Assembly: GCA_023105745.1 (NCBI GenBank)
Contig: JALGQZ010000003.1
Span: 47,572,196 to 47,636,195, forward strand
Source: Austropuccinia psidii
Taxonomy: Eukaryota; Basidiomycota; Pucciniomycetes; Pucciniales; Sphaerophragmiaceae
Direction: 5' to 3'
Length of the DNA: 64,000 nt
The translations under genes were made by a program, and so were the position numbers. Position 1 is the stretch's first letter. The number at the start of each line of letters is the position of its first letter. The notes under the pieces were generated by a model, which worked only from the letters and a program-made list of their open reading frames with translations, was not told the DNA's origin and did no database searches. Shown piece after piece: positions 1 through 64,000 of the stretch.

Positions 1-170
1 TTTGGCTTCCCATTTCTCTTATTGAATCTCATCTTTGTGCTGGCATTCTTCTTAGAGAAATTCAATTCTTTATTTTTATTCTCTTTATTCTTTTGGAATC
101 TTACAAGTGAGTTCCCTGATTGCTGAGTGCCAGTCAACTCTTGTTTTTCTGTCCAAGAGCCCCTGTGACA
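1..170 (+). repeat. 3' end of the 5' LTR of GypA (cut by window edge)
   Basis: These bases align with 30893-31062, the end of the downstream LTR, and both copies finish in CCCTGTGACA. The terminal TGTCAC...GTGACA inverted ends are seen in the downstream copy. I see no clear tRNA primer-binding site just after base 170. Confidence 0.88.
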
Positions 171-992
171 TTATATTAATCAACTCATAATTTCTTCTCA
201 TTCTGTTCATTCTTTCTTTACAATAATTTTATTCACTCATTTCATTGAAATTATGACTCTTTAATGCTTATGAACCTTATGATTAATTGTCACCTCTCAA
301 TTTTCTCTCATTCATTCTTCATTCAGAAAATTGAAAGCTGACACCAATTCTTTTTTGTTTCTCTCTATTAAATCTTATTCAAATCATCAAATTATTAATT
401 CATTCATAATCCAAGCGTAATATTAAATTTTCATTTGATTTTCAAATTTTTCATTAAGTTATTCAGACAAATTATTCACACCAATTTTCATATTGAATTC
501 ATTCTTCAAAAATTTTGATTTTTAAAGAAGAACTCACTTGATTTTAATTTGATTCATTAATTTGACATAAATTGATATTGACCTCAAGAAAATTGATTGA
601 CCTGAAGAATTCATTGATTTTTCTGATTTTTCACATCAACAACTTTGACATAAATTGATTTTGCCTCAAGACTTCATTTTGAATGATTGATTTTCTGCAA
701 GATTTTATTTTTGAATGATTTGACATATTGATTAATTGACTTCAAGATTTGATTTGACATTGATTGATTGATTTTCCTGAAGTTTTCATTTTGAATTATT
801 TGATTCATTGAATGCAATTTTTCATTTGATATTTAATTGATTGACTTACCTGAAGATCTCATTTTGATTTATTTATTTTTCTTCAAGATATTTATTTTGA
901 CTTTTGTCTTCAAGCTTTATTTCCAATTGCCTCAAGTTTCTCTCTTCAAATCTTGATTCCTGTTCATTTCATTTCATTCTTATCCTGAAATC
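171..992 (+). other. GypA 5' untranslated leader
   Basis: AT-rich, low-complexity sequence between the 5' LTR and the first Gag codon. It holds many loose repeats of TTGATTTTC, TGACATTGATTG and CTTCAAGATTT type between about 540 and 960. No open reading frame of note is present. It is the expected place for packaging and priming signals, but none is recognisable to me. Confidence 0.6.
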
Positions 993-2331
993 ATGCCCAT
1001 CCAACACTCAACTCCTGCAATGCAGACAAGATCTCAGGCCAGAATTCAAGATGTTCTCAATCTAACTCCAAGGGCTCCTCTTGATGGCACCCCAGCAGTT
1101 CCTCAACTGAGGGCCAAATTGGACAGAGGACCCATTTTGGAAGAAGCAGAACCATCCAGGAAGGAAGGAAGAGGGCCAAGAAGATCAAGTTCATTTTCAG
1201 GAGTAGTTGGTGGATTTCCAGGAACTTCAAAGACCATTTTCAGAGGTCTTGGGGAAGATGGTGAAGAGGAGGAGGAGATTTCTGTGGGGGAGGAAGGGTC
1301 TGATGGTACTGAAGGTGTTCCTGCTCCTGTGGGGGCATCCCAAGGTACTGAAGAACCAACTATAGCCCAGTCTGATCAGCCTGTCTCTCATCAGTCCAAA
1401 CCATCTTTATTGGAAATTATGCAGCAAATGACTCAGATTATGGCCAATCTTCAAGAAGCTTCATCCTCTCAAACATCAAGACCACCAGCCTTCAATACTC
1501 TATCTATGAAGGCACCAGAATGTCTTGACAGGACTGAACCTTTCAAAGTTAGAAGCTTTGTTCAGTCTTTTCAACTGAGTTTTCATAATGATCCGGCTAA
1601 ATTCTCTCAAGACAGAAAAGAAGGTCCTTTATGCCACTTCATTTCTCATTGGAAGGGCTGCAAAATGGATTGAGCCTTATCTTTCCAATCTCACCAATCA
1701 AGATCCAAATTACCTTCTCAATTTATGGAAGTTATTTGAATATCAACTCTTCACCTTATTAGGGGACCCAAATGAAGTCAGAAAATCTGAAGAAGAATTG
1801 GATTCTTTAAGAATGAAACAAAGTCAGAATGTATCTTTATACATTTCTGGTTTCAGAAGTCTGGTGTCAAGAATTGGAGATTGGGGTGAAAGGACTCTTA
1901 TCCACCATTTCAGGAAGGGATTGAAATCCAGAATTTTGGATCAATTGGCCTCCCATCCTTCAAGAGTTTACTCTCTTCAAGACTTAATAGACATTAGCTT
2001 GGAGCTTGATACCAGGTTCCATGAGGGGCAAAATGCAAAGAGTCATAATCAAGAGAAGAAGCCAGAAGCCTCAAAGTCAAATTCTTCTCATCCTCAAAGA
2101 TATTCAAGCTCAAGTCAAAAGAAGAAGAAGAATTTTCAGAAGAGGGACAAGCCCTATTCTTCTTTATTAAATAAAGATTTCAGAGTGGTGAATTCTGAAA
2201 AAGAAAGAAGAATCAAGGAGGGTTTATGTACCTATTGTGGTGGGAAGCATAGTCTTGAGTCCTGTTTCAAAAGGCCTCAAAACAAGATTACCCAACCATC
2301 AGGCAAATTTCCCAGCCAGAGAAAAGCCTGA
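993..2331 (+). pseudogene. gag: GypA Gag, frameshifted
   Basis: Structural (capsid/nucleocapsid) protein of the retrotransposon. The first frame (993-1673) gives a basic and acidic N-terminus followed by a coiled, Gln-rich stretch (LLEIMQQMTQIMANLQ). The second frame (1588-2331) continues the Gag capsid-like region (GRAAKWIEPYLSNL) and a Ser/Lys-rich tail. It ends in a zinc knuckle of the form C-X2-C-X3-H-X4-C (CTYCGGKHSLESC, about 2228-2266). The frames overlap, and the switch falls in an A-rich tract near 1613-1624, consistent with a one-base indel. The start at 993 is the first ATG after the leader. The gene is followed after 119 bases by the protease region in another frame. Confidence 0.85.
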
Positions 2332-2450
2332 GTGAAAGCCATGTTGTGTTCAATGGTCTTCACTTTTTTGCATCCAGAGCACAATTGTGAATTCTGAATA
2401 CTGGTGTTAAAAATTTTCTTAAATTCTTTGTTTTCTCTTCTCTCTCTGAT

Positions 2451-4138
2451 ATGTTTTACAGTATTCTCATTGATTCTGGTGCTACCAACTCATTTATTGC
2501 AAAGCAGTTTGCCCACAAGTATTCTTTGACCATGTCAGAACTCCCAGAGAAAATTCCCCTTATTATTCTTGACTCCTCAGAGTCTCCTTCTCTATTTGCC
2601 ACTCACCATACTAAATATATGGTTGAGCTCCCTTCCTTCCCAAGCTTTGAACGGGACTTTTTAGTCATTTATACTCCCGAGGGAGAAGAGCTCACATTGG
2701 GAATGGACTTTCTCAATCATTTTAATCCATCTATTGATTGGAGGCAAGGGCTGATCACCTTCAATGCTGATCCTAAGGACTATCATGATCCTTCAAAATC
2801 TTTCAGTAATGAATTTTCTTCTTCCAAATCATGTGCAGCTCTGGTTGGTGATTCTAGAACACCATCATTTCCATCTTCTGTCCATATTCCTTCTCTTAAT
2901 TCCCATCAGTCATTACTATTATCTAGAGATTAAGTCTTGAAAGAGATTAAAGATGTTGGAGAAGATAATTATGTATCTTCACTTCATCTCTTCTTTGGGA
3001 ATATGGACCTTCCTACTTCATCTTATCATGACTCCCTGGAGGAGTTGTGGGATGAAGAGGAAGAGCCAGAAGAAATAGAAACCATGATGAAGGTTGTTCC
3101 TTCTGTTTACCACCAGTACTTGGATTTATTCTCCAAGGTGAAAGCAGAGAAATTTCCTCCTCACCGCACCTGTGATAATCACATTGAGCTGGAGGGGTCT
3201 CTACCTCCAGTTGTGTTGATCTACTCTTTATCAAACCAAGAGTCATATACACTCAGGGCCTACATTTCAGAGAATGTAGAGAAAGGTTTCATCTTTCCAA
3301 GCTCCTCTTCAACAAGAGAACCTGTCCTCTTTGTCAGAAAGAAAGATGGTGGCCTCTGTTTGTGTGTTGATTACCGCAAAATCAATGCTGTTACTAGGAA
3401 GAACCAGTATCCTGTTCCTCCTATTAATTAGCTTCTTACTGTTTTCAATGGTTCTTCTATCTTCTCCAATATTGATTTTCATGGTGCATATAACCTTCTC
3501 ATAATCAAGGAAGGTGATGAATATTTGACATGTTTTAGAGCTAAATATGGCAGCTATGAGTATTTGGTTATGCCATTTGGGCTCACCAATTCTCCTGCCT
3601 CTTTTCAAAACCTTGTCAATGGTATTTTTTATGATTTGCCTGATATTTATGTTGTGGTTTATTTGGATGACATCATGGTCTTTTCCAAATCTGAAGAAGA
3701 AAATATCACTCATGTGTCCACTGTTCTTTCCAGTGTCAGAGCCAATAACCTCTTTTCTAAGGCCTCCAAGTGCCTATTTCATGTTTCTAGTGTAGAGTAC
3801 CTAGGTTATGTTGTTTCTTCTGAAGGCCTCAAGATGGACCAAGCAAAAGTCCAGAAAATCCTCAATTGGACACCTACAAGAAACCTCAAGGCACTTCAAT
3901 CATTCCTTAGCTTTGCCAATTTTCATTGCCGTTTCATCAAGAATTATTCAAAGAAGATTAGTTCACTCACAAGTTTCCTCAATAAAGATTCCTGTTTTCC
4001 CCTCAATGAGGAAGCTCTTAGACAGTTTCATCAACTCAAAGAGGCATTCACCATTTCTCCAATCCTTTCTCACTTTCATCCTTCTCTACCCACCATTGTA
4101 GAGACTGATTCATCAGATTATGCCTTGGGTGCTGTACT
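2451..4138 (+). pseudogene. pol: GypA Pol, 5' part: protease, reverse transcriptase, start of RNase H
   Basis: The N-terminal half of the polyprotein that processes Gag-Pol and copies the RNA. The aspartic protease motif is IDSGATNSF (about 2469-2495). RT motifs follow in the same frame: VDYRKINA near 3367, MPFGLTNSPASF near 3571, and the catalytic YLDD at about 3660-3671. RNase H begins with ETDSSDYALGAVL just before 4138. The reading frame is continuous apart from two in-frame stops, TAA at 2931-2933 and TAG at 3429-3431. The TAG sits where related elements have Gln, so a C-to-T change is likely. The frame ends abruptly at the CACTA insertion and resumes at 26784 without loss of phase. Confidence 0.9.
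4136..4138. repeat. Left target-site duplication (ACT) of the CACTA-like transposon
   Basis: ACT lies directly before CACCAGGG. The same three bases follow CCCTGGTG at 26781-26783. Joining the flanks through a single ACT restores the Ala-Val-Leu-Ser-Gln phase of GypA RNase H. A 3-bp duplication is characteristic of the CACTA (En/Spm) superfamily. Confidence 0.9.
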
Positions 4139-4184
4139 CACCAGGGCATATCTCGTGTCAATTGTCAGCAATTGACTTCACATC
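4139..4184 (+). repeat. Left terminal inverted repeat, CACTA-like copy 1
   Basis: Begins CACCAGGG. By eye, 35 of 46 bases match the reverse complement of 26735-26780 and 39 of 46 match the left end of the second copy at 62391. Most differences are transitions at CpG positions. Confidence 0.9.
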
Positions 4185-4255
4185 AAGCAAACGTCAAGCA
4201 GGATAAAAGTCGAGCTCAGGTCAAGCAAAAATCAAGCGAACGTTGAGCACATGTC
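4182..4255 (+). repeat. Left subterminal repeats (TCAAGC motif)
   Basis: Four copies of TCAAGC, mostly within the context ACGTCAAGC, plus related GTCGAGC and GTTGAGC, are packed into about 70 bases directly inside the terminal repeat. The same cluster is present in the second copy at 62434-62508. Subterminal repeats of this kind bind the TnpA-type partner protein in plant CACTA elements. That role here is inferred. Confidence 0.7.
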
Positions 4256-5104
4256 CCACTCTTGTCTTACACCAAATCCTGTGACATCCACCAATATTGG
4301 TTCCCCTGTGCCTTCAACTCAGATTCCTCACCACCTGATCATCCCGCAACTGTCCGATGGTTGGTAAAAGTTACCCAATACCCGCCTGTTTGCACAAACA
4401 CACATCAAAGAGGTCCTTCAGCCAGTCTTGATGTAGGCGGGGGGTTTGACTCCACCAGGTCATTGTCATTTTGCAGATGACACTGGTAGAGCCCGCCCCA
4501 CAATACCGGGGGTGCCAGTGTGTGTGTGTGTGTGACGGGCACACCATGGCCAAATGATTTGTTGTCCTAATTTTGTGTAGCCATGAATCAGCTAGATCAG
4601 CAGGAGGGGGTGACATGGTTAGAGCCTGCTGCACAATGCAGTGGGTGCATGGGTTACACATGCACACAAAGGCAATACATGTGAGGGCCTAATGTCAGGT
4701 GGCATTGACCATTTGTGGGTGACACATGAAACCACTCTTGGCAGGTGCTCTTGCATGTGCATTGGCGGGTGCGGGTGCATTGGCGGGTGCAGGTGCGCTT
4801 GCGTGTGCATTGGCAGGTGTGGGTGCAGGTGCGTTTGCCGGTGCGCAAGGGCCGATTCCCCTTCCAACATGATGATGGCGCAGTTAGAAATTTTGGATGC
4901 TGTGAAAGGTGAGTGTGTGGGTCATTTGATCATTGAACTTGGCTTATACACACTGTACCCAATGTCAAAATAGTAAGTTCTTTGTGGCAATGTGAAATAA
5001 TGGGCTTTGCTTGTCACAACTACATGTCTCTGTCACTAAATTTTGAGGCAGTTATCTCACTAGCAAAATTGCTAATGAATCTGAGATATTTGCATTTTTG
5101 TAGA
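4256..5104. other. Subterminal non-coding region with G-rich array
   Basis: No supported gene. It contains a short GT microsatellite near 4518-4532. From about 4741 to 4852 it holds a degenerate array built on GCATTGGCGGGTGCGGGT. The corresponding region of copy 2 (62724-62912) has a longer version of the array. The flanks, such as the stretch from 4869 to 5104, are nearly identical between the two copies. Open frames across the array are compositional artefacts. Confidence 0.7.
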
Positions 5105-8100
5105 CTAAATATCATGAAATAACGGCTTTATCATTAGAAGCAGTCCACATGACAGAACTTTGTTATCATACAGTACACAGTTACCTTCTATTTCTTCTTC
5201 AGATATAATCAAGTGTCCATCATCAAAACCAACAGCTTTATAAATATTCAGATGCGGCCAATCTGGTAAGAAATTCACATCAATCTTCAAAGTTTTCAAG
5301 ATCAGGATTTATTGTTCAGTATGCTAGATGGCCCAGAGACTTTAAAAATGCTATTAATAATACAAAATCGTCATGAGTTGCCCCTCAGAAAACATATCAC
5401 ACTGTTTCTGACATTTTTGGATTCAGTTGAAAATATATGGTTCCCAATATTAATGTTTGAAAGTGGAAAATACCAAGGTGAGACAATCCTTGAAGTGGGA
5501 GGACTTGTGGATTGCACGGTAGTGTCTAAGCTGATCCAATCAACTATTTACCTTGTTGCATGAAAATTCTGTAAGTACTCAACCAGGCAATCAAAATTTT
5601 CTTGGTCATGGCGGGATGGCTTGTTATATTTATGGTGATTGAACAGGGCAGGTGGCTGTTATTCAAAAAGCTGTTTTATTTAATATGGCACGGATGGGGA
5701 TTTCAGGAGAACGGAAAGGTTGGAACATCGACAGATATGTTGAAGTAAGGTTTTATCTATATCATCTATTCAGAGTTGCAAGAAGTTATTCTTATTCAGT
5801 TCAGGTGTTTGATCAATGTGAATAGATTGATCTTATTAATTGACGTACATATTTTGTTATTGGTTGGCATTCTTGCAAATACTCCAATCAAGCGCGCATA
5901 ACCCCATGTGGCTGAGGCTTGTGCTGGGCCCCAACGTTGGAAGAGTTTGGGAATATGATCAGCAAAATGATTATTTGGTTTACTTTTCTGTTTTAGGAAC
6001 AGGTGTTGATTGGAAAGGCAGAATTTTTTTCCAATGTTCAGCAAATGCAGTCGCATCATCTATAGAAACAGTCCAACTTGTGGCAATTTTGATAGCACTA
6101 ATCAAATGGAATGTATTCTTGGTTAGTTCATTTTCAAGTTCTTCTGACTGACCCATTTTTCTTTTAATTTTGGCAGATTGGTGTACATGTAATGAAATCT
6201 GTTGACTAAGCATTAAAAATGGAATATAGACCTTATATAAGAGAACCCATTCAGTGGCTTTTAAGCTACCATGAGAGGGGGAAACCATGTTGCAAGGTAC
6301 TCTTGTCCATGATGAGGGAATTATCGTCTCAGATATGATTTGTCGGAGATGCTCCGGAGCCTCACCCTTGATCTGGTGATCACTCAGTGCAGTGATATCC
6401 AATTCAGAGGGGATTTCAGAAGTGGGGATGTAATCCACATCAAATGAAGGAATCTCTGCAGAACCACTAGATGGATGTTCCGTGTGAGGGGTGGGCATTG
6501 GGAAGTAGTGGGGAGTGGCTCATTTATTATTTTTGCTGCTTCTCTTCTCAGGGAGAAAGACTCTCTCAATGTGATTTTATCAAGAGAGCTGTTGGAGGTC
6601 ATGGAATCTGAGTCTCAACTGTTGGTGTCATTGGATTTCCTGCGGGACCTGAGGTAAATTTTTGATTTGGACTCTGGAATGCACACTTTGAAAGTTGCAT
6701 GATCCTTCAAAATTCCAAGTATTAAATTATGCATTATGTCAAGATTAACCATTCTGGTTGAATCCCAATACGGAAGGTCTTCTAAAATTGAATATCGCAA
6801 TCCATACTCAGAGAAAATGGCTTGTCTTTGTTGTGGGGTTGCCCGAAGCCATTTGGCAATGGTTGATTTATGATTTTGATATGAGCGTATGTAGTGAAAT
6901 TGAGGACCAATTTCTTTAATTTGAGCTTTGTGAATGGTGCCAAAATTACAAAAGTGGTTGCCTGAATGGGAAATAAATCCAGTAAGCTTGCGCATGCATG
7001 GCGACAACATCCGCAATGCCTGTGAGAATGGCAACATGGATAAAGGATCCTGATGGACCTGTTGAGGTGGGTGAAAAATGGTAACCTTGCCATAGCTCTT
7101 TGAGCTCCTTGATGAGTGGCATTAATAGGTAATTCAATTGAAGGGAAGTTGGCTCCTTTGGACCAGGGATGATTTGTACAACATAGACATTCTCTGGCTT
7201 CAATCTTTCACTTGGGGGGAGATTAAGACAAATAAGCATGATAGGTCCAATGCTGGCCAACTGGGTTGAATTTCCATGTGCATTAAACCAGTCCACATAA
7301 ATGGAGAAGGCCAATGCACCAGGAATGGACATGAATGGGGGTCATTGATATTTCTAGTACCAATGAGGCGTCTCCAGACCAACCCATCCCAGAAATCACA
7401 TTTTGGGGAACCTTTGGGAGTTTTGGATTGTTGATGTTGATGCAGAATTTCCATAATTCCAGCCTGCTGGAGAAATCTGGCAAGCCAATTTTTGAATGGT
7501 TGATAAATGAAATGTTTTGTTGGTATAAAACTTTGCTTCATGTTGGTTGTGTTTTGGGTTTAGGGTTGTAATGAATAGATGAATTTGCCTAATGATTGTG
7601 TGCAAGGGGGATCATGATCATTTGGGTCATTATGGCGTTGAAAGTGTGGTTGGTCAGTTGTGACTGATATAGTAAGGCCATTAATAGAGAAACATTGAGG
7701 ACAACATATATAGTTTTGAATCACTGGTTCCAATTGGAGATATTCAAATATGGTACTCGTATCTTGAGGTATATGGAATGCAGGAGTGGGGGACCACCGG
7801 AGGTTGAGATGCTGGACTTGATCAGCAGGTTTATGGTGGGGTTGAGAATGCATGAAGCCCTGCGGGGTATGTAATACCTTAATGATAGAATGGCAGATAT
7901 TATCATTCCAAGGTCCTGTGGGGGAAGGGTTTGACTGCTGCTGTATGGTTTCTGTGCAGTTGGATGGAGACCCGGTGCTGTGGAGAAGGTGCTTTGGGTC
8001 AATGGTGAATAATCAGCTGGGAATATTTGATCCAATAGAAGTTTTGGGCACTCATATCCTGATTCAGAAGTAGGGATGTTTGGAAGAGACTTGGGTGCAA

Positions 8101-8248
8101 TGGTTGATTTGAGCTTTTTAATGTGCTGTTTATATTGGAAAGGTGTGAAAGCAACTCCGTGCCTATCACCCTCAGGGGAAGAGTGTGTTTGAGTTGAGCA
8201 GTGTTGACACATGCATATACGCATTGAGGAATAGCGGCGGGTTGTCAT
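5105..8248 (-). pseudogene. Tnp2-family (CACTA) transposase, broken copy
   Basis: The transposase that would excise and insert the element. Reading on the minus strand from 8248 there is a Cys-rich N-terminus (CMCQHCSTQ). A second Cys pair follows (CCPQCFS, about 7690). The conserved Tnp2 core has the wording NVYVVQIIPGPKEP, KELWQGYHF and GIADVVAM (about 7190-7010), then PYWDSTRMVNLDIMHNLILG (about 6765-6700). After this comes a Ser/Pro-rich linker (about 6650-6400). The C-terminal domain includes RWGPAQASATWGY (about 5930). It is completed by an exon (5105-5765) ending in FHDI and a TAG stop. An 83-bp intron (5766-5848, GTACGT donor) matches the position and length of the intron in copy 2. 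The frame changes several times, so this copy is inactive. The match to Tnp2 (Pfam PF02992) is from memory of the family. Confidence 0.85.
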
Positions 8249-9198
8249 TGTTGCAGGAATTGGGAGTATGGTTGGTTTGTGTATAAATATCTATGGCTGA
8301 TGTGAAAGTGTTTAGGAGTGTTATTAATTGGAAAGAAAATTGAGTGATTATTTATGAGGGGGGAGATGATTTGAGCCATCTGAGAATTTTATCCCATTTG
8401 TAATGGTGTGTGAGCTGCAGCTGATACAGTGTAAAATGTCTCATCTGTATGGCAGAATTGGTTAGGAGTTTTATTGGGTAAAATGCCAAGCTGCTCAATG
8501 CTCATACATATTCTATTTTATTTACACATGGTGATACTGCGGTTTTAACCCTTGAGGGGCGTTCCAATAGGGATGTGTCAACATTGAATTGAGGGGATTG
8601 ACCTTCAAACCATGTATGCTGGAACGCCATTGTACATGGCTTAAACCTTATTACAGACATTACGATATAACTCTATTACAAAAGGGGTTGGAGTTCAGCT
8701 AAAGTCTTGGTATTTGGTTTGAGTGCAGCAGGCTTTTAATTGGTTGGAATGTGATTTGGATTGTATCGCCTTTCTTGAAAAGGTGATGTCTCTTTTGTGG
8801 GTAAATCCTTCATGAATATACCCCTTTACAGATGTACAATGCTGCGGAATTTCAATGCATATATTGGCAGTTTGGATAATTCACAAAATGTAACAATGGG
8901 GAGGCGGAAATGTTACCAAATATGATTACTTATGGATGATGGGTCCCCTTTGAGATCAAGGGAATATTACATTATATGGTGGTAGGCTGTGCAGGGTGGT
9001 TTCCGACAAAAGGGAGGATCTCAAGAGGAGCTAGGGAGGATTCTCCTAAAAAGAGGCTTATTAGACTTCCAATAAGACTCTTTTTGAAATATTCATAGAA
9101 TATCTCTATTCTAAATTTGAAAAGATTTCATCTCATATCACTCTATTTTATCATAATACTGAGGTGTTTTATCTAGTTAAAAATATTACTGTACTTTT
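8249..9198. promoter_or_regulatory. Divergent intergenic region between transposase and the 9199 gene
   Basis: About 950 bases separate two genes read away from each other, so this is the likely shared promoter region. A TATA-like TATAAATA lies at 8282-8289, just upstream of the transposase start. I see no open frame of note and no clear repeat. Nothing further can be assigned. Confidence 0.5.
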
Positions 9199-10810
9199 TT
9201 GGCCCTTATGTCATCTTCCAAGTCATATAAATCCCGTTCAGATTCTGTTCATGACTCAGATAGTGAATCTAGCATAGAATATGTTCAATCACAGTCACCA
9301 TTGAGTCCCAACATTCCTCTCACAACCCCTATCACATCCTCAATGAATGTATCAGGTCTTAACATTGATGTGGGAAATCCAAAGGCTCCAAATTCAAGCA
9401 CTTGGTCGATCCCAAATATTTCCGTCACTCCAATTCCCCCGAATCCCACTAATACACAAATGCATGTGTCTCAGGGGCCAGAAGGCACACCTCAAATCTC
9501 ATCAAACGCTAATCCCCAGTCAAAATTTCCATGTGTGTTCCTCCTTAATCCCAGTCGGAATCCAGTCGCATCCCAGGATCCCTTTGGCCAAAGTAAACAG
9601 CCAACCCTCAATATTCCATCAGGATCTCAGCCTCATGTGGGCAATGAAAGGCGCATGGATGGGGGGCAACAAAAAAGACCATTGGAGAAGGTAACTTGGA
9701 GTGGTCTGTCAGAGGGAAATCCAGGATTGACGCTTCATAAAAGTAAGTCATTTTAATTTTTGAGTATAACCCTTTTTTCAATTTGATATTTTTGTTTCAT
9801 GGGTTAGATATGGCACCTGAAGGTAAGTCAGTCCAATCTCAGGAGCCAATTGAAGATTGTGAGTATGACCAGTCTTCATTAATTTTTTGATGTGATAACT
9901 GATGATGTGCATGGCAGGTGATGAACTTTATGCATCTTCACCTCTGGTCCATAAAGAGAAAGTAACTGGGCGTCATCATCCATATGCCTCCAAACCAAGA
10001 ACAGCTCATGCCAGTTCATCAAGAGAAAAAATGGTGGATAATGAGGATGAGAACATGTCTCTGACTGAAATGGAAACAAATGATGAACCAAGGAGGGACA
10101 ATTTCACGGCGCATGAGCATGGCACTCAGTCAAATAGTGAGTTCACCCATCCTCAAATGCCCCTTGCCCAGAGTATGCTTGAACAATCTGAGGTCAGACA
10201 GCAAAGGAACCAGGCTTGTAAAGCTCACAATGTGGCAAAACGTTCAAGCCAGAAGGAGCAACAAAAATGGCTGAAAGCAGAACTTCCAGAGAATGTCCAT
10301 GGAATGAGATCAGCAGTACATACCCATTGCCTGTTCCTACTCAAAGTTAGGGATAAGGATTTTTCCTCACTACCAGCACCACCAAGCACAGAAGAGCATG
10401 AAATTGCAATTCAAGTGGCTGGTCATCTCGGATATGTCCCCAATGATGTTTTCAATGAGCCATCAACACAGTTTCAGTCTCAGGGTTTCCAAAGCTACTT
10501 CAAAAATGAGCTCCACAAGCTAGGACTAAAGCGATTCACTTGGGACTGGGAGAGCTCATGGCAAAATCTGTTCAATGAGCTGAGGTCTATGGTGTTTTAC
10601 CATACATTCCGTCTTGCACTTGTCAGCAACAAGTATCATCATTACTGTTGGAACAAGGATCATAATAACTATGGGGTTGTGGCGGCTTTAATGGAGCAAT
10701 ATTTAACTTATGTGAAAAGAGAATGGAAGTCTATTCAAAAGGATGCGGAGTATTTGGTTAAAAAGAAGGAGAATCAAAAGCTTGCAAAGATTCATCAAAG
10801 GGTTAATTAA
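9199..10810 (+). CDS. Unknown transposon cargo protein, three exons or more
   Basis: I do not recognise a named domain. The start ATG at 9199 opens a Ser/Pro/Asn-rich, probably disordered N-terminus (SDSVHDSDSESS). Exon 1 ends at 9742, followed by an intron 9743-9807 (GTAAGT...TTAG). Exon 2 is 9808-9858, followed by an intron 9859-9917 (GTGAGT...GCAG). Exon 3 starts at 9918, and the phase is kept across both joins. Exon 3 holds a basic helix (SSQKEQQKWLKAELPENVHG) and a region rich in Trp, His and Tyr (FTWDWESSWQNLFNELRSM). It ends in a Lys-rich segment and TAA. Codons resume at about 10836 (DYVHTCERRCEWCDMAKF) after a possible intron but hit a stop near 10943, so the 3' end is probably decayed and true coding may have reached about 11240. 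It faces the transposase gene head to head. Confidence 0.55.
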
Positions 10811-11559
10811 TGTATCTCTTCTTCATTGTGAGGAAAGAATGATGATGATCTAGTTGATTATGTGCATACCTGTGAGCGCCGTTGTGAATGGTGTGATATG
10901 GCTAAATTTCTCATTCTAGCATCACAATTCAATGACCCTTGAGTATGCTCAGATACTGAGGAGGTACTGGAAAATGGCCGTCAAGTTTACCGCAAAGTGG
11001 GATTATTCTGGCGCTCCCAGTTATTTAATGAATTGGTAATTGCATTAAAAAAAAGGGTAAAAAAACTATTGATAGATTGCCAGAATTACGATTGACAGAT
11101 GATGGTGATATTCTGGAAGGCGTATCATTTCAGGTATTTTATCAAGATTGGCTCAAAAGCTATAGTAAGATGCAGACTAGCGCCCTCAAAATACTTGACA
11201 TGCCAGCTATTAGGCCAAATGGTGATGCTCTGCAATAACTTAGTAATATAAATGTATAGCACCGTTACACATTAACATTTTGTGAATTATTTGTGCAGGT
11301 GTAATACAATCTGATTATTTTGTCTTAAAGATGCAACAACTTGATAAATATGTCAGAATATAGACAATATGAGTTGGAATGTATCACCGTCTCCCTTAGA
11401 AATAATACTCTATTGCTCATTTTCATTGAGGAAATATTGAAGGAGTTTGATCCAGCACATGGTGTTCATAATTGTGGACCTGTGCCAGGGTGCGCAGGTG
11501 TGATCAACTTGGTCAAACGCAAATTATATAATATCAGTAAGGCTCACACAGTTAATGTT

Positions 11560-13936
11560 TTTTTCTTTTCTTGGACCTATTGGTGTTTGGAAAATGGCAT
11601 TTCCATAAGGAAGGATTTTAGAATAGCAATACAATCAGGGTCAAAGATGAGCTTGAAAGGTACCTTCCGCATGTTGATCTCAACTGAATAAGGAGTGATA
11701 TAGTGGATGACCTTTACTGGTTGTTGTTGGCCAATACAATGGAGTCGATCAACAGCCTGAGCCTCAATGGCTGGGATCCAATTGGGCTCCTGGAAATGTG
11801 GATGTCAGGGGCCGCAAATCAGGGTAGAATCTTGGGGGTCCCCTCACCATTCAATAGACCGTATTAGCACAAGTTATATTGAGGCCAGGTCAAGCTGCCG
11901 CAATGGATGCAATCAGTACTTCACATTCAGGATTATTGAAGAAATTCTCCAGTTCCTTCTCCTGTACTCGTGCTGTAATTGTTCCATCAATTAGTGCTGA
12001 AAGCATAGAGTGATGGGCAAGTGCAATACCAATTCTACAATATAAAAAAGTCAGATGGATTCAATTGGTAATGGATGCGTATTAGAATTAACACACAAAC
12101 CTAGAAATTGCATCCATTGGGTATAAACCACCGATTTGGTTGGACCACACCTTGTTTGTTTGTCCTTCATTACGCTTTGTGGGAGGTGTGCAATTTTACT
12201 ACTCATCATGCATGCTTCCACATCCACAATAGTTTGTGTGATTTGCCCTTGGGGTCTTCCAAATCCGCCTCTGCAATTGTGTTAAGCATGATCTTATGGT
12301 AACAACATATTTGCAGCTTATTAATATTTCTGAAAAATTCTCCTGGTCCTTTGCTTTTGGATGATAGGAATTCTTCATATATTGTGGAATATTCTTGCTG
12401 CATGGTTGGGTTGAGTGGGAGCAGCTCATAATGATGGCTAATAGTGGGGAGGGATTTGAGATGTGTTGTTTTGGTGTGGCGCAAAATTAAATGCCGTAAT
12501 TCCAAATACAAAATATCATTGCAACCTTTGGAAAGACTACTCAGGATGAATGGTGACCAGTTATCTTGATCGGCGCTTTGGGGTTGAGTGATGAACGATA
12601 TTATGCCCAAAAAGTCATAAATGGTGTTGTGAATAGGTGGGCCCATTGAACATATTCAACGGGATGAAAGGAGGCTATTAATGGCACGGCTATTCGCAGT
12701 ATATTGAGAGCAAATATAGCTGTAAGATGGGGCAAGGGTTATTGGATATAAAAGGTAATTTTAATCATTTAAGCTCAGCCACTCACTGTGCTTCATCCGA
12801 AATTATAGAATGCCAATTGATTTGAAAAATGAATGATGTAGAGGTATTGGTTTGCTTAAATTCTTGGGTGATAGTATTGTAAGAAGTGATGATGATATCA
12901 TATTTTAAGATGTCAGCCTCGGATAATGAGTGACGAGTGGGACCTTGGTAGATTTTGGCATGCAGCGCTCCAGCCTGAGCATGCTTGGATATTTCTGATT
13001 GCCAGTTGCGAATTAAGCGAGGGGGGCAGATGATCATGGTGGGTTTGGAGCAATGGGGGTTTTCAATCATCCACTCCTTGGAGGTACCAATTAGAGAAAT
13101 GGCCTGAATGGTTTTACCTAATCCCATATCATCCACAAGCAGTCCTCCAAGAGGGGTATTGGTCGAAAGGGATTCAAATGAGCTAATGACCTTATTTGTA
13201 ATGATGTGCCTGGTATTAAAAGTGGATCCTGGGGGTGAGGTGGCCCAAAGGTTACGGGCTGATTGGCCATTGGGGATTTCTCGATCCCAGAGAAAAGCTA
13301 GTCCGGTCTTTTGATGAGGGAGCAGGGGGGTTTGAATAATGGCATGGGGAGGTCTGATCCACTGGGTAATTGTATCAGTTTTTGCTTGGAAATCAATGAT
13401 GAAACAGCAGGATATGAAGCTGGCGTTTAGTTTGAAGCGGAAAATGTAGGAGTAAAGAGTTGACATTGACTATGAGTATTACAGTCATATTCTTTGGGCA
13501 TTTTAAGCTTGAATTCTTGTGTTTGAAAGCTTTCCATTATGAATAGAATGTTTGGATACCATGTGAAGAACATCAATGATAGATTGGGTTTCTGAGATGA
13601 GGAGGGATCATTTGCATCAGTCATAAATACTCCCTCAACAAATAATATTTGAGTAGGATTGGATTGGCAATTTTCGATCCATGCCCCACCAGGACCACAG
13701 TGCATGAAAGTTTTTGGTGCCCCAAGGAATGGTCTGAATGTTTGGGAAAGGGTTCCAGGGATAGAGCCAATAGCACGCTGGTGATTGGGGAGATATACAA
13801 ATATGCTGTGTTGATTGTGCCATACGATAATCCAAGAAGCTAAGTGCGAATTGTGATGATTTAAGGTTATATCACTATTTATTTGAATACAAATATTAAT
13901 CATCCCAATGCAAAGTGGTTGTGAAGGGGTTGACAT
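11560..13936 (-). pseudogene. SNF2-family ATPase/helicase (Rad5/HLTF-like), broken copy
   Basis: A DNA-translocating ATPase of the chromatin-remodelling SNF2 superfamily. The minus-strand frame from 13936 gives an N-terminal region. A shift near 13440 then leads to the ATPase core, with LLPHQKTGLAFLW, the Walker A box DDMGLGKT (about 13130), CPPRLIRNWQSEISKHA, and a DEAQ Walker B at about 12785. After a gap or intron comes PPIHNTIYDFLGIISF (about 12640), then RHLILRHTKTTH. Near 11750-11690 on the same strand lies the helicase motif VI with EAQAVDRLH and GQQQPVKVIHYI. Frame changes, an altered TGTP motif (reads MGPP) and the break at 12646-12783 show it is degraded. It is divergent from the spacer upstream of the Zn-cluster gene. 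Confidence 0.8.
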
Positions 13937-14440
13937 GATGGCTATTTTAAATTATTTGGGGACAGTTGGAAATTATATGATTGGGAAGGGTTAGCTAAAG
14001 GGAATGAAGAAGAATAAGCGCAGATGGGGAACTTATATGAGAGGCAGCAATGGGCTCAAGGGGGTATGGCCTGTGGTTACGGGCATGGTCTTGATGGAGG
14101 TGGGCCTCTTGGGCTCATAATTTTCATATCGGATTTGGGGCATATATCAAGGCAAGGTGGCCAAAATGTGGGTGCACTGATATGACTGCTGGATCTGCAG
14201 CAAGTTACAAAACCTTTGGTGGAACAAGGTTGACATTAGCATATCCAAAAGTGGGTGGGTTGTAGCAACTTATTGTGGAGGGGCATATTATAGGCATGCA
14301 GCCATGTTCGCTGGTGTGACAGCAAACAATGAGCGTATCTTCCCCAGGTTAATTGTTGCACAGGGACCTCCTGGGCAATGTTGGCGGTTTCAAAGGGCCA
14401 TCTCACTGTGGGGATGTTTGTGTGTGGGCGGGTGAGATAT

Positions 14441-14462
14441 GTTTGGTGGCGTGCCACCAAAC
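14441..14462. repeat. Perfect 22-bp palindrome (GGTGGC..GCCACC)
   Basis: Ten-base arms GTTTGGTGGC and GCCACCAAAC flank GT and are exact reverse complements. Two related palindromes occur at 19042-19069 and 21012-21031. Confidence 0.85.
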
Positions 14463-15338
14463 ATGAGCTTGGTTTTTCCTGAAGTTTTGTGCTCACTGAT
14501 GCCTACTGGGCTTCCAGGGAGGAATGTGTGGGATGATCAAAGGGGGAGGGGGCCGTGAACTGTGATCCACATATACATTCACCCCTATTGCGTTTGAGGT
14601 GGGTACGAATCCGCCGAGATTGGCATCAGGGTCTTTGCCTCACGCGCGTACCAAACTCCGGCAAAAGAGGCCACCCGCCCAAGGGATGTTTTGGCTGCAA
14701 GCCAGGGGCCACAACATGCATGGGGCGCGTGAAAACGTGCAGAAAATGACCTGCGGTGGGAGATCCCCATGCAAACATAACGAGCCTCAGCAATCATAGG
14801 TTGGGATTATTCTACTGCGGATGCGGCTGAAGCAAATCCACACTGATTGGCCTCAGGTTTCCACGTGCGAGTGGGTGAGCGTCTGCAGTCAAGCTGCCCA
14901 CCTGACCAAGAAAGTAGCCAGTCAGAATACTGGAAGTAAAATGTCTTCCAGGCATGTGAAAGTTGTCTGCATATGACCCGTTGGGGGGTGCGTATGAAAG
15001 TGTGTGCCTGCCCCCCAATGAGCATGTGTGATGAACAAGTGCGGCCAGTCAAAGTTTTCCCGAGAATGGCACCGGAGTGAATCCACTGTTTGTGTATGAC
15101 CCAAATAATAAGTCATCCCATTATGACCCACTTTCATCAACTTGGATTACACCCACATCTGTGGCGTAGTTAGGCAGAGCTCTCCAACAAGGTGCATCAA
15201 AGGGATGCCGTTGAGATACATGACTCAATGGCTTGACGTGATTGCATGTTACATTGTTGAACCGCTTTTGTTATGCCCCGCAGCATACATTTACAAAGGT
15301 GTACTGCATACTACAGTGTTGGCTGTACAGATTAGGAA

Positions 15339-15365
15339 GCATGCAGGCTACCTCAGCCTGCATGC
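15339..15365. repeat. Hairpin with 11-bp perfect arms
   Basis: GCATGCAGGCT and AGCCTGCATGC are exact reverse complements separated by five bases (ACCTC). Function unknown. Confidence 0.8.
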
Positions 15366-15425
15366 ATATAGCCAATGGGTATCCACCTTCCGATAGTTTG
15401 CATATACGTAGCTCATGTGCCACAT

Positions 15426-15766
15426 GCTCAGCATTGCGTTTCACCCGATTTGCACATGCAAGCTGAGCATGTCATGGTCAAAAGCACCATGTGGACGTGC
15501 TCAGTAAAGCCATGGTCCGGACCATTTTTGCAATAGTTCATTGGAAGGCTCAGTTTGTATCACTTCGAAAAGCATGTGAAATGCTGCACCTGGCTGAAAT
15601 GTCATCTGATGCTGTGCCAAATGCTCAGATTGTGTGCATACAAAAACAACCGAGCAATGGCTCAGCATGGTGCATTTGACATTGATATATCAATAGCTTA
15701 ATTACTGTGCACTTAAAATGTTGAGCCACTGAGCATTTCAATTATGAACCAAAAGCAAACCTGAGC
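15426..15766. promoter_or_regulatory. Cluster of GCTCAG/CTGAGC hexamers
   Basis: By my count five GCTCAG (15426, 15499, 15548, 15623, 15660) and three CTGAGC (15463, 15729, 15761) lie in 341 bp, far more than random expectation. Both orientations occur. It may be a protein-binding array upstream of the Zn-cluster gene, but this is inferred from density alone. Confidence 0.45.
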
Positions 15767-16567
15767 AATGGGTTGAGGCAAGCTCACACTGTATTCACTT
15801 GTCTTACAGACCCCCCCTTTGTTCAAACACTATCACCAGGCCATACGGCCGGTAATCTCGCCGTGGTCACTTGTGACCAAATGCACCACGTTCTTTTCTG
15901 CATGGGGCATTTAGGAATTGCACCCACCATGCACATTCAACGAGGGCCTCACAACCACCCTCCAGGGTGATCGGGTGGCTATTTAAGGAAACAAAGGGGA
16001 TTTGAATGAGCTTGACAATTCAATCAATAGCAATACTCAGCCAGAACCCCATTTTTCTTCTGCCTCACGCCAGCATTTCCCTTCTCAGTTGCAGCATTTG
16101 CTGCGACTGAGCTTCAATTTTGCCCACACGCCTTGAAACTGAGACTTTTGCGGGTGCTGCAACTGCTGAGATCGTCTCATCTTCACACAATAAGCCCTTC
16201 ACTTTCTTTTTAACCGGCTGTTGTCCTTCTTGTGCATATTCCCCTTGGTCTTCCTTCCTTTCCATTCTTTTCTTTCGCACTCCACTGAACCACTCCCCTT
16301 CCTTTTGCCTGTTTGTTTTTCCTGCTGATCCTTTCAGACCCCCACTTCTATCCACCTCGTGCGTTACCTCCATTTTAAACTTTTGTCATCTTCATGTTCC
16401 GAACTTAATACTTTTTTTTCTCCTCTTCCAGACTTTTAAACACTTCGGACTAGAGCGTTTTTATTTTGTTTCCCTTTTAAATTTATCTAATTCATCATAT
16501 GTCTTCATTTTCTTTCTTGATTTTTTACTTTCTATTCAGTTACTAACCTCAATTGTTTTGTTTTTAG

Positions 16568-17915
16568 ATGTCCTGCACTTTATGCACCAAGTGGGGTATC
16601 CCCTGCATTTGTTCCTCGATGACGACAAACGCTTGTGATGCTTGCCAACAAGCACACAAGAAATGTTTTTTTTTGTCCGCCCCTTCCGACCACAAGGCCA
16701 GAGGAGTTCTCTCCCAAGACGTCCCCGCGAGGACTCCTTTGTGGCCGACAATGATGAAACCATATCCAAGTGCAAATGGAAAGCGGGACCTCAAGCAGGC
16801 CAACAGGAACAATTCCGGACGATTAGCCCTGTCCCCTCAAGCATCAATTTGTCCACCCCCCCTCCTAGGCCACCATCCAATGGTCACTTCACTCCTTGAC
16901 CTGAGCAAATTGATTATCCGGCCAATGAAGGATGGCGATGGCAAGACGACATTCAAAATTCGGCCAATCTTCACCATGTCTTGTGACTAATGGGATTTAA
17001 ATGCCAAAGTAAGTTTTCTTTCTCCTCCTTATCTCATTTATCTTCATGCAATAATACTGACTTTTTCCATTACTCATAGAACAAAACCCCCTGAATCCCC
17101 CCTGACAAGACTCTCCCATTCCTAGTTTGCCTCGCAAGCAAGCCCCGCGGCAACCCACTCCAGGCCTGAGTGGCACCCAATGGTCAGAGGAATCATTACG
17201 CGGTAAGAAGCCAAAGTTTCATTTCATTTTCACTTTCACTTTCAAGTCAAGTTAACTGACTCTTACTCCTTTTTTAGAACCCTCCCGATTTGAAGAGCCA
17301 CCTATTCCTGGCCCGAGTCCATCCTCCCAACCACCTGAGGACAATGTGGCTTGTGAGCCAGAACCTGAGGTGGCTCCTAAGCAATCCACGGAGGAACCTT
17401 TTTGTAAGTCCCAATTTCACTTTTTTAACTCTACTCAACTTTTCCTCACCCCTCCTTTGACCATCTCCAGCTCGTCCCGCCACTCCCCGCTGCATAATTA
17501 TCATTGACGATACCCCCGTTGGATCCCCCCCTCTCCCTCCCCGCCTTGCCCACCTTCCCATTCTGTCCCCCCCCTTCACTCCGAACCCTGTTCCCTCCCC
17601 AGTGCCCCCGAGAACCCCAACGCCTCCTCCCCCCGGGTGCAAAGCCCCTCTTATTCCCACGATGACGCTCGCCAGGAATTCACTGACTTACGACCGACTT
17701 TGATGATTCCTCAAGCCATCCTCCACGAATCGATCAACCAAATCTTGTTGGAGCATTGCCGCTTGCCCCACATGATTCCTTTCGTGGATGCAACTCATCA
17801 AAATGAGATGCACCGGGAATTGCGGGAGGAACTAAACTCCCTCCTTGCCCAGGCACTGGAGGCTTATCCGAAGGAGGACATCACAAGGATAGTCTCGAAA
17901 TACTTAGAAAAATAA
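16568..17915 (+). pseudogene. Zn(II)2Cys6 zinc-cluster cargo protein, frameshifted
   Basis: The N-terminus from the ATG at 16568 has Cys at residues 3, 6, 13, 23, 26 and 33. The spacing C-X2-C-X6-C-X9-C-X2-C-X6-C fits the fungal GAL4-type binuclear zinc cluster, a DNA-binding domain. A Pro/Ser-rich middle follows, and the last exon (17471-17915) ends with an amphipathic acidic segment (EMHRELREELNSLLAQALEA). Introns with good sites are 17203-17277 and 17404-17470, and exon 2 probably starts at 17090. Frames change near a T run at about 16667-16676 and a C run at about 17628-17634, consistent with slippage indels, so this copy is broken. It is a candidate for the element's own DNA-binding partner, since CACTA elements need a second protein that binds subterminal repeats. 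That role is inference. Confidence 0.65.
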
Positions 17916-17975
17916 AAAATTCTAAAAAAAAATCTCATTATTTCCTCTTTTTATTATTTGTAATACTTTCTTTCA

Positions 17976-17981
17976 AATAAA
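17976..17981 (+). terminator. AATAAA polyadenylation-type signal after the Zn-cluster gene
   Basis: AATAAA lies 61 bases after the TAA stop at 17915, in AT-rich sequence. The position suits a 3'-end signal. Confidence 0.4.
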
Positions 17982-18332
17982 GTATTTGTATCCAATGATT
18001 GTTATTTTCCATTTCTATTACATTCTTTGCTCACATGAAATTATATTTTACTCAATGGTTCAAATATTGTATTATGTGAGAAAAATTTTTATAAGTGCCC
18101 CACCAAAATTTCGAGTGAGTATTTGTTTGTGTGACCCTCTTTTGCCAAAAATGCGCCAATAGTCGCCGTTACTGTCTCCTATATTTTCTTCTTCCATGAT
18201 TTAGAGCCATATCAATTCTTAACTGTAAAAAAGTGGGAGGTTCCCGCAAGTGAGGAATCCACTCCAGATTCGTGAGACATTGCCTTTCCTATGGTCACAC
18301 GCTATTAATCTTAGTCATGTATTGAATTGTTT

Positions 18333-19020
18333 AAATTGTGGGGAACCTTCACAAGCATAAGGATTGGCGTGTGAGTTTTCGGGAGCCTGCACAGGCGTAA
18401 GGATTGGCATGTGAATTGTTGGGAGCCTGCACAGGCGTAAAGATTGGCGTGTGAATTGTGGGGAGCCTGCACAGGCGTAAGAAATTGTCAGCATTGTTGG
18501 CAACCTTCACAAGCGTAAGGCTTGGCGTGTGAATCGTCGGAAGCCTGTACAGGCGTAAGGAATTTTTAGAATTTTTGGGAGCCTTCACAAGCATAAGGAT
18601 TGGAGTGTGAATTGTCGTGAGCCTGCACAGGCATAAGGATGGGCGTGTGAATTGTTGGGAGCCTGCACAGGCGTAAGAATTGGTGTGTCAATTGTCGGGA
18701 TCCTGCACAGGTGTAAGAAATTTTTAGCATTGTGGGGAATCTTCACAAGCGTAAGGATTGGCGTGTGAATCATTGGAAGCCTGTACAGGCATAAGGAATT
18801 TTTAGCATTTTTGGGAACCTTCACAAGCGTATGGATTGGCGTGTAAATTGCTGGGAGCCTGCATAGGCGTAAGGATTGGAATGTGAGCTGTCGGGAACCT
18901 GCACAGGCATAAGGATTGGCGTGTGAAGCGTCGGCAGCCCGCATGGGCATAAGGAACTTTTAGCATTGTCGGAACCTGCACAAGCATAAGGATTCGCGTG
19001 TGAAGCATCGGCATCCTGGA
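18333..19020. repeat. 40-bp minisatellite, about 17 copies
   Basis: Tandem units of about 40 bases built on GAGCCTGCACAGGCGTAAGG followed by ATTGGCGTGTGAATTGT. Every few units the second half is replaced by GAATTTTTAGCATTGT, giving a higher-order pattern. The unit contains a short palindrome (CCTGCACAGG). The open frames seen across it are repeat translations and not genes. It lies between the Zn-cluster and oxygenase genes. Confidence 0.85.
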
Positions 19021-19041
19021 CAAGAGAAACAAACCAGGACA

Positions 19042-19069
19042 TATGTACGATGGCATGCCACCGTACATA
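19042..19069. repeat. 28-bp near-perfect palindrome
   Basis: Thirteen-base arms around AT, with a single mismatch. The core is GATGGCATGCCACCGTAC, the same family as 14441-14462 and 21012-21031. It lies downstream of the oxygenase gene. Confidence 0.8.
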
Positions 19070-19259
19070 ATCCACTTCACCCCTTTTTCATGTGAGACAC
19101 CCCATCTCCCGCACTTAAAACCATCCAATCCTCGTGTATAGTGTCCTCTGCCTTACCCCACCATTATTTACCCAACACACATGCAAATCTCCTCATTCTT
19201 TGAATTGGCATGAGATTGTATTACCATCCCTGATTTGATAGCCCTCTCTCTTGCCAATC

Positions 19260-20575
19260 TCATAATAGCCATGGCTTTTTTGCTAACATGCTTGAGCATT
19301 GTGCGGACATACCCACTAGTGTCATGCTTTTGTTGTCCTGTGCTGGATCAGTATAGTGAACAAATGTACTACTGGCCCACACTACCTGAATGAGCCCATG
19401 ACAATCGGATAGATCAATCCAAAAATGCTCATTTGGGAAAATCAATTTTCCACCTGTACACCCCTTTGACGCATCTCTTTGAATTTGGCAGGTCCGCTTA
19501 TCAGCTTGAAATCACCATCCAGAAGCATACAGCAATGCATCCTTATCAAGATGAGGTGAGTTTTTGAATTCATTCATGGTGAAAGTGAGTGCGGACGCAA
19601 ACTCGCATGCACCCTGATTTGCGGGAATATTGCCTTCATAGTTGACTTGATCAAAAGACCCAACCCCCAATGAGTTGTAGCAATTTTGAATGTTTTCAAA
19701 TAAATTATCCCCAACATATCGTAAGGATTGGCCTAGAATGCAACCCACTGGGCTAAGATTGGCTCCTCGGTTCCGCCATTCATCTTTTGCGTTTTCAATT
19801 TTGCCGACACTTCCATGCAGACCAAATTGTTCATTCTGCGTGCTGCATTTGCGCCACTCAATTGCAAACATAAATCCCTCCAGTAATGCTCCATTTGTTG
19901 CAATCGGGTTGGTGAATCTCTTTTCGCAAAATAAGAATTGTGATAATTCATCCCATTGATTGACCTTGACTTCACTCATTTTTGTGAATGGTCGGAATTC
20001 GACAAGGGCAATGAGTAATCCAGCTGAAGAGAAAATTGCCACACGGCCAAAGTGAATGCGTTTGATCTGATTGACATCCACAATCCTCCGAATTTCACTT
20101 GGGGTGATATTTGCTGATACTGGCATTGAAATTTGTGCTGTTGGGCGAGAGGAGGAAAACAACCTATTCATTCAGGTCATTTTGCGCTCATTTGTCTTTT
20201 GGGATCTCCCACTATTCCCGAGTGGTTGAGGGATCACTATGTGTTGAAGCAGAGAAGATATCAGATACTGCTTCCTGCCATTTGAAGCTAAGGAGTTTTG
20301 AGTCCAGAATGGTGCCCAATGCACAAGGAGCTCTATTCGGAACACATCCTTTGACTTCCCTGTTGGAGCCCACATGACATTAGCTTGATCTGAAGCGACT
20401 AAAGCCAATGTTCTCCCATGGAGCCCAATGAGGGTGCCACAAAAATGCGGAAGCCTATATATATATCTATATATATAGGCTGAGAATAAGTGAGCCACTC
20501 ACACTTTCCTTCCTCAGCCTGACGCTTTCTTGCGAGCTCCCTTTTACGCTCTTTTCCTTTTTTCATGAATGGCAT
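19260..20575 (-). pseudogene. Tet/JBP-like 2OG-Fe(II) dioxygenase, with nonsense codon
   Basis: A member of the Fe(II)/2-oxoglutarate oxygenase superfamily, whose Tet/JBP branch oxidises 5-methylpyrimidines in DNA. A probable first exon (20575 to about 20504) encodes a basic, NLS-like N-terminus (KERKRELARKRQ) with a GTGAGT donor. The main frame (20171-19512) includes VDVNQIKRIHFGRVAIF, LTFTMNEFKNSPHLDKD with the metal-binding H-X-D (residues 207-209 from 20171), and LLYASGW. A TGA at 19512-19514, probably from TGG, interrupts it. The same frame then continues with GGKLIFPNEHFWIDLSDC, the distal metal His in STFVHYTDPAQD, and a basic residue before MTLVGMSAQ where the 2OG-binding Arg/Lys is expected. 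It stops at 19260. I recall this family as the rust-expanded Tet-like group (Pfam PF20515). The substrate is not shown by sequence. Confidence 0.75.
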
Positions 20576-21151
20576 GCTTGCAGCAGAAAATGAAATGAAA
20601 CCAAATGATTACTGATTTATTAATATCACCTAAATTGAATTGCGTTTGATGAATCTTTTTTAATTGCGGCTAAAAAGAAAGATCACACCTGACCTTTGCG
20701 AATTCGCAATCTCAAATACCTGAACCTGAAAATTTCAGTGGATAGTGCATTATTCAATTTGACATATTGATTTTCCAATGCAATCACTTTCCAATCCAAC
20801 CATTTGGAATATCGCAAGCACACGCAAAGGCAATATGCATCCTGCTGCAGATCCCTAGTAATCCTAGTCCTCTTGAAAGACACAGGAGCATTTGGCCTAT
20901 TATGGGCAGGCAGGAAGTGATAAACGCGACCTCCCGCAATGCCCCGCGTGTGCTACATGGCGCACAACTGCCTGACTTAGCTTGTGTCTTGTCGGAGTAT
21001 TTTCAAAGATTTACGGAGGCATGCCGCCGTACAATTACTATTGGTATTCAGACTGTGGCATCCGGGCAGTAGTAGGATAGGAAGTCATGATTATTAAATT
21101 AATAAATAACTTTGCAAAATTCAATTACAATCTATCTAGTACAAAGCTAAT
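20576..21151. other. Spacer between oxygenase and membrane-protein genes
   Basis: No supported gene. It contains the palindrome at 21012-21031. Short open frames on both strands (about 66-101 codons) lack recognisable features. Confidence 0.5.
21012..21031. repeat. Third member of the GGTGGC palindrome family
   Basis: TACGGAGGCATGCCGCCGTA has nine-base arms around AT with one mismatch, and the same central GGCATGCC as 19042-19069. Confidence 0.75.
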
Positions 21152-23356
21152 CTAAAACGGGTCAATCCTGGTTGTGAGTTTAGCTGACCTGGGTACAGTC
21201 AAGGTGACCTCATCACTTGAACCAAGACCGCGCTTTGCCACCCAGGAATCACCAAAGTCTAATACTAAGCATTGTGAAAATTCAAATCTAAGAGGTACAG
21301 TGGGGTTAAAAGACTCTGATGAGAAGAAACCTTTATTCAGTAAATTACATATATACTTATTAGTACGTAGCCACACTTGTTCCACTAGATTTTTACCCTC
21401 TGAAAGTTTTTTGGAAATGTCAATTAGTGATAAAGCCCCTTTAACTGAGCTTGTTCTCCAGTCATCTGAGAATACCATCAAACCACAAATCCCCGCCACA
21501 CAGAATGCCGCTAATATACCATAGAAAATTTGATATATTCCAAGATTCTTGTGACACGTCAAAAGATCTTTGATGGCCTCATTTTTCTTTGAGTTCGTTA
21601 GTTTTCCTTTGATGCCATTAACTTCAACCTTTGTATGTGCACGTACCATGTTGTACGCAATCATCAAATGGATAACTGTATCCATTAGATCCTCCAGGTT
21701 CTTGTGCGGCTTTGTGGATATCTCATTGTCAGCCCCGCCACCTTCAATGCTGAGTTGGGTTTCATGTTGCTTCGATTTACTCAAGCAGGAGGCAAGGTAT
21801 TCAACTGCTCCCCATTCGAGTCCAAGAGGATCGGTCAAATTTGATGTTGGTGCAACATATGGTTTGGGTGCAATCACATCGTATGAGACTCAACTAATGG
21901 ATTCAAACATAACATTTGCCCAAAAATATTTAACTGGATTAGCGGGGTAAAGAAGGCTCTGAACCATTTCGAAGAAGGAGTTTTCAGATTTCCTTCATCA
22001 ATTTGAGATTCCAAATGTTGTGATCAAAAAACGCTTCTCTTTCTGTTGGCTTAAAAAAATGTAACCCTGTATATTGCAATTTATATCACCAGTCAACAGC
22101 CAATCATCAAGTATCATGCACAAAGATAAAACTCACCTGCCATCTCAAGGTCCTCCAGCCAAGCCAACATTTTAAGCTCTCGGTTACTGATCACCTTAAT
22201 ACCAATGGGCAGGAATGTATGAGCATCCTTTGTTGGTAAATTGTACCATAGATTTTTGTATATACTATTGATATTATCAAGCCCCCTTTTCCATGATTGT
22301 TGAGTAATATTGGAATGATAATTCAAAACACCTGCAAACTCTTCTATGCAGGATAGAAATATTCCTTGAAAATTACCAGACAATGACACTTTGGGCTCAG
22401 GGTCAGGAATTATATCAGTCATATCTTGTCCCATTGTATCATGTTTAATTGTCTCCCTTTCTTGAAAGGCTTGAATATTCCGAGGAGAGGCAGGAGGGGT
22501 TTCATCATGGATTGTTTCATTCGGTATTGGGGGGCTTTCAGTATGTGGAGCCTCATCATGGATTGTTTCATTGAGTATGGGGGGTTCAGTATGCGGAGTT
22601 TCATTATCAATATGGTCCCCTTCAACATTAATCCTTTCATCACCTTGATCCCAAGAATCCTTTGTGGCTTCAAAGGTACGGCGTTTTTTGTTTGTTTTTT
22701 TGGTCGCATGTATATTTGGTCTTTTTCCTAATCCTTCACCTGGAAATCCAATTACGACTCGAGATCCTTCAGGTAGAGATTCTCCCACCTACACACCTGC
22801 CCATATATTGGAAGCAGCTATTTTTATCAATTATGTTTTGAATTAGTAATGGACTTACCGTTCAAATCCATTTTGAGCAGGCTCATGGCTTCAGCAATCT
22901 TTTGACGCACATAATCAGGAATTTGCCTATAATTTTGAATTTTTTCAAGCCTTGGGATTGTTTGAGCAATTTTGGAGACAAATTGTTCCTTGGATATAAT
23001 TTCCACCTCCCCACTGAAAATTACATCATCTTTCCCATCATCTTCTGTCGGTGCACAAGGTTCAACAGTCTTTTCCTTCTCTTAACTTTTAAAATTTGTT
23101 TTCTGAGAGCTTGGAGGCTGACCTAAAATAAAGGCTATGACACAAAATCAGGTATTGAGAGATTAGAAATATTCAAGATGAATGCATACTCACATTCTGG
23201 AAGAACTGGTGGATCTTGATTATCTTCATGTGACTGGCTCTCTACTTCAATGCCTAAGTCACGACTACTGGCCATATCAGAGATTTCACTTCCACTCTCT
23301 GGGGCTGAAGTTGGTCGTTCATTGAATTCAGTTGAATTTCCCGGGGTTTGGGCCAT
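21152..23356 (-). pseudogene. Unknown multi-exon cargo protein with one membrane segment
   Basis: I do not recognise a named family. The minus-strand start is at 23356 (MAQTPGNSTEF). Exon 1 is acidic and Ser-rich and ends at a GTGAGT donor near 23195. Exon 2 (about 23122-22860) includes EVEIISKEQFVSKIAQTIPR and ends at GTAAGT. Exon 3 (about 22790-22135) starts VGESLPEGSRV and contains a basic KKTNKKRRTF patch and two imperfect ETPHTEPPILNETIHDE-type repeats. It ends at GTGAGT. The last exon runs to 21152 and holds a hydrophobic segment (about 21560-21490, GILAAFCVAGICGLMVF) that reads as a single transmembrane helix. In-frame stops near 23085 (TAA) and 21893 (TGA) break it. Correct splice sites at each join support a real ancestral gene. 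Confidence 0.6.
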
Positions 23357-24049
23357 AGCGGAGGTAGTTTATTAGGCATATAAATGGTGAAAAGTTGATC
23401 GATAACCCAATTGAAGATTGTAGAATAAAAAGATGCAAATTTAAGAAAAAAGGTGCAAGTAAAATAAGTTTAAAATAATTGATTCTTTTTGAGGTTATAT
23501 TGGAGAATTTTGGCAAGTTTGAAAGAAGTTAAATATCAATTTAAAGCATTTTAAGAGTTATATAATATTCTAAAAAAAATATTTTAGAACCAAAAGCTGA
23601 CCAAAATAAACCTGCACATCAACAGACTTGGTATCTTCTATTGAAATTGTATTGCATTTGGAAAAGATGATTTGTCAGGAAATTCAAGCAGGTGATGTGT
23701 TGCAAATTATTACATATCATTCAAATGAAATGACTTCCCTGTGAGAAATTGAATAAAGTTGACTAGTGAGAAAACTACTAAAGTCAACTTTTGAACTATT
23801 CAACGCTCATGAGGTAAGGACTAAACAAAGTGTTCCATTTGAATGATATGAAATAAAATGGTTTTGTCGGCAAAACAGGAGACACAATTCTTGTCTTAAA
23901 TAGTCCAGTAATTAGGTTTTAATTTGTGAGTCTCATGATTTAAACCCTAACCACAACATTGTGAATATACTGACCAATTTCCCCTTAGGTCCTGTTGGCA
24001 AGGAAGGCCACTCAGGATATTTCGGCGATTGCGTTCATCGTGTATGCCA
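23357..24049. other. AT-rich spacer with a 138-bp inverted-repeat unit
   Basis: No gene is seen. The only structure I find is the inverted repeat at 23713-23850. Confidence 0.5.
23713..23850. repeat. 138-bp nested hairpin, MITE-sized
   Basis: Outer arms of 15 bases, CATATCATTCAAATG and CATTTGAATGATATG, are exact reverse complements. Inside them AAGTTGAC and GTCAACTT form a second stem. The size and nested symmetry suit a tiny miniature element or a structured RNA, but no target duplication is evident. Confidence 0.5.
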
Positions 24050-24263
24050 ACAAGCCACTATACACTATGGATGTAGTACGGAAGCGTAAGGATAAGTGGT
24101 GTTGGGAGCATGTCAGGAGGGCACTCCACAAGCATAAGGATGGGCAGCAGTGTCGGGAGGGCATTACACAAGCATAAGAATAAGTGGTGTTGGGAGCATG
24201 TGGGGAGGGCACTCTGCGAGCATAAGGATGGTAAGCAGTGTTGGGAGGGCACGCAGCAAGCGT
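24050..24263. repeat. 51-bp minisatellite, left part
   Basis: Tandem units of roughly 51 bases containing AGCATAAGGATGG, AGCAGTGTTGGGAG and GGGAGGGCACTC. The array is interrupted by a solo LTR and continues at 26165. The last five bases (AGCGT, 24259-24263) are the left target duplication of that LTR. The core CAAGCGTAAGGAT is shared with the 40-bp array at 18333. Confidence 0.8.
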
Positions 24264-26164
24264 TGTAAGATGTGACTATGAAATTGATGATAATATCACT
24301 ATCAATCAACAGTACTGTGTCTGTTTTTATGAAATATAATAATAAGATATTATTATAACCACAATTAAATAATTAAAGAATTATTTCTTTCAAGTGTTAA
24401 GCACTACTAGTGATTTTAACAGTGAGCAAGTAATTTCCTACAAGAATCAATTACAAGAAGATTTTAATAATAAAACTTCTTTTATTAAAATAATAAAATT
24501 ATTTTAATATATAATTATCTTTTGCAAGAATAATTATAATGATAATTCTTGAAGAAAACTAATTTTAGAAAAAAACTTTAAGAATTAAAGATAAATCACT
24601 CACTAATATTCCAAAGAGCTTATTGAAAGATAAGATAGAGAGATTTGACATGGAATTGTGGATTTTAAGGATCAAAATGGATTTATAACAGTATTACAAC
24701 AATATATAGCTGGATTCTATGATTTTACGTCTTTCTGATTGATTCTGAAAGATTTAAAACACTTAAGAATAGCTATAACTTATACTTACTTGTTGCTAAT
24801 AATGATTTGAATGATAATAAGATGATGATGATGTGGAAAAAAAAGAAAGAAGAGGCTTCTTTTAAGTAAACAACAGCTCAAAGAGGCGTGCCATGGATCA
24901 AACTGGAAAACCAGCGAGTGCGAAAGAAATAAAACTTTTTGGATTATTGATTGCATCATCTGTTGTCACGTAAGATTGTCATAATTACTTAATTGATGCT
25001 TTTATGTGACTACCAACCCCAATATGGTTAAGAATAAAAGGAGTAAAATCTGTAAATCTTCTTTTATTCCAAAATAATCATTGATTTCTCAAATTTATCA
25101 ATGTTATTGCCAGTTTCATCACAGGTTGTAATTACTGTGAATTTTTGAAGATTCAGTGTTTCACGTAGAATAATCAAAAATGGACTGTAAGTAAACCATT
25201 TAATTGTATTAGTAAAACTGTAATTCTTTTTTGTTGTACCATAGATAATACAGTTCTCCATTAGTCCTGAAAGTTTCAGAAAGATTCATTAAGAATTGTA
25301 TTTTTAATGAATTTTTGACGTTTTTACCTCATTTCTACGTAGAATTCCAAATATCAGTGTTTCACTGGTTGCTATGAGGTAAATCAATGGATACAAGTCC
25401 AAAAAGGGTTTTAATTACTCTTTTGGGGTTTATCCATGGAAATTCATTAAGAATTGACATGTTTACAGGAGTCTAAGTAGCTTTTTACCTCCTTGGCATG
25501 TCAAAATAGCAGGTTATTTGCTATTTTCTTAAGATTGACAGTAGTTGTGACATGGTAACCAAGTTCCCAAAAGGTTCTAGTTTACCAATTAGGCCAAGAT
25601 CAGCCATGGATCCAAGCTTTCGAGCTGTCCATGCCTCTGAGGCCTCAGAAGTTGGGTACCCTGGCTCTCTTTGATGTCTTTTGTCCCCCTTGCCTAATTT
25701 TCATGTCAAAATAGTAATTATGGGTGTACCAAAAGTCCATGTAAGAATTCCATGATATTAAGTGCTCAAAACATGCATAACACTATTCTGAGTGTATATG
25801 TAACATGGGATTTCTCACATTCCCATTATTTTGGTGTGAGTTTAAGAAAAACAAAATTTTTCATGGATCTTTTATGTGGTATTGATGATGTGGTATTGAA
25901 GTATTTTCCATTTTTCCACATCAAAGAGTTAATTTGAGCTTATTCACTCTATGGAGCTACCCTAGGTTAATTTTAGTGTAGAATCCAAATCTGGTCTTAA
26001 ATCCATGGATTTACTTACTCAATAAAAAGTTATTCATCTTTTCTGAAATTAAAAATGATGAATTTTGGATATATGCATGACTTATGAGTTATGCATAATT
26101 AAAAATTTATTTTTAAGATAATTGTGGCCTATTAGGGTATGTAAAATATACCTCAAGGCTCACA
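24264..26164 (-). mobile_element. Solo LTR of the GypB family, 1901 bp
   Basis: Begins TGTAAGATGTGACTATG and ends CTCAAGGCTCACA on the plus strand. It is flanked by AGCGT on both sides (24259-24263 and 26165-26169). It is similar over its whole length to the LTR at 58715-60636, which belongs to a minus-strand element, hence the strand given. No internal region accompanies it, so it is an LTR-LTR recombination remnant. It contains the same minus-strand open frame of 65 codons (25064-25261) seen in the other two GypB LTRs. Confidence 0.92.
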
Positions 26165-26480
26165 AGCGTAAGGATGGTAAGCAGTGTTGGGAGCATGTCG
26201 GGAGGGCACTCCACAAGTACAAGGATGGTAAGCAGTGTCGGGAGCATGTTGAGAGGGCACTACACAAGCGTAAGGATGGCTAGCAGTGTTGGAGGCATGT
26301 TGGGAGGGAACCACATGAGCATAAAGATGGTAAGGGCGGGGGTGTGAAAGCGTAAGGATGGCTAGCAGTGTTGGAGGCATGTCGGGAGGGCACCACGTGA
26401 GCATAAAGATGGTAAGTGCGGGGGCTTGAAAGCGTAAGGAGTGGTGAGGACGGAGATGGGGGGGCAGTGTCGGAGTCTCA
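26165..26480. repeat. 51-bp minisatellite, right part
   Basis: Continuation of the array at 24050-24263. Two units at 26162-26263 are each 51 bases. Later units degenerate and shift to a GGGGGTGTGAAAGCGTAAGG form. Confidence 0.8.
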
Positions 26481-26734
26481 TCTGGAGGGCAGTGCGGCGC
26501 ATAAGCATGCGAAGCATTGGGGCGGATTAGGTGGGGATGCGGAAGCCAATGACGTGAAATTCCCCAAACATTGCGAATAGTGTTGAAATGGGTTTGGGCT
26601 TTGAGTGACATTCTCATGTGACACATGTGACAATTGACGTTTTCTTGACGCTGACGTGACGTGACCCACTAAATCCAGTGACTATAAAGTGACACTAGTG
26701 CTACTGAAGCAAGATTTTATACTGACCGCGGTGC
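26481..26734. repeat. Right subterminal region of CACTA-like copy 1
   Basis: No gene. From 26609 to 26670 it has repeated TGTGACA, TTGACG and GACGTGACGTGACC motifs. These are related in reverse complement to the ACGTCAAGC repeats of the left end. This balances the left subterminal cluster. Confidence 0.65.
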
Positions 26735-26780
26735 GACGTGAAGTCAATCGCCAATGATTGATGCGAGATTCCCCCTGGTG
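26735..26780 (-). repeat. Right terminal inverted repeat, CACTA-like copy 1
   Basis: Ends CCCCCTGGTG. Its reverse complement begins CACCAGGGGGAATCTCG and aligns with 4139-4184 and 62391-62436. Confidence 0.9.
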
Positions 26781-26783
26781 ACT
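26781..26783. repeat. Right target-site duplication (ACT)
   Basis: Matches ACT at 4136-4138. The following GAGTCAG continues the RNase H codons. Confidence 0.9.
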
Positions 26784-28689
26784 GAGTCAGATGTCTGACT
26801 CAGGAAAACACCCCATTGCATTTGATATACGCAAGCGTCTCCCAGCTGAGCTCAATTATGAGAATCATGACAAGGAACTCCTTGGCATAGTATGGGCTCT
26901 CAAGCGTTCGAGAGCTGTGCTCCTTTCACTTTCTTCCTCTTTTGAGGTACTCACCAATCATTCCTTACTTCAATATTTTATGTCATCAAAGATTCTCACT
27001 CGCTGTCAAGCCTGCTGGGCTGAATTTCTCTCTGAGTTCCATGTTTCAATTACCTACCTCCCTGGGCGCTTGGCTACCCTTCCAGATGCATTGTCATGTC
27101 GGGACAACATTTACCCAGAGAGGGGGGAAGATTTCATCAGAAAGAATCCAATGAATTATCAAAAAATAATCAAGCAAGATGAAATTCAAGCCTCAAAATT
27201 CTTTGCAGTCAAGGTGGGAACATTTTCAAATTTGATTGAATCAATTCAAAAGGAATTATGGAAATATTCTCAATATAGAAGTATTCTTCAAGATTTGGGT
27301 AAAGGTAAATCTGTCCAAGATTATTCTCTTGATTCCTCTTCCCAACTTCTTCTGTTCAAAGATTGGGTGGTGGTCCCAAATGACCCTACAATTAAACTGA
27401 GCATACTTCAAAACAGGCATGACTCTCCTCTAGCTGGACACCCTGGGAAAGAGAAGACTCCCAAACTTGTCAAGAGGGATTTTCACTGGCCTGGAATTAC
27501 TCAATTTATCAAGGATTATGTATCATCCTGTCAACAGTCTTCAAGAAACAAAAATATTCACAACAAGAAGTTTGGACTCCTCAAACCTCTTCCAATTCCA
27601 AAGCCCTTGAATTTTTCTTTCAATGGATTCCATCACCCATTGCCACTGTCCAATTCCTTTGACACAATCCTTGTCATAGTGGACAGATTCTCAAAAATGG
27701 CAGTTCTCATTCCAACAATATCTCCAATAACTTCACTGTATTTGGCCCATTTTTTCATCAAGAATATTTTCACAAAAAATGGCCTTCCTTCAAGCATTGT
27801 TAGTGATAGAGGTTCCCATTCTGGTTGTTCCTTTTAGACCAATCTTTGTCAGCAGCCCAAGATTTCAAGAGATTTGTCAACTGCTTAGCATCCAGAAATT
27901 GATGGACAGACAGAGAGGGAAAATTGAATATTAGAGCAGTACCTTTGGATGTATTTCAGTTATCATCAAGATGATTGGAACACCTGGCTCCCTCTGGCTG
28001 AATTGGCCTACAACAACTTGGGCCACTCTTCAACAAAACAATCACCATTTTTCACTGTTTATGGAAGAGATCCACATTTTGACTCAATTCACATTACTCA
28101 AGATACTCCTACTGGAAAGTTATCAACAAAAATCCAACCAGTACAGAAAGATGTCAAGAGAGAACATGAAGTTGCCATAAACAGGTTTAAGGGGTATTCA
28201 GATAAAAGTAGAGCAAGTCCACCTGTTTTCAATCCTGGTGAAATGGTATGGCTTTCTTCCAAGAACATCAAATCAAGTAGACCCACCAAAAAACTGTCTG
28301 AAAGATGGTTGGGTCCTTTTCCAATCTTGAAGAAGGTCAGCACTCATGCCTACCACCTCATGCTCCCATCTCAATGGAAGTCCATCCACCCAGTCTTCCA
28401 TATTTCACTCTTAAAAACAGTCAAGACATCAACAATCCCAAATAGGCATCAAGAGCCTCCTCCTCCAATCACCATTGAAGAAGAAGGGGAATGGGAAGTC
28501 TCACAAATACTGTACTCAAAGCTTAAGAGAGTAAAATCATGGTATTTGGTGGAATGGAAAGGTTTCAGTAAAGACTCAGAAAGATCCACTTGGGAATCAA
28601 CTGAAAGCCTCAAGAATTGTCCTGAACTGGTTAAGGATTTTCATTCTTTATATCCTGACAAGCCAGAACCCAATTTTTCAAGAGCTTGA
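26784..28689 (+). pseudogene. pol: GypA Pol, 3' part: RNase H, integrase, chromodomain
   Basis: Continues the frame broken at 4138. RNase H shows SDSGKHPIAFDIRKR and HDKELLGIVWALKR. The integrase zinc-binding region (about 27411-27560) has lost its last Cys (SSCQQSSRNK). The first catalytic Asp position reads NGF instead of MDF (about 27620). The second Asp (VSDRGS) and the Glu (QTERE) remain. In-frame stops occur at 27835-27837, near 27886 and near 27927. Downstream lie the GPY/F-type module (WLGPFPILKK, about 28306) and a chromodomain (about 28492-28640) with WEVSQIL, WYLVEWKGF and STWES, expected to direct integration to marked chromatin. The single frame through to TGA at 28689 shows the decay is by point changes. 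Confidence 0.9.
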
Positions 28690-29473
28690 TTTTTTAGGGT
28701 GCTTGGTGGGGAGATGAATTATCAAAAGTAAGTCCCACTCCTGGTATGCACCTTTAGGGGTATTCTACTCTTTCTTGTTGTAAGAATCACCTTGGCCACT
28801 CTGTGACCATCTGCAATTTTTGGACACAGATATTTGGCCTGGATTTCAACATCAATTCCACAATTATGGCCATTTTTGACTTGGGCAAATGGACCATTCA
28901 TTTTTTCATTTCACTTCCAAGTCATCCCAACTCCAAGTCATTTTTTCGACAAATTCATTTTCTTTTATGGAACTGGCAGGAGTGGTAATTACCAAAAGTA
29001 AGTTCCTCTCCTGGTGTGCACTTCACTGAGGGGTCTAAAATCTGTCAAAACATCACCTTGGCCACTTTGTGAGCACCTGGAATCAAATTTCTCTTTCCAG
29101 GTCCTTGGCCAATTTCAAAATCAGTTATCAACCTCTGTGATGAAGATTGGAACCTCCTCAAGATTAATTTCTCTTTTATTTTTTCCTTTCTTATTTTCAT
29201 TTTCATTCTTTTATTTTTATTTTTATTTTTTTCTTGAAGTTTTTCTTATCATGTTAAATTTCACCTCAAGATTATCATTCATTTCATTCATCATTAAATC
29301 TTGAAGCCCATGTCAAAAGAAGATCAAGCAAGTCCCACATCACTTGCCAGCATTTCAATATCAGTATCAAATTCATTTTTCTGAAAAGAAGTCCTCATTT
29401 TCCCCTGTCAAAACCCTTTCCAATAGCCTCAACAGGCTTCACCTTGTATTGGTGCTCAGGAGCTCACCATCTC
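28690..29473 (+). other. GypA 3' non-coding region with an internal duplication
   Basis: No gene. Two diverged copies of a block with CAAAAGTAAGT, CTCCTGGT, GCAC and TCACCTTGGCCACT lie at about 28710-28810 and 28978-29075, about 265 bases apart. Confidence 0.65.
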
Positions 29474-29487
29474 AAGGTGGGGGGTAC
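29474..29487 (+). other. Polypurine tract of GypA
   Basis: AAGGTGGGGGGTAC sits immediately before the TGTCAC start of the 3' LTR. This is the expected position and composition for the plus-strand primer. Confidence 0.8.
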
Positions 29488-31062
29488 TGTCACAACCATG
29501 GAAGTCCACCCTCTTGGACCTCAATATGGCATATTCATGCCATATCCAATATATGGCAATTTGGCCATATCCATAATCATTCTCCAAATTGGCCATTGTC
29601 ATGTTTTATGGCCTTAATGTTCATTTCATCATCTGGGGGCCAACCTGTCCCCTTCACCATCATCAAGCCATTCTAGGCTGTCTCTTTGCTTTTGTGAATC
29701 TTGGGTATTTTCCATACAACAGAGAAAATACAGTCCAAAAGCCTGTATTTGGCTTTTTAAGCTTTAAATACAGTTTGCACACTTTCATGCAGTTTGTGCA
29801 CTTTGACACATTTTGCGCACTTTTGCGCATTTGGCTGTATTAAGCCATTTAGGCCATATTTCTTATGTATTATGTGAAATATGCCCAAAAGGCTATATCA
29901 GGCCTTTTGGGGCTTAACTTCCATATTTGTGCATTTTGCGCACTTTTGTGCATTTTTGCGCACTTTGCGCAAATACAGTTTTAAAGCTGTATTAGCTGTA
30001 TTAAGACAAAAACCCAAAAATGGCCAAATCACTCAAAAGACACTTTCTCACCTTTGAAGCCTTCCAAAACCCAAATTCCATTCATACCCTCCTGACATCA
30101 CCTCAAAAGACCTTTGGCCCATTCCAACCTTCAATAACCAAAAGTGCATATATGGTGTTATACACCATTATTCATCTTTTTTCAGCAGAAATACAATGGT
30201 GGAAATTTCAAATGGTTATTTCAGCTTTTCAACAGGTCATCAAGGCCCACCTTCCAGAGGATTCATCAAGGCTCAAGGGCAAGTGTCATAATCTCAAATA
30301 CCAATGACACCATCAAGCAATCAATGCTTATTCCCACTCACAGTATTCCTGCAAGGTAATACTGGCTGTTCATTCTCAAGGGATATTCAAGAGGCAGATT
30401 CAAAACAAGTTGTCAAGTGTCAATGCTCCATCAATCCAACTTGGCAACCACATTCATTTCAATACAGTCTGGATTAATCAAGACCTTTATTTCAATTATA
30501 CATCTTGGGGAATTCATTCAACACAGTTCATTTCCCAATCTGGCAAGGTATACACCCCATCAGACAATCAATACAGCTTCCAGTATTCAATACAGACCAG
30601 CTGCCAACCTGAAGGAGTCAAGCTCTCAACTTTTCACATATACCAGCCTCTTTTGACCCTGGGGGTTTTTTTCCCCAGTTAATTAATATATTTTGATTTT
30701 ATTTTATCTTTATGTATCTTACCATTTTTGTTAAGTGAATACATATATTATCAAGTCAGTCATTTAGCACCTTTTCTCTTTTCTTTCTTTGCCTGTCAAT
30801 GGATATTCTGTGGTCATATCCTCACTAGTTCTATTGTTCATTTTGACAGGTTGAAACAGTGATTAAGGACTTACTTGGTTAGCTCTTTGGCCATTTGGCT
30901 TCCCATTTCTCTTATTGCATCTAATCATTGTACTTGCATTCTTCTTAGAGAAATTCAATTATTTATTTTCTTTTCTTTATTATTTTGGAGTCTTCCAAGT
31001 GAGTTCCCTTATTGCTAAGTCCCAGGACACTTTTGTTTTTCTGTCCAAGAGCCCCTGTGACA
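29488..31062 (+). repeat. 3' LTR of GypA, 1575 bp
   Basis: Starts TGTCACAACC and ends CCCCTGTGACA, giving TGTCAC/GTGACA inverted ends. The U3-like part between about 29770 and 29995 repeats TTTGCGCACTTT and TGTATTAAG motifs. Confidence 0.9.
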
Positions 31063-31200
31063 AACTGCTATAGATTTGTTATTTTTTACAATATAGAGCT
31101 CAAACTTGTTTCATTGTGTATTGCTAAATGGGATCTACACAATGAAACCTCTTTTGATATGCTTAGCATTATATATGGCAAAGCTATTCCATTTTCAATT
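31063..31200 (-). repeat. Fragment of a GypC/GypD-type LTR
   Basis: Resembles LTR-internal sequence such as 54780-54890 (AGCTCAAACTTGTTTCATTG, GATCTACACAATG, ATATGGCAAAGCTATTCCAT). It is bounded on the left by the GypA LTR and on the right by the GypD LTR. It appears to be a remnant of an older copy. Confidence 0.6.
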
Positions 31201-33099
31201 CGTCAGCCTGAGTGTATGAAGAGGTGACAATATATGACTGTGAAATGGATAATAAAGATAAAAAAGGCTTTAATTAAAAGAAAAAGGGCTTTACTAAAAG
31301 AGCTTTAGTGGTGGTCAAGTTGCTAATTATAATAAAAGACTACAAGATTAAGAGTTTAATTATACCAGATTATTTCCAAGGGTATAACTGTTTTTGGACA
31401 GTTTTATTATGTGGGAACTCAAGAGCAAGATGAGGAAACCTTTTCTGGTGCATAAAAGGCCTCTGTTTATCCTGAAATGGGGTGGAATGTCCCTTTAGGC
31501 CATGCACGTAGAGGAAGTGAAGAGTTTTCACTTCTGAGTACTGGCTTGTGGTTTCCACAGAGCCCATATACACTTGATTGGGCTCAGATGTGGTTTGGAA
31601 ACCACATCTGGGCAGTTTCACCAATACAGGGTGAAGCCTTTCATCTAGGGACCACACACCCCTCTTCTCATGTTTATGACACGTAGAATGGTGTAAAGAA
31701 CATGTATGGTACCTTAGTATTGAATGAGATATGAGGTATATAATTGAAAGAATTCTTCTTCATCCATTTGACACCTCATAATCATGGTTGAGGGATATTA
31801 TCCCACAGTAAAGGTGTTTGGCCAAGTGTGGTATTTGAACCTTAAAACTGCTATAGCTTTATCATTTTTTGAGATATTAATTTCAGAATTTGTTTGTTTT
31901 GAAGATCTAGATGCGATCTACACAATGGTACCTCATTTGGTATGGGTAACATCAAATATGACAAGGTTATGCCATTTACAAGCTTTGTTTTCTTACTTAT
32001 GATTTCCTCAATATCTGTATGGAGCTTGTTTACCCCAAAGCCTTTGTTCGAGATAAGATATGGAGAAATGAAAGGAAAAATCAGATATCCCTGAATCTGC
32101 TCTTTCCAAAATGACCTCACTTTAATTATCTCACACTAAAATTGTAGAAGTTAGATGGGAGGTGAATATTTTTTTCACCCTTATTTGACTTTATTTTGGC
32201 CATAACTTCTGTAATTTTATTGTTAACTCAATTTTGCTAGTACCATTCCATATCCCTGATTTAGAGCTTCAATTTGAATACCCATTTGCTGGGGTTAAGC
32301 CTCTTCCTCTGTATTTCAGATAAGAGGTTAAAATTAAAGTTTATGCTCAGAAACAACTTTGAGCAGGAATAACTTTTTTATTCTTTGTCCTATGATTATT
32401 GGACTTGTATATTTGGAAAGAGGTGAGTTTCTTCTTTCTTTTGATACCTTTTTAGTTAATTTTGCTCAAATCCATGTTTTGGTGGTATCTTGCCTTTACC
32501 ATTGGTTTATGGTATTTGAGTGTCATGCTTGTGCTCTGGTTCTGAGTAACAAGCTGACACAATTTTTGTTATCCAGATATACAGTTTTGGCTATCCAGAT
32601 ATACAATTTTCTCAAAATCTGTATGGAACCTATTTGCCCCATAACTTCTGTTTTAGATGCAATATGGGGAAATGGATGGCACCATGAGATATCCCTGCTT
32701 GTTCTCTTTCCAAAATGACCCCACTTTAGGTATCTCATACTAAAACTGTAGAAGCTAGGTTAGAGGTGAATATTTCATTCACCCTTATTTGACATTATTT
32801 TGGCAATAACCTCTGTTTTTTTGGTGTTAGCTCAATTTGGCTAGTACCATTGGATATCCCTTAAATAGAGCTTCAATTTGAATACCCATTTGCTGGGTTT
32901 AAGACTCTTTCTCTGGACTTCAGATGGGAGGTGAAAATTAAGCTTTATTCTCAGCAAATGTTTTTGAGAAGGAATAATCTTATGATACCTTTTGAGCTGG
33001 TTTGTCTCAGTTTCATGTGTTGGTGGTATTTTTCTCTACCATTTGTTTATGGTATTTTGCTGTCATGCTTGTGCCTTGGGTATGAGTCATAGGCTGAAA
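31201..33099 (-). repeat. 3' LTR of GypD, 1899 bp with internal duplication
   Basis: Starts CGTCAGCCTGAG and ends GTCATAGGCTGAAA, both decayed from the TGTCAG...GGCTGACA ends of the partner LTR at 54046-55403. It is about 540 bases longer than the partner because a block of about 600 bases is tandemly repeated (32130 onward and 32734 onward). Confidence 0.8.
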
Positions 33100-36000
33100 T
33101 ACCCTCCACTCAAAATAAGGCTCATCATTAATGAGAATTTTCAGCCCTCCTAGAGGCTCTGAATATTCTCAGGTTCACATTACCATCTGGTATGGCATCT
33201 TCTGCTAACCATTTCTCCGCATCTGCTGTTTGGTTTTTGAATCTGACCAAATATTTTGTCTGGTCTTTACCCTTCATTCTTATCTTCCTGGACTTTATGA
33301 TCTTTTCATGATGCCAGGGTAGTCTTCCACATCCACTATGTCCTGTGGGGGGTAGGTATTTTTCCTGGAGGGTAACTTATCCTCTCCTGTCTGGAAGTAG
33401 GGTTTTACCAAACTCTCTGGGAATACTGGGTGCTTCCTGGAGAATTCCTCTGTAATTCTAACCTCCACTGAATGTTTCCCTATAAATTTGAAGATAGTGA
33501 AGGCTCCCACAAACAAGTCTCCCATTTTCTTTAGGCCCTTGAGGTTATTAAAGTTGAGCGTAGATCCCAACACTTGGTCCCCTTCTTTAAATTCTGGTTC
33601 CATGTGTGTTTTGTACTACCTCTGTTTGTTGAGCTCTTTATCCTCATCTATGAACTTATAAGCTGTATCAAATGCTCTCTCAGAATATTATTCTTCAAAT
33701 TATCCACAGGCAATAGGGTATTTGACCAATTTTCTACCATTGAGGGTGATTTCCCTGTGATATAGTTCTGTCTGGTGTTGTATTCCAGTTGGAGTGCTGG
33801 TAGGAGTGTGACCCACTCATGGGTGTATCCTTAATGGTCCTTATATTCAATGCCATATGCACAATATCCTCTGATGATTTCCTCCCTTTTCTGGATCATC
33901 CTTTCAGTTAAACGATCTTTCTGCGGATGGTAAGCTGTAGAAAATGCAAGGTTTGTTCAAAGCATGTAATAGAGGTTGGTCCAAAATTCTGATGTGAATT
34001 TTGGGTCCCTATCACTAATGATGATTTTAGGTACTCCACGTGTGGATATGCTGTTATTCTAGAATAACAGGGCTGTATCCATAGCTGTGTCTTTCTTGTG
34101 ACATGGTAGGCACCTTACACCTTTACTGTACCTATTGGCTATTACTAGGCAAGCATTGAGTTTTTCCTTGCCTCCTGGGACTAGTCCTGTGACCCACTCC
34201 ATGATAATGGTTTCCCATAGGTGTTTGGGCTATTTTATATGTTGAAGAAGACCATATTTATTCCCATTTTTTTTTTCCTTCTGGCATCTATCACAAGTGT
34301 TGATGTATTCACTCAACTCTTGTTTTCATTAGGGCCACCAAGCTTTGCTTGCTACCCTCTCTTTGGTCCTGTCTTCACTCATGTGTCTCATATAAGGGAA
34401 GTCATGGTATTCTAGCAGTATCACGGATATGTGGTGTCTATCTATTACTGTGAGGGCACTAGAATTCTTCTCTCTGTGATATAGTAGTCCATCTATGAGG
34501 AAAACCTTGTTATCCTTCTACTCCCTCAACCAGGGCTCCTCTAACTTGGATTCCAGTTAAGGGCTCTTGTGCATCTGTTGAAGGAGTTGTGAAAATATGC
34601 TACACAGTTTGTACTTGTTATAGGTTTTGGTGACTGAACTGGAAATCTAATCATGCATTTATGAGGAGCTTATTCCCAATATGGAAGTTTCTGTCCCTTC
34701 TTGTTCCCTGTTATTACTGTATGAAGCACCAAATTCTGGTGCGCATGCAGAAAATTGGAAGTTCTTTCTCCTGTCTATTTCCATGAAGGGGATAGGAAAT
34801 TTGCCACCTACTTCAGGGTCATAAGCTGGGTTGCCTTTGACATTTTCCAGTGGCCATCTCCTTAGGGCACTTCATTGATGTGGATTTTTCTTTCTTTGTA
34901 TATGATGGGTATGCTACCTCCATACTCTTGGATGGCTATTTTCCACCTCAACAAGTGTCTATTTGTAGTCTCCATGTTAAGTAAAGACTTCAAGGCTGTG
35001 CAGTCTCTGTAGACCTCAAAGACTGCACCCTCCAAGTAATAATGGAGTTTTCCTAGAGCCCAGACTAAAAATAATTATTCAGTCTGAGTGTCTCCATACC
35101 TGTCCCATGAAACTTTCAATTGCCTGGAGATGTAGCATACTACTCCCTTCCCTTGTTCACCATCCACAATTTGTCTTTGGTGAAGGGATGCTCCTAGGAA
35201 TTGACTACATGCTGCATCTATATATAATTTGAATCGTAGTTCAAATTCAAGTTTTATAAGGACAGGTGCATTAGTGCATTCATATTTTATCCTCTCATAT
35301 GCATCCCTACTTTCCTTTGCAATTTCAAAAACTACATCTTTTAAACATCAATTCTATAGACTACTAGTTATGTGGGAAAGGTTTTTGATGTGTTTTCTGT
35401 AGTATCTAGTAAACCCAAGAAAGATTGCGTCTCTTTGATTTTCCTTGTTAATGGTTTGCAAAGTACTTCTGCTACTTTGTTCTAATCTATGGCCAGGCTA
35501 ATTCATTAGACTTTATTTCCTAGTGCCAATAATTTTTGTTGGACAAAATTGCTCTTCTTAAGTGAAATTTTCAGATTAATAGGTATTCATTCACTAAGTA
35601 CTCTGTTTATGTAATGCACATGGTCTTCCCATTTCTCAGAGTATAGAATGATATAATCAATATATAACACCATCCACTATTCCAATATTTCTTGAAATTT
35701 TGTGTCCATCATCCTTTGGAAATGGGCTGGGGCATTTTTGATTCCAAAAGGCATCCTGGTGTACTAATATATGCCCATATGACATATGATCCTGAGTAGC
35801 TTCTTGGAGTTTGGTTTAACTCCATTCTGGTGAAAGGCTTTCATAAAATTGATCTTGGTTATGTATTTGACTTTTTCCAGATTTTCTAGGGCATGAGGTA
35901 TCCTTGGTATTGGTTACCTATCAGCTTTTGTGTAGTTATTCAGGGCTCTGAAATCTCTATACAACCTAGATTTGCCATAATGCCAGGTGATAAGGACAGG

Positions 36001-36946
36001 CATGGTGATTTCCACTATTTTGTTGTGTCGTATCTTCTTGATGACATTCATGTCTAGGAGCTCATTGATTTTTTTTCAATTTCTTTCCTAGTTTCCAGGA
36101 TTTCTGAAAATGGAGGTCCTCTGAGAATGGTTGGATAAGGTCTCTACACATCCAGATATAGTCCTATATCATGGCCTCTGATCTCATCTAAGGGCTCTTG
36201 ACCAATGGAAAAAGCTGGTCTATTTTTCCTCTTATTTTCAGTAAACTAAGTCTTTCTTTACTGGTCAGGTTAGAAATGAATTGGCCTTTCTTGAATTCAT
36301 TAATCCATTCTTCTAGAGGGTATTGTTTAGATATATTGTATATATCAAGTGAAAATTTCTTTTCCTTTATTTTACCTATGGTAATGTGCCTGATGTTACT
36401 ATTATAGATTTAAATTACATACATCCTTTGGTCATCTGTTACCAGTAAGAATATCTTGATGTTAGCATCTTCAAGCACTACAAGCTCTGGGTTGTGTCTG
36501 ATATTACCTTTCTTATGGGGTATGTTTATCTCTTTTATATTGGTACGAATGGATATCATCTTGCCTGATGCACTTTTAAAGTTCTTTGCCTTGGCGTGCA
36601 AGAGTTGCTTCTCCCAATTTGGGAAGTAGTTTTCCAAGTATTTTTTGGCCACTATTGAGCAGTGTGCACCACTATCAATGATCAATGGGTGTTGAGCATT
36701 ATCAGTACAAAAAGTCATCTTTGTGGATTTCCTATGTATATATTCCATTCCTCTAGTTGGTGTTACTAGGAAGTTCTGTGCATCTTGTGTGTGTTTACAC
36801 AATTTTTTGTTTGCAGTATCTTGGGGAATTCCTGCTTCCAACTGTATATCCTGAATTTTTAGCTGTGTTTTCTCTTGGTACTCCACTAGAAGTTCCTCTT
36901 TTGGGTCATGGTAGTCATCAGAGTGTTCTCTTATGGCATCACCCAT
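33100..36946 (-). pseudogene. pol: GypD Pol, heavily decayed
   Basis: Read on the minus strand from 36946 there is an acidic linker, then the aspartic protease motif IDSGAHCSIV (about 36665). The RT, RNase H and integrase regions that follow parallel GypC at 40686-44558 in order and wording. They are full of stops and frame changes and the longest open pieces are at the two ends. The C-terminal integrase segment is open at 33603-33295 (EGDQVLGSTLNFNNLKG and SRKHPVFPESLVKPY). Many differences from GypC are transitions. This is a non-functional relic. The frames on the plus strand in this interval are antisense shadows. Confidence 0.8.
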
Positions 36947-37031
36947 AAAGTATTATTCAGAATCCTCTGTTAGGGATTTTTCCTCTGGGACTTGTTCAAT
37001 GGCATGGACTTTTTCCTTTTCCTTTGAACAG

Positions 37032-37036
37032 TTGTT
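37032..37036. repeat. Left target-site duplication of GypC (TTGTT)
   Basis: TTGTT directly precedes TGTCAGGATG. The same five bases follow GGCTGACA at 48917-48921. Confidence 0.9.
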
Positions 37037-40000
37037 TGTCAGGATGAAACTATGAAAGAGTGGTAATGTAGGCTATTTACAACTCAAACTATGTTTGTGA
37101 CACGGTAAAAAATGCTTTAAGAAGGTTTTGAGATGATTAAAAATAAATGTAAAGGGCTTTACTATAGTGGTTATAGTGGTGGTGAGCGCTGTTGAAAGCC
37201 CTGGGTGCAGCTTTATCTGTTGGGTTACAATAATAAAAGACTACAATAATTAAAACTTATAATTATACCTGATTATTAACCAAGAGTAAAACTGTTTTTC
37301 ACAGTTTAATACGTAGGTTATTCAAGAGCAGGATGAGGAAAGGTTTTTGGCTGTGAAAAGCCCTCCTTTTATCCTGAAATTGAGGTGGAAAGGCTGCTAG
37401 ACCTTTCCACGTAGAGGAAGTGAATATTTTTCACTCTCTATGACAGGCTTGTGGTTCGCAAACAGCCTTTATACTCTTTATTGGGCTCAGATGTGGTTTT
37501 GGAACCACATCTGGGCGGATTTCACCACTACAGGGTGAAAATATTCATCTGGGGACCTCACAGCCTGATTCTGACGTGTATGACGCGTAGAATGCTGTAC
37601 AGAAACTGTATGGTACCCCAGTATTGACTGACATATGAGGTATTGAAGTAAAAACATGCTTCTTTGTCTATTTGACACCTCATATTCATGGTTATGGGAT
37701 ATTATCCCATGGTAATGTAAGGTTTGTCTATGAAACTCTTGATAATAGTAACAATATCAAGAGTACTATGACTGTCCTCAGTAGAAAAATATAATATAAT
37801 GAAATATTATAACCACAAATTTAAATATAATTATTAAAAATAATTATATAAAAAAAAATAAATTTAATTATTATTATAATAATATAATAATAAAAAAATA
37901 TAATAATTATAATAAATTATAATTATTCTATTATTGATATAGTCACTGACAGTTATAACAATAAGAAGTGTAAAGCTCTTAATGAGACAATTACACGTGG
38001 AAAATAAGAATATTAACCACTTATAAATAATATAAATATTATTTATAAAAAGAATTAATCACACACTGTGCAGAAATAATTCTTTATAGAATAAAATTCT
38101 ATATAAAAAAACTAATAATAGATAAAAAAAATATAGAACTTTAAAGAAAACTTACTTATAATATTTATTTAATACAACAAGTTATAAAACAACAGTTATT
38201 ATATTAAATAATGATTATAAGTTAAAAACACGCCAAAAATCAATAAAATCAAAGATAAAACAACTTTTTATACTAAAATTTATGATTAAAGAGTTTTTGA
38301 GAGGAATTTGTGGATTTTAAAAGATATTTAAGATGAAAATTTTATATAATAAAAGTTATTATAGATGATTACAACAATAATCTGAATTCTATGACTTCAA
38401 TTCTTTAATTTAATAAATAAAGAATAAAAATAACTTAAGAATTACTTTTAATAATAAGATTTTATATTTAATAAAACTTTACCTGTTTAAATGTCTAATA
38501 TGATTGGATTGATTATGAATGATGGACAAAAACAGTGATGAAAAGACTCTTTTTATGTCTACAGAGCAACTCTCATGATTCATAATGGATGTAGAGGGCG
38601 TGCTCAGGTCAAAACTGAAAAACCATGCTTAAAAATTAAGTTCTTAACTTAAGGCAACTTATTTTTACTTCCAATTTAAAGTTACCAGTGTTATTCTTAA
38701 CTCCAAGTAACTTTAATCCTCATTTAGTTTAATTATTTTAAGTTTTAATATAAAATAAGTTTATTTATATTAAAGTTCATCACATGAACAACATAAAATC
38801 AGAGTTTCAAGCAAAAATCTCTTAAACTGAATTTTTAATTAATTTTTAAAGAAATCATAATTTTCTTTAAGCATAATTAAAAAGTAATTTTCCAGGCTAA
38901 TTACCCAGGAAACTTATTAATAAAAGATACTTAAAATTTAATTTATATATTGATAATATTAAATTCTAAGCTGTGTGAAATTTTCAAGCAAATCCATTAA
39001 GATTTGGATTTTTAATGAATTTTTGAAGTTATTACTATTTTTCCACGTAAAATAGCAATACACACAAAACCTTAAGTTTTGATAAGGTTTTGATGATTGA
39101 AACCTTAAAGTTTTAAGCTTATTTAAGCTTTTTAAGCTTGATTAAGCTTTGACAGTTCTTAAAACCTTGATTCCAAGCCTGCTTATTGGGATTTACCCTC
39201 TTGGCAGCTTGAAATTCCTGTCCAATTTAGGATAAAACCAGTTTAAACCTTAAGGTTGGATCAAAGTCTAATCTTAAAGTTTAAATAAGGTTGAAAATCC
39301 TCCAATACAGGTGGACAACCTTAATTGAATCCTTGCAGATCCAAAAAGTTGGGTACCCCAGCTCTATTTGGTCTTTTTCCTTTGTCCCACCTTTTTGCGT
39401 GGATTTTGCCCTTTTATTTATTTAAAGCCATACTATGGCTTTAAACCCTTTTAAATTGAGCTCACGCAGGATTTACATTCTGTATGGCAAATCCTTAGCC
39501 AATTCAGTAAATATACACCACACCTTAATTTTAACTAAAATTTTGGTTAAGTTGCATAAACCTTATGTAACTTTAAATTTAAGCTTAATTAAGCTTAAAT
39601 TTAACAATTTTAAAAAAATGTTAAAAAGTTACATTAGTACTGTGAGATTCTTAAATCTTCTAATAACACAAGAAATAAGTGTTTTTGGGTATAACACCCT
39701 ATGGGTGTACCCTAGGTTATTTTTGGTGTAGAATCCAAAAATGACATAATAATTATAACTTTGTTTATCCAAAAAAAGGTTATACTTATTTTTTATTATT
39801 TTTTATTTTAAATTCAACTAAAAAGTCTGTTTAAGACAAATTTAATTGTTTATAAAATCATTTGTGGCCTTATGGGTATGTTAAACATACCTCACAGGCT
39901 CACAGGTAAGGCTGTATCTGACAGCAGGTGGGATTTTGACCTTAAAGTGGTCATAACTCTGTCAGTTTTTGAGATATCAAGCTCAAAGTTGGTTCATTGA

Positions 40001-40661
40001 ATAGCTCTGTATGGGCTCTACACAATGGTACCCAGCTTGACATGGTTATCATTAAATATGACAAAGTTATCCCATGTACAAGTATTTTTGTACATTGGCG
40101 TGGTCTGGGCAAAAGCTGTATTAAGCTTGGTTGGCCAATAACTTCTGTTGTAGTTGAGCTATGAGGAAATTGATGGCACCATCAGATATCCCTGATTGTG
40201 CTCTTTCCAAAAAGACCCCACTTTAGGTATCTCACACTTAAACTGTAAAAGTTAGATGAGAGGTGAATGTTTTGTTCACCCTTATTTGGTCTGAATTTGA
40301 CCATAACTCAAGTAATACTGGTGCTAGCTCAGTTTGGCTAGCACCATTAGATAGCCCTGGCTTAGAGCTTCATTTTGAATACCCATTTGATGGGGTTAAG
40401 CCTCTCCTTCTAGATTTTAGATGAGAGGTGAAAATTAAGGTTTATGCTCAGCAATAACTTGGAGGAGGAATAACTTTGTTATTTCTTGTCCTATGGTGAT
40501 GGGACTTATATTTTCAGAAAGAGGTGAGTTTCCTCTTTCTTTTGATACCTTTTGAGCTAATTTGGCTCAGCTCCATGTTTTGGTGGTATTTTGGCTATAC
40601 CATTGGTTTATGGTATTTTAGCTGTCATGCTTGTGCTGTGGTTTTGAGTCACAGGCTGACA
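37037..40661 (-). repeat. 3' LTR of GypC, interrupted by a solo LTR
   Basis: Starts TGTCAGGATGAAAC and ends GTCACAGGCTGACA on the plus strand. Sequence 37716-39904 plus one GGTAA is extra relative to the partner LTR at 47486-48916. Confidence 0.92.
37716..39904 (-). mobile_element. Solo LTR related to GypB, 2189 bp, inside the GypC LTR
   Basis: Begins TGTAAGGTTTGTC and ends CTCACAGGCTCACA, with GGTAA on both sides (37711-37715 and 39905-39909). It is very AT-rich (for example 37790-38300). It is a diverged subfamily of the GypB LTR, and an inverted fragment of the same subfamily is at 55404-55813. The strand is inferred from the shared ends. Confidence 0.88.
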
Positions 40662-40684
40662 TACCCTCACTCTAAAAAAGGCTC
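40662..40684 (-). other. Polypurine tract of GypC
   Basis: On the minus strand AGAGTGAGGGTA directly precedes the TGTCAGCCTG start of the 3' LTR, as expected for plus-strand priming. Confidence 0.65.
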
Positions 40685-40685
40685 A

Positions 40686-43600
40686 TCATTGATGAGACTG
40701 TTCAGTCCTCCTAGAGGCTCTGAATCTCTTTAGATGAAGGTTCCCATCTGGTATGGCATCCTCTGCCAACCATTTGTCTTTGTCAGCTGTCTGGTTCTTG
40801 AATCTGACTAGATATTGTCTCTGATCCTTCCCAATAAGTCTGATTTTTCTGGCCCTGATGATTTTACTCACAGGTCCAGGAGAGTCTTCTACTTCCACTA
40901 TTTCTGGTGGAGTGATGTTTTGGTTCCTGGAGGGGAATTTATCCTCCTCTGTTTGGAAGTATGGTTTGACCAGGCTCACTGGAAAGACTGGGTGTTTCCT
41001 AGAAAACTCCTCAGTGAGCTTGACCTCTACTGCATTCTTCCCTATCAACTTAATGATAGTGAAGGGCCCTCCAAATGAGTCTCTCATTTTCTTGGGTCCT
41101 TTGAGATTGCTAAAGTTCAGTGTAGACACTAACACCTAGTCCCCTTCCTTGAAGTCAGGTTCCATATGTGATTTGTCCCACCTTTGCTTTTTATACTCTT
41201 TGGCCTCAGCTATGCATTTGGCAGCAGTATCACAGGCTTTCTTCCACATATCATGGAAGTCTTTGGCTGTGGGGTGGATGGTCAGAAGATTTTTCTTCAA
41301 GTGATCCACAGGTAACAGGGGATTCCACCCTTTCTCTACCAGTGCAGGTGTTTTTCCTGTGGTAGAGTGCTGACTTGTATTATAAGCCCGTTGGACTGCT
41401 GGTAAGAGGGTGACCCAATCATGGGTTTATCCCTCATGGTCCTTGTATTCCATGCCATATGCACAGAACCTCCTGAGGATGTCCTCCATTGTTTGGATCA
41501 TCCTCTCAGCTAGGCCATCTGTTTGTGAATGGTAAGCTGTGGAAAAAGCAAGCTTGGTGCCAAGCATGTCATATAAATTAGTCCAAAATTCAGATGTGAA
41601 TTTTGGGTCCCTGTCACTGATTATGATCTTAGGGACTCCACAGGTGGATATGGTGTTATTTCAAAATAACAGAGCAGTGTCCATGGCTGTGTCCTCTTTA
41701 TGGCATGGTAGACATCTCATGCTCTTTCTGAACTGATCAACTATGATTAAGCAGGCATTGTAGTTCTCTTTGCCTCCTGAGACAAGTCCTGTGACCCAGT
41801 CCATGTTGATGGTTTCCCATGGGTGTTTGGGTTCTTCTATATGTTGAAGCAACCCATATTTCTTCCCATGTTTTCTATTTGCCTTTTGGAATCTTTCACA
41901 AGTGTTGATGTATTCACTCAACTCTTGCTCCCACTTGGGCCACCAAGCTGTGCTTGCTACCCTCTCTTTAGTCTTGTCCTCACTCATGTGTCCCATATAG
42001 GGGCAGTCATGGCATTCCTGCAGGATTAAAGGGATGTGGTCTCTGTCTATCACTGTGAGTGCACTGGTGTGCTTTTATCTGTGATAAATCAGGCCATCTA
42101 TAAGGAAAAATTTATTGTCCTTATAGGCCCTCAACCAGGGTTCATCCAGCTGGGTTTCCAGTTCTGGGCTCCTGTATTTTTGTTGAAGGAGTTGGAGTAG
42201 TATGCTACACTGTTTGTGTTTAGCATAAGATTTCAGTACTGCATTGAAAAATTCATTGTGCAGTTCTGAGGAACTTATTCCCAGTATGGGGGTTTCTGTC
42301 CCTTCTGAATCAGTGTTTCCACTGTCAAGGCTACCACTCCTTGGTGCCCATTCAGAAAATCTGAAGTTCTTCTTCCTATTTATTTCCATAAAATGGATAG
42401 GAATTTTTGCAGCAACTTCAGGGTCATAAGCTGGATTGCTTTTGACATTGTCCAGTGGCCATCTGCTAAGGCCATCTGCATTGGTATGGCCTTTACCTTC
42501 CTTGTATATGATGGTCATGTTCCCTCTATACTCCTGGATGGCTATTTGCCATCTCAGCATGTGTCTATTAGTAGTCTTCATGTTTAGTAAAGACTTCAAG
42601 GCTGTGCAGTCTGTGTAGACTTCAAAGACTGCACCCTCCAAATAATAATGGAGTTTTTCGAGAGCCCAGACTAGAAATAGACATTCTGTCTGGGTGGCCC
42701 CATACCTGGCTTCTGAATCTTTCAGCTGCCTGGAGATGTAACATATTACACCTTCTCTTGGTTCACCATCCACAATTTGTCTTTGGTGAAGGGCTGCTCC
42801 CAAGCCTTGACTGCATGCTGCATCTATATATAACTTGAATGGTAGTTCAAAGTCAGGCAAGATGAGCACAGGTGCATTGGTTAGTTCATATTTGATCCTC
42901 TCATATGCATTCCTCCTTTCCTTGGTTATTTCAAAAACTACATCCTTTGAGCATAACTTGTATAAACTACTAGTTATGTGGGCAAAGTTTTTGATGTGGT
43001 TTCTATAGTAGCTAGCATATCCAAGGAAAGATTGCATCTCTTTGATGTTTTTTGGTACTGGCTTTTGCAGTACTGCTGCTACTTTGTTCTGGTCAATTGC
43101 CAGACTAAGGCCTGAGACTTTGTGTCCTAGAGCTAGTAGCTCTTGTTGGCCAAAATTACACTTTTTAAGTGAAATTTTCAGATTGATGGGTGTACATTTA
43201 CTTAGCACTCTGTCTATGTATTGTACATGGTCTTCCCATGTCTCTGAGTATATAATGATATCATCAATATATACTACCATCCAGCCTTCCATTATTTCTT
43301 CTTGAAATATGGTGTCCATCATCCTTTGGAAGTGGGCTGGTGCATTCTTGATGCCAAATGGCATCCTGGTGTGCTCATATATGCCCATATGGCATATTAT
43401 TCTGAGCAACTTCATGGAGTTTGGTTTAACTCTATTTTGGTGGAAGCCTTTCATACAATCCATCTTGGTTATGTATTTGGCTTTGGCCAGCTTATCCAAG
43501 GCATGAGGTATCCTTGGTATAGGGTACCTGTCTGCTTTTGTGTAGTTATTCAGGGCTCTGAAGTCTCCACACAATCTAGACTTGCCATCATGCCAGGTGA

Positions 43601-44663
43601 TCAGGACAGGAGTGGTGATTTCCACTATTTCATTATGTCCAATCTTTCTGATGACATCCATATCCAGGAGTTCATTGATGTGTTTTTCAATTTCTTTCCT
43701 GGTTTCCAGACTTGCTGGATAAGGAGGTCTCCTCAGCATGGGTGGATAAGGTCTTTCCACATCCAGATATAGTTCTATATCATGGCCTTTAATCTTGCCT
43801 AGTGGTTCTTCACCAATGGCAAAAGCTGGCCTGTTTTTCCTCAGCATCTTCAGTAAACTTAGTTTTTGTTTACTGGTGAGGGTAGTTCTAAACTGTCCCT
43901 CCTTGAATTCCTTCAAGAGTTCTTCTAGTGGATCCTGTGAAGATATGTGGTATATATCAAGTGAAAATTTCTTTTCCTTGTTGGTACCAATGGTAATGTG
44001 CCTGTTTTTACTGTTGTAAATATCTATGCCATACATCCTCTGGTAATCTGTTCGCAGTAAAAACCCTTGGATGTGGGCATTTTCAAGCACTACAAACTCT
44101 GGGTTGAGTCTGATATTACCCTTCCTGTGGGGTATAATTATCTCTTTGATAATTGTCCCAATGGCAGTCATCTTCCCTGATGCACTTTTGAAGTTCTTTG
44201 CCTTAGTGGGAAAGAGCTGTTTTTCCCAGTTAGGGAAATGGTTATCCAGATAATTTCTGGCCACTATGGATCAATGTGCTCCACTGTCAATGATCAGTGG
44301 GTGCTGAGCATTGTCAATACATACAGTCATTTTTGTGGCTGTTCCATGTATATATGCCATTCCTTTGGTTGGTGTAACCAGGAATGTCTGTGCATCTTGT
44401 GTGTGTTTGCACAAGTTCTTGTTGGCAGTGTCCTGTGGCATGCCTGCTTCCAGCTGTATATCCTGGATTTCCAGTGGGGTTTCCTCTTGGTATTCCACTA
44501 GAAATTCCTCTCTTGGGTCTTGATCATCATCAGATGGTTCTCCGATGGCATCTCCCATAGAGTCTGATTCAGAATCCTCTGTTGGAGGTTCTTCTTCAGG
44601 GACTTTTTCTATAGCATAGACTTTTTTCTTTGCTTTTGGACAGTTTTTAGCATAGTGGTCTGT
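40686..44663 (-). pseudogene. pol: GypC Pol: protease, RT, RNase H, integrase
   Basis: One minus-strand frame from the end of the zinc knuckle to the TGA/LTR region. The protease motif is IDSGAH (about 44280), broken by TGA at 44271-44273. A long open part (44264-42075, 729 codons) holds the RT with VVYIDD, RNase H ([30 protein letters not shown]) and the spacer before integrase. A TAA at 42075-42077 separates the integrase, whose zinc-finger CxxC reads CERF, losing a Cys. A TGA at 41661-41663 and at least two further stops precede the open C-terminus (41135-40686). That end has VLVSTLNFSNLKGPKK and a chromo-like tail (QYLVRFKNQ, DKWLAEDAIPD). There are five or more nonsense changes but no frameshift. 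Confidence 0.92.
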
Positions 44664-46541
44664 TTAACCACAATTGTGACAAGAATTCTTCTTCTTTTCC
44701 ACTTCTGCCACTCTTTCTCTGGGTTTGTCTTTAAACTCCACCCTGAAAGAATGTTTCTCTTTGAAACTACTGCTTCCATATGGGGTGAATTTCCCTATAT
44801 TAGTCCTTTTCCTTATGTGTTGTAAGGTATTGGCTATGTCATCTAGAGTGCAATTTTGGTTGCATCTGCATTTCACTGCATGCTCTAATTCTCCTGGCAG
44901 TTGTGTCAGAAGTTTGTGATTTCTCATCTGGATGTTCATCTGAGGATCAATGGCTTTAAGTCTTTTAGACTGTCTGAGACACCACTCATATGGATCTTTG
45001 TCCACAGAGTATTTGTCATTTTCAAATGAAATGGTGTTTTGCCATATCCAAGTTCCATTACTGTACTTTTGGATTATTTCACTCTTCCACCATGGCCAGT
45101 TTCTTCTGCCATGGATTTCTTTCATTTCTGTGTACCATATACTTGCATGACCTTTAAATGCAGTATTCAGTCTAGCAGTAATCCAGTAGTCTGGTATGCT
45201 GGGTACATCAATGAAGAGTCCATCAATATAATCTATGAGTTCCATATGATCATATTCTCCTGATCCAGAGAATTTGGGCCAGTTTGAGGCTTCAGGAAGC
45301 TGTTTCAAGGCTTCCTTCTCTGAATAAGACATGCCATCTCCATCCTGGTATTGTGATGGAGATCTTGCCTTATTCAACAACATGGCATCTGGTTTGATGT
45401 CATCTGGTTGATATGGATTCTCCATAGCTCGGCCTTGTGGTTGGGGCTTCACGCTATGATAGGCATTAAACAATTTGTTAATGTCTTGATCCAGACACTC
45501 CCTGTCCCTTGTGCTGTGGTGTTGTTCTTCAAAGACTTGGTTCAGTCTTTTGTTGGATTCTTCAGAGGCCTTGCTCAGTTGAGCATATCCTTCTTGAAGA
45601 TTCTTAACTATTTGTTCCAAGGAGGCTTGAGTTTGTCTCATCCTCTCTTGGCTAGCTTTAATTTCTGCAAATTGCTTTGCAGATTGTTCAGCATATTGGG
45701 ACACTTGTAACCACAGTGTATCACTGTTGATGTTACTCTCAGATGTGACAATGTTATTTTCAGTCTGAGTGGGGGTAATGTTTCTATTACTAGGACTACT
45801 GATTCTAGAGTGGTTTACAACTACTTCTGGTTCTTGTGTACTTCCTTTACCAAATCCAACAGCTTCTGGATCATGGGGTCTGACTCTTTCCTCCTCTGGT
45901 TGAAGGAGGTTTTGTTCTTTCCCTTGTTTCCTCGTCTTCTCCTGGAAACTTCCTGGAATGGTGAAGAATGGTGACTCTTGGCCACTGATCTGCTGGTTTC
46001 TGAATGGTGTGAAGCCACTGGAGAGTTGATTTGGCCTGCTCCTTGTGAACCTGAAGGAATCTGAGTAGGCCCTGTCTGGGTCAACTGTTCTTTTATAGGT
46101 AGGATAGTGGCTTGATTCTCCCTTATCCTCTGTGCCCTTGCCTCCAGGAGTCTGTGCTGCCTGGTAGGATTCCAACCCTTGGTGATTACCATAAGTTCTT
46201 TGAAGTCTATCTCTTTGAGACAGATCTTCTGGCAACTTGATCCCAGTTCTGCCCAGTGAGTTGCTAGGTTGAACCTCTTGTTTTCCATGCTCCATTGAAA
46301 TAAATCTTTGAGGAGTTGGTGGATCTGAAGAACTTGATCTATATCCTTCCAGTCCTCTGGTTTGAGGTGTCTGTTGAATTGGAGTGTGAATGGCAAGGTT
46401 GATATTATCTCCCTCATTGTTTTGCCATCCACCACTGTGCCCAGGGTGTCCTCTTTCAGGTCTTCTGGTTCTGGACAATCCTCCTCTATCCTCTGGCTGG
46501 TTCCTTTGGAAGCCAAGGTCTCTGAGGTATACAGGGGACAT
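44664..46541 (-). pseudogene. gag: GypC Gag, large ORF ending at the zinc knuckle
   Basis: A 625-codon open frame in the same phase as Pol. Its first part is Ser/Arg/Gln-rich. A coiled-coil-like stretch follows (QASLEQIVKNLQEGYAQLSKASEE, here cited in part). Next is the capsid core with WPKFSGSGEYDHMELIDYIDG and IWYTEMKEIHGRRNWPWWKSE. It ends SCHNCG, the start of a CCHC knuckle, where TAA at 44664-44666 cuts it from the rest (TDHYAK-like codons follow). The start used is the first ATG of the open frame, but the true start may be further in, since the first 240 codons overlap another open frame. It is a structural protein expected to form the element's particle. Confidence 0.8.
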
Positions 46542-46555
46542 ATCAGTGTTTGCAA
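45821..46555 (-). CDS. GypC overlapping upstream ORF (244 codons), second frame over Gag N-terminus
   Basis: A 244-codon open frame overlapping the Gag frame for about 720 bases on the same strand. It contains ISTLPFTLQFNRHLKPEDW, LHQLLKDLFQWSMENKR-type helices (cited in part) and a basic tail (EVSRRRRGNKGKNKTSFNQR, ending VKEVHKNQK). The matching region of GypD (50699-50466) keeps the same wording in its own decayed copy. This suggests selection on this frame in an ancestor. Function unknown. It could be a Gag domain joined by frameshifting or splicing. Confidence 0.6.
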   Translation of the reverse strand: MQTLICPLYTSETLASKGTSQRIEEDCPEPEDLKEDTLGTVVDGKTMREIISTLPFTLQFNRHLKPEDWKDIDQVLQIHQLLKDLFQWSMENKRFNLATHWAELGSSCQKICLKEIDFKELMVITKGWNPTRQHRLLEARAQRIRENQATILPIKEQLTQTGPTQIPSGSQGAGQINSPVASHHSETSRSVAKSHHSSPFQEVSRRRRGNKGKNKTSFNQRRKESDPMIQKLLDLVKEVHKNQK

Positions 46556-46956
46556 GCAGTCAAAAACTTTATTTTCTTAGGGTATTTACCTTTGACTGTG
46601 CCTTGTACAAATTTATTGTCTGCTGACTTGGGCAGTTTGCCTTTGGAAGTTACAACTGGGTTAATAATTGTAATCTTTCCTGTACAAGTAGTTAAGGTTG
46701 GTTTACCTTGTATGGATGAAGAGTTTCGTGGTTTTCTACTTCTCTGAGTGGCTATTGGTGTCCACTTCTTGGCTGTGATGAGACCTTCACTGTGCCTCTT
46801 TCCTTTGCCCTTGCTGCCCTCTGGTTCTGAGGGTGTCACTGGTGTGTTGGCCTGTGACTGGGTCTCCAGTGGGATATAATTTTCTTCCACTGAAATCAAG
46901 GCTGAAAAGGGAGGACTTATGTCAGTTAAGACTTCTTCAAAATGCTGGTTTTGCAC
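46543..46956 (-). CDS. GypC leader ORF (137 codons), basic protein
   Basis: An open frame from an ATG at 46956, rich in Lys/Ser/Thr (GSKGKGKRHSEGLITAKKW). The equivalent region of GypD (53253-53430) retains EGNKGKGKRHSEGSITTKRW. The open frame therefore is ancestral and probably the N-terminal part of Gag, linked to the next frame by splicing or a frame change. No function is recognisable. Confidence 0.5.
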   Translation of the reverse strand: MQNQHFEEVLTDISPPFSALISVEENYIPLETQSQANTPVTPSEPEGSKGKGKRHSEGLITAKKWTPIATQRSRKPRNSSSIQGKPTLTTCTGKITIINPVVTSKGKLPKSADNKFVQGTVKGKYPKKIKFLTACKH

Positions 46957-47485
46957 GTCTAAGATTGGCCTCTGGGCTTGTATGTTACTACAATGTGCCC
47001 TGTATAATGACAGTGTAATTGAATCAACAATTCCACGTCAGAATTACAGCTTTTGGTACCCTGTCACACTGTTTGTGTGCCAGTATCCCACAGATACACT
47101 TGTGGTTTTCAAGTGTATTCTGTACAAGTGGTTTTTGTATAAGTGTTATTGAGTTAACAATACACTTAATCCACGCCTCAACTGATGGTTTTTCAGTCAG
47201 AGGTGTCCTTATTCAGTCAAGAATACAGGACTTGTTGATGGCTTATGTGTTTTTATATACAAAACACGCCAAAAATAGTTATATTCAGTGGGTATTAGCC
47301 AGGTGAAAAATAGTCTTATAATATGAGTATATATATAAAGAATGATAAATATATATAAAATATATTTCTAAATAGAGAAATTACGCCTAAAAAAAGATAA
47401 AACACTGGTTAATAAGTCATAAAGAGAGAAAAGACTTACTTATAAGGTCCAAAAAAAGATTTAAAACACGGCCAGGCCCCCAAAA
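46957..47485 (-). other. GypC leader with candidate primer-binding site
   Basis: Non-coding. Directly next to the 5' LTR the minus strand reads TTTTGGGGGCCTGGCCGTG. The TGGGGGCCTGGC part fits a tRNA 3' CCA end placed two or three bases inside. The equivalent GypD site at 54020-54045 keeps GGGGGCCTGGC. The tRNA is not identified. Confidence 0.55.
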
Positions 47486-48916
47486 TGTCAGGATGAAACT
47501 ATGAAAGAGTGGTAATGTAGGCTATTTACAACTCAAACTATGTTTGTGACACGGTAAGAAATGTTTTAAGAAGGTTTTGAGATGATTAAAAATAAATTTA
47601 AAGGGCTGTACTATAGTGGTTATAGTGGTGGTGAGCGCTGTTGAAAGCCCTTGGTGCAGCTTTATCTGTTGGGTTACAATAATAAAAGACTACAATAATT
47701 AAAACTTATAATTATACCTGATTATTAACCAAGAGTAAAACTGTTTTTGACAGTTTACTACGTAGTTTATTCAAGAGCAGGATGAGGAAAGGTTTTTGGC
47801 TGTGAAAAGCCCTCCTTTTATCCTGAAATTGAGGTGGAAAGGCTGCTAGACCTTTCCACGTAGAGGAAGTGAAGATTTTTCACTCTCTATGACAGGCTTG
47901 TGGTTTGCAAACAGCCTGTATACTCTGTATTGGGCTCAGATGTGGTTTTGGAACCACATCTGGGCGGATTTCACCAATACAGGGTGAAAATTTTCATCTG
48001 GGGACCTCACAGCCTGATTCTGACATGTATGACGCGTAGAATGCTGTACAGAAACTGTATGGGACCCCAGTATTGACTGACATATGAGGTATTGAAGTAA
48101 AAACATGCTTCTTCGTCTATTTGACACCTCATATTCATGGTTATGGGATATTATCACATGGTAAGGCTGTATCTGACAACAGGTGGGATTTTGACCTCAA
48201 AATGGTCCTAACTCTGTCAGTTTTTGAGATATCAAGCTCAACGTTGGTTCATTGAATAGCTCTGTATGAGCTCTACACAATGGTACCCAACTTGACATGG
48301 TTATCATTAAATATGACAAAGTTATCCCATGTACAAGTATTTTTGTACATTGGCGTGGTCTGGGCAAAAGCTGTATTAAGCTTGTTTGGCCAATAACTTC
48401 TGTTGTAGTTGAGCTATGAGGAAATGGATGGCACCATCAGATAGCCCTGATTGTGCTCTTTCCAAAAAGACCCCACTTTAGGTATCTCACACTAAAACTG
48501 TAAAAGTTAGATGAGAGGTGAATGTTTTGTTCACCCTTATTTGGTCTGAATTTGACCATAACTCAAGTAATACTGGTGCTAGCTCAGTTTGGCTAGCACC
48601 ATTAGATAGCCCTGGCTTAGAGCTTCATTTTGAATACCCATTTTATGGGGTTAAGCCTCTCCTTCTAGATTTTAGATGAGAGGTGAAAATTAAGGTTTAT
48701 GCTCAGCAATAACTTTGAGCAGGAATAACTTTGTTATTTCTTGTCCTATGGTGATGGGACTTATATTTTCAGAAAGAGGTGAGTTTCCTCTTTCTTTTGA
48801 TACCTTTTGAGCTAATTTGGCTCAGCTCCATGTTTTGGTGGTATTTTGGCTATACCATTGGTTTATGGTATTTTAGCTGTCATGCTTGTGCTCTGGTTTT
48901 GAGTCACAGGCTGACA
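47486..48916 (-). repeat. 5' LTR of GypC, 1431 bp
   Basis: TGTCAGGATG...GGCTGACA on the plus strand. It is followed by TTGTT (48917-48921), which matches 37032-37036. Confidence 0.93.
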
Positions 48917-48921
48917 TTGTT
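48917..48921. repeat. Right target-site duplication of GypC (TTGTT)
   Basis: Pairs with 37032-37036. GypD zinc-knuckle codons resume directly afterwards. Confidence 0.9.
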
Positions 48922-50979
48922 AGCCTAGTGGTCTGTTGACCCATAATTGTGACAATAGTCTTTCTTCTATGTCACCTCCGCCATTCTTCTTCTGGGTTTT
49001 CTTTGATGTCCACCCTAAAAGTTTTTTCTCTTTGAAACTACTGCTTTTGTATGGGGAATATTTCCCTATATTTGTCTTTTTCCTTACATCTTGTAATGTA
49101 TTTGAAATATCATAAAGAGTCCAACTCTGGTTGCTATTGCATTTTATTGCATGCTTTAATTCTCCTGGCATCTTTTTCAAAATTTTGTGATTCGTCATTT
49201 CAATGTTCATTTGACGATCAATTGCTTTGAGTCTTTTAGGCTGTATAAGACACCACTAATATTGATCTTTGTACACTTAGTACTTGTCATTTTCAAATGA
49301 CATAGTCTTTTGCCATATCCAAGTACCACTTCTTTACTTCTGGATTATTTGACTCTTCCACCATGGCCAGTTTCTTCTTCCATGGATTTCTTTCATTTCT
49401 GTGTACCAGATACTATCATTTCCTTTGAATTATTTATTTAATATGGCAGTAATCCAGTAATCTGGTAGGCTTGGTAAATCAATGAAGAGTCCATCAATAT
49501 AATCAATGAGCTCCATGTGATCATATTCTCCTACATCAGAGAAATTTTGCCAGCTTGAGGCCTCTGGAAGCTTTTTCAGTGCTTCCTTCTCTGAATCAGT
49601 CATGTTATCTCCATCTTGGTATTGAGATGGAGATCTTGGCTTATTATCCAACAAGAAATCTGTTTTTATGTCTTCTTGATATTGATTATCCAAAGCATGG
49701 CCTTGTGGTTTAGGCTTCATGTTTTGGAAATCATTATAAAATTTCTTTATGTCTTGATCCAGAAAATCTCTGTCCCTCTTTCAGTGATATTACTCTTCAA
49801 AGACTTAAATTAGCCTTTTACTTGTTTCTTCAGAGACTTTGCTTAATTTAGCACATCTCTCTTGGATGGCTTTTCTTGTTGCTTCTAGTAAGGATGTCAA
49901 TTCTTGCAAAGTTACATTGCTCCTATGGAGTTGATCAAACTTCTCTTGAGTTTGAACTGAAAATTGGAACATTTGTAACCACAGTTTATTACTGTTTAAT
50001 TAACTCTCAGGTGAAACAACGGTGTGTTCATTCTGAATGGGGTTAATATTTCTATTCATAGTGCTAATGATTCTAGAAGTATTTAAAACTTTTCTGGCTC
50101 TTGTGTACTTTGTTCACCAATTCCAAAAACTTCTGTTTCATCACCTCTGAATCTTTCATCCTGTGGCTGAATTAAGTCTTGTTTTTCTCTTTGTATCCTT
50201 GTCTTCTCCTGGAAACTACCTGGGACTGTGAATAATTGTGACTCTTGGCCACTTATCATCTGTTTCCTGAATGGTGTGAATCCATTGGAGAGCTGGGTTG
50301 GTCTACTCCTTGTGGGCCTCAAGGAATCAGATTAGGCTCTGCCTGGTTCAATTGTTTTTTTATTGCCTGGATAGTGGCTTGATTTTTGCTTATCCTGGCT
50401 GCCCTCTTCTCCAGGAGCTTGAACTTCCTGTTGGAATTCTGTCCTTTGATGATTACTATAAGATATTATAAGGGTATCTCTTTGAGAAATATCTTCTGGA
50501 AAATTCCTTCAAGTTCTGTCCAGTGTGATGCTAGGTTGAACCTCTCGTTGTCCTTGTCCCATTGAAATAAGTCTTTGAGGAGTTGGTGGAGCTGAAAAAC
50601 TTGATCCATATCCTTCCAGTCCTCTGAGTTGAGGTTTCTGTTAAATTGGAAGGTGAATGGCAGAGTGACTATTATTTCCCTCAGTGTCTTACCATCCACT
50701 ATTGTGTCCAGGGTGTCCAGTTCCTGGTCTTCTGGATCCGTTCAGTCATTTTCTGTCCTCTGGCTGGTTCCTTGGGATTCCAAGATTTCTGAGGTGTACA
50801 GGGGACATATTAGTGTTTTCAAGCAGTCAAAAACTTGATGTTCTTAGGGTATTTACCTTTTACTGTGACTTATACAAATTTTCTTTCTACTGCTTTGGGA
50901 AATTTGATTTTAAAAGTTATATCTGGGCTAATTACTGTAATCTTCCCTGTACAAGTTATCAAGGTTGGTTTACATTGCA
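48922..50979 (-). pseudogene. gag: GypD Gag, main part, decayed
   Basis: Minus-strand relic of the Gag protein. It reads downstream from 50979. An upstream-frame piece occupies 50699-50466 (TLPFTFQFNRNLNSEDW). A second frame occupies 50322-50083 (RPTQLSNGFTPFRKQ). The capsid core lies at 49720-49430 (EASSWQNFSDVGEYDHMELI). The C-terminal part is at 49210-48920 (KKMPGELKHAIKCNSNQSW), just before the zinc knuckle cut by GypC. Many stops and indels separate the pieces. Order and content follow GypC at 44664-46555. Confidence 0.8.
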
Positions 50980-53247
50980 TGTAACATGTGACTATGAAAC
51001 TGTTGATAATATTACTATTAATCAACAGTACTATGTCTGTTCTTATGAAATAAAATAATAAAATATTATTATAACCACAATTAAATAATGAAAGAATTAT
51101 TTCTTTCACGTGTTAAGCACTACTAGTGATTTTAACAGTGAGCAAGTAATTCTCTACAAGAATCAATTACAAGAAGAATTTAATAATAAAAACTTCTTTT
51201 ATTAAAATAATAAAATTATTTTAATATATAATTATCTTTTGCAAGAATAATTATAAAGCTAATCCTTGAAGAAAACTATTACTAGAGAAAAACTTTAAGA
51301 ATTAAAGATAAATCACTCACTAATATTCCAAAGAACTTATTGAAAGATAAGATAGAGAGATTTGGCGTAGAATTGTGGATTTAGAGGATCAAAATGAATC
51401 TATAAATGTATTACAACAACATATAGTTGATTTCTATGATCTCACGTCTTTCTGATTGATTCTGAAAAAATAAAACACTTAAGAAAAGTTTTAACTAATA
51501 CTTACTTGTTGGTAATACTGATATAAATGATTAATAAGATGATGATGATGTGGAAAAAACAGCAAGAAGAGGCTTCTTTTAAGTCAACAACAGCTCACAG
51601 AGGCATGCCATGGAGCAAACTGAAAAACCAGTGAGTGAGAAAACAATAAACCTTTTTGAATTAATGATTGTATCATCTGTTGTCACGTAAGATTATCATA
51701 ATCACTTAATTGATGCCTTTACGTGACTACCAACCCCAATATGGTTAAGAATAAAAGGAGTAACATCTGTAAATATTCTTTTATTCCAAAATAATCATTG
51801 ATTTCTCAAAGTTATCAATGTTATTGCCAATTTCATCACAGGTTTTAATTACTGTGAATTTTTGAAGATTCAGTGTTTCACGTAGAATGGTCAAAAATGG
51901 ACTATAAGTAAAGCTTTTAATTTTACTAGTAAAACTGTAATTCTTTCTGGTTGTACCATAGATAAGACAGTTCGCTATTGGTACTGAAAGTTTCATAAAG
52001 ATTCATTAAGAATTGTATTTTTAATGAATTTTTGAAGTTTTTTCCTCATTTCTACGTAGAATTCCAAATATCAGTGTTTCACTGGTTGCTATGAGGTAAA
52101 TCAATGGATACAAGTCCAAAAAGGGTTTTAATTACTCTTTTGGGGTTTATCCATGGAAAGTCATTAAGAATTGACGTGGTTACAGGAGTCTAAGTAGCTC
52201 TTTACCTCCTTGGCACATCAAAATAGCAGGTTATTTGCTATTTTCTTATGATTTACTGTAGTTGTAACATGGTAACCAAGTTCCCAAAAGGTTTTAGTTT
52301 ACCAATTAGGCCAATATCAGCCATGGATCCAATCTTGTGAGCTTTCCACGTCTCAGAGGCCTCAGAAGTTGGGTACCCTGGCTCTCTTTGATGTCTTTTG
52401 TCCCCCTTGCCTATTTTTTATGTCAAATAACATTTTAAGCTTGAAGGGAGATGTCCACTATGGATTTACCAAAAGTGCATGTAAGAATACCGTTATGGAA
52501 AGTCATTAAGAATTGACGTGGTTACAGGAGTCTAAGTAGCTCTTTACCTCCTTGGCACGTCAAAATAGCAGGTTATTTGCTACTTTCTTAAGATTTACAG
52601 TAGTTGTGACATGGTAACCAAATTCCCAAAGAGGTTTAGTTTACCAATTGAGTCAAGATCAGCCATGGAACCAAGCTTTGGAGCTATCCACGCCTCTGAG
52701 TCCTCAGAAGTTGGGTACCCTGGCTCTCTTTGATGTCTTTTGTCCCCCTTGCCTATTTTTTACATCAAAATAGGAATTTAAGCTTAAAGTGAGATATCCA
52801 CTATGGGTGTACCAAAAGTCCATGTAGGAATACCATGATATTAAGTGCTCAAAACATGCATAACACTATTCTTAGTGTATATGTAACATGGGATTTCTCA
52901 CTTTCCCATTATTTTGGCGTGAATTGAAGAAAAACAAAAATTTTCACGGATCTTTTATGTGGTATTGATGATGTGGTGTTGAAGTATTTTCCATTTTACC
53001 ACCTAAAAGAGTTAAGTTGAGCTTATTCACTCTATTGAGCTACCCTAGGTGAATTTTTGTGTAGAATCCAAATCTGGCCTTAAATGCATGGATTTACTTA
53101 CTCAATAAAAAGTTATTCATCTTTTCTGAAATCAAAAATGATGAATTTTGAATATATGCATGATTTATGAGTTGTGTACAATTCAAAATTTCTTTTTAAG
53201 ATAATTGTGGCCTATTTGGGTATGTAAAATATACCTCAAGGCTCACA
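50980..53247 (-). mobile_element. Solo LTR of the GypB family, 2268 bp with a 342-bp internal duplication
   Basis: Begins TGTAACATGTGACTATG and ends CTCAAGGCTCACA, with TTGCA on both sides (50975-50979 and 53248-53252). It is longer than its relatives (1901 and 1922 bp) because the block starting ATGGAAAGTCATTAAGAATTG at 52153 is repeated from 52495. The minus-strand open frame of about 65-71 codons is kept (51781-51996). Confidence 0.92.
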
Positions 53248-53252
53248 TTGCA

Positions 53253-53430
53253 TGAAAGCAGAGTTTTGTGGTTCTCTACTCCTCTGAGTGACTATTGGTG
53301 TCCACCTTTTGGTGGTGATAGAGCCTTCACTGTGCCTTTTTCCTTTGCCTTTGTTTCCTTCTGTTTCTGAAGTTGCCACTGGTTTATAGCCTTGTGACTT
53401 GGTCTCAAGTGGGATGAAATTTTCTTCCAT
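53253..53430 (-). pseudogene. gag: GypD Gag N-terminal fragment
   Basis: Minus-strand codons from about 53430 (MEENFIPLETKSQ) with EGNKGKGKRHSEGSITTKRW, parallel to GypC 46543-46956. The reading is cut at 53253 by the solo LTR insertion and continues at 50974 with KPTLITCTGKI wording. Confidence 0.75.
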
Positions 53431-54045
53431 TAAATCAAAGGAAATGAGGTCTTATTTCAGTGAGAACTGCTTAAAATGCTATTTTCAGGTCTAATAATGG
53501 CCTCGGAAAAGTTAATTACTATATTGTGTCCTTTTATTATGATTTATAATTGAAATCATCAATTATATTTCAAAACTACCATATTATGGATTTATGTTAG
53601 ACAATTTTTATCCAATATCTCACAGATTAACTTGAAACTAACAAGTGTAATCTTATCAGTGGTTTTGCAATAGACAATTGAAATTATCACTGTGTCCAGC
53701 CATACCTCTGAAACTGTTATTTAGAATAAAGAGGTTTTCTTTCATTAAAAAAGAAATTTATTAAGGGTTTTAAAGTGTTTTGATATCAAAAAACACCCAA
53801 AATAGTCTGTGGCGATTAAGTTATAATCAAACTGCGTGAGAAAGCAAAAAATGAAAAAACAGTGGTGTATGTTTATATACCACTCAAAAAATTAATAATA
53901 TATAAGATTTAATATATTATATTTTTTGAAAGTTTATTCCTAAAAACAAAAAATTAATGATTAAAGAAGAAAATTAAGGCCAAAACTTACTTTTGATGCC
54001 AAAAATAGTCCAAAATGCTCAAAAACACAGCCAGGCCCCCAAAAT
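53431..54045 (-). other. GypD leader
   Basis: Non-coding AT-rich stretch between the Gag start and the 5' LTR. It ends with the minus-strand TTTTGGGGGCCTGGCTGTG next to the LTR, a candidate primer-binding site like that of GypC. Confidence 0.6.
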
Positions 54046-55403
54046 GTCAGGCTGAGTCTATGATGAAGTAGTAATAATAGTATTTACAACTTTCAATATC
54101 ACTGTGACACAAAAAATTAGGATGAAAAAAGGTTTTTAATAGGGTTTAAGGGATTTACTATTGGGGAATAGTGGTGGTGAGCATTGTTAAAAGCCCTGGG
54201 TAAAGTCTTACAGGTTGGGTTACTATCATAAGGGCTACAATACAATAACATTAAGTTATACCCGATTTTTTTCCAAGAGTATAACTTTCTTTGACAGTTG
54301 TTCTATTTAGGAATTCAATATTACAATGGGGATTCCTTTTCTCGCAGAGAAACGTCCGCATTTTATCCTGAAATTTGGTGGAAAGGTCCTCTGAATCATT
54401 CAAGTAGAGTAATGGGAGATTATTAATTTCTGAGTCCTGGCTTGTGGCTTGAGCAAGGCCTGTATACTCTTTATTGGGCTCAGATGTGGTTTTGAAACCA
54501 CATCTGGGCAGTTTTCCCCAATACAGGTTGGAACCTTTCATCTGGGGACCATGCAGCCCTCTTCTAATGTGTATGACACATAGAATGCTGTACAGAACCT
54601 GTATGGAACCCCACTTTTGAATGAATTATGAGGTATTGAAAGATAAACAAGTTTCTTTGTATATTTGACACCTCATAATAAAAGTTATGTGAATGTATCC
54701 CACAGTAATGGTGTATTGGCCCAAGTGTGGGATTGTATCCTTAAAGCTTCCATACCTTTGTCTGTTTTTTATCTATTAAGCTCAAAGCTGGCTCATTGTG
54801 TAGCTCTGGATGTGATCTACACAATGGTACCTCATTTGGTACGGCTAACATTACATATGGCAAAATTATGCCATGTTCAAATTTTCTTATCCAGATATAT
54901 GATTTTCTCAAATTCTGTATGAAACTTGTTTTCCCCAAAGCTTTTCTTCCTCATGATATATTGAGGAGTGGATGTTACCATCAGATATCCCTGCCTGTGA
55001 ACCTTCCAAAATGACTCCACTTTAGGTATCTCATACTAAAACTGTAGAAGTTTGATGACAGGTGAATATTTTATTCACTCTTATTTTACCTTATTTTTTT
55101 TGTAACTTCTGTAGTTTTGGTGCTTCCTCAGTTTTGCTAGTACCACTGGATAGCCCTGATTTAGAGTTTCAATTTGAATACCCATTTGCTGGGGTTAAGC
55201 CTCTTTCTCTGGATTTCAGATGAGAGGTGAAAATGAAGGCTTATGCTTAGCGATTTCTGTGAGCAGGAATTACTTTGTTGTTCTTTTTCCTATGATGATG
55301 GACATTTATATTAGTTCCATTTTTTGTTGGTATTGTTCTCCACCATTGATATATGGTGTTTGGCAGTCATGCTTGTGCTCTTGTTTTGAGTCACAGGCTG
55401 ACA
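54046..55403 (-). repeat. 5' LTR of GypD, 1358 bp
   Basis: TGTCAGGCTGAG...TCACAGGCTGACA on the plus strand, related to the GypC LTR. A minus-strand open frame of 96 codons (54251-54541) has a similar partner in the other LTR (31370-31657). Confidence 0.85.
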
Positions 55404-55813
55404 TATTATAAATAGGTTTTCTCTATCTTTCCAGATTTTTTTATATAAAATTTTTCAATAAGAATTATCTCTGTACAGTGTGTGTGATAATTTATTTTAT
55501 AAATAATACTTATTTTATCTATAAGTGTATAAATATCATTATTTTCCACATGTGATTGTCTCATTAAGAGCTTTACACTTCTTATTGTTATAGTTGTTAG
55601 TGCTTATAAAAATAATAGAATCATCATATTTTATTTTAATTATTAAATTACTCAATATTAATTAAGTTTGTTTATCTTTAATATACTTATATTAAGTAAT
55701 TATATTAAATTTTTGATTATAATATTTTATTATATTATATTTTCTACTGAGGACAGTCAAAGTAATCTTGATATTAGCTACTATTATCAACAGTTTCATA
55801 GACAAACGTTACA
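55404..55813 (+). repeat. 3' end of a plus-strand GypB-type LTR (truncated)
   Basis: Reverse complement of the start of 37716-39904. It has CTGAGGACAGTC, TTTCATAGACAAACG and ends in GTTACA. It is truncated on the left by GypD and is followed by a plus-strand internal region, so it is the tail of a 5' LTR. Confidence 0.75.
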
Positions 55814-56287
55814 TTTGGAGACCTGGAAATGATTTTGGCCTAATTTTGGGGAATAAATCATATTCTTGACCTTATTTTACTTTTTTATGATGTAAAATTG
55901 CCATATTTACGTTAATATTGGCGTTTTTGGGACTTATCCCTTATAATAATCTTTATATTATTAATAAAGTTATTTTTCAAGAATATTGTTTGAAAAGATA
56001 TGCTATTGAGTGATTTGGAATAAATTTCTATTTTCTGACTAGTGGCCTTTCCACATCACAGACTTGAAATTTATTCCTTGAGTTATTCTAGTATAAAGTG
56101 AATAATAACACAATTTTGAGTAATAGCTTATTGATTCTATGATTATTATTTCTTTAAACAAAATAAAAAATTTACCCAAAAATATTTTTCTTTATTCTTT
56201 AAAAATTTTTCTGTACTTTTGATGTAATTTGCCATAAATTACATTAAAACAGCTTTATCCAATAAGCTTAGCTAATATATTATTTTA
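55814..56287 (+). other. Leader of the plus-strand GypB-type element
   Basis: Starts TTTGGAGACCTGG right after the LTR end, a possible primer-binding position. The rest is AT-rich and non-coding. Confidence 0.5.
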
Positions 56288-58200
56288 TTGATTATTGAAA
56301 TAAATTATATTTTTTCTCTAGTGTCATCCATGAGAGAAAGCTCTTCTGACTCTAGTATCTCAGAATCAAGTATTGAAATTCAAACCATCCCAGCACCAAG
56401 GGGTTTAATTACCAAAGAACCCATTAAAGGTCCATCATGTGAATTCAATCCATTCTTATTCTTATTCTCTTTAAAATGGACATTAAATGACTCATATCAA
56501 AAGTGAAAGAAACTACTCCATCCAATAAAATATATTTTGAGAAGGAAATTCAAGTCATAAATCAAAAAGACATGAATGTCAGCCCAGAGGATAGGCACAA
56601 ATGGAGGATTCTAATGGTCAGACAGCACCTTTGACACTCCTATCAAGAGTCCAGAAGCTGAAAAAACCTCTATTCCTGTTCTCAGACCTGATTCATTTCC
56701 AAAAAGAAACAGTGGAAATATACCAGTCTCAGTACAAGAACTGTTTTATGCCAGCAAAGCAGCAGGAGTGGGAACTTCTTCCAAGTCTTTTAATAGGAAC
56801 ACTGAACTCTTATCTTCATGTGAAGAACTTCATTGTCCCAGAAAAGACTCAAGACCTTTTGAAGGGCTGGACACCCATTTCTTGCAAAGGAAAAGTCCAA
56901 AAGATAAAAGCTTGTTTGAAAAACCAATGAATTTTTTCAGAGGACAAGAAGAAAGAGTTGTCCCAAAAGAAGAACAGCCCATTGGAAACCCCTAAATCCT
57001 CCACAAGCAAGAATCTGGCTCAAGAAGTGCTTAAAATGGACAAGAAAGCCTCAAAGAGAAATCATAAGGGCAAGAAAGTGGCAAACAGACAGGCAAAGTC
57101 AAAATGGAACAAGCATTACCCACAGAATTTCAGAATTCCAAAGAAAAGACAGCCATGGACAATGTTTTCAATATGGCAAGGACTTTGATGGAATTCAAAA
57201 ACAAGGAGGAGGGAATAATGAACCAATCCTTTCCATATAAATAGACCATGTAAATCTTGTAACTCACTTTGAAACGTTTAATAAAGAAATTTTGGCAAAG
57301 CTTAACAATTTTTAGTATATCTAACAAATGTTGGGTAGAGAGATTCTACAAGTAAAAGAGTCACAAAAGACCATTATTGGTCTAGAAAATGTGAATAAAG
57401 ACAATATTTTGTCTTTGACACATATTTGTGAGAGGCCTGAGTCCAAAGTAACCTTTCTCAATCAACCAGATGATAATTCAATTCATTTTTTTAATAAACA
57501 ATTGAAAGACTTAAGAATACAAGCTCACAACTTGGAAAATTTAACTGGCCACAATTCATCTGTTTTCCAAGAATAATTGGAAAAACATGATAAAGCAGAG
57601 CTTGATTTGAAATAAAATATTCAATCAAGTATTAACAATATATTAATAACAAATTAGTTGCCATGACAGTCCACACCAATTATTGACAGAAAGGCTTTGA
57701 GCTTGAATAAATACTTATATCATACTATTTGAATCAATTCTGAAGTGGATTCTGCCTTTAATTTAAAGGATATTCCCAAAGTAGAGCAATGGCCAACCTT
57801 CAGTGGTGGAGGAGAACATAATCATATGTAATTTATGAAAATAATTGATATTTTCAAAGCAGACTTTAACATACCAGATGAATACATAAGTGCCAGATTA
57901 CACTCATTATTTACCAAATCAGAAAAGAAATGGTATTTTAAAATGAGCAAGACCATTGTAAGCATTACTGGCCTTGTTGAAAAGAAAAAATTACTTCCAA
58001 ATGGGAACATGATTTCTGAAGATTTAAAATGGAAAATTCTGTTGAAGCAGGCATTTTCAATATTAAGAGGGACAGGCCCATGTCCTTGTCTCTTAAACAG
58101 AAGGACAGATGAACTTCCCTTCATCCAGATATGTTGGAAACAATGGTGCATAAAAGGATATTGAGAAAGTTTGGTGGTGACCTTGAGTGTAAGGTGTGGA
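56288..58200 (+). pseudogene. gag: Plus-strand GypB-type Gag relic
   Basis: A decayed Gag read in pieces across changing frames. There is a Ser-rich N-terminus (SSDSSISESSIEIQT, about 56330) and a basic region (RNHKGKKVANRQAKSKWNKH, about 57058). A coiled-coil-like part follows (HFFNKQLKDLRIQAHNLENL, about 57485). The capsid core is at 57835-58164 with FKADFNIPDEYISARLHSLF and KKWYFKM. Several stops and frame shifts make it non-functional. It is cut at 58714 by the insertion of a minus-strand GypB element, so its pol is not in the window. Confidence 0.75.
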
Positions 58201-58714
58201 TATGAAACTTTGATTAAAAAATCAAGTACTTTTCCTGTCCTCAAAATTTGTCTGAGGTAAAACATGATTAAAAGTAATATAAAATAGTATTTTTAGTAGA
58301 AAACACACAAATTGTATTCCTTTTAGCTTTTGAGTATAGAAAAAGAATATTATAAAGATGCATTGTTTTACCACCAATAACAATTCATCTAAGAATACTC
58401 TACATTAGATATTTAAGGCTAGAAAAGAAGTTTCTTCAACATAAATTTCAATTGGAATTGATTGAGCAAAGAACTGAAAGAAAATAATTCAAGAAAAGAC
58501 TCTTTAAAGAGATATTTAAATAGAAAAAACACCCAAAAGTGACCAGAGTGAATTTGGAAACAAAGTGACAAAGCTAACAGTGATGAAAGATGCTTTAATT
58601 GACTTATGGGGTGGCTCAAGGGGTAAAAATGATTATGATAACTTTTCAAATGGTCAAAAGGTTTAAAATTATATAAAAAAGCTGGTTGGAATCTTTCATT
58701 GATTGTTTAAACAG
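58201..58714. other. Decayed internal sequence before the GypB insertion
   Basis: AT-rich remains of the plus-strand element, with no readable domain. The last five bases (AACAG) should be the left target duplication of the GypB element. Confidence 0.5.
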
Positions 58715-60636
58715 TGTAAGATGTGACTATGAAGCTGGTGATAATATTACTATTAATCAACAGTACTATGTCTGTTCTTATGAAATATAATAATAAAGTA
58801 TTATTATAACCACAATTAAATAATTAAAAAATTATTTCTTTCACGTGTTAAGCACTACTAGTGATTTTAACAGTGAGCAAGTAATTGTCTACTAGAATCA
58901 ATTACAAGAAGAATTTAATAATAAAAACTTCTTTATTAAAATAATAAAATTATTTTAATATATAATTATCTTTTGCAAGAATAATTATAAAGATAATTCT
59001 TGAAGAAAACTATTACTAGAGAAAAACTTCAAGAATTAAGAATAAATGACTCACTAATACTCCAAAGAACTTATTGATAGATAAGAGTAGAGAAATTTGA
59101 CGTGGAATTGTGGATTTAAGGGATCAAAAGGATTTATAACAGTATTACAACAATATATAGTTGGATTCTAGGATTTCACGTCTTTCTGGATGATTTGGAA
59201 AGATTTAAAACACTTAAGAATAGCTTTAACTAATACTTACTTGTTAGTAATAATGATTTAATAAATTGATAAGATGATGATACGGAAAAAACAGCAAGAA
59301 TAGGCTTCTTTTAAGTCAACAACAGCTCATAGAGGCGTGCCATGGAGCAAACTGAGAAACCAGTGAGTGAGAAAACAATAAACCCTTTTGGATTAATGAT
59401 TGCATCATCTGTTGTCACGTAAGATTATCATAATTACTTAATTGATGCTTTTACGTGACTACCAACCCCAATATGGTTAAGAATAAAAGAAGTAAAATCT
59501 GTAAATCTTCTTTTATTCTAAAATAATCATTGATTTCTCAAAGTTATTAATGTTATTGCCAATTTCATCACAGGTTGTAATTACTGTGAATTTTTGAAGA
59601 TTCAGTGTTTCACGTAGAATGGTCAAAAATGGACTGTAAGTAAAACTTTTAATTTTACTAGTAAAACCATAATTCTTTTTAGTTGTACCATAGATAATAC
59701 AGTTCTTCATTGGTCGTGAAAATTTCAGGAAGATTAATTAAGAATTGTATTTTTAATGAATTTTTGAAGTTTTTACCTCATTTCTACGTAGAATTGCAAA
59801 TAGCAGTATTTTGCTGGTTGCTATGAGGTAAATCAATGAATATGGATTCCAAAAGGGTTTAATTACTTTTTCCGGGTCTATTCATGGAAAGTCATCAAGA
59901 ATTGACGTGGTTACAGGAGCCTAAGTAGCTTATTACCTCCTTGGCACGTCAAAATAGCAGGTTATTTGCTATTTTTCTTATGATTACAGTAGGTGTAACT
60001 TGGTAACCAAGTTCCCAAAGAGTTTTAGTTTACCAATTGGGCCAAGATGAGCCATGGATCCATGCTCTGGAGCTATCCACGCCTCTGAGGCCTCAGAAGT
60101 TGGGTACCCTGGCTCTCTTTGATGTCTTTGTCCCCCTTGCTTATTTTCTACATCAAAAATAGTAATTTAAGCTTAAAGTGAGATATCCACTATGGGTGTA
60201 CCAAAAGTCCATGTAAGAATACCATAATATTAAGTGCTCAAAACATGCATAACACTATTCTTAGTGTATATGTAACATGGGATTTCTCACTTTCCCATTA
60301 TTTTGGCTAAAAATCAAGAAAAACAAAAATTTTCACGGATCTTTTATGTGGTATTAATGATGTGGTATTGAAGTATTTTCCATTTTACCACCTTAAATAA
60401 TTAAATTGAGCTTATTCACTCTATGGAGATACCCTAGGTGAATTTTTGTGTAGAATCCAAATCTGGTCTTAAATCCATGGATTTACTTACTCAATAAAAA
60501 GTTATTCATCTTTTCTGAAATTGAAAATGATGAATTTTGGATATATGCATGACTTATGAGTTTTGCATAATTCAAAATTTCTTTTTAAGATAATTGTGGC
60601 CTATTTGGGTATGTAAAATATACCTCAAGGCTCACA
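58715..60636 (-). repeat. 3' LTR of GypB, 1922 bp
   Basis: TGTAAGATGTGAC...CTCAAGGCTCACA on the plus strand. It is the reference for the solo LTRs at 24264 and 50980. It contains the 65-codon minus-strand frame at 59513-59710. Confidence 0.92.
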
Positions 60637-60662
60637 TTCCCTCCCACCAAAAAATAAAATTG
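60637..60662 (-). other. Polypurine tract of GypB
   Basis: On the minus strand GGTGGGAGGGAA directly precedes the TGTGAGCC start of the 3' LTR. Confidence 0.8.
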
Positions 60663-60764
60663 TACTACAATTTTATTAGTGATAAAAGAATACCGCCCCA
60701 AAGGGGGGTAATGTCCACTGTCCAACCTCTTCACATTACTCAGATCAAGTGATTTAAAGCACAT

Positions 60765-62390
60765 TCATAGACATGTTAAGGATTGTGGCCTTCTTTCATG
60801 TCTAAATCTTCTTAAGAGTTTGTCTGAGTCAGGTATTTCTGATTGTGCCATCCATTCATCTTCATGTACTGGATTTCTATATCTGACAAGATATTCTCTT
60901 TGATTTTTACCCCTAAGTCTCCTTTCTTTAATGACTTTCTTTATCTTTTTGTCTTCATTCTGTTCCACAGGTGGTACAGTTAAAGTAGTTGGGTTTCTTA
61001 AAGGAAAAAATTCTTTATCAGCTGGTTGATAAGGTTTTATCAAGCTGACTGGAAATGTGGGGTGTTTATTTTCCAATTCACCACTCAATTCCACTTGAAC
61101 TGCATTGGTTCCATGTAAAGCAACAATAACAAAAGGTCCTACATAAGAATCTTTAAGTTTCTTTGGGCCTTTGATATTATTAAAATTCAAGGTTGAAACT
61201 AAAACTAAGTCCCCTACTTTGAAGTCTGGTACTTTATGACTCTTGTCCCACTTCTGTTTTGCATAATCAAAAGCATCATTCATACTCTTTTTTGCATGGT
61301 GTTTTACTTTATCAAGCATTAATTTGAAGCTGGAAGCTGTAGGATGAATGTCAATCAAGTCTTTCCTCAGTGTGTCTGCTGGGAGTCTTGGATTCCATCC
61401 TTTTTCTAACATAGCAGGGGTTTGTCCTGTGGAAGAATGGACTGATGTCTTGTATGCCAATTCTAGTGCAGGTATCAGAGTGCACCAGTCATGGGTAAAG
61501 CCATCTGAGTCTTTGAATTCTAATCCATAAGCACAAAATCTCCTGATCATGTCTTCTAAAGTTTGAATCATCCTCTCTGCTAGCCCATCTGTTTGAGGGT
61601 GATATGCTGTAGAGAATGATAACTTAGTCCCAAACAATCTATGAAGATTGGTCCAAAGTTCAGATGTGAACTTGGGATCTCTGTCACTTATGATATTGTT
61701 AAATAACACTGTATGAGAAATAACTCTACTCCATAAAAGAAGAGCTGTATCCATAGCAGTGTCATCTTTATGACATGGTAAGAATATGGGAGTTTTGCTA
61801 TATCTGTCTACAATGACTAAACAAGCATTATAGCTTTTGTCACCACTTGGAGGAAGTGCTGTGACCCAATCCATGTGAACAACTTCGCAAGGGGATTTTG
61901 GTTCTTGAATATGGATCATCAATCCAAATTTCTTGCCTGTACTCCTGTTTGCTTTTTGGCATCTATCACAGGTATGGCAATATTCAATGGTTTCTTTTCT
62001 CCAAGATGGCCACCATGCACAGTCCTTCACCTTTTCAAGTGTTCTGTCTTCTGATAGGTGTCCAGAGTAAATGCTATCATGGCATTCATGAAGAATGGTA
62101 TTGATAAGAAATCTACTACACAGTGTCATCACACAAGAATGTTTTGTTCTATGGTAAATAATCCCATCAAACAAGTGAAATCGTCCTTCAGAATAGGAAT
62201 TTTTCCAAACTTCATCAAGTGCATTAACTAAAGATGTATCTTTGCAGTCTTTATCTAATAAAGAAGTCAAGATATGGCAATTCTTGTCTTGTTTATAAGA
62301 CTCTCTGACCTCTTCAAAGAATTCAGTCCCAATATCAGTTATGTTAATTCCTTCAATTGGAATCTGTGGTTCAGCTTCCAAAGGTACATA
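60765..62390 (-). CDS. pol: GypB Pol, spacer-integrase-chromo-like part (5' end cut by transposon)
   Basis: An open frame of about 540 codons with no internal stop. Numbering from the frame start near 62393, the zinc-binding His/Cys region spans residues about 102-145 (HECH, then CDRC preceded by CHTC). The catalytic triad is D175 (MDW), D237 (SDRDP) and E273 (AERM), with exactly 35 residues between the last two. This is the DD35E core of retroviral-type integrases, which join element DNA to the host. It continues with VLVSTLNFNNIKGPKKLKD and a chromo-like tail (EYLVRYRNP, DEWMAQSEIPD). It stops at 60765, 128 bases from the LTR. The N-terminal side lacks its own start because the upstream Pol codons lie across the transposon. 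Confidence 0.93.
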   Translation of the reverse strand, partial: YVPLEAEPQIPIEGINITDIGTEFFEEVRESYKQDKNCHILTSLLDKDCKDTSLVNALDEVWKNSYSEGRFHLFDGIIYHRTKHSCVMTLCSRFLINTILHECHDSIYSGHLSEDRTLEKVKDCAWWPSWRKETIEYCHTCDRCQKANRSTGKKFGLMIHIQEPKSPCEVVHMDWVTALPPSGDKSYNACLVIVDRYSKTPIFLPCHKDDTAMDTALLLWSRVISHTVLFNNIISDRDPKFTSELWTNLHRLFGTKLSFSTAYHPQTDGLAERMIQTLEDMIRRFCAYGLEFKDSDGFTHDWCTLIPALELAYKTSVHSSTGQTPAMLEKGWNPRLPADTLRKDLIDIHPTASSFKLMLDKVKHHAKKSMNDAFDYAKQKWDKSHKVPDFKVGDLVLVSTLNFNNIKGPKKLKDSYVGPFVIVALHGTNAVQVELSGELENKHPTFPVSLIKPYQPADKEFFPLRNPTTLTVPPVEQNEDKKIKKVIKERRLRGKNQREYLVRYRNPVHEDEWMAQSEIPDSDKLLRRFRHERRPQSLTCL

Positions 62391-62436
62391 CACCGGGGCG
62401 AATCTCGTGTCAATCGTCGGCGATTGACTTCACGTC
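62391..62436 (+). repeat. Left terminal inverted repeat, CACTA-like copy 2
   Basis: CpG-rich version of the repeat. By eye it differs from 4139-4184 at 7 of 46 positions, and six of these are CpG to TpG or CpA. Confidence 0.92.
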
Positions 62437-63174
62437 AAGCAAACGTCAAGCAGGATAAAAGTCGAGCTCACGTCAAGCGAAAATCAAGCGAACGTCGAGC
62501 ACACGTCACACTCTGGTCTTACACCAAATCCTGTGACATCCAATAATATTGGTTCCCCTGTGCCTTCAACTCAGATTCCTCACCGCCTGATCATCCCACA
62601 ACCGTCCGATGATTGGTAAAAATTACACCAGACCCGCCTGTTTGCACACACACACATCAAAGATGTCCTTCAGCCAGTCTTGATGTAGGCGGGGGGTTTG
62701 ACTTCACCAGGTCATCCATGAAGTGTGCGTGTGCATGCGTGGGGGCGGGTGCGTTTGCGTGTGCATTGGCGTGTGCGGGTGGGTTTGCGTGTGCATTGGC
62801 GTGTGCGGGAGCATGTTGGGGTGGGTGTGCGTGGGCGTGTGCATTGGCGCGTGCCGGTGGGTGTGCGTGTGCGTGTGCATTGGCGCGTGCGGGTGCACAT
62901 GCGGGTGTGGGTACGCAAAAGCCGATTCCGCTTCCAACATGATGATGGCGCAGTTAGAAATTTTGGATGCTGTGAAAGGTGAGTGTGTGGGTCATTTGAT
63001 CATTGGATTTGGCTTATTCACACTGTACCCAATGTCAAAATAGTAACTTCTTTGTGGCAATGTGAAATAATGGGCTTTGCTTGTCACAATGGAATGTCTC
63101 TGTCACTAAATTTTGAGGCAATTATTTCACTAGCAAAATTGCTAATGAATCTGAGAGATTTGCATTTTAGTAGA
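62437..63174. repeat. Copy 2 subterminal repeats and G-rich array
   Basis: TCAAGC repeats lie at 62434-62508, as in copy 1. From 62724 to 62912 there is an array of GCATTGGCGTGTGCGGGTG-type units with many GGG runs, about 190 bases against about 110 in copy 1. From 62938 onward the sequence is nearly identical to copy 1 (4868 onward). The frames here on both strands are repeat translations. No gene. Confidence 0.75.
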
Positions 63175-64000
63175 CTAAATATCATGAAATAACGGCTTTA
63201 TCATTACAAGCAGTCCACATGACAGAGCTTTGTTATCATACAATCCACAGTTACCTTCTATTTCTTCTTCAGATATAATCAAGTGTCCATCATCAAAACC
63301 AACAGCTTTATAAATATTCAGATGCGGCCAATCTGGTAGGAAATTCACATCAATCTTCAAAGGCTTTAAAATCAGAAAGTTATTGTTCAGTATGCTAGAT
63401 GGCTCAGAGACTTTGAAAATGCTATCAATAATACCAAATTGTCGTGAGTTGCCCCTCAGAAAACATATCACACTGTTGCTGATATTTTTGGATTCAGTTG
63501 AAAATATATTGTTCCCAATATTAATGTTTGAAACTGGAAAATACCAAGGTGAGACAATCCTTGAAGAGGGAGGACTTGTGGATTGCACGGTAGTGTCTAA
63601 GCTGATCCAATCAACTATTTCCCTTGTTGCATGAAAAGTCTGTAAGTACTCAACCAGGCAATCATAATTTTGTTGGTCATGGCGGGATGGCTTGTTATAT
63701 TTATGGTGATTGAACACGGCAGGTGGCTGTGATTCGAAAAGCTGTTTTATTTCACATGGCACAGATGGGGGTTTCAGGAGAACGGAAAGGTTGGAACATC
63801 GACAGATATGTTGAAGTAAGGTTTTATCTATATCATCTATTCAGAGTTGCAAAAAGTTAGTCTTATTCAGTTCAGGTGTTTAATCAATGTGAATATATTG
63901 ATCTTATTAATTGACTTACATATCTTGTTATTTGTTGGCATCTTTGCAAATACTCCAATCAAGCGCTCATAACCCCATGTGGCTGAGGCTTGTGCTGGGC
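63175..64000 (-). CDS. Tnp2-family transposase, C-terminal exons, copy 2 (partial)
   Basis: The last exon (63175-63836) is uninterrupted. It reads from DKTLLQHICRCSNL through QTFHATREIVDWISLDTT and FLPDWPHLNIYKAVGFDDGH to FHDI and TAG. An 83-bp intron (63837-63919, GTAAGT donor, TAG acceptor) separates it from the upstream exon, which contains GPAQASATWGYERLIGVF-like codons at 63940-64000 and runs off the window. Phase is kept across the join. The same exon in copy 1 carries frame changes, so copy 2 may be closer to a working element. The catalytic core is outside the window, so activity cannot be judged. Confidence 0.88.

What the first reader, a model, noticed from the sequence alone, without database searches (positions are those of the whole stretch)
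4139..26780. A 22.6-kb CACTA-like transposon carrying a set of chromatin/DNA-modification genes
Ends CACCAGGG/CCCTGGTG, 46-bp inverted repeats, a 3-bp ACT duplication and exact repair of the host retroelement frame define the borders directly from sequence. Inside, besides a Tnp2 transposase, are a SNF2 ATPase, a Zn2Cys6 protein, a Tet/JBP-like oxygenase, a membrane-segment protein and an unknown. Tet/JBP genes riding on fungal DNA transposons are known for KDZ-type elements in basidiomycetes (Iyer and colleagues). A Tnp2/CACTA vehicle with this gene set in a rust looks like a separate system. The inferred logic is that the element brings its own remodeller, demethylation enzyme and DNA-binding factor to counter host silencing.
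Basis: partly seen in the sequence, partly recalled or inferred. Interest (0 to 1): 0.92.

Follow-up and report, generated by a model that had tools for sequence, protein, structure and literature searches.

The report
Giant CACTA transposon with TET and SNF2
In the myrtle rust fungus a jumping gene of about 20.7 kb, present in roughly two thousand copies, regularly carries genes for a DNA-demethylation-type enzyme and a chromatin-remodeller-type motor beside its transposase; the copy in this window is a decayed one.

Summary
Window 4139-26780 is a complete CACTA/EnSpm element of Austropuccinia psidii (46-bp TIRs, ACT duplication, gypsy frame rejoined without it), 22,642 bp, 1,901 bp of it a later solo LTR. 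The genome has 4,098 exact copies of the 24-bp end (reversed control 0). Among the first 100 listed, 33 convergent pairs lie within 50 kb: none under 20.3 kb, 15 at 20.4-21.5 kb. Of those 15, ten were read at both ends (10 of 10 with 3-bp duplications), 15 of 15 carry TET, and 10 of 10 examined carry SNF2. Order and strand are fixed. Cargo dN/dS resembles that of the transposase (0.46-0.54); for SNF2 the controls overlap. The window copy is dead: transposase, SNF2 and TET have in-frame stops. TET on EnSpm elements in rusts is already published (Kojima 2025). New, as far as searched, are the Rad5-like SNF2 and Zn2Cys6-type gene as standing genes, the lack of short derivatives in the sample, and the selection data. 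The anti-silencing mechanism is inferred; CpG decay shows that copies are not lastingly protected.

The parts
4136..4138 (.). target site duplication ACT, left
   Evidence: repeated at 26781-26783
4139..4184 (+). left terminal inverted repeat (CACCAGGG...)
4738..4846 (.). left subterminal tandem repeat (12/24/48-bp units)
5799..8290 (-). Tnp2/CACTA transposase gene, interrupted in this copy by stops and frame changes
   Evidence: PF02992 1.8e-12; Plavaka PF18759 2.9e-5, below cut-off. The first 558 aa are open in two sampled copies, r91 and r150
9208..11235 (+). gene of unknown function, at least three coding stretches (9208-9753, 9899-10807, 11032-11235); exon ends not settled
   Evidence: no Pfam family above cut-off
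11580..13936 (-). Rad5-like SNF2 ATPase gene, five exons; first stop after 371 codons in this copy, more further on
16568..17912 (+). Zn2Cys6-type (GAL4-spacing) protein gene with proline-rich middle; exon ends not settled
   Evidence: cysteine spacing; no Pfam match
18324..19022 (.). internal tandem repeat (40- and 236-bp units)
19196..20171 (-). TET/JBP-like (PF20515) dioxygenase gene; in-frame stop at 19512-19514 between HxD and the presumed distal His, frame change near 19280
21155..23356 (-). gene of unknown function, several exons, NLS-like stretch; weak Pfam matches below cut-off
24082..24252 (.). right subterminal tandem repeat, part 1
24264..26164 (.). nested solo LTR (TG..CA) with 5-bp duplication AGCGT; not part of the original element
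26161..26440 (.). right subterminal tandem repeat, part 2 (51- and 82-bp units)
26735..26780 (-). right terminal inverted repeat (...CCCTGGTG)
26781..26783 (.). target site duplication ACT, right

Best explanation
It is one decayed copy of a large, recently amplified CACTA/EnSpm transposon family of Austropuccinia psidii. The family's usual gene set is a Tnp2 transposase, a TET/JBP-type dioxygenase, a Rad5-like SNF2 ATPase without RING or HIRAN, a Zn2Cys6-type protein and two proteins of unknown function, between CAC..GTG ends with subterminal repeats. Shown: ends, 3-bp duplications, gene set, order and strand in the sampled copies, end counts, and constraint on the cargo similar to that on the transposase (weakest for SNF2). 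Inferred: the cargo is an anti-silencing kit. The Zn2Cys6-type or an unknown protein binds the element's repeats, the SNF2 motor opens or moves nucleosomes, and the TET enzyme oxidises 5mC there, giving a window of expression and transposition before the host re-methylates the copy and it decays by CpG loss. The lack of short derivatives in the sample suggests that the kit works best on the DNA that encodes it (in cis).
For: 4,098 exact 24-bp ends, reversed control 0. Of the first 100 ends, 33 convergent pairs within 50 kb, none <20.3 kb. 3-bp duplications in 10 of 10 TIR-defined elements and in the 3 of 6 SNF2-ranked copies in which both ends were read. TET in 15 of 15 and SNF2 in 10 of 10 examined TIR-defined elements. 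14 SNF2-TET pairs on the same strand 6.5-7.06 kb apart (window copy included), against a mean of 1.03 pairs of any kind within 20 kb after shifting. One copy lies inside another copy of the element with a 3-bp overlap, showing the empty site. dN/dS at CpG-free codons: Tnp2 0.47, plus gene 0.47, SNF2 0.54, TET 0.47, minus gene 0.46. In 10 of 15 TIR-defined elements the 329-aa TET stretch has no stop and no frame break, in one more from residue 4. The host is reported to methylate CpG preferentially in TEs (PMC12774611, passages).
Against: No activity, expression or methylation data were available here. CpG sites inside the element decay strongly (22-38% of CpG cells lost against 1.6-2.1% transversions in the genes, 3.6% in one intergenic part), and per transversion the decay is not lower than in the nested LTR (9.0-19.0 against 7.7, the LTR on 71 cells only). 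SNF2: dN/dS 0.54 (0.33-0.79) overlaps its controls 0.72-0.73, and without CpG masking it is 0.53 against 0.55-0.65. Only 4 of the 7 copies whose motif VI was read keep both its arginines; the window copy, c5 and r91, the one copy with a fully open SNF2 frame, lack the second. Of five listed SNF2 hits on C1 below 29 Mb only 2 lie inside an exact end pair (5 of 6 for TET). The selection sample is at most 9 related copies, so pairs are not independent. The window copy is dead.
Confidence: 0.58

Rival explanations
1. The extra genes are passengers: host genes picked up once by a CACTA element and copied along without function.
For: TET genes are held to move passively between rust transposons (Kojima 2025). 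Constraint on SNF2 is not clearly above its controls and a motif-VI arginine is missing in several copies.
Against: TET in 15 of 15 and SNF2 in 10 of 10 examined TIR-defined elements; constraint on TET and both unknown genes as on the transposase; no shortened copies among 33 pairs. SNF2 and TET are large families here: 7,188 and 4,604 first-look candidates, 150 of each scored.
Confidence: 0.17
2. The SNF2 and TET genes serve replication or repair of the excision site rather than silencing: a Rad5-like ATPase for damage tolerance at the gap, TET for modified bases there.
For: The SNF2 is nearest to RAD5 in the PDB (1.5e-54; DDM1 2.9e-36), and several listed relatives are named RAD5 or SMARCA3-like.
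Against: RING and HIRAN, found in Rad5/HLTF (recalled), are not found by Pfam. I know of no such role for TET (recalled).
Confidence: 0.15
3. Composite: TET and other genes belong to a second transposon nested in a plain CACTA element.
For: The window copy does hold one nested insertion (solo LTR), and TET genes ride on many rust transposons.
Against: Gene order, strand and spacing agree in the sampled copies and a 20.4-21.5 kb unit recurs between the ends with 3-bp duplications.
Confidence: 0.03

Closest known systems
TET-positive EnSpm (CACTA) elements of Puccinia striiformis, Kojima 2025 (PMC12730594; main text parts 1-4 of 7, sections 26 and 34, two term searches)
   Same: CAC..GTG ends, 3-bp duplications, transposase with EnSpm and Plavaka similarity, PU-type TET gene, rust host. 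Related EnSpm families are mentioned from A. psidii, so this family may be among them.
   Different: SNF2 has 0 occurrences in the main text; no such ATPase, Zn2Cys6 gene, copy number or selection test is in the parts read. Supplementary tables could not be read.
KDZ elements (Kyakuja, Dileera, Zisupton) with TET/JBP genes (Iyer and colleagues 2014: nothing seen, not held; as summarised in PMC12730594)
   Same: Fungal DNA transposons carrying TET/JBP genes
   Different: Different transposase; 7- or 8-bp duplications instead of 3
Maize En/Spm with TnpA (via PMC10398659, passages)
   Same: CACTA superfamily; an element-encoded protein linked to demethylation and activation of the element
   Different: TnpA is a DNA-binding protein (recalled), not an oxygenase; no SNF2 or TET gene (recalled)
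VANDAL/VANC anti-silencing (PMC10398659, passages and listing abstract)
   Same: Sequence-specific anti-silencing by a transposon-encoded protein
   Different: Plant MuDR-type elements, no TET or SNF2 (recalled)
Rad5/HLTF SNF2 ATPases
   Same: Best solved relative RAD5; helicase motifs I, II, III and V in sampled copies, motif VI in 7 of them with both arginines in 4
   Different: No RING, no HIRAN by Pfam; mostly 27-37% identical outside A. psidii; thousands of candidate copies

Membership tests
CACTA/EnSpm superfamily | Ends 5'-CAC..GTG-3' | tested here: met
   (CACCAGGG or CACCGGGG, not the literal CACTA)
CACTA/EnSpm superfamily | 3-bp target site duplication | tested here: met
   window, 3 copies, 10 of 10 TIR-defined elements
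CACTA/EnSpm superfamily | Tnp2-type transposase | tested here: met
   PF02992 4e-15 on a natural 558-aa stretch
CACTA/EnSpm superfamily | Subterminal repeats | tested here: met
   window; matched in the three copies with both ends, r31, r121, r150. Binding by an element protein not tested.
CACTA/EnSpm superfamily | Second, TnpA-like DNA-binding protein | tested here: inconclusive
   Two unknown genes and a Zn2Cys6-type gene are candidates; no Pfam family above cut-off
PlavakaB | Ends CATCA..TGATG, 2-3 bp duplication | tested here: not met
   ends differ; Plavaka Pfam match below its cut-off
KDZ with TET | 7- or 8-bp duplication, KDZ transposase | tested here: not met
   3-bp duplications, Tnp2 transposase
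TET/JBP dioxygenase, PU type | Tet-like 2OG-Fe(II) domain | tested here: met
   PF20515 7.4e-46, profile positions 3-210 of 211, on P0002, an A. psidii relative; the PU type itself was not tested by a tree
TET/JBP dioxygenase, PU type | HxD and distal His of the iron site | tested here: met
   HxD pattern in 76 and a presumed distal-His pattern in 36 of 120 A. psidii proteins, many of them fragments; H207 invariant, D209 at least 90% in 32 aligned. The window copy stops before the distal His.
TET/JBP dioxygenase, PU type | Double-stranded beta-helix fold | tested here: inconclusive
   prediction failed, mean pLDDT 33.2
TET/JBP dioxygenase, PU type | Oxidation of 5mC | not testable with these tools
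   needs an enzyme assay
Rad5/HLTF subfamily | SNF2 helicase core | tested here: met
   PF00176 3.8e-53, PF00271 1.5e-14 on r91; RAD5 best in PDB
Rad5/HLTF subfamily | RING finger between helicase lobes and HIRAN domain (recalled) | tested here: not met
   neither found by Pfam at E<=0.01 in two proteins
Zn2Cys6 (GAL4-type) proteins | C-x2-C-x6-C-x5-12-C-x2-C-x6-8-C (recalled) | tested here: met
   window copy; in the DNA of nine other copies read by eye, r150 lacks one Cys and r61 has a stop there. No Pfam match for the window protein.

The most novel reading that the evidence does not exclude
A eukaryotic transposon has built its own complete, cis-acting chromatin-opening and DNA-demethylation machine (DNA-binding factor, SNF2 motor, TET oxygenase), kept under selection as a unit; because the machine works on the DNA that encodes it, only full-length copies amplify, which would explain why no deletion derivatives turned up and how a 20-kb element reached about two thousand copies in a gigabase fungal genome.
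Probability: 0.32. Interest if true: 0.85.

Novelty: new variant of a known kind. Interest (0 to 1): 0.63.

Why it matters
TET-carrying transposons were known. Here the TET gene travels with an SNF2 ATPase and a Zn2Cys6-type gene as a fixed set in a family with about two thousand pairs of ends, so the idea that transposons carry whole anti-silencing kits becomes testable with existing HiFi methylation and RNA data of A. psidii. The absence of short derivatives in the sample, unusual for CACTA elements (recalled), points to a cis requirement that a full census can test. It also names a concrete contributor to the gigabase genome of this rust: 4,098 ends / 2 x 20.7 kb is roughly 42 Mb, about 4% of the assembly (an estimate, not a measurement).

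Tried and rejected
Locus-tag co-occurrence of TET and SNF2 in the fragmented MF-1 proteome, on the 120 TET and 119 named SNF2 proteins listed: 2 same-contig pairs against 0.53 expected, P about 0.1, too weak; replaced by the whole genome. TET of the window against PDB sequences: no relative (best E 0.31). Structure of TET from a 32-row alignment: mean pLDDT 33.2, not used, no fold search made. Idea that the motif-VI arginine of the SNF2 is lost family-wide: rejected, 4 of 7 copies read keep both arginines; but several do not (see evidence against). Idea that TET lowers CpG decay: not supported; the high CpG content (O/E 0.58-0.62 in three complete copies against 0.00-0.13 in their flanks) is explained as well by youth. 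SNF2 relatives in other rusts: among proteins of 384-1223 aa (7,992 candidates scored), the 120 listed of 1,914 hold 10 from A. psidii (66-85% identical), then no row named from a rust, though many rows bear no organism; the rest are mostly 27-37% identical, two short matches 43-46%. Unannotated transposon genes would be missed. A distant-SNF2 search of the own genome did not complete.
Full report
1. What is there. The finding's borders are right. The element is 22,642 bp; 1,901 bp of it is a solo LTR (24264-26164, duplication AGCGT), so the element proper is about 20.74 kb, the size of its relatives. It sits in a Ty3/gypsy element whose RT/RNase H frame is restored when the insert and one ACT are left out. 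The genes are Tnp2 (-), an unknown gene (+), SNF2 (-), a Zn2Cys6-type gene (+), TET (-) and a second unknown gene (-).

2. Where it comes from. The best TET relatives are A. psidii MF-1 proteins at up to 90% identity over the whole query; all 120 listed of 375 hits are named A. psidii. For the SNF2, 119 of 120 listed of 365 hits are so named, one has no name. The window lies at C3:47572196-47636195 of a 1.015-Gb assembly of 84 contigs.

3. The SNF2 exon has 7,188 first-look candidates; the 150 scored (window copy included) are at least 87% identical and 127 of them have no stop. The TET stretch has 4,604 candidates; of the 150 scored, 144 have no stop. These are the best-scoring copies, hence biased to good ones. 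Six copies at ranks 2, 31, 61, 91, 121 and 150 of the SNF2 list were fetched: all six are collinear with the window element as far as the 30-kb stretches and their insertions allow. Two are uninterrupted, 20,786 and 20,608 bp; r31 is 23,152 bp with the same LTR family inside. Their duplications are AAA, ATG and ATT. r31 lies inside another copy of the element. Three more copies, chosen because SNF2 and TET both ranked high there, agree. In these nine copies SNF2, TET, the plus gene and part of the Zn2Cys6-type gene are found in 9 of 9, Tnp2 in 8 of 9 and the minus gene in 8 of 9; the misses (r2, r91) are stretches that run into insertions or end before the gene.

4. An independent view from the ends. 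A 24-bp end pattern has 4,098 exact matches, reversed control 0. The tool lists the first 100 (C1, 0-29.1 Mb). Of 39 adjacent convergent pairs, 33 are within 50 kb: 15 at 20.4-21.5 kb, 2 at about 23 kb, 9 at 30-33 kb, 7 at 35-45 kb, none below 20.3 kb. The 30-33 kb class fits one roughly 10-kb LTR element inside, as seen in r2. Ten of the 15 pairs of 20.4-21.5 kb were read at both ends: 10 of 10 have a perfect 3-bp duplication. TET was found at the expected place in 14 of 15, and in the fifteenth at the place for the other orientation, in a 400-bp slice. In 10 of 15 the 329-aa stretch has no stop and no frame break, in one more from residue 4; of the rest one matches to residue 295 without a stop, one has a frame break, one a stop, one was seen only in part. 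Against this, of the gene hits that fall on this stretch of C1 from the two lists of 150, 5 of 6 TET but only 2 of 5 SNF2 lie inside an exact end pair; the pairs cover 3.2% of the stretch. Exact patterns miss mutated ends.

5. Linkage. 14 SNF2-TET pairs (the window copy is one) on the same strand at 6.5-7.06 kb, and one in opposite orientation at 18 kb, against a mean of 1.03 after shifting. With a more diverged TET subfamily, 10 further pairs within 25 kb, 8 of them at 7.0-8.8 kb, against 1.12. Four SNF2-Tnp2 pairs at 5.9-6.1 kb and four Tnp2-TET pairs at 12.5-13.7 kb, with two and one more same-strand pairs at 16.9-18 kb, against 1.06 and 1.07.

6. State of the genes. In the window copy the TET frame has a stop at 19512-19514, between HxD and the presumed distal His; four A. 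psidii relatives align through it at 85-90%. Transposase and SNF2 have several stops and frame changes. Open natural stretches exist for single genes: the first 558 aa of Tnp2 in r91 and r150 (both are broken before or in the C-terminal part), SNF2 699 aa in r91, TET in r121, r150, c12 and c5. I did not look for one copy intact in all genes.

7. Constraint. Over up to nine copies without the window copy, dN/dS is Tnp2 0.52, plus gene 0.40, SNF2 0.53, TET 0.47, minus gene 0.42; controls in a wrong frame or antisense 0.73-1.03 for the others and 0.65 and 0.55 for SNF2. At CpG-free codons 0.47, 0.47, 0.54, 0.47 and 0.46, controls 0.72-1.65, for SNF2 0.72-0.73 with an interval of 0.33-0.79. So constraint is shown for TET and the unknown genes and only suggested for SNF2. 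The Zn2Cys6 gene aligned poorly (dN/dS 0.53, but transversion ratio 1.17).

8. Methylation footprint. CpG O/E is 0.58-0.62 in three complete copies against 0.00-0.13 in their flanks, and 0.43 in the window copy against 0.05 and 0.11 in the host gypsy. A. psidii is reported to methylate TEs at CpG and to lose CpG by deamination, younger TEs being richer in CpG sites (PMC12774611, passages). Inside the element 22-38% of CpG cells are decayed while transversions are 1.6-2.1% in the genes and 3.6% in one intergenic part; per transversion that is 9.0-19.0, against 7.7 in the LTR. Copies are thus methylated and decay after insertion, and TET gives at most a passing advantage.

9. The SNF2. A natural 699-aa copy has PF00176 and PF00271 and no RING or HIRAN, is nearest to RAD5 in the PDB, and outside A. 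psidii the listed relatives are far. Motif VI keeps both arginines in 4 of 7 copies read; r91, the open one, lacks the second.

10. What is known. TET on EnSpm/CACTA elements of rusts is published. I found no report of an SNF2 gene on a CACTA or TET-carrying transposon in the listings and the term search of PMC12730594; of the papers listed I opened only PMC12730594, PMC12774611, PMC12210899 and PMC10398659. The library lacks most subscription journals, Iyer 2014 included, and supplementary tables were not readable, so overlap with a named family is possible. For maize Spm, an element protein (TnpA) is linked with demethylation.

11. Verdict. A real, abundant, multi-gene CACTA family; a new variant of a known kind; mechanism plausible and untested.

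Noticed in passing
window 24264-26164: Solo LTR (TG..CA, 5-bp duplication AGCGT) nested in the element; the same LTR family recurs in or beside other copies (r2 with a full element of about 10 kb, r31, r61), and 9 of 33 end pairs on C1 have the length expected for one such insertion.
   Followed up: partly
G000:C3:47643125-47643823 (7 kb beyond the window end): Another SNF2 copy of the same family, 92% identical, close to this window.
   Followed up: no
G000, TET copies of the P0117 type: A second TET subfamily, mostly with open frames of 439 or 473 aa (8,701 first-look candidates, 112 scored), lies at the same place relative to the SNF2 where both were listed, so the element family seems to have at least two TET lineages.
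   Followed up: partly
G000, Tnp2 matches with open frames of about 797 aa: Other Tnp2/CACTA families score better against PF02992 than this one; none of them lies within 20 kb of a listed TET, but the TET list was limited to 150.
   Followed up: no
window 1-4135 and 26784-30000: Host gypsy region with extreme CpG depletion (O/E 0.05 and 0.11).
   Followed up: partly
window 23468-23650: About 180 bp present here and missing at this place in r31, r121 and r150; origin not examined.
   Followed up: no
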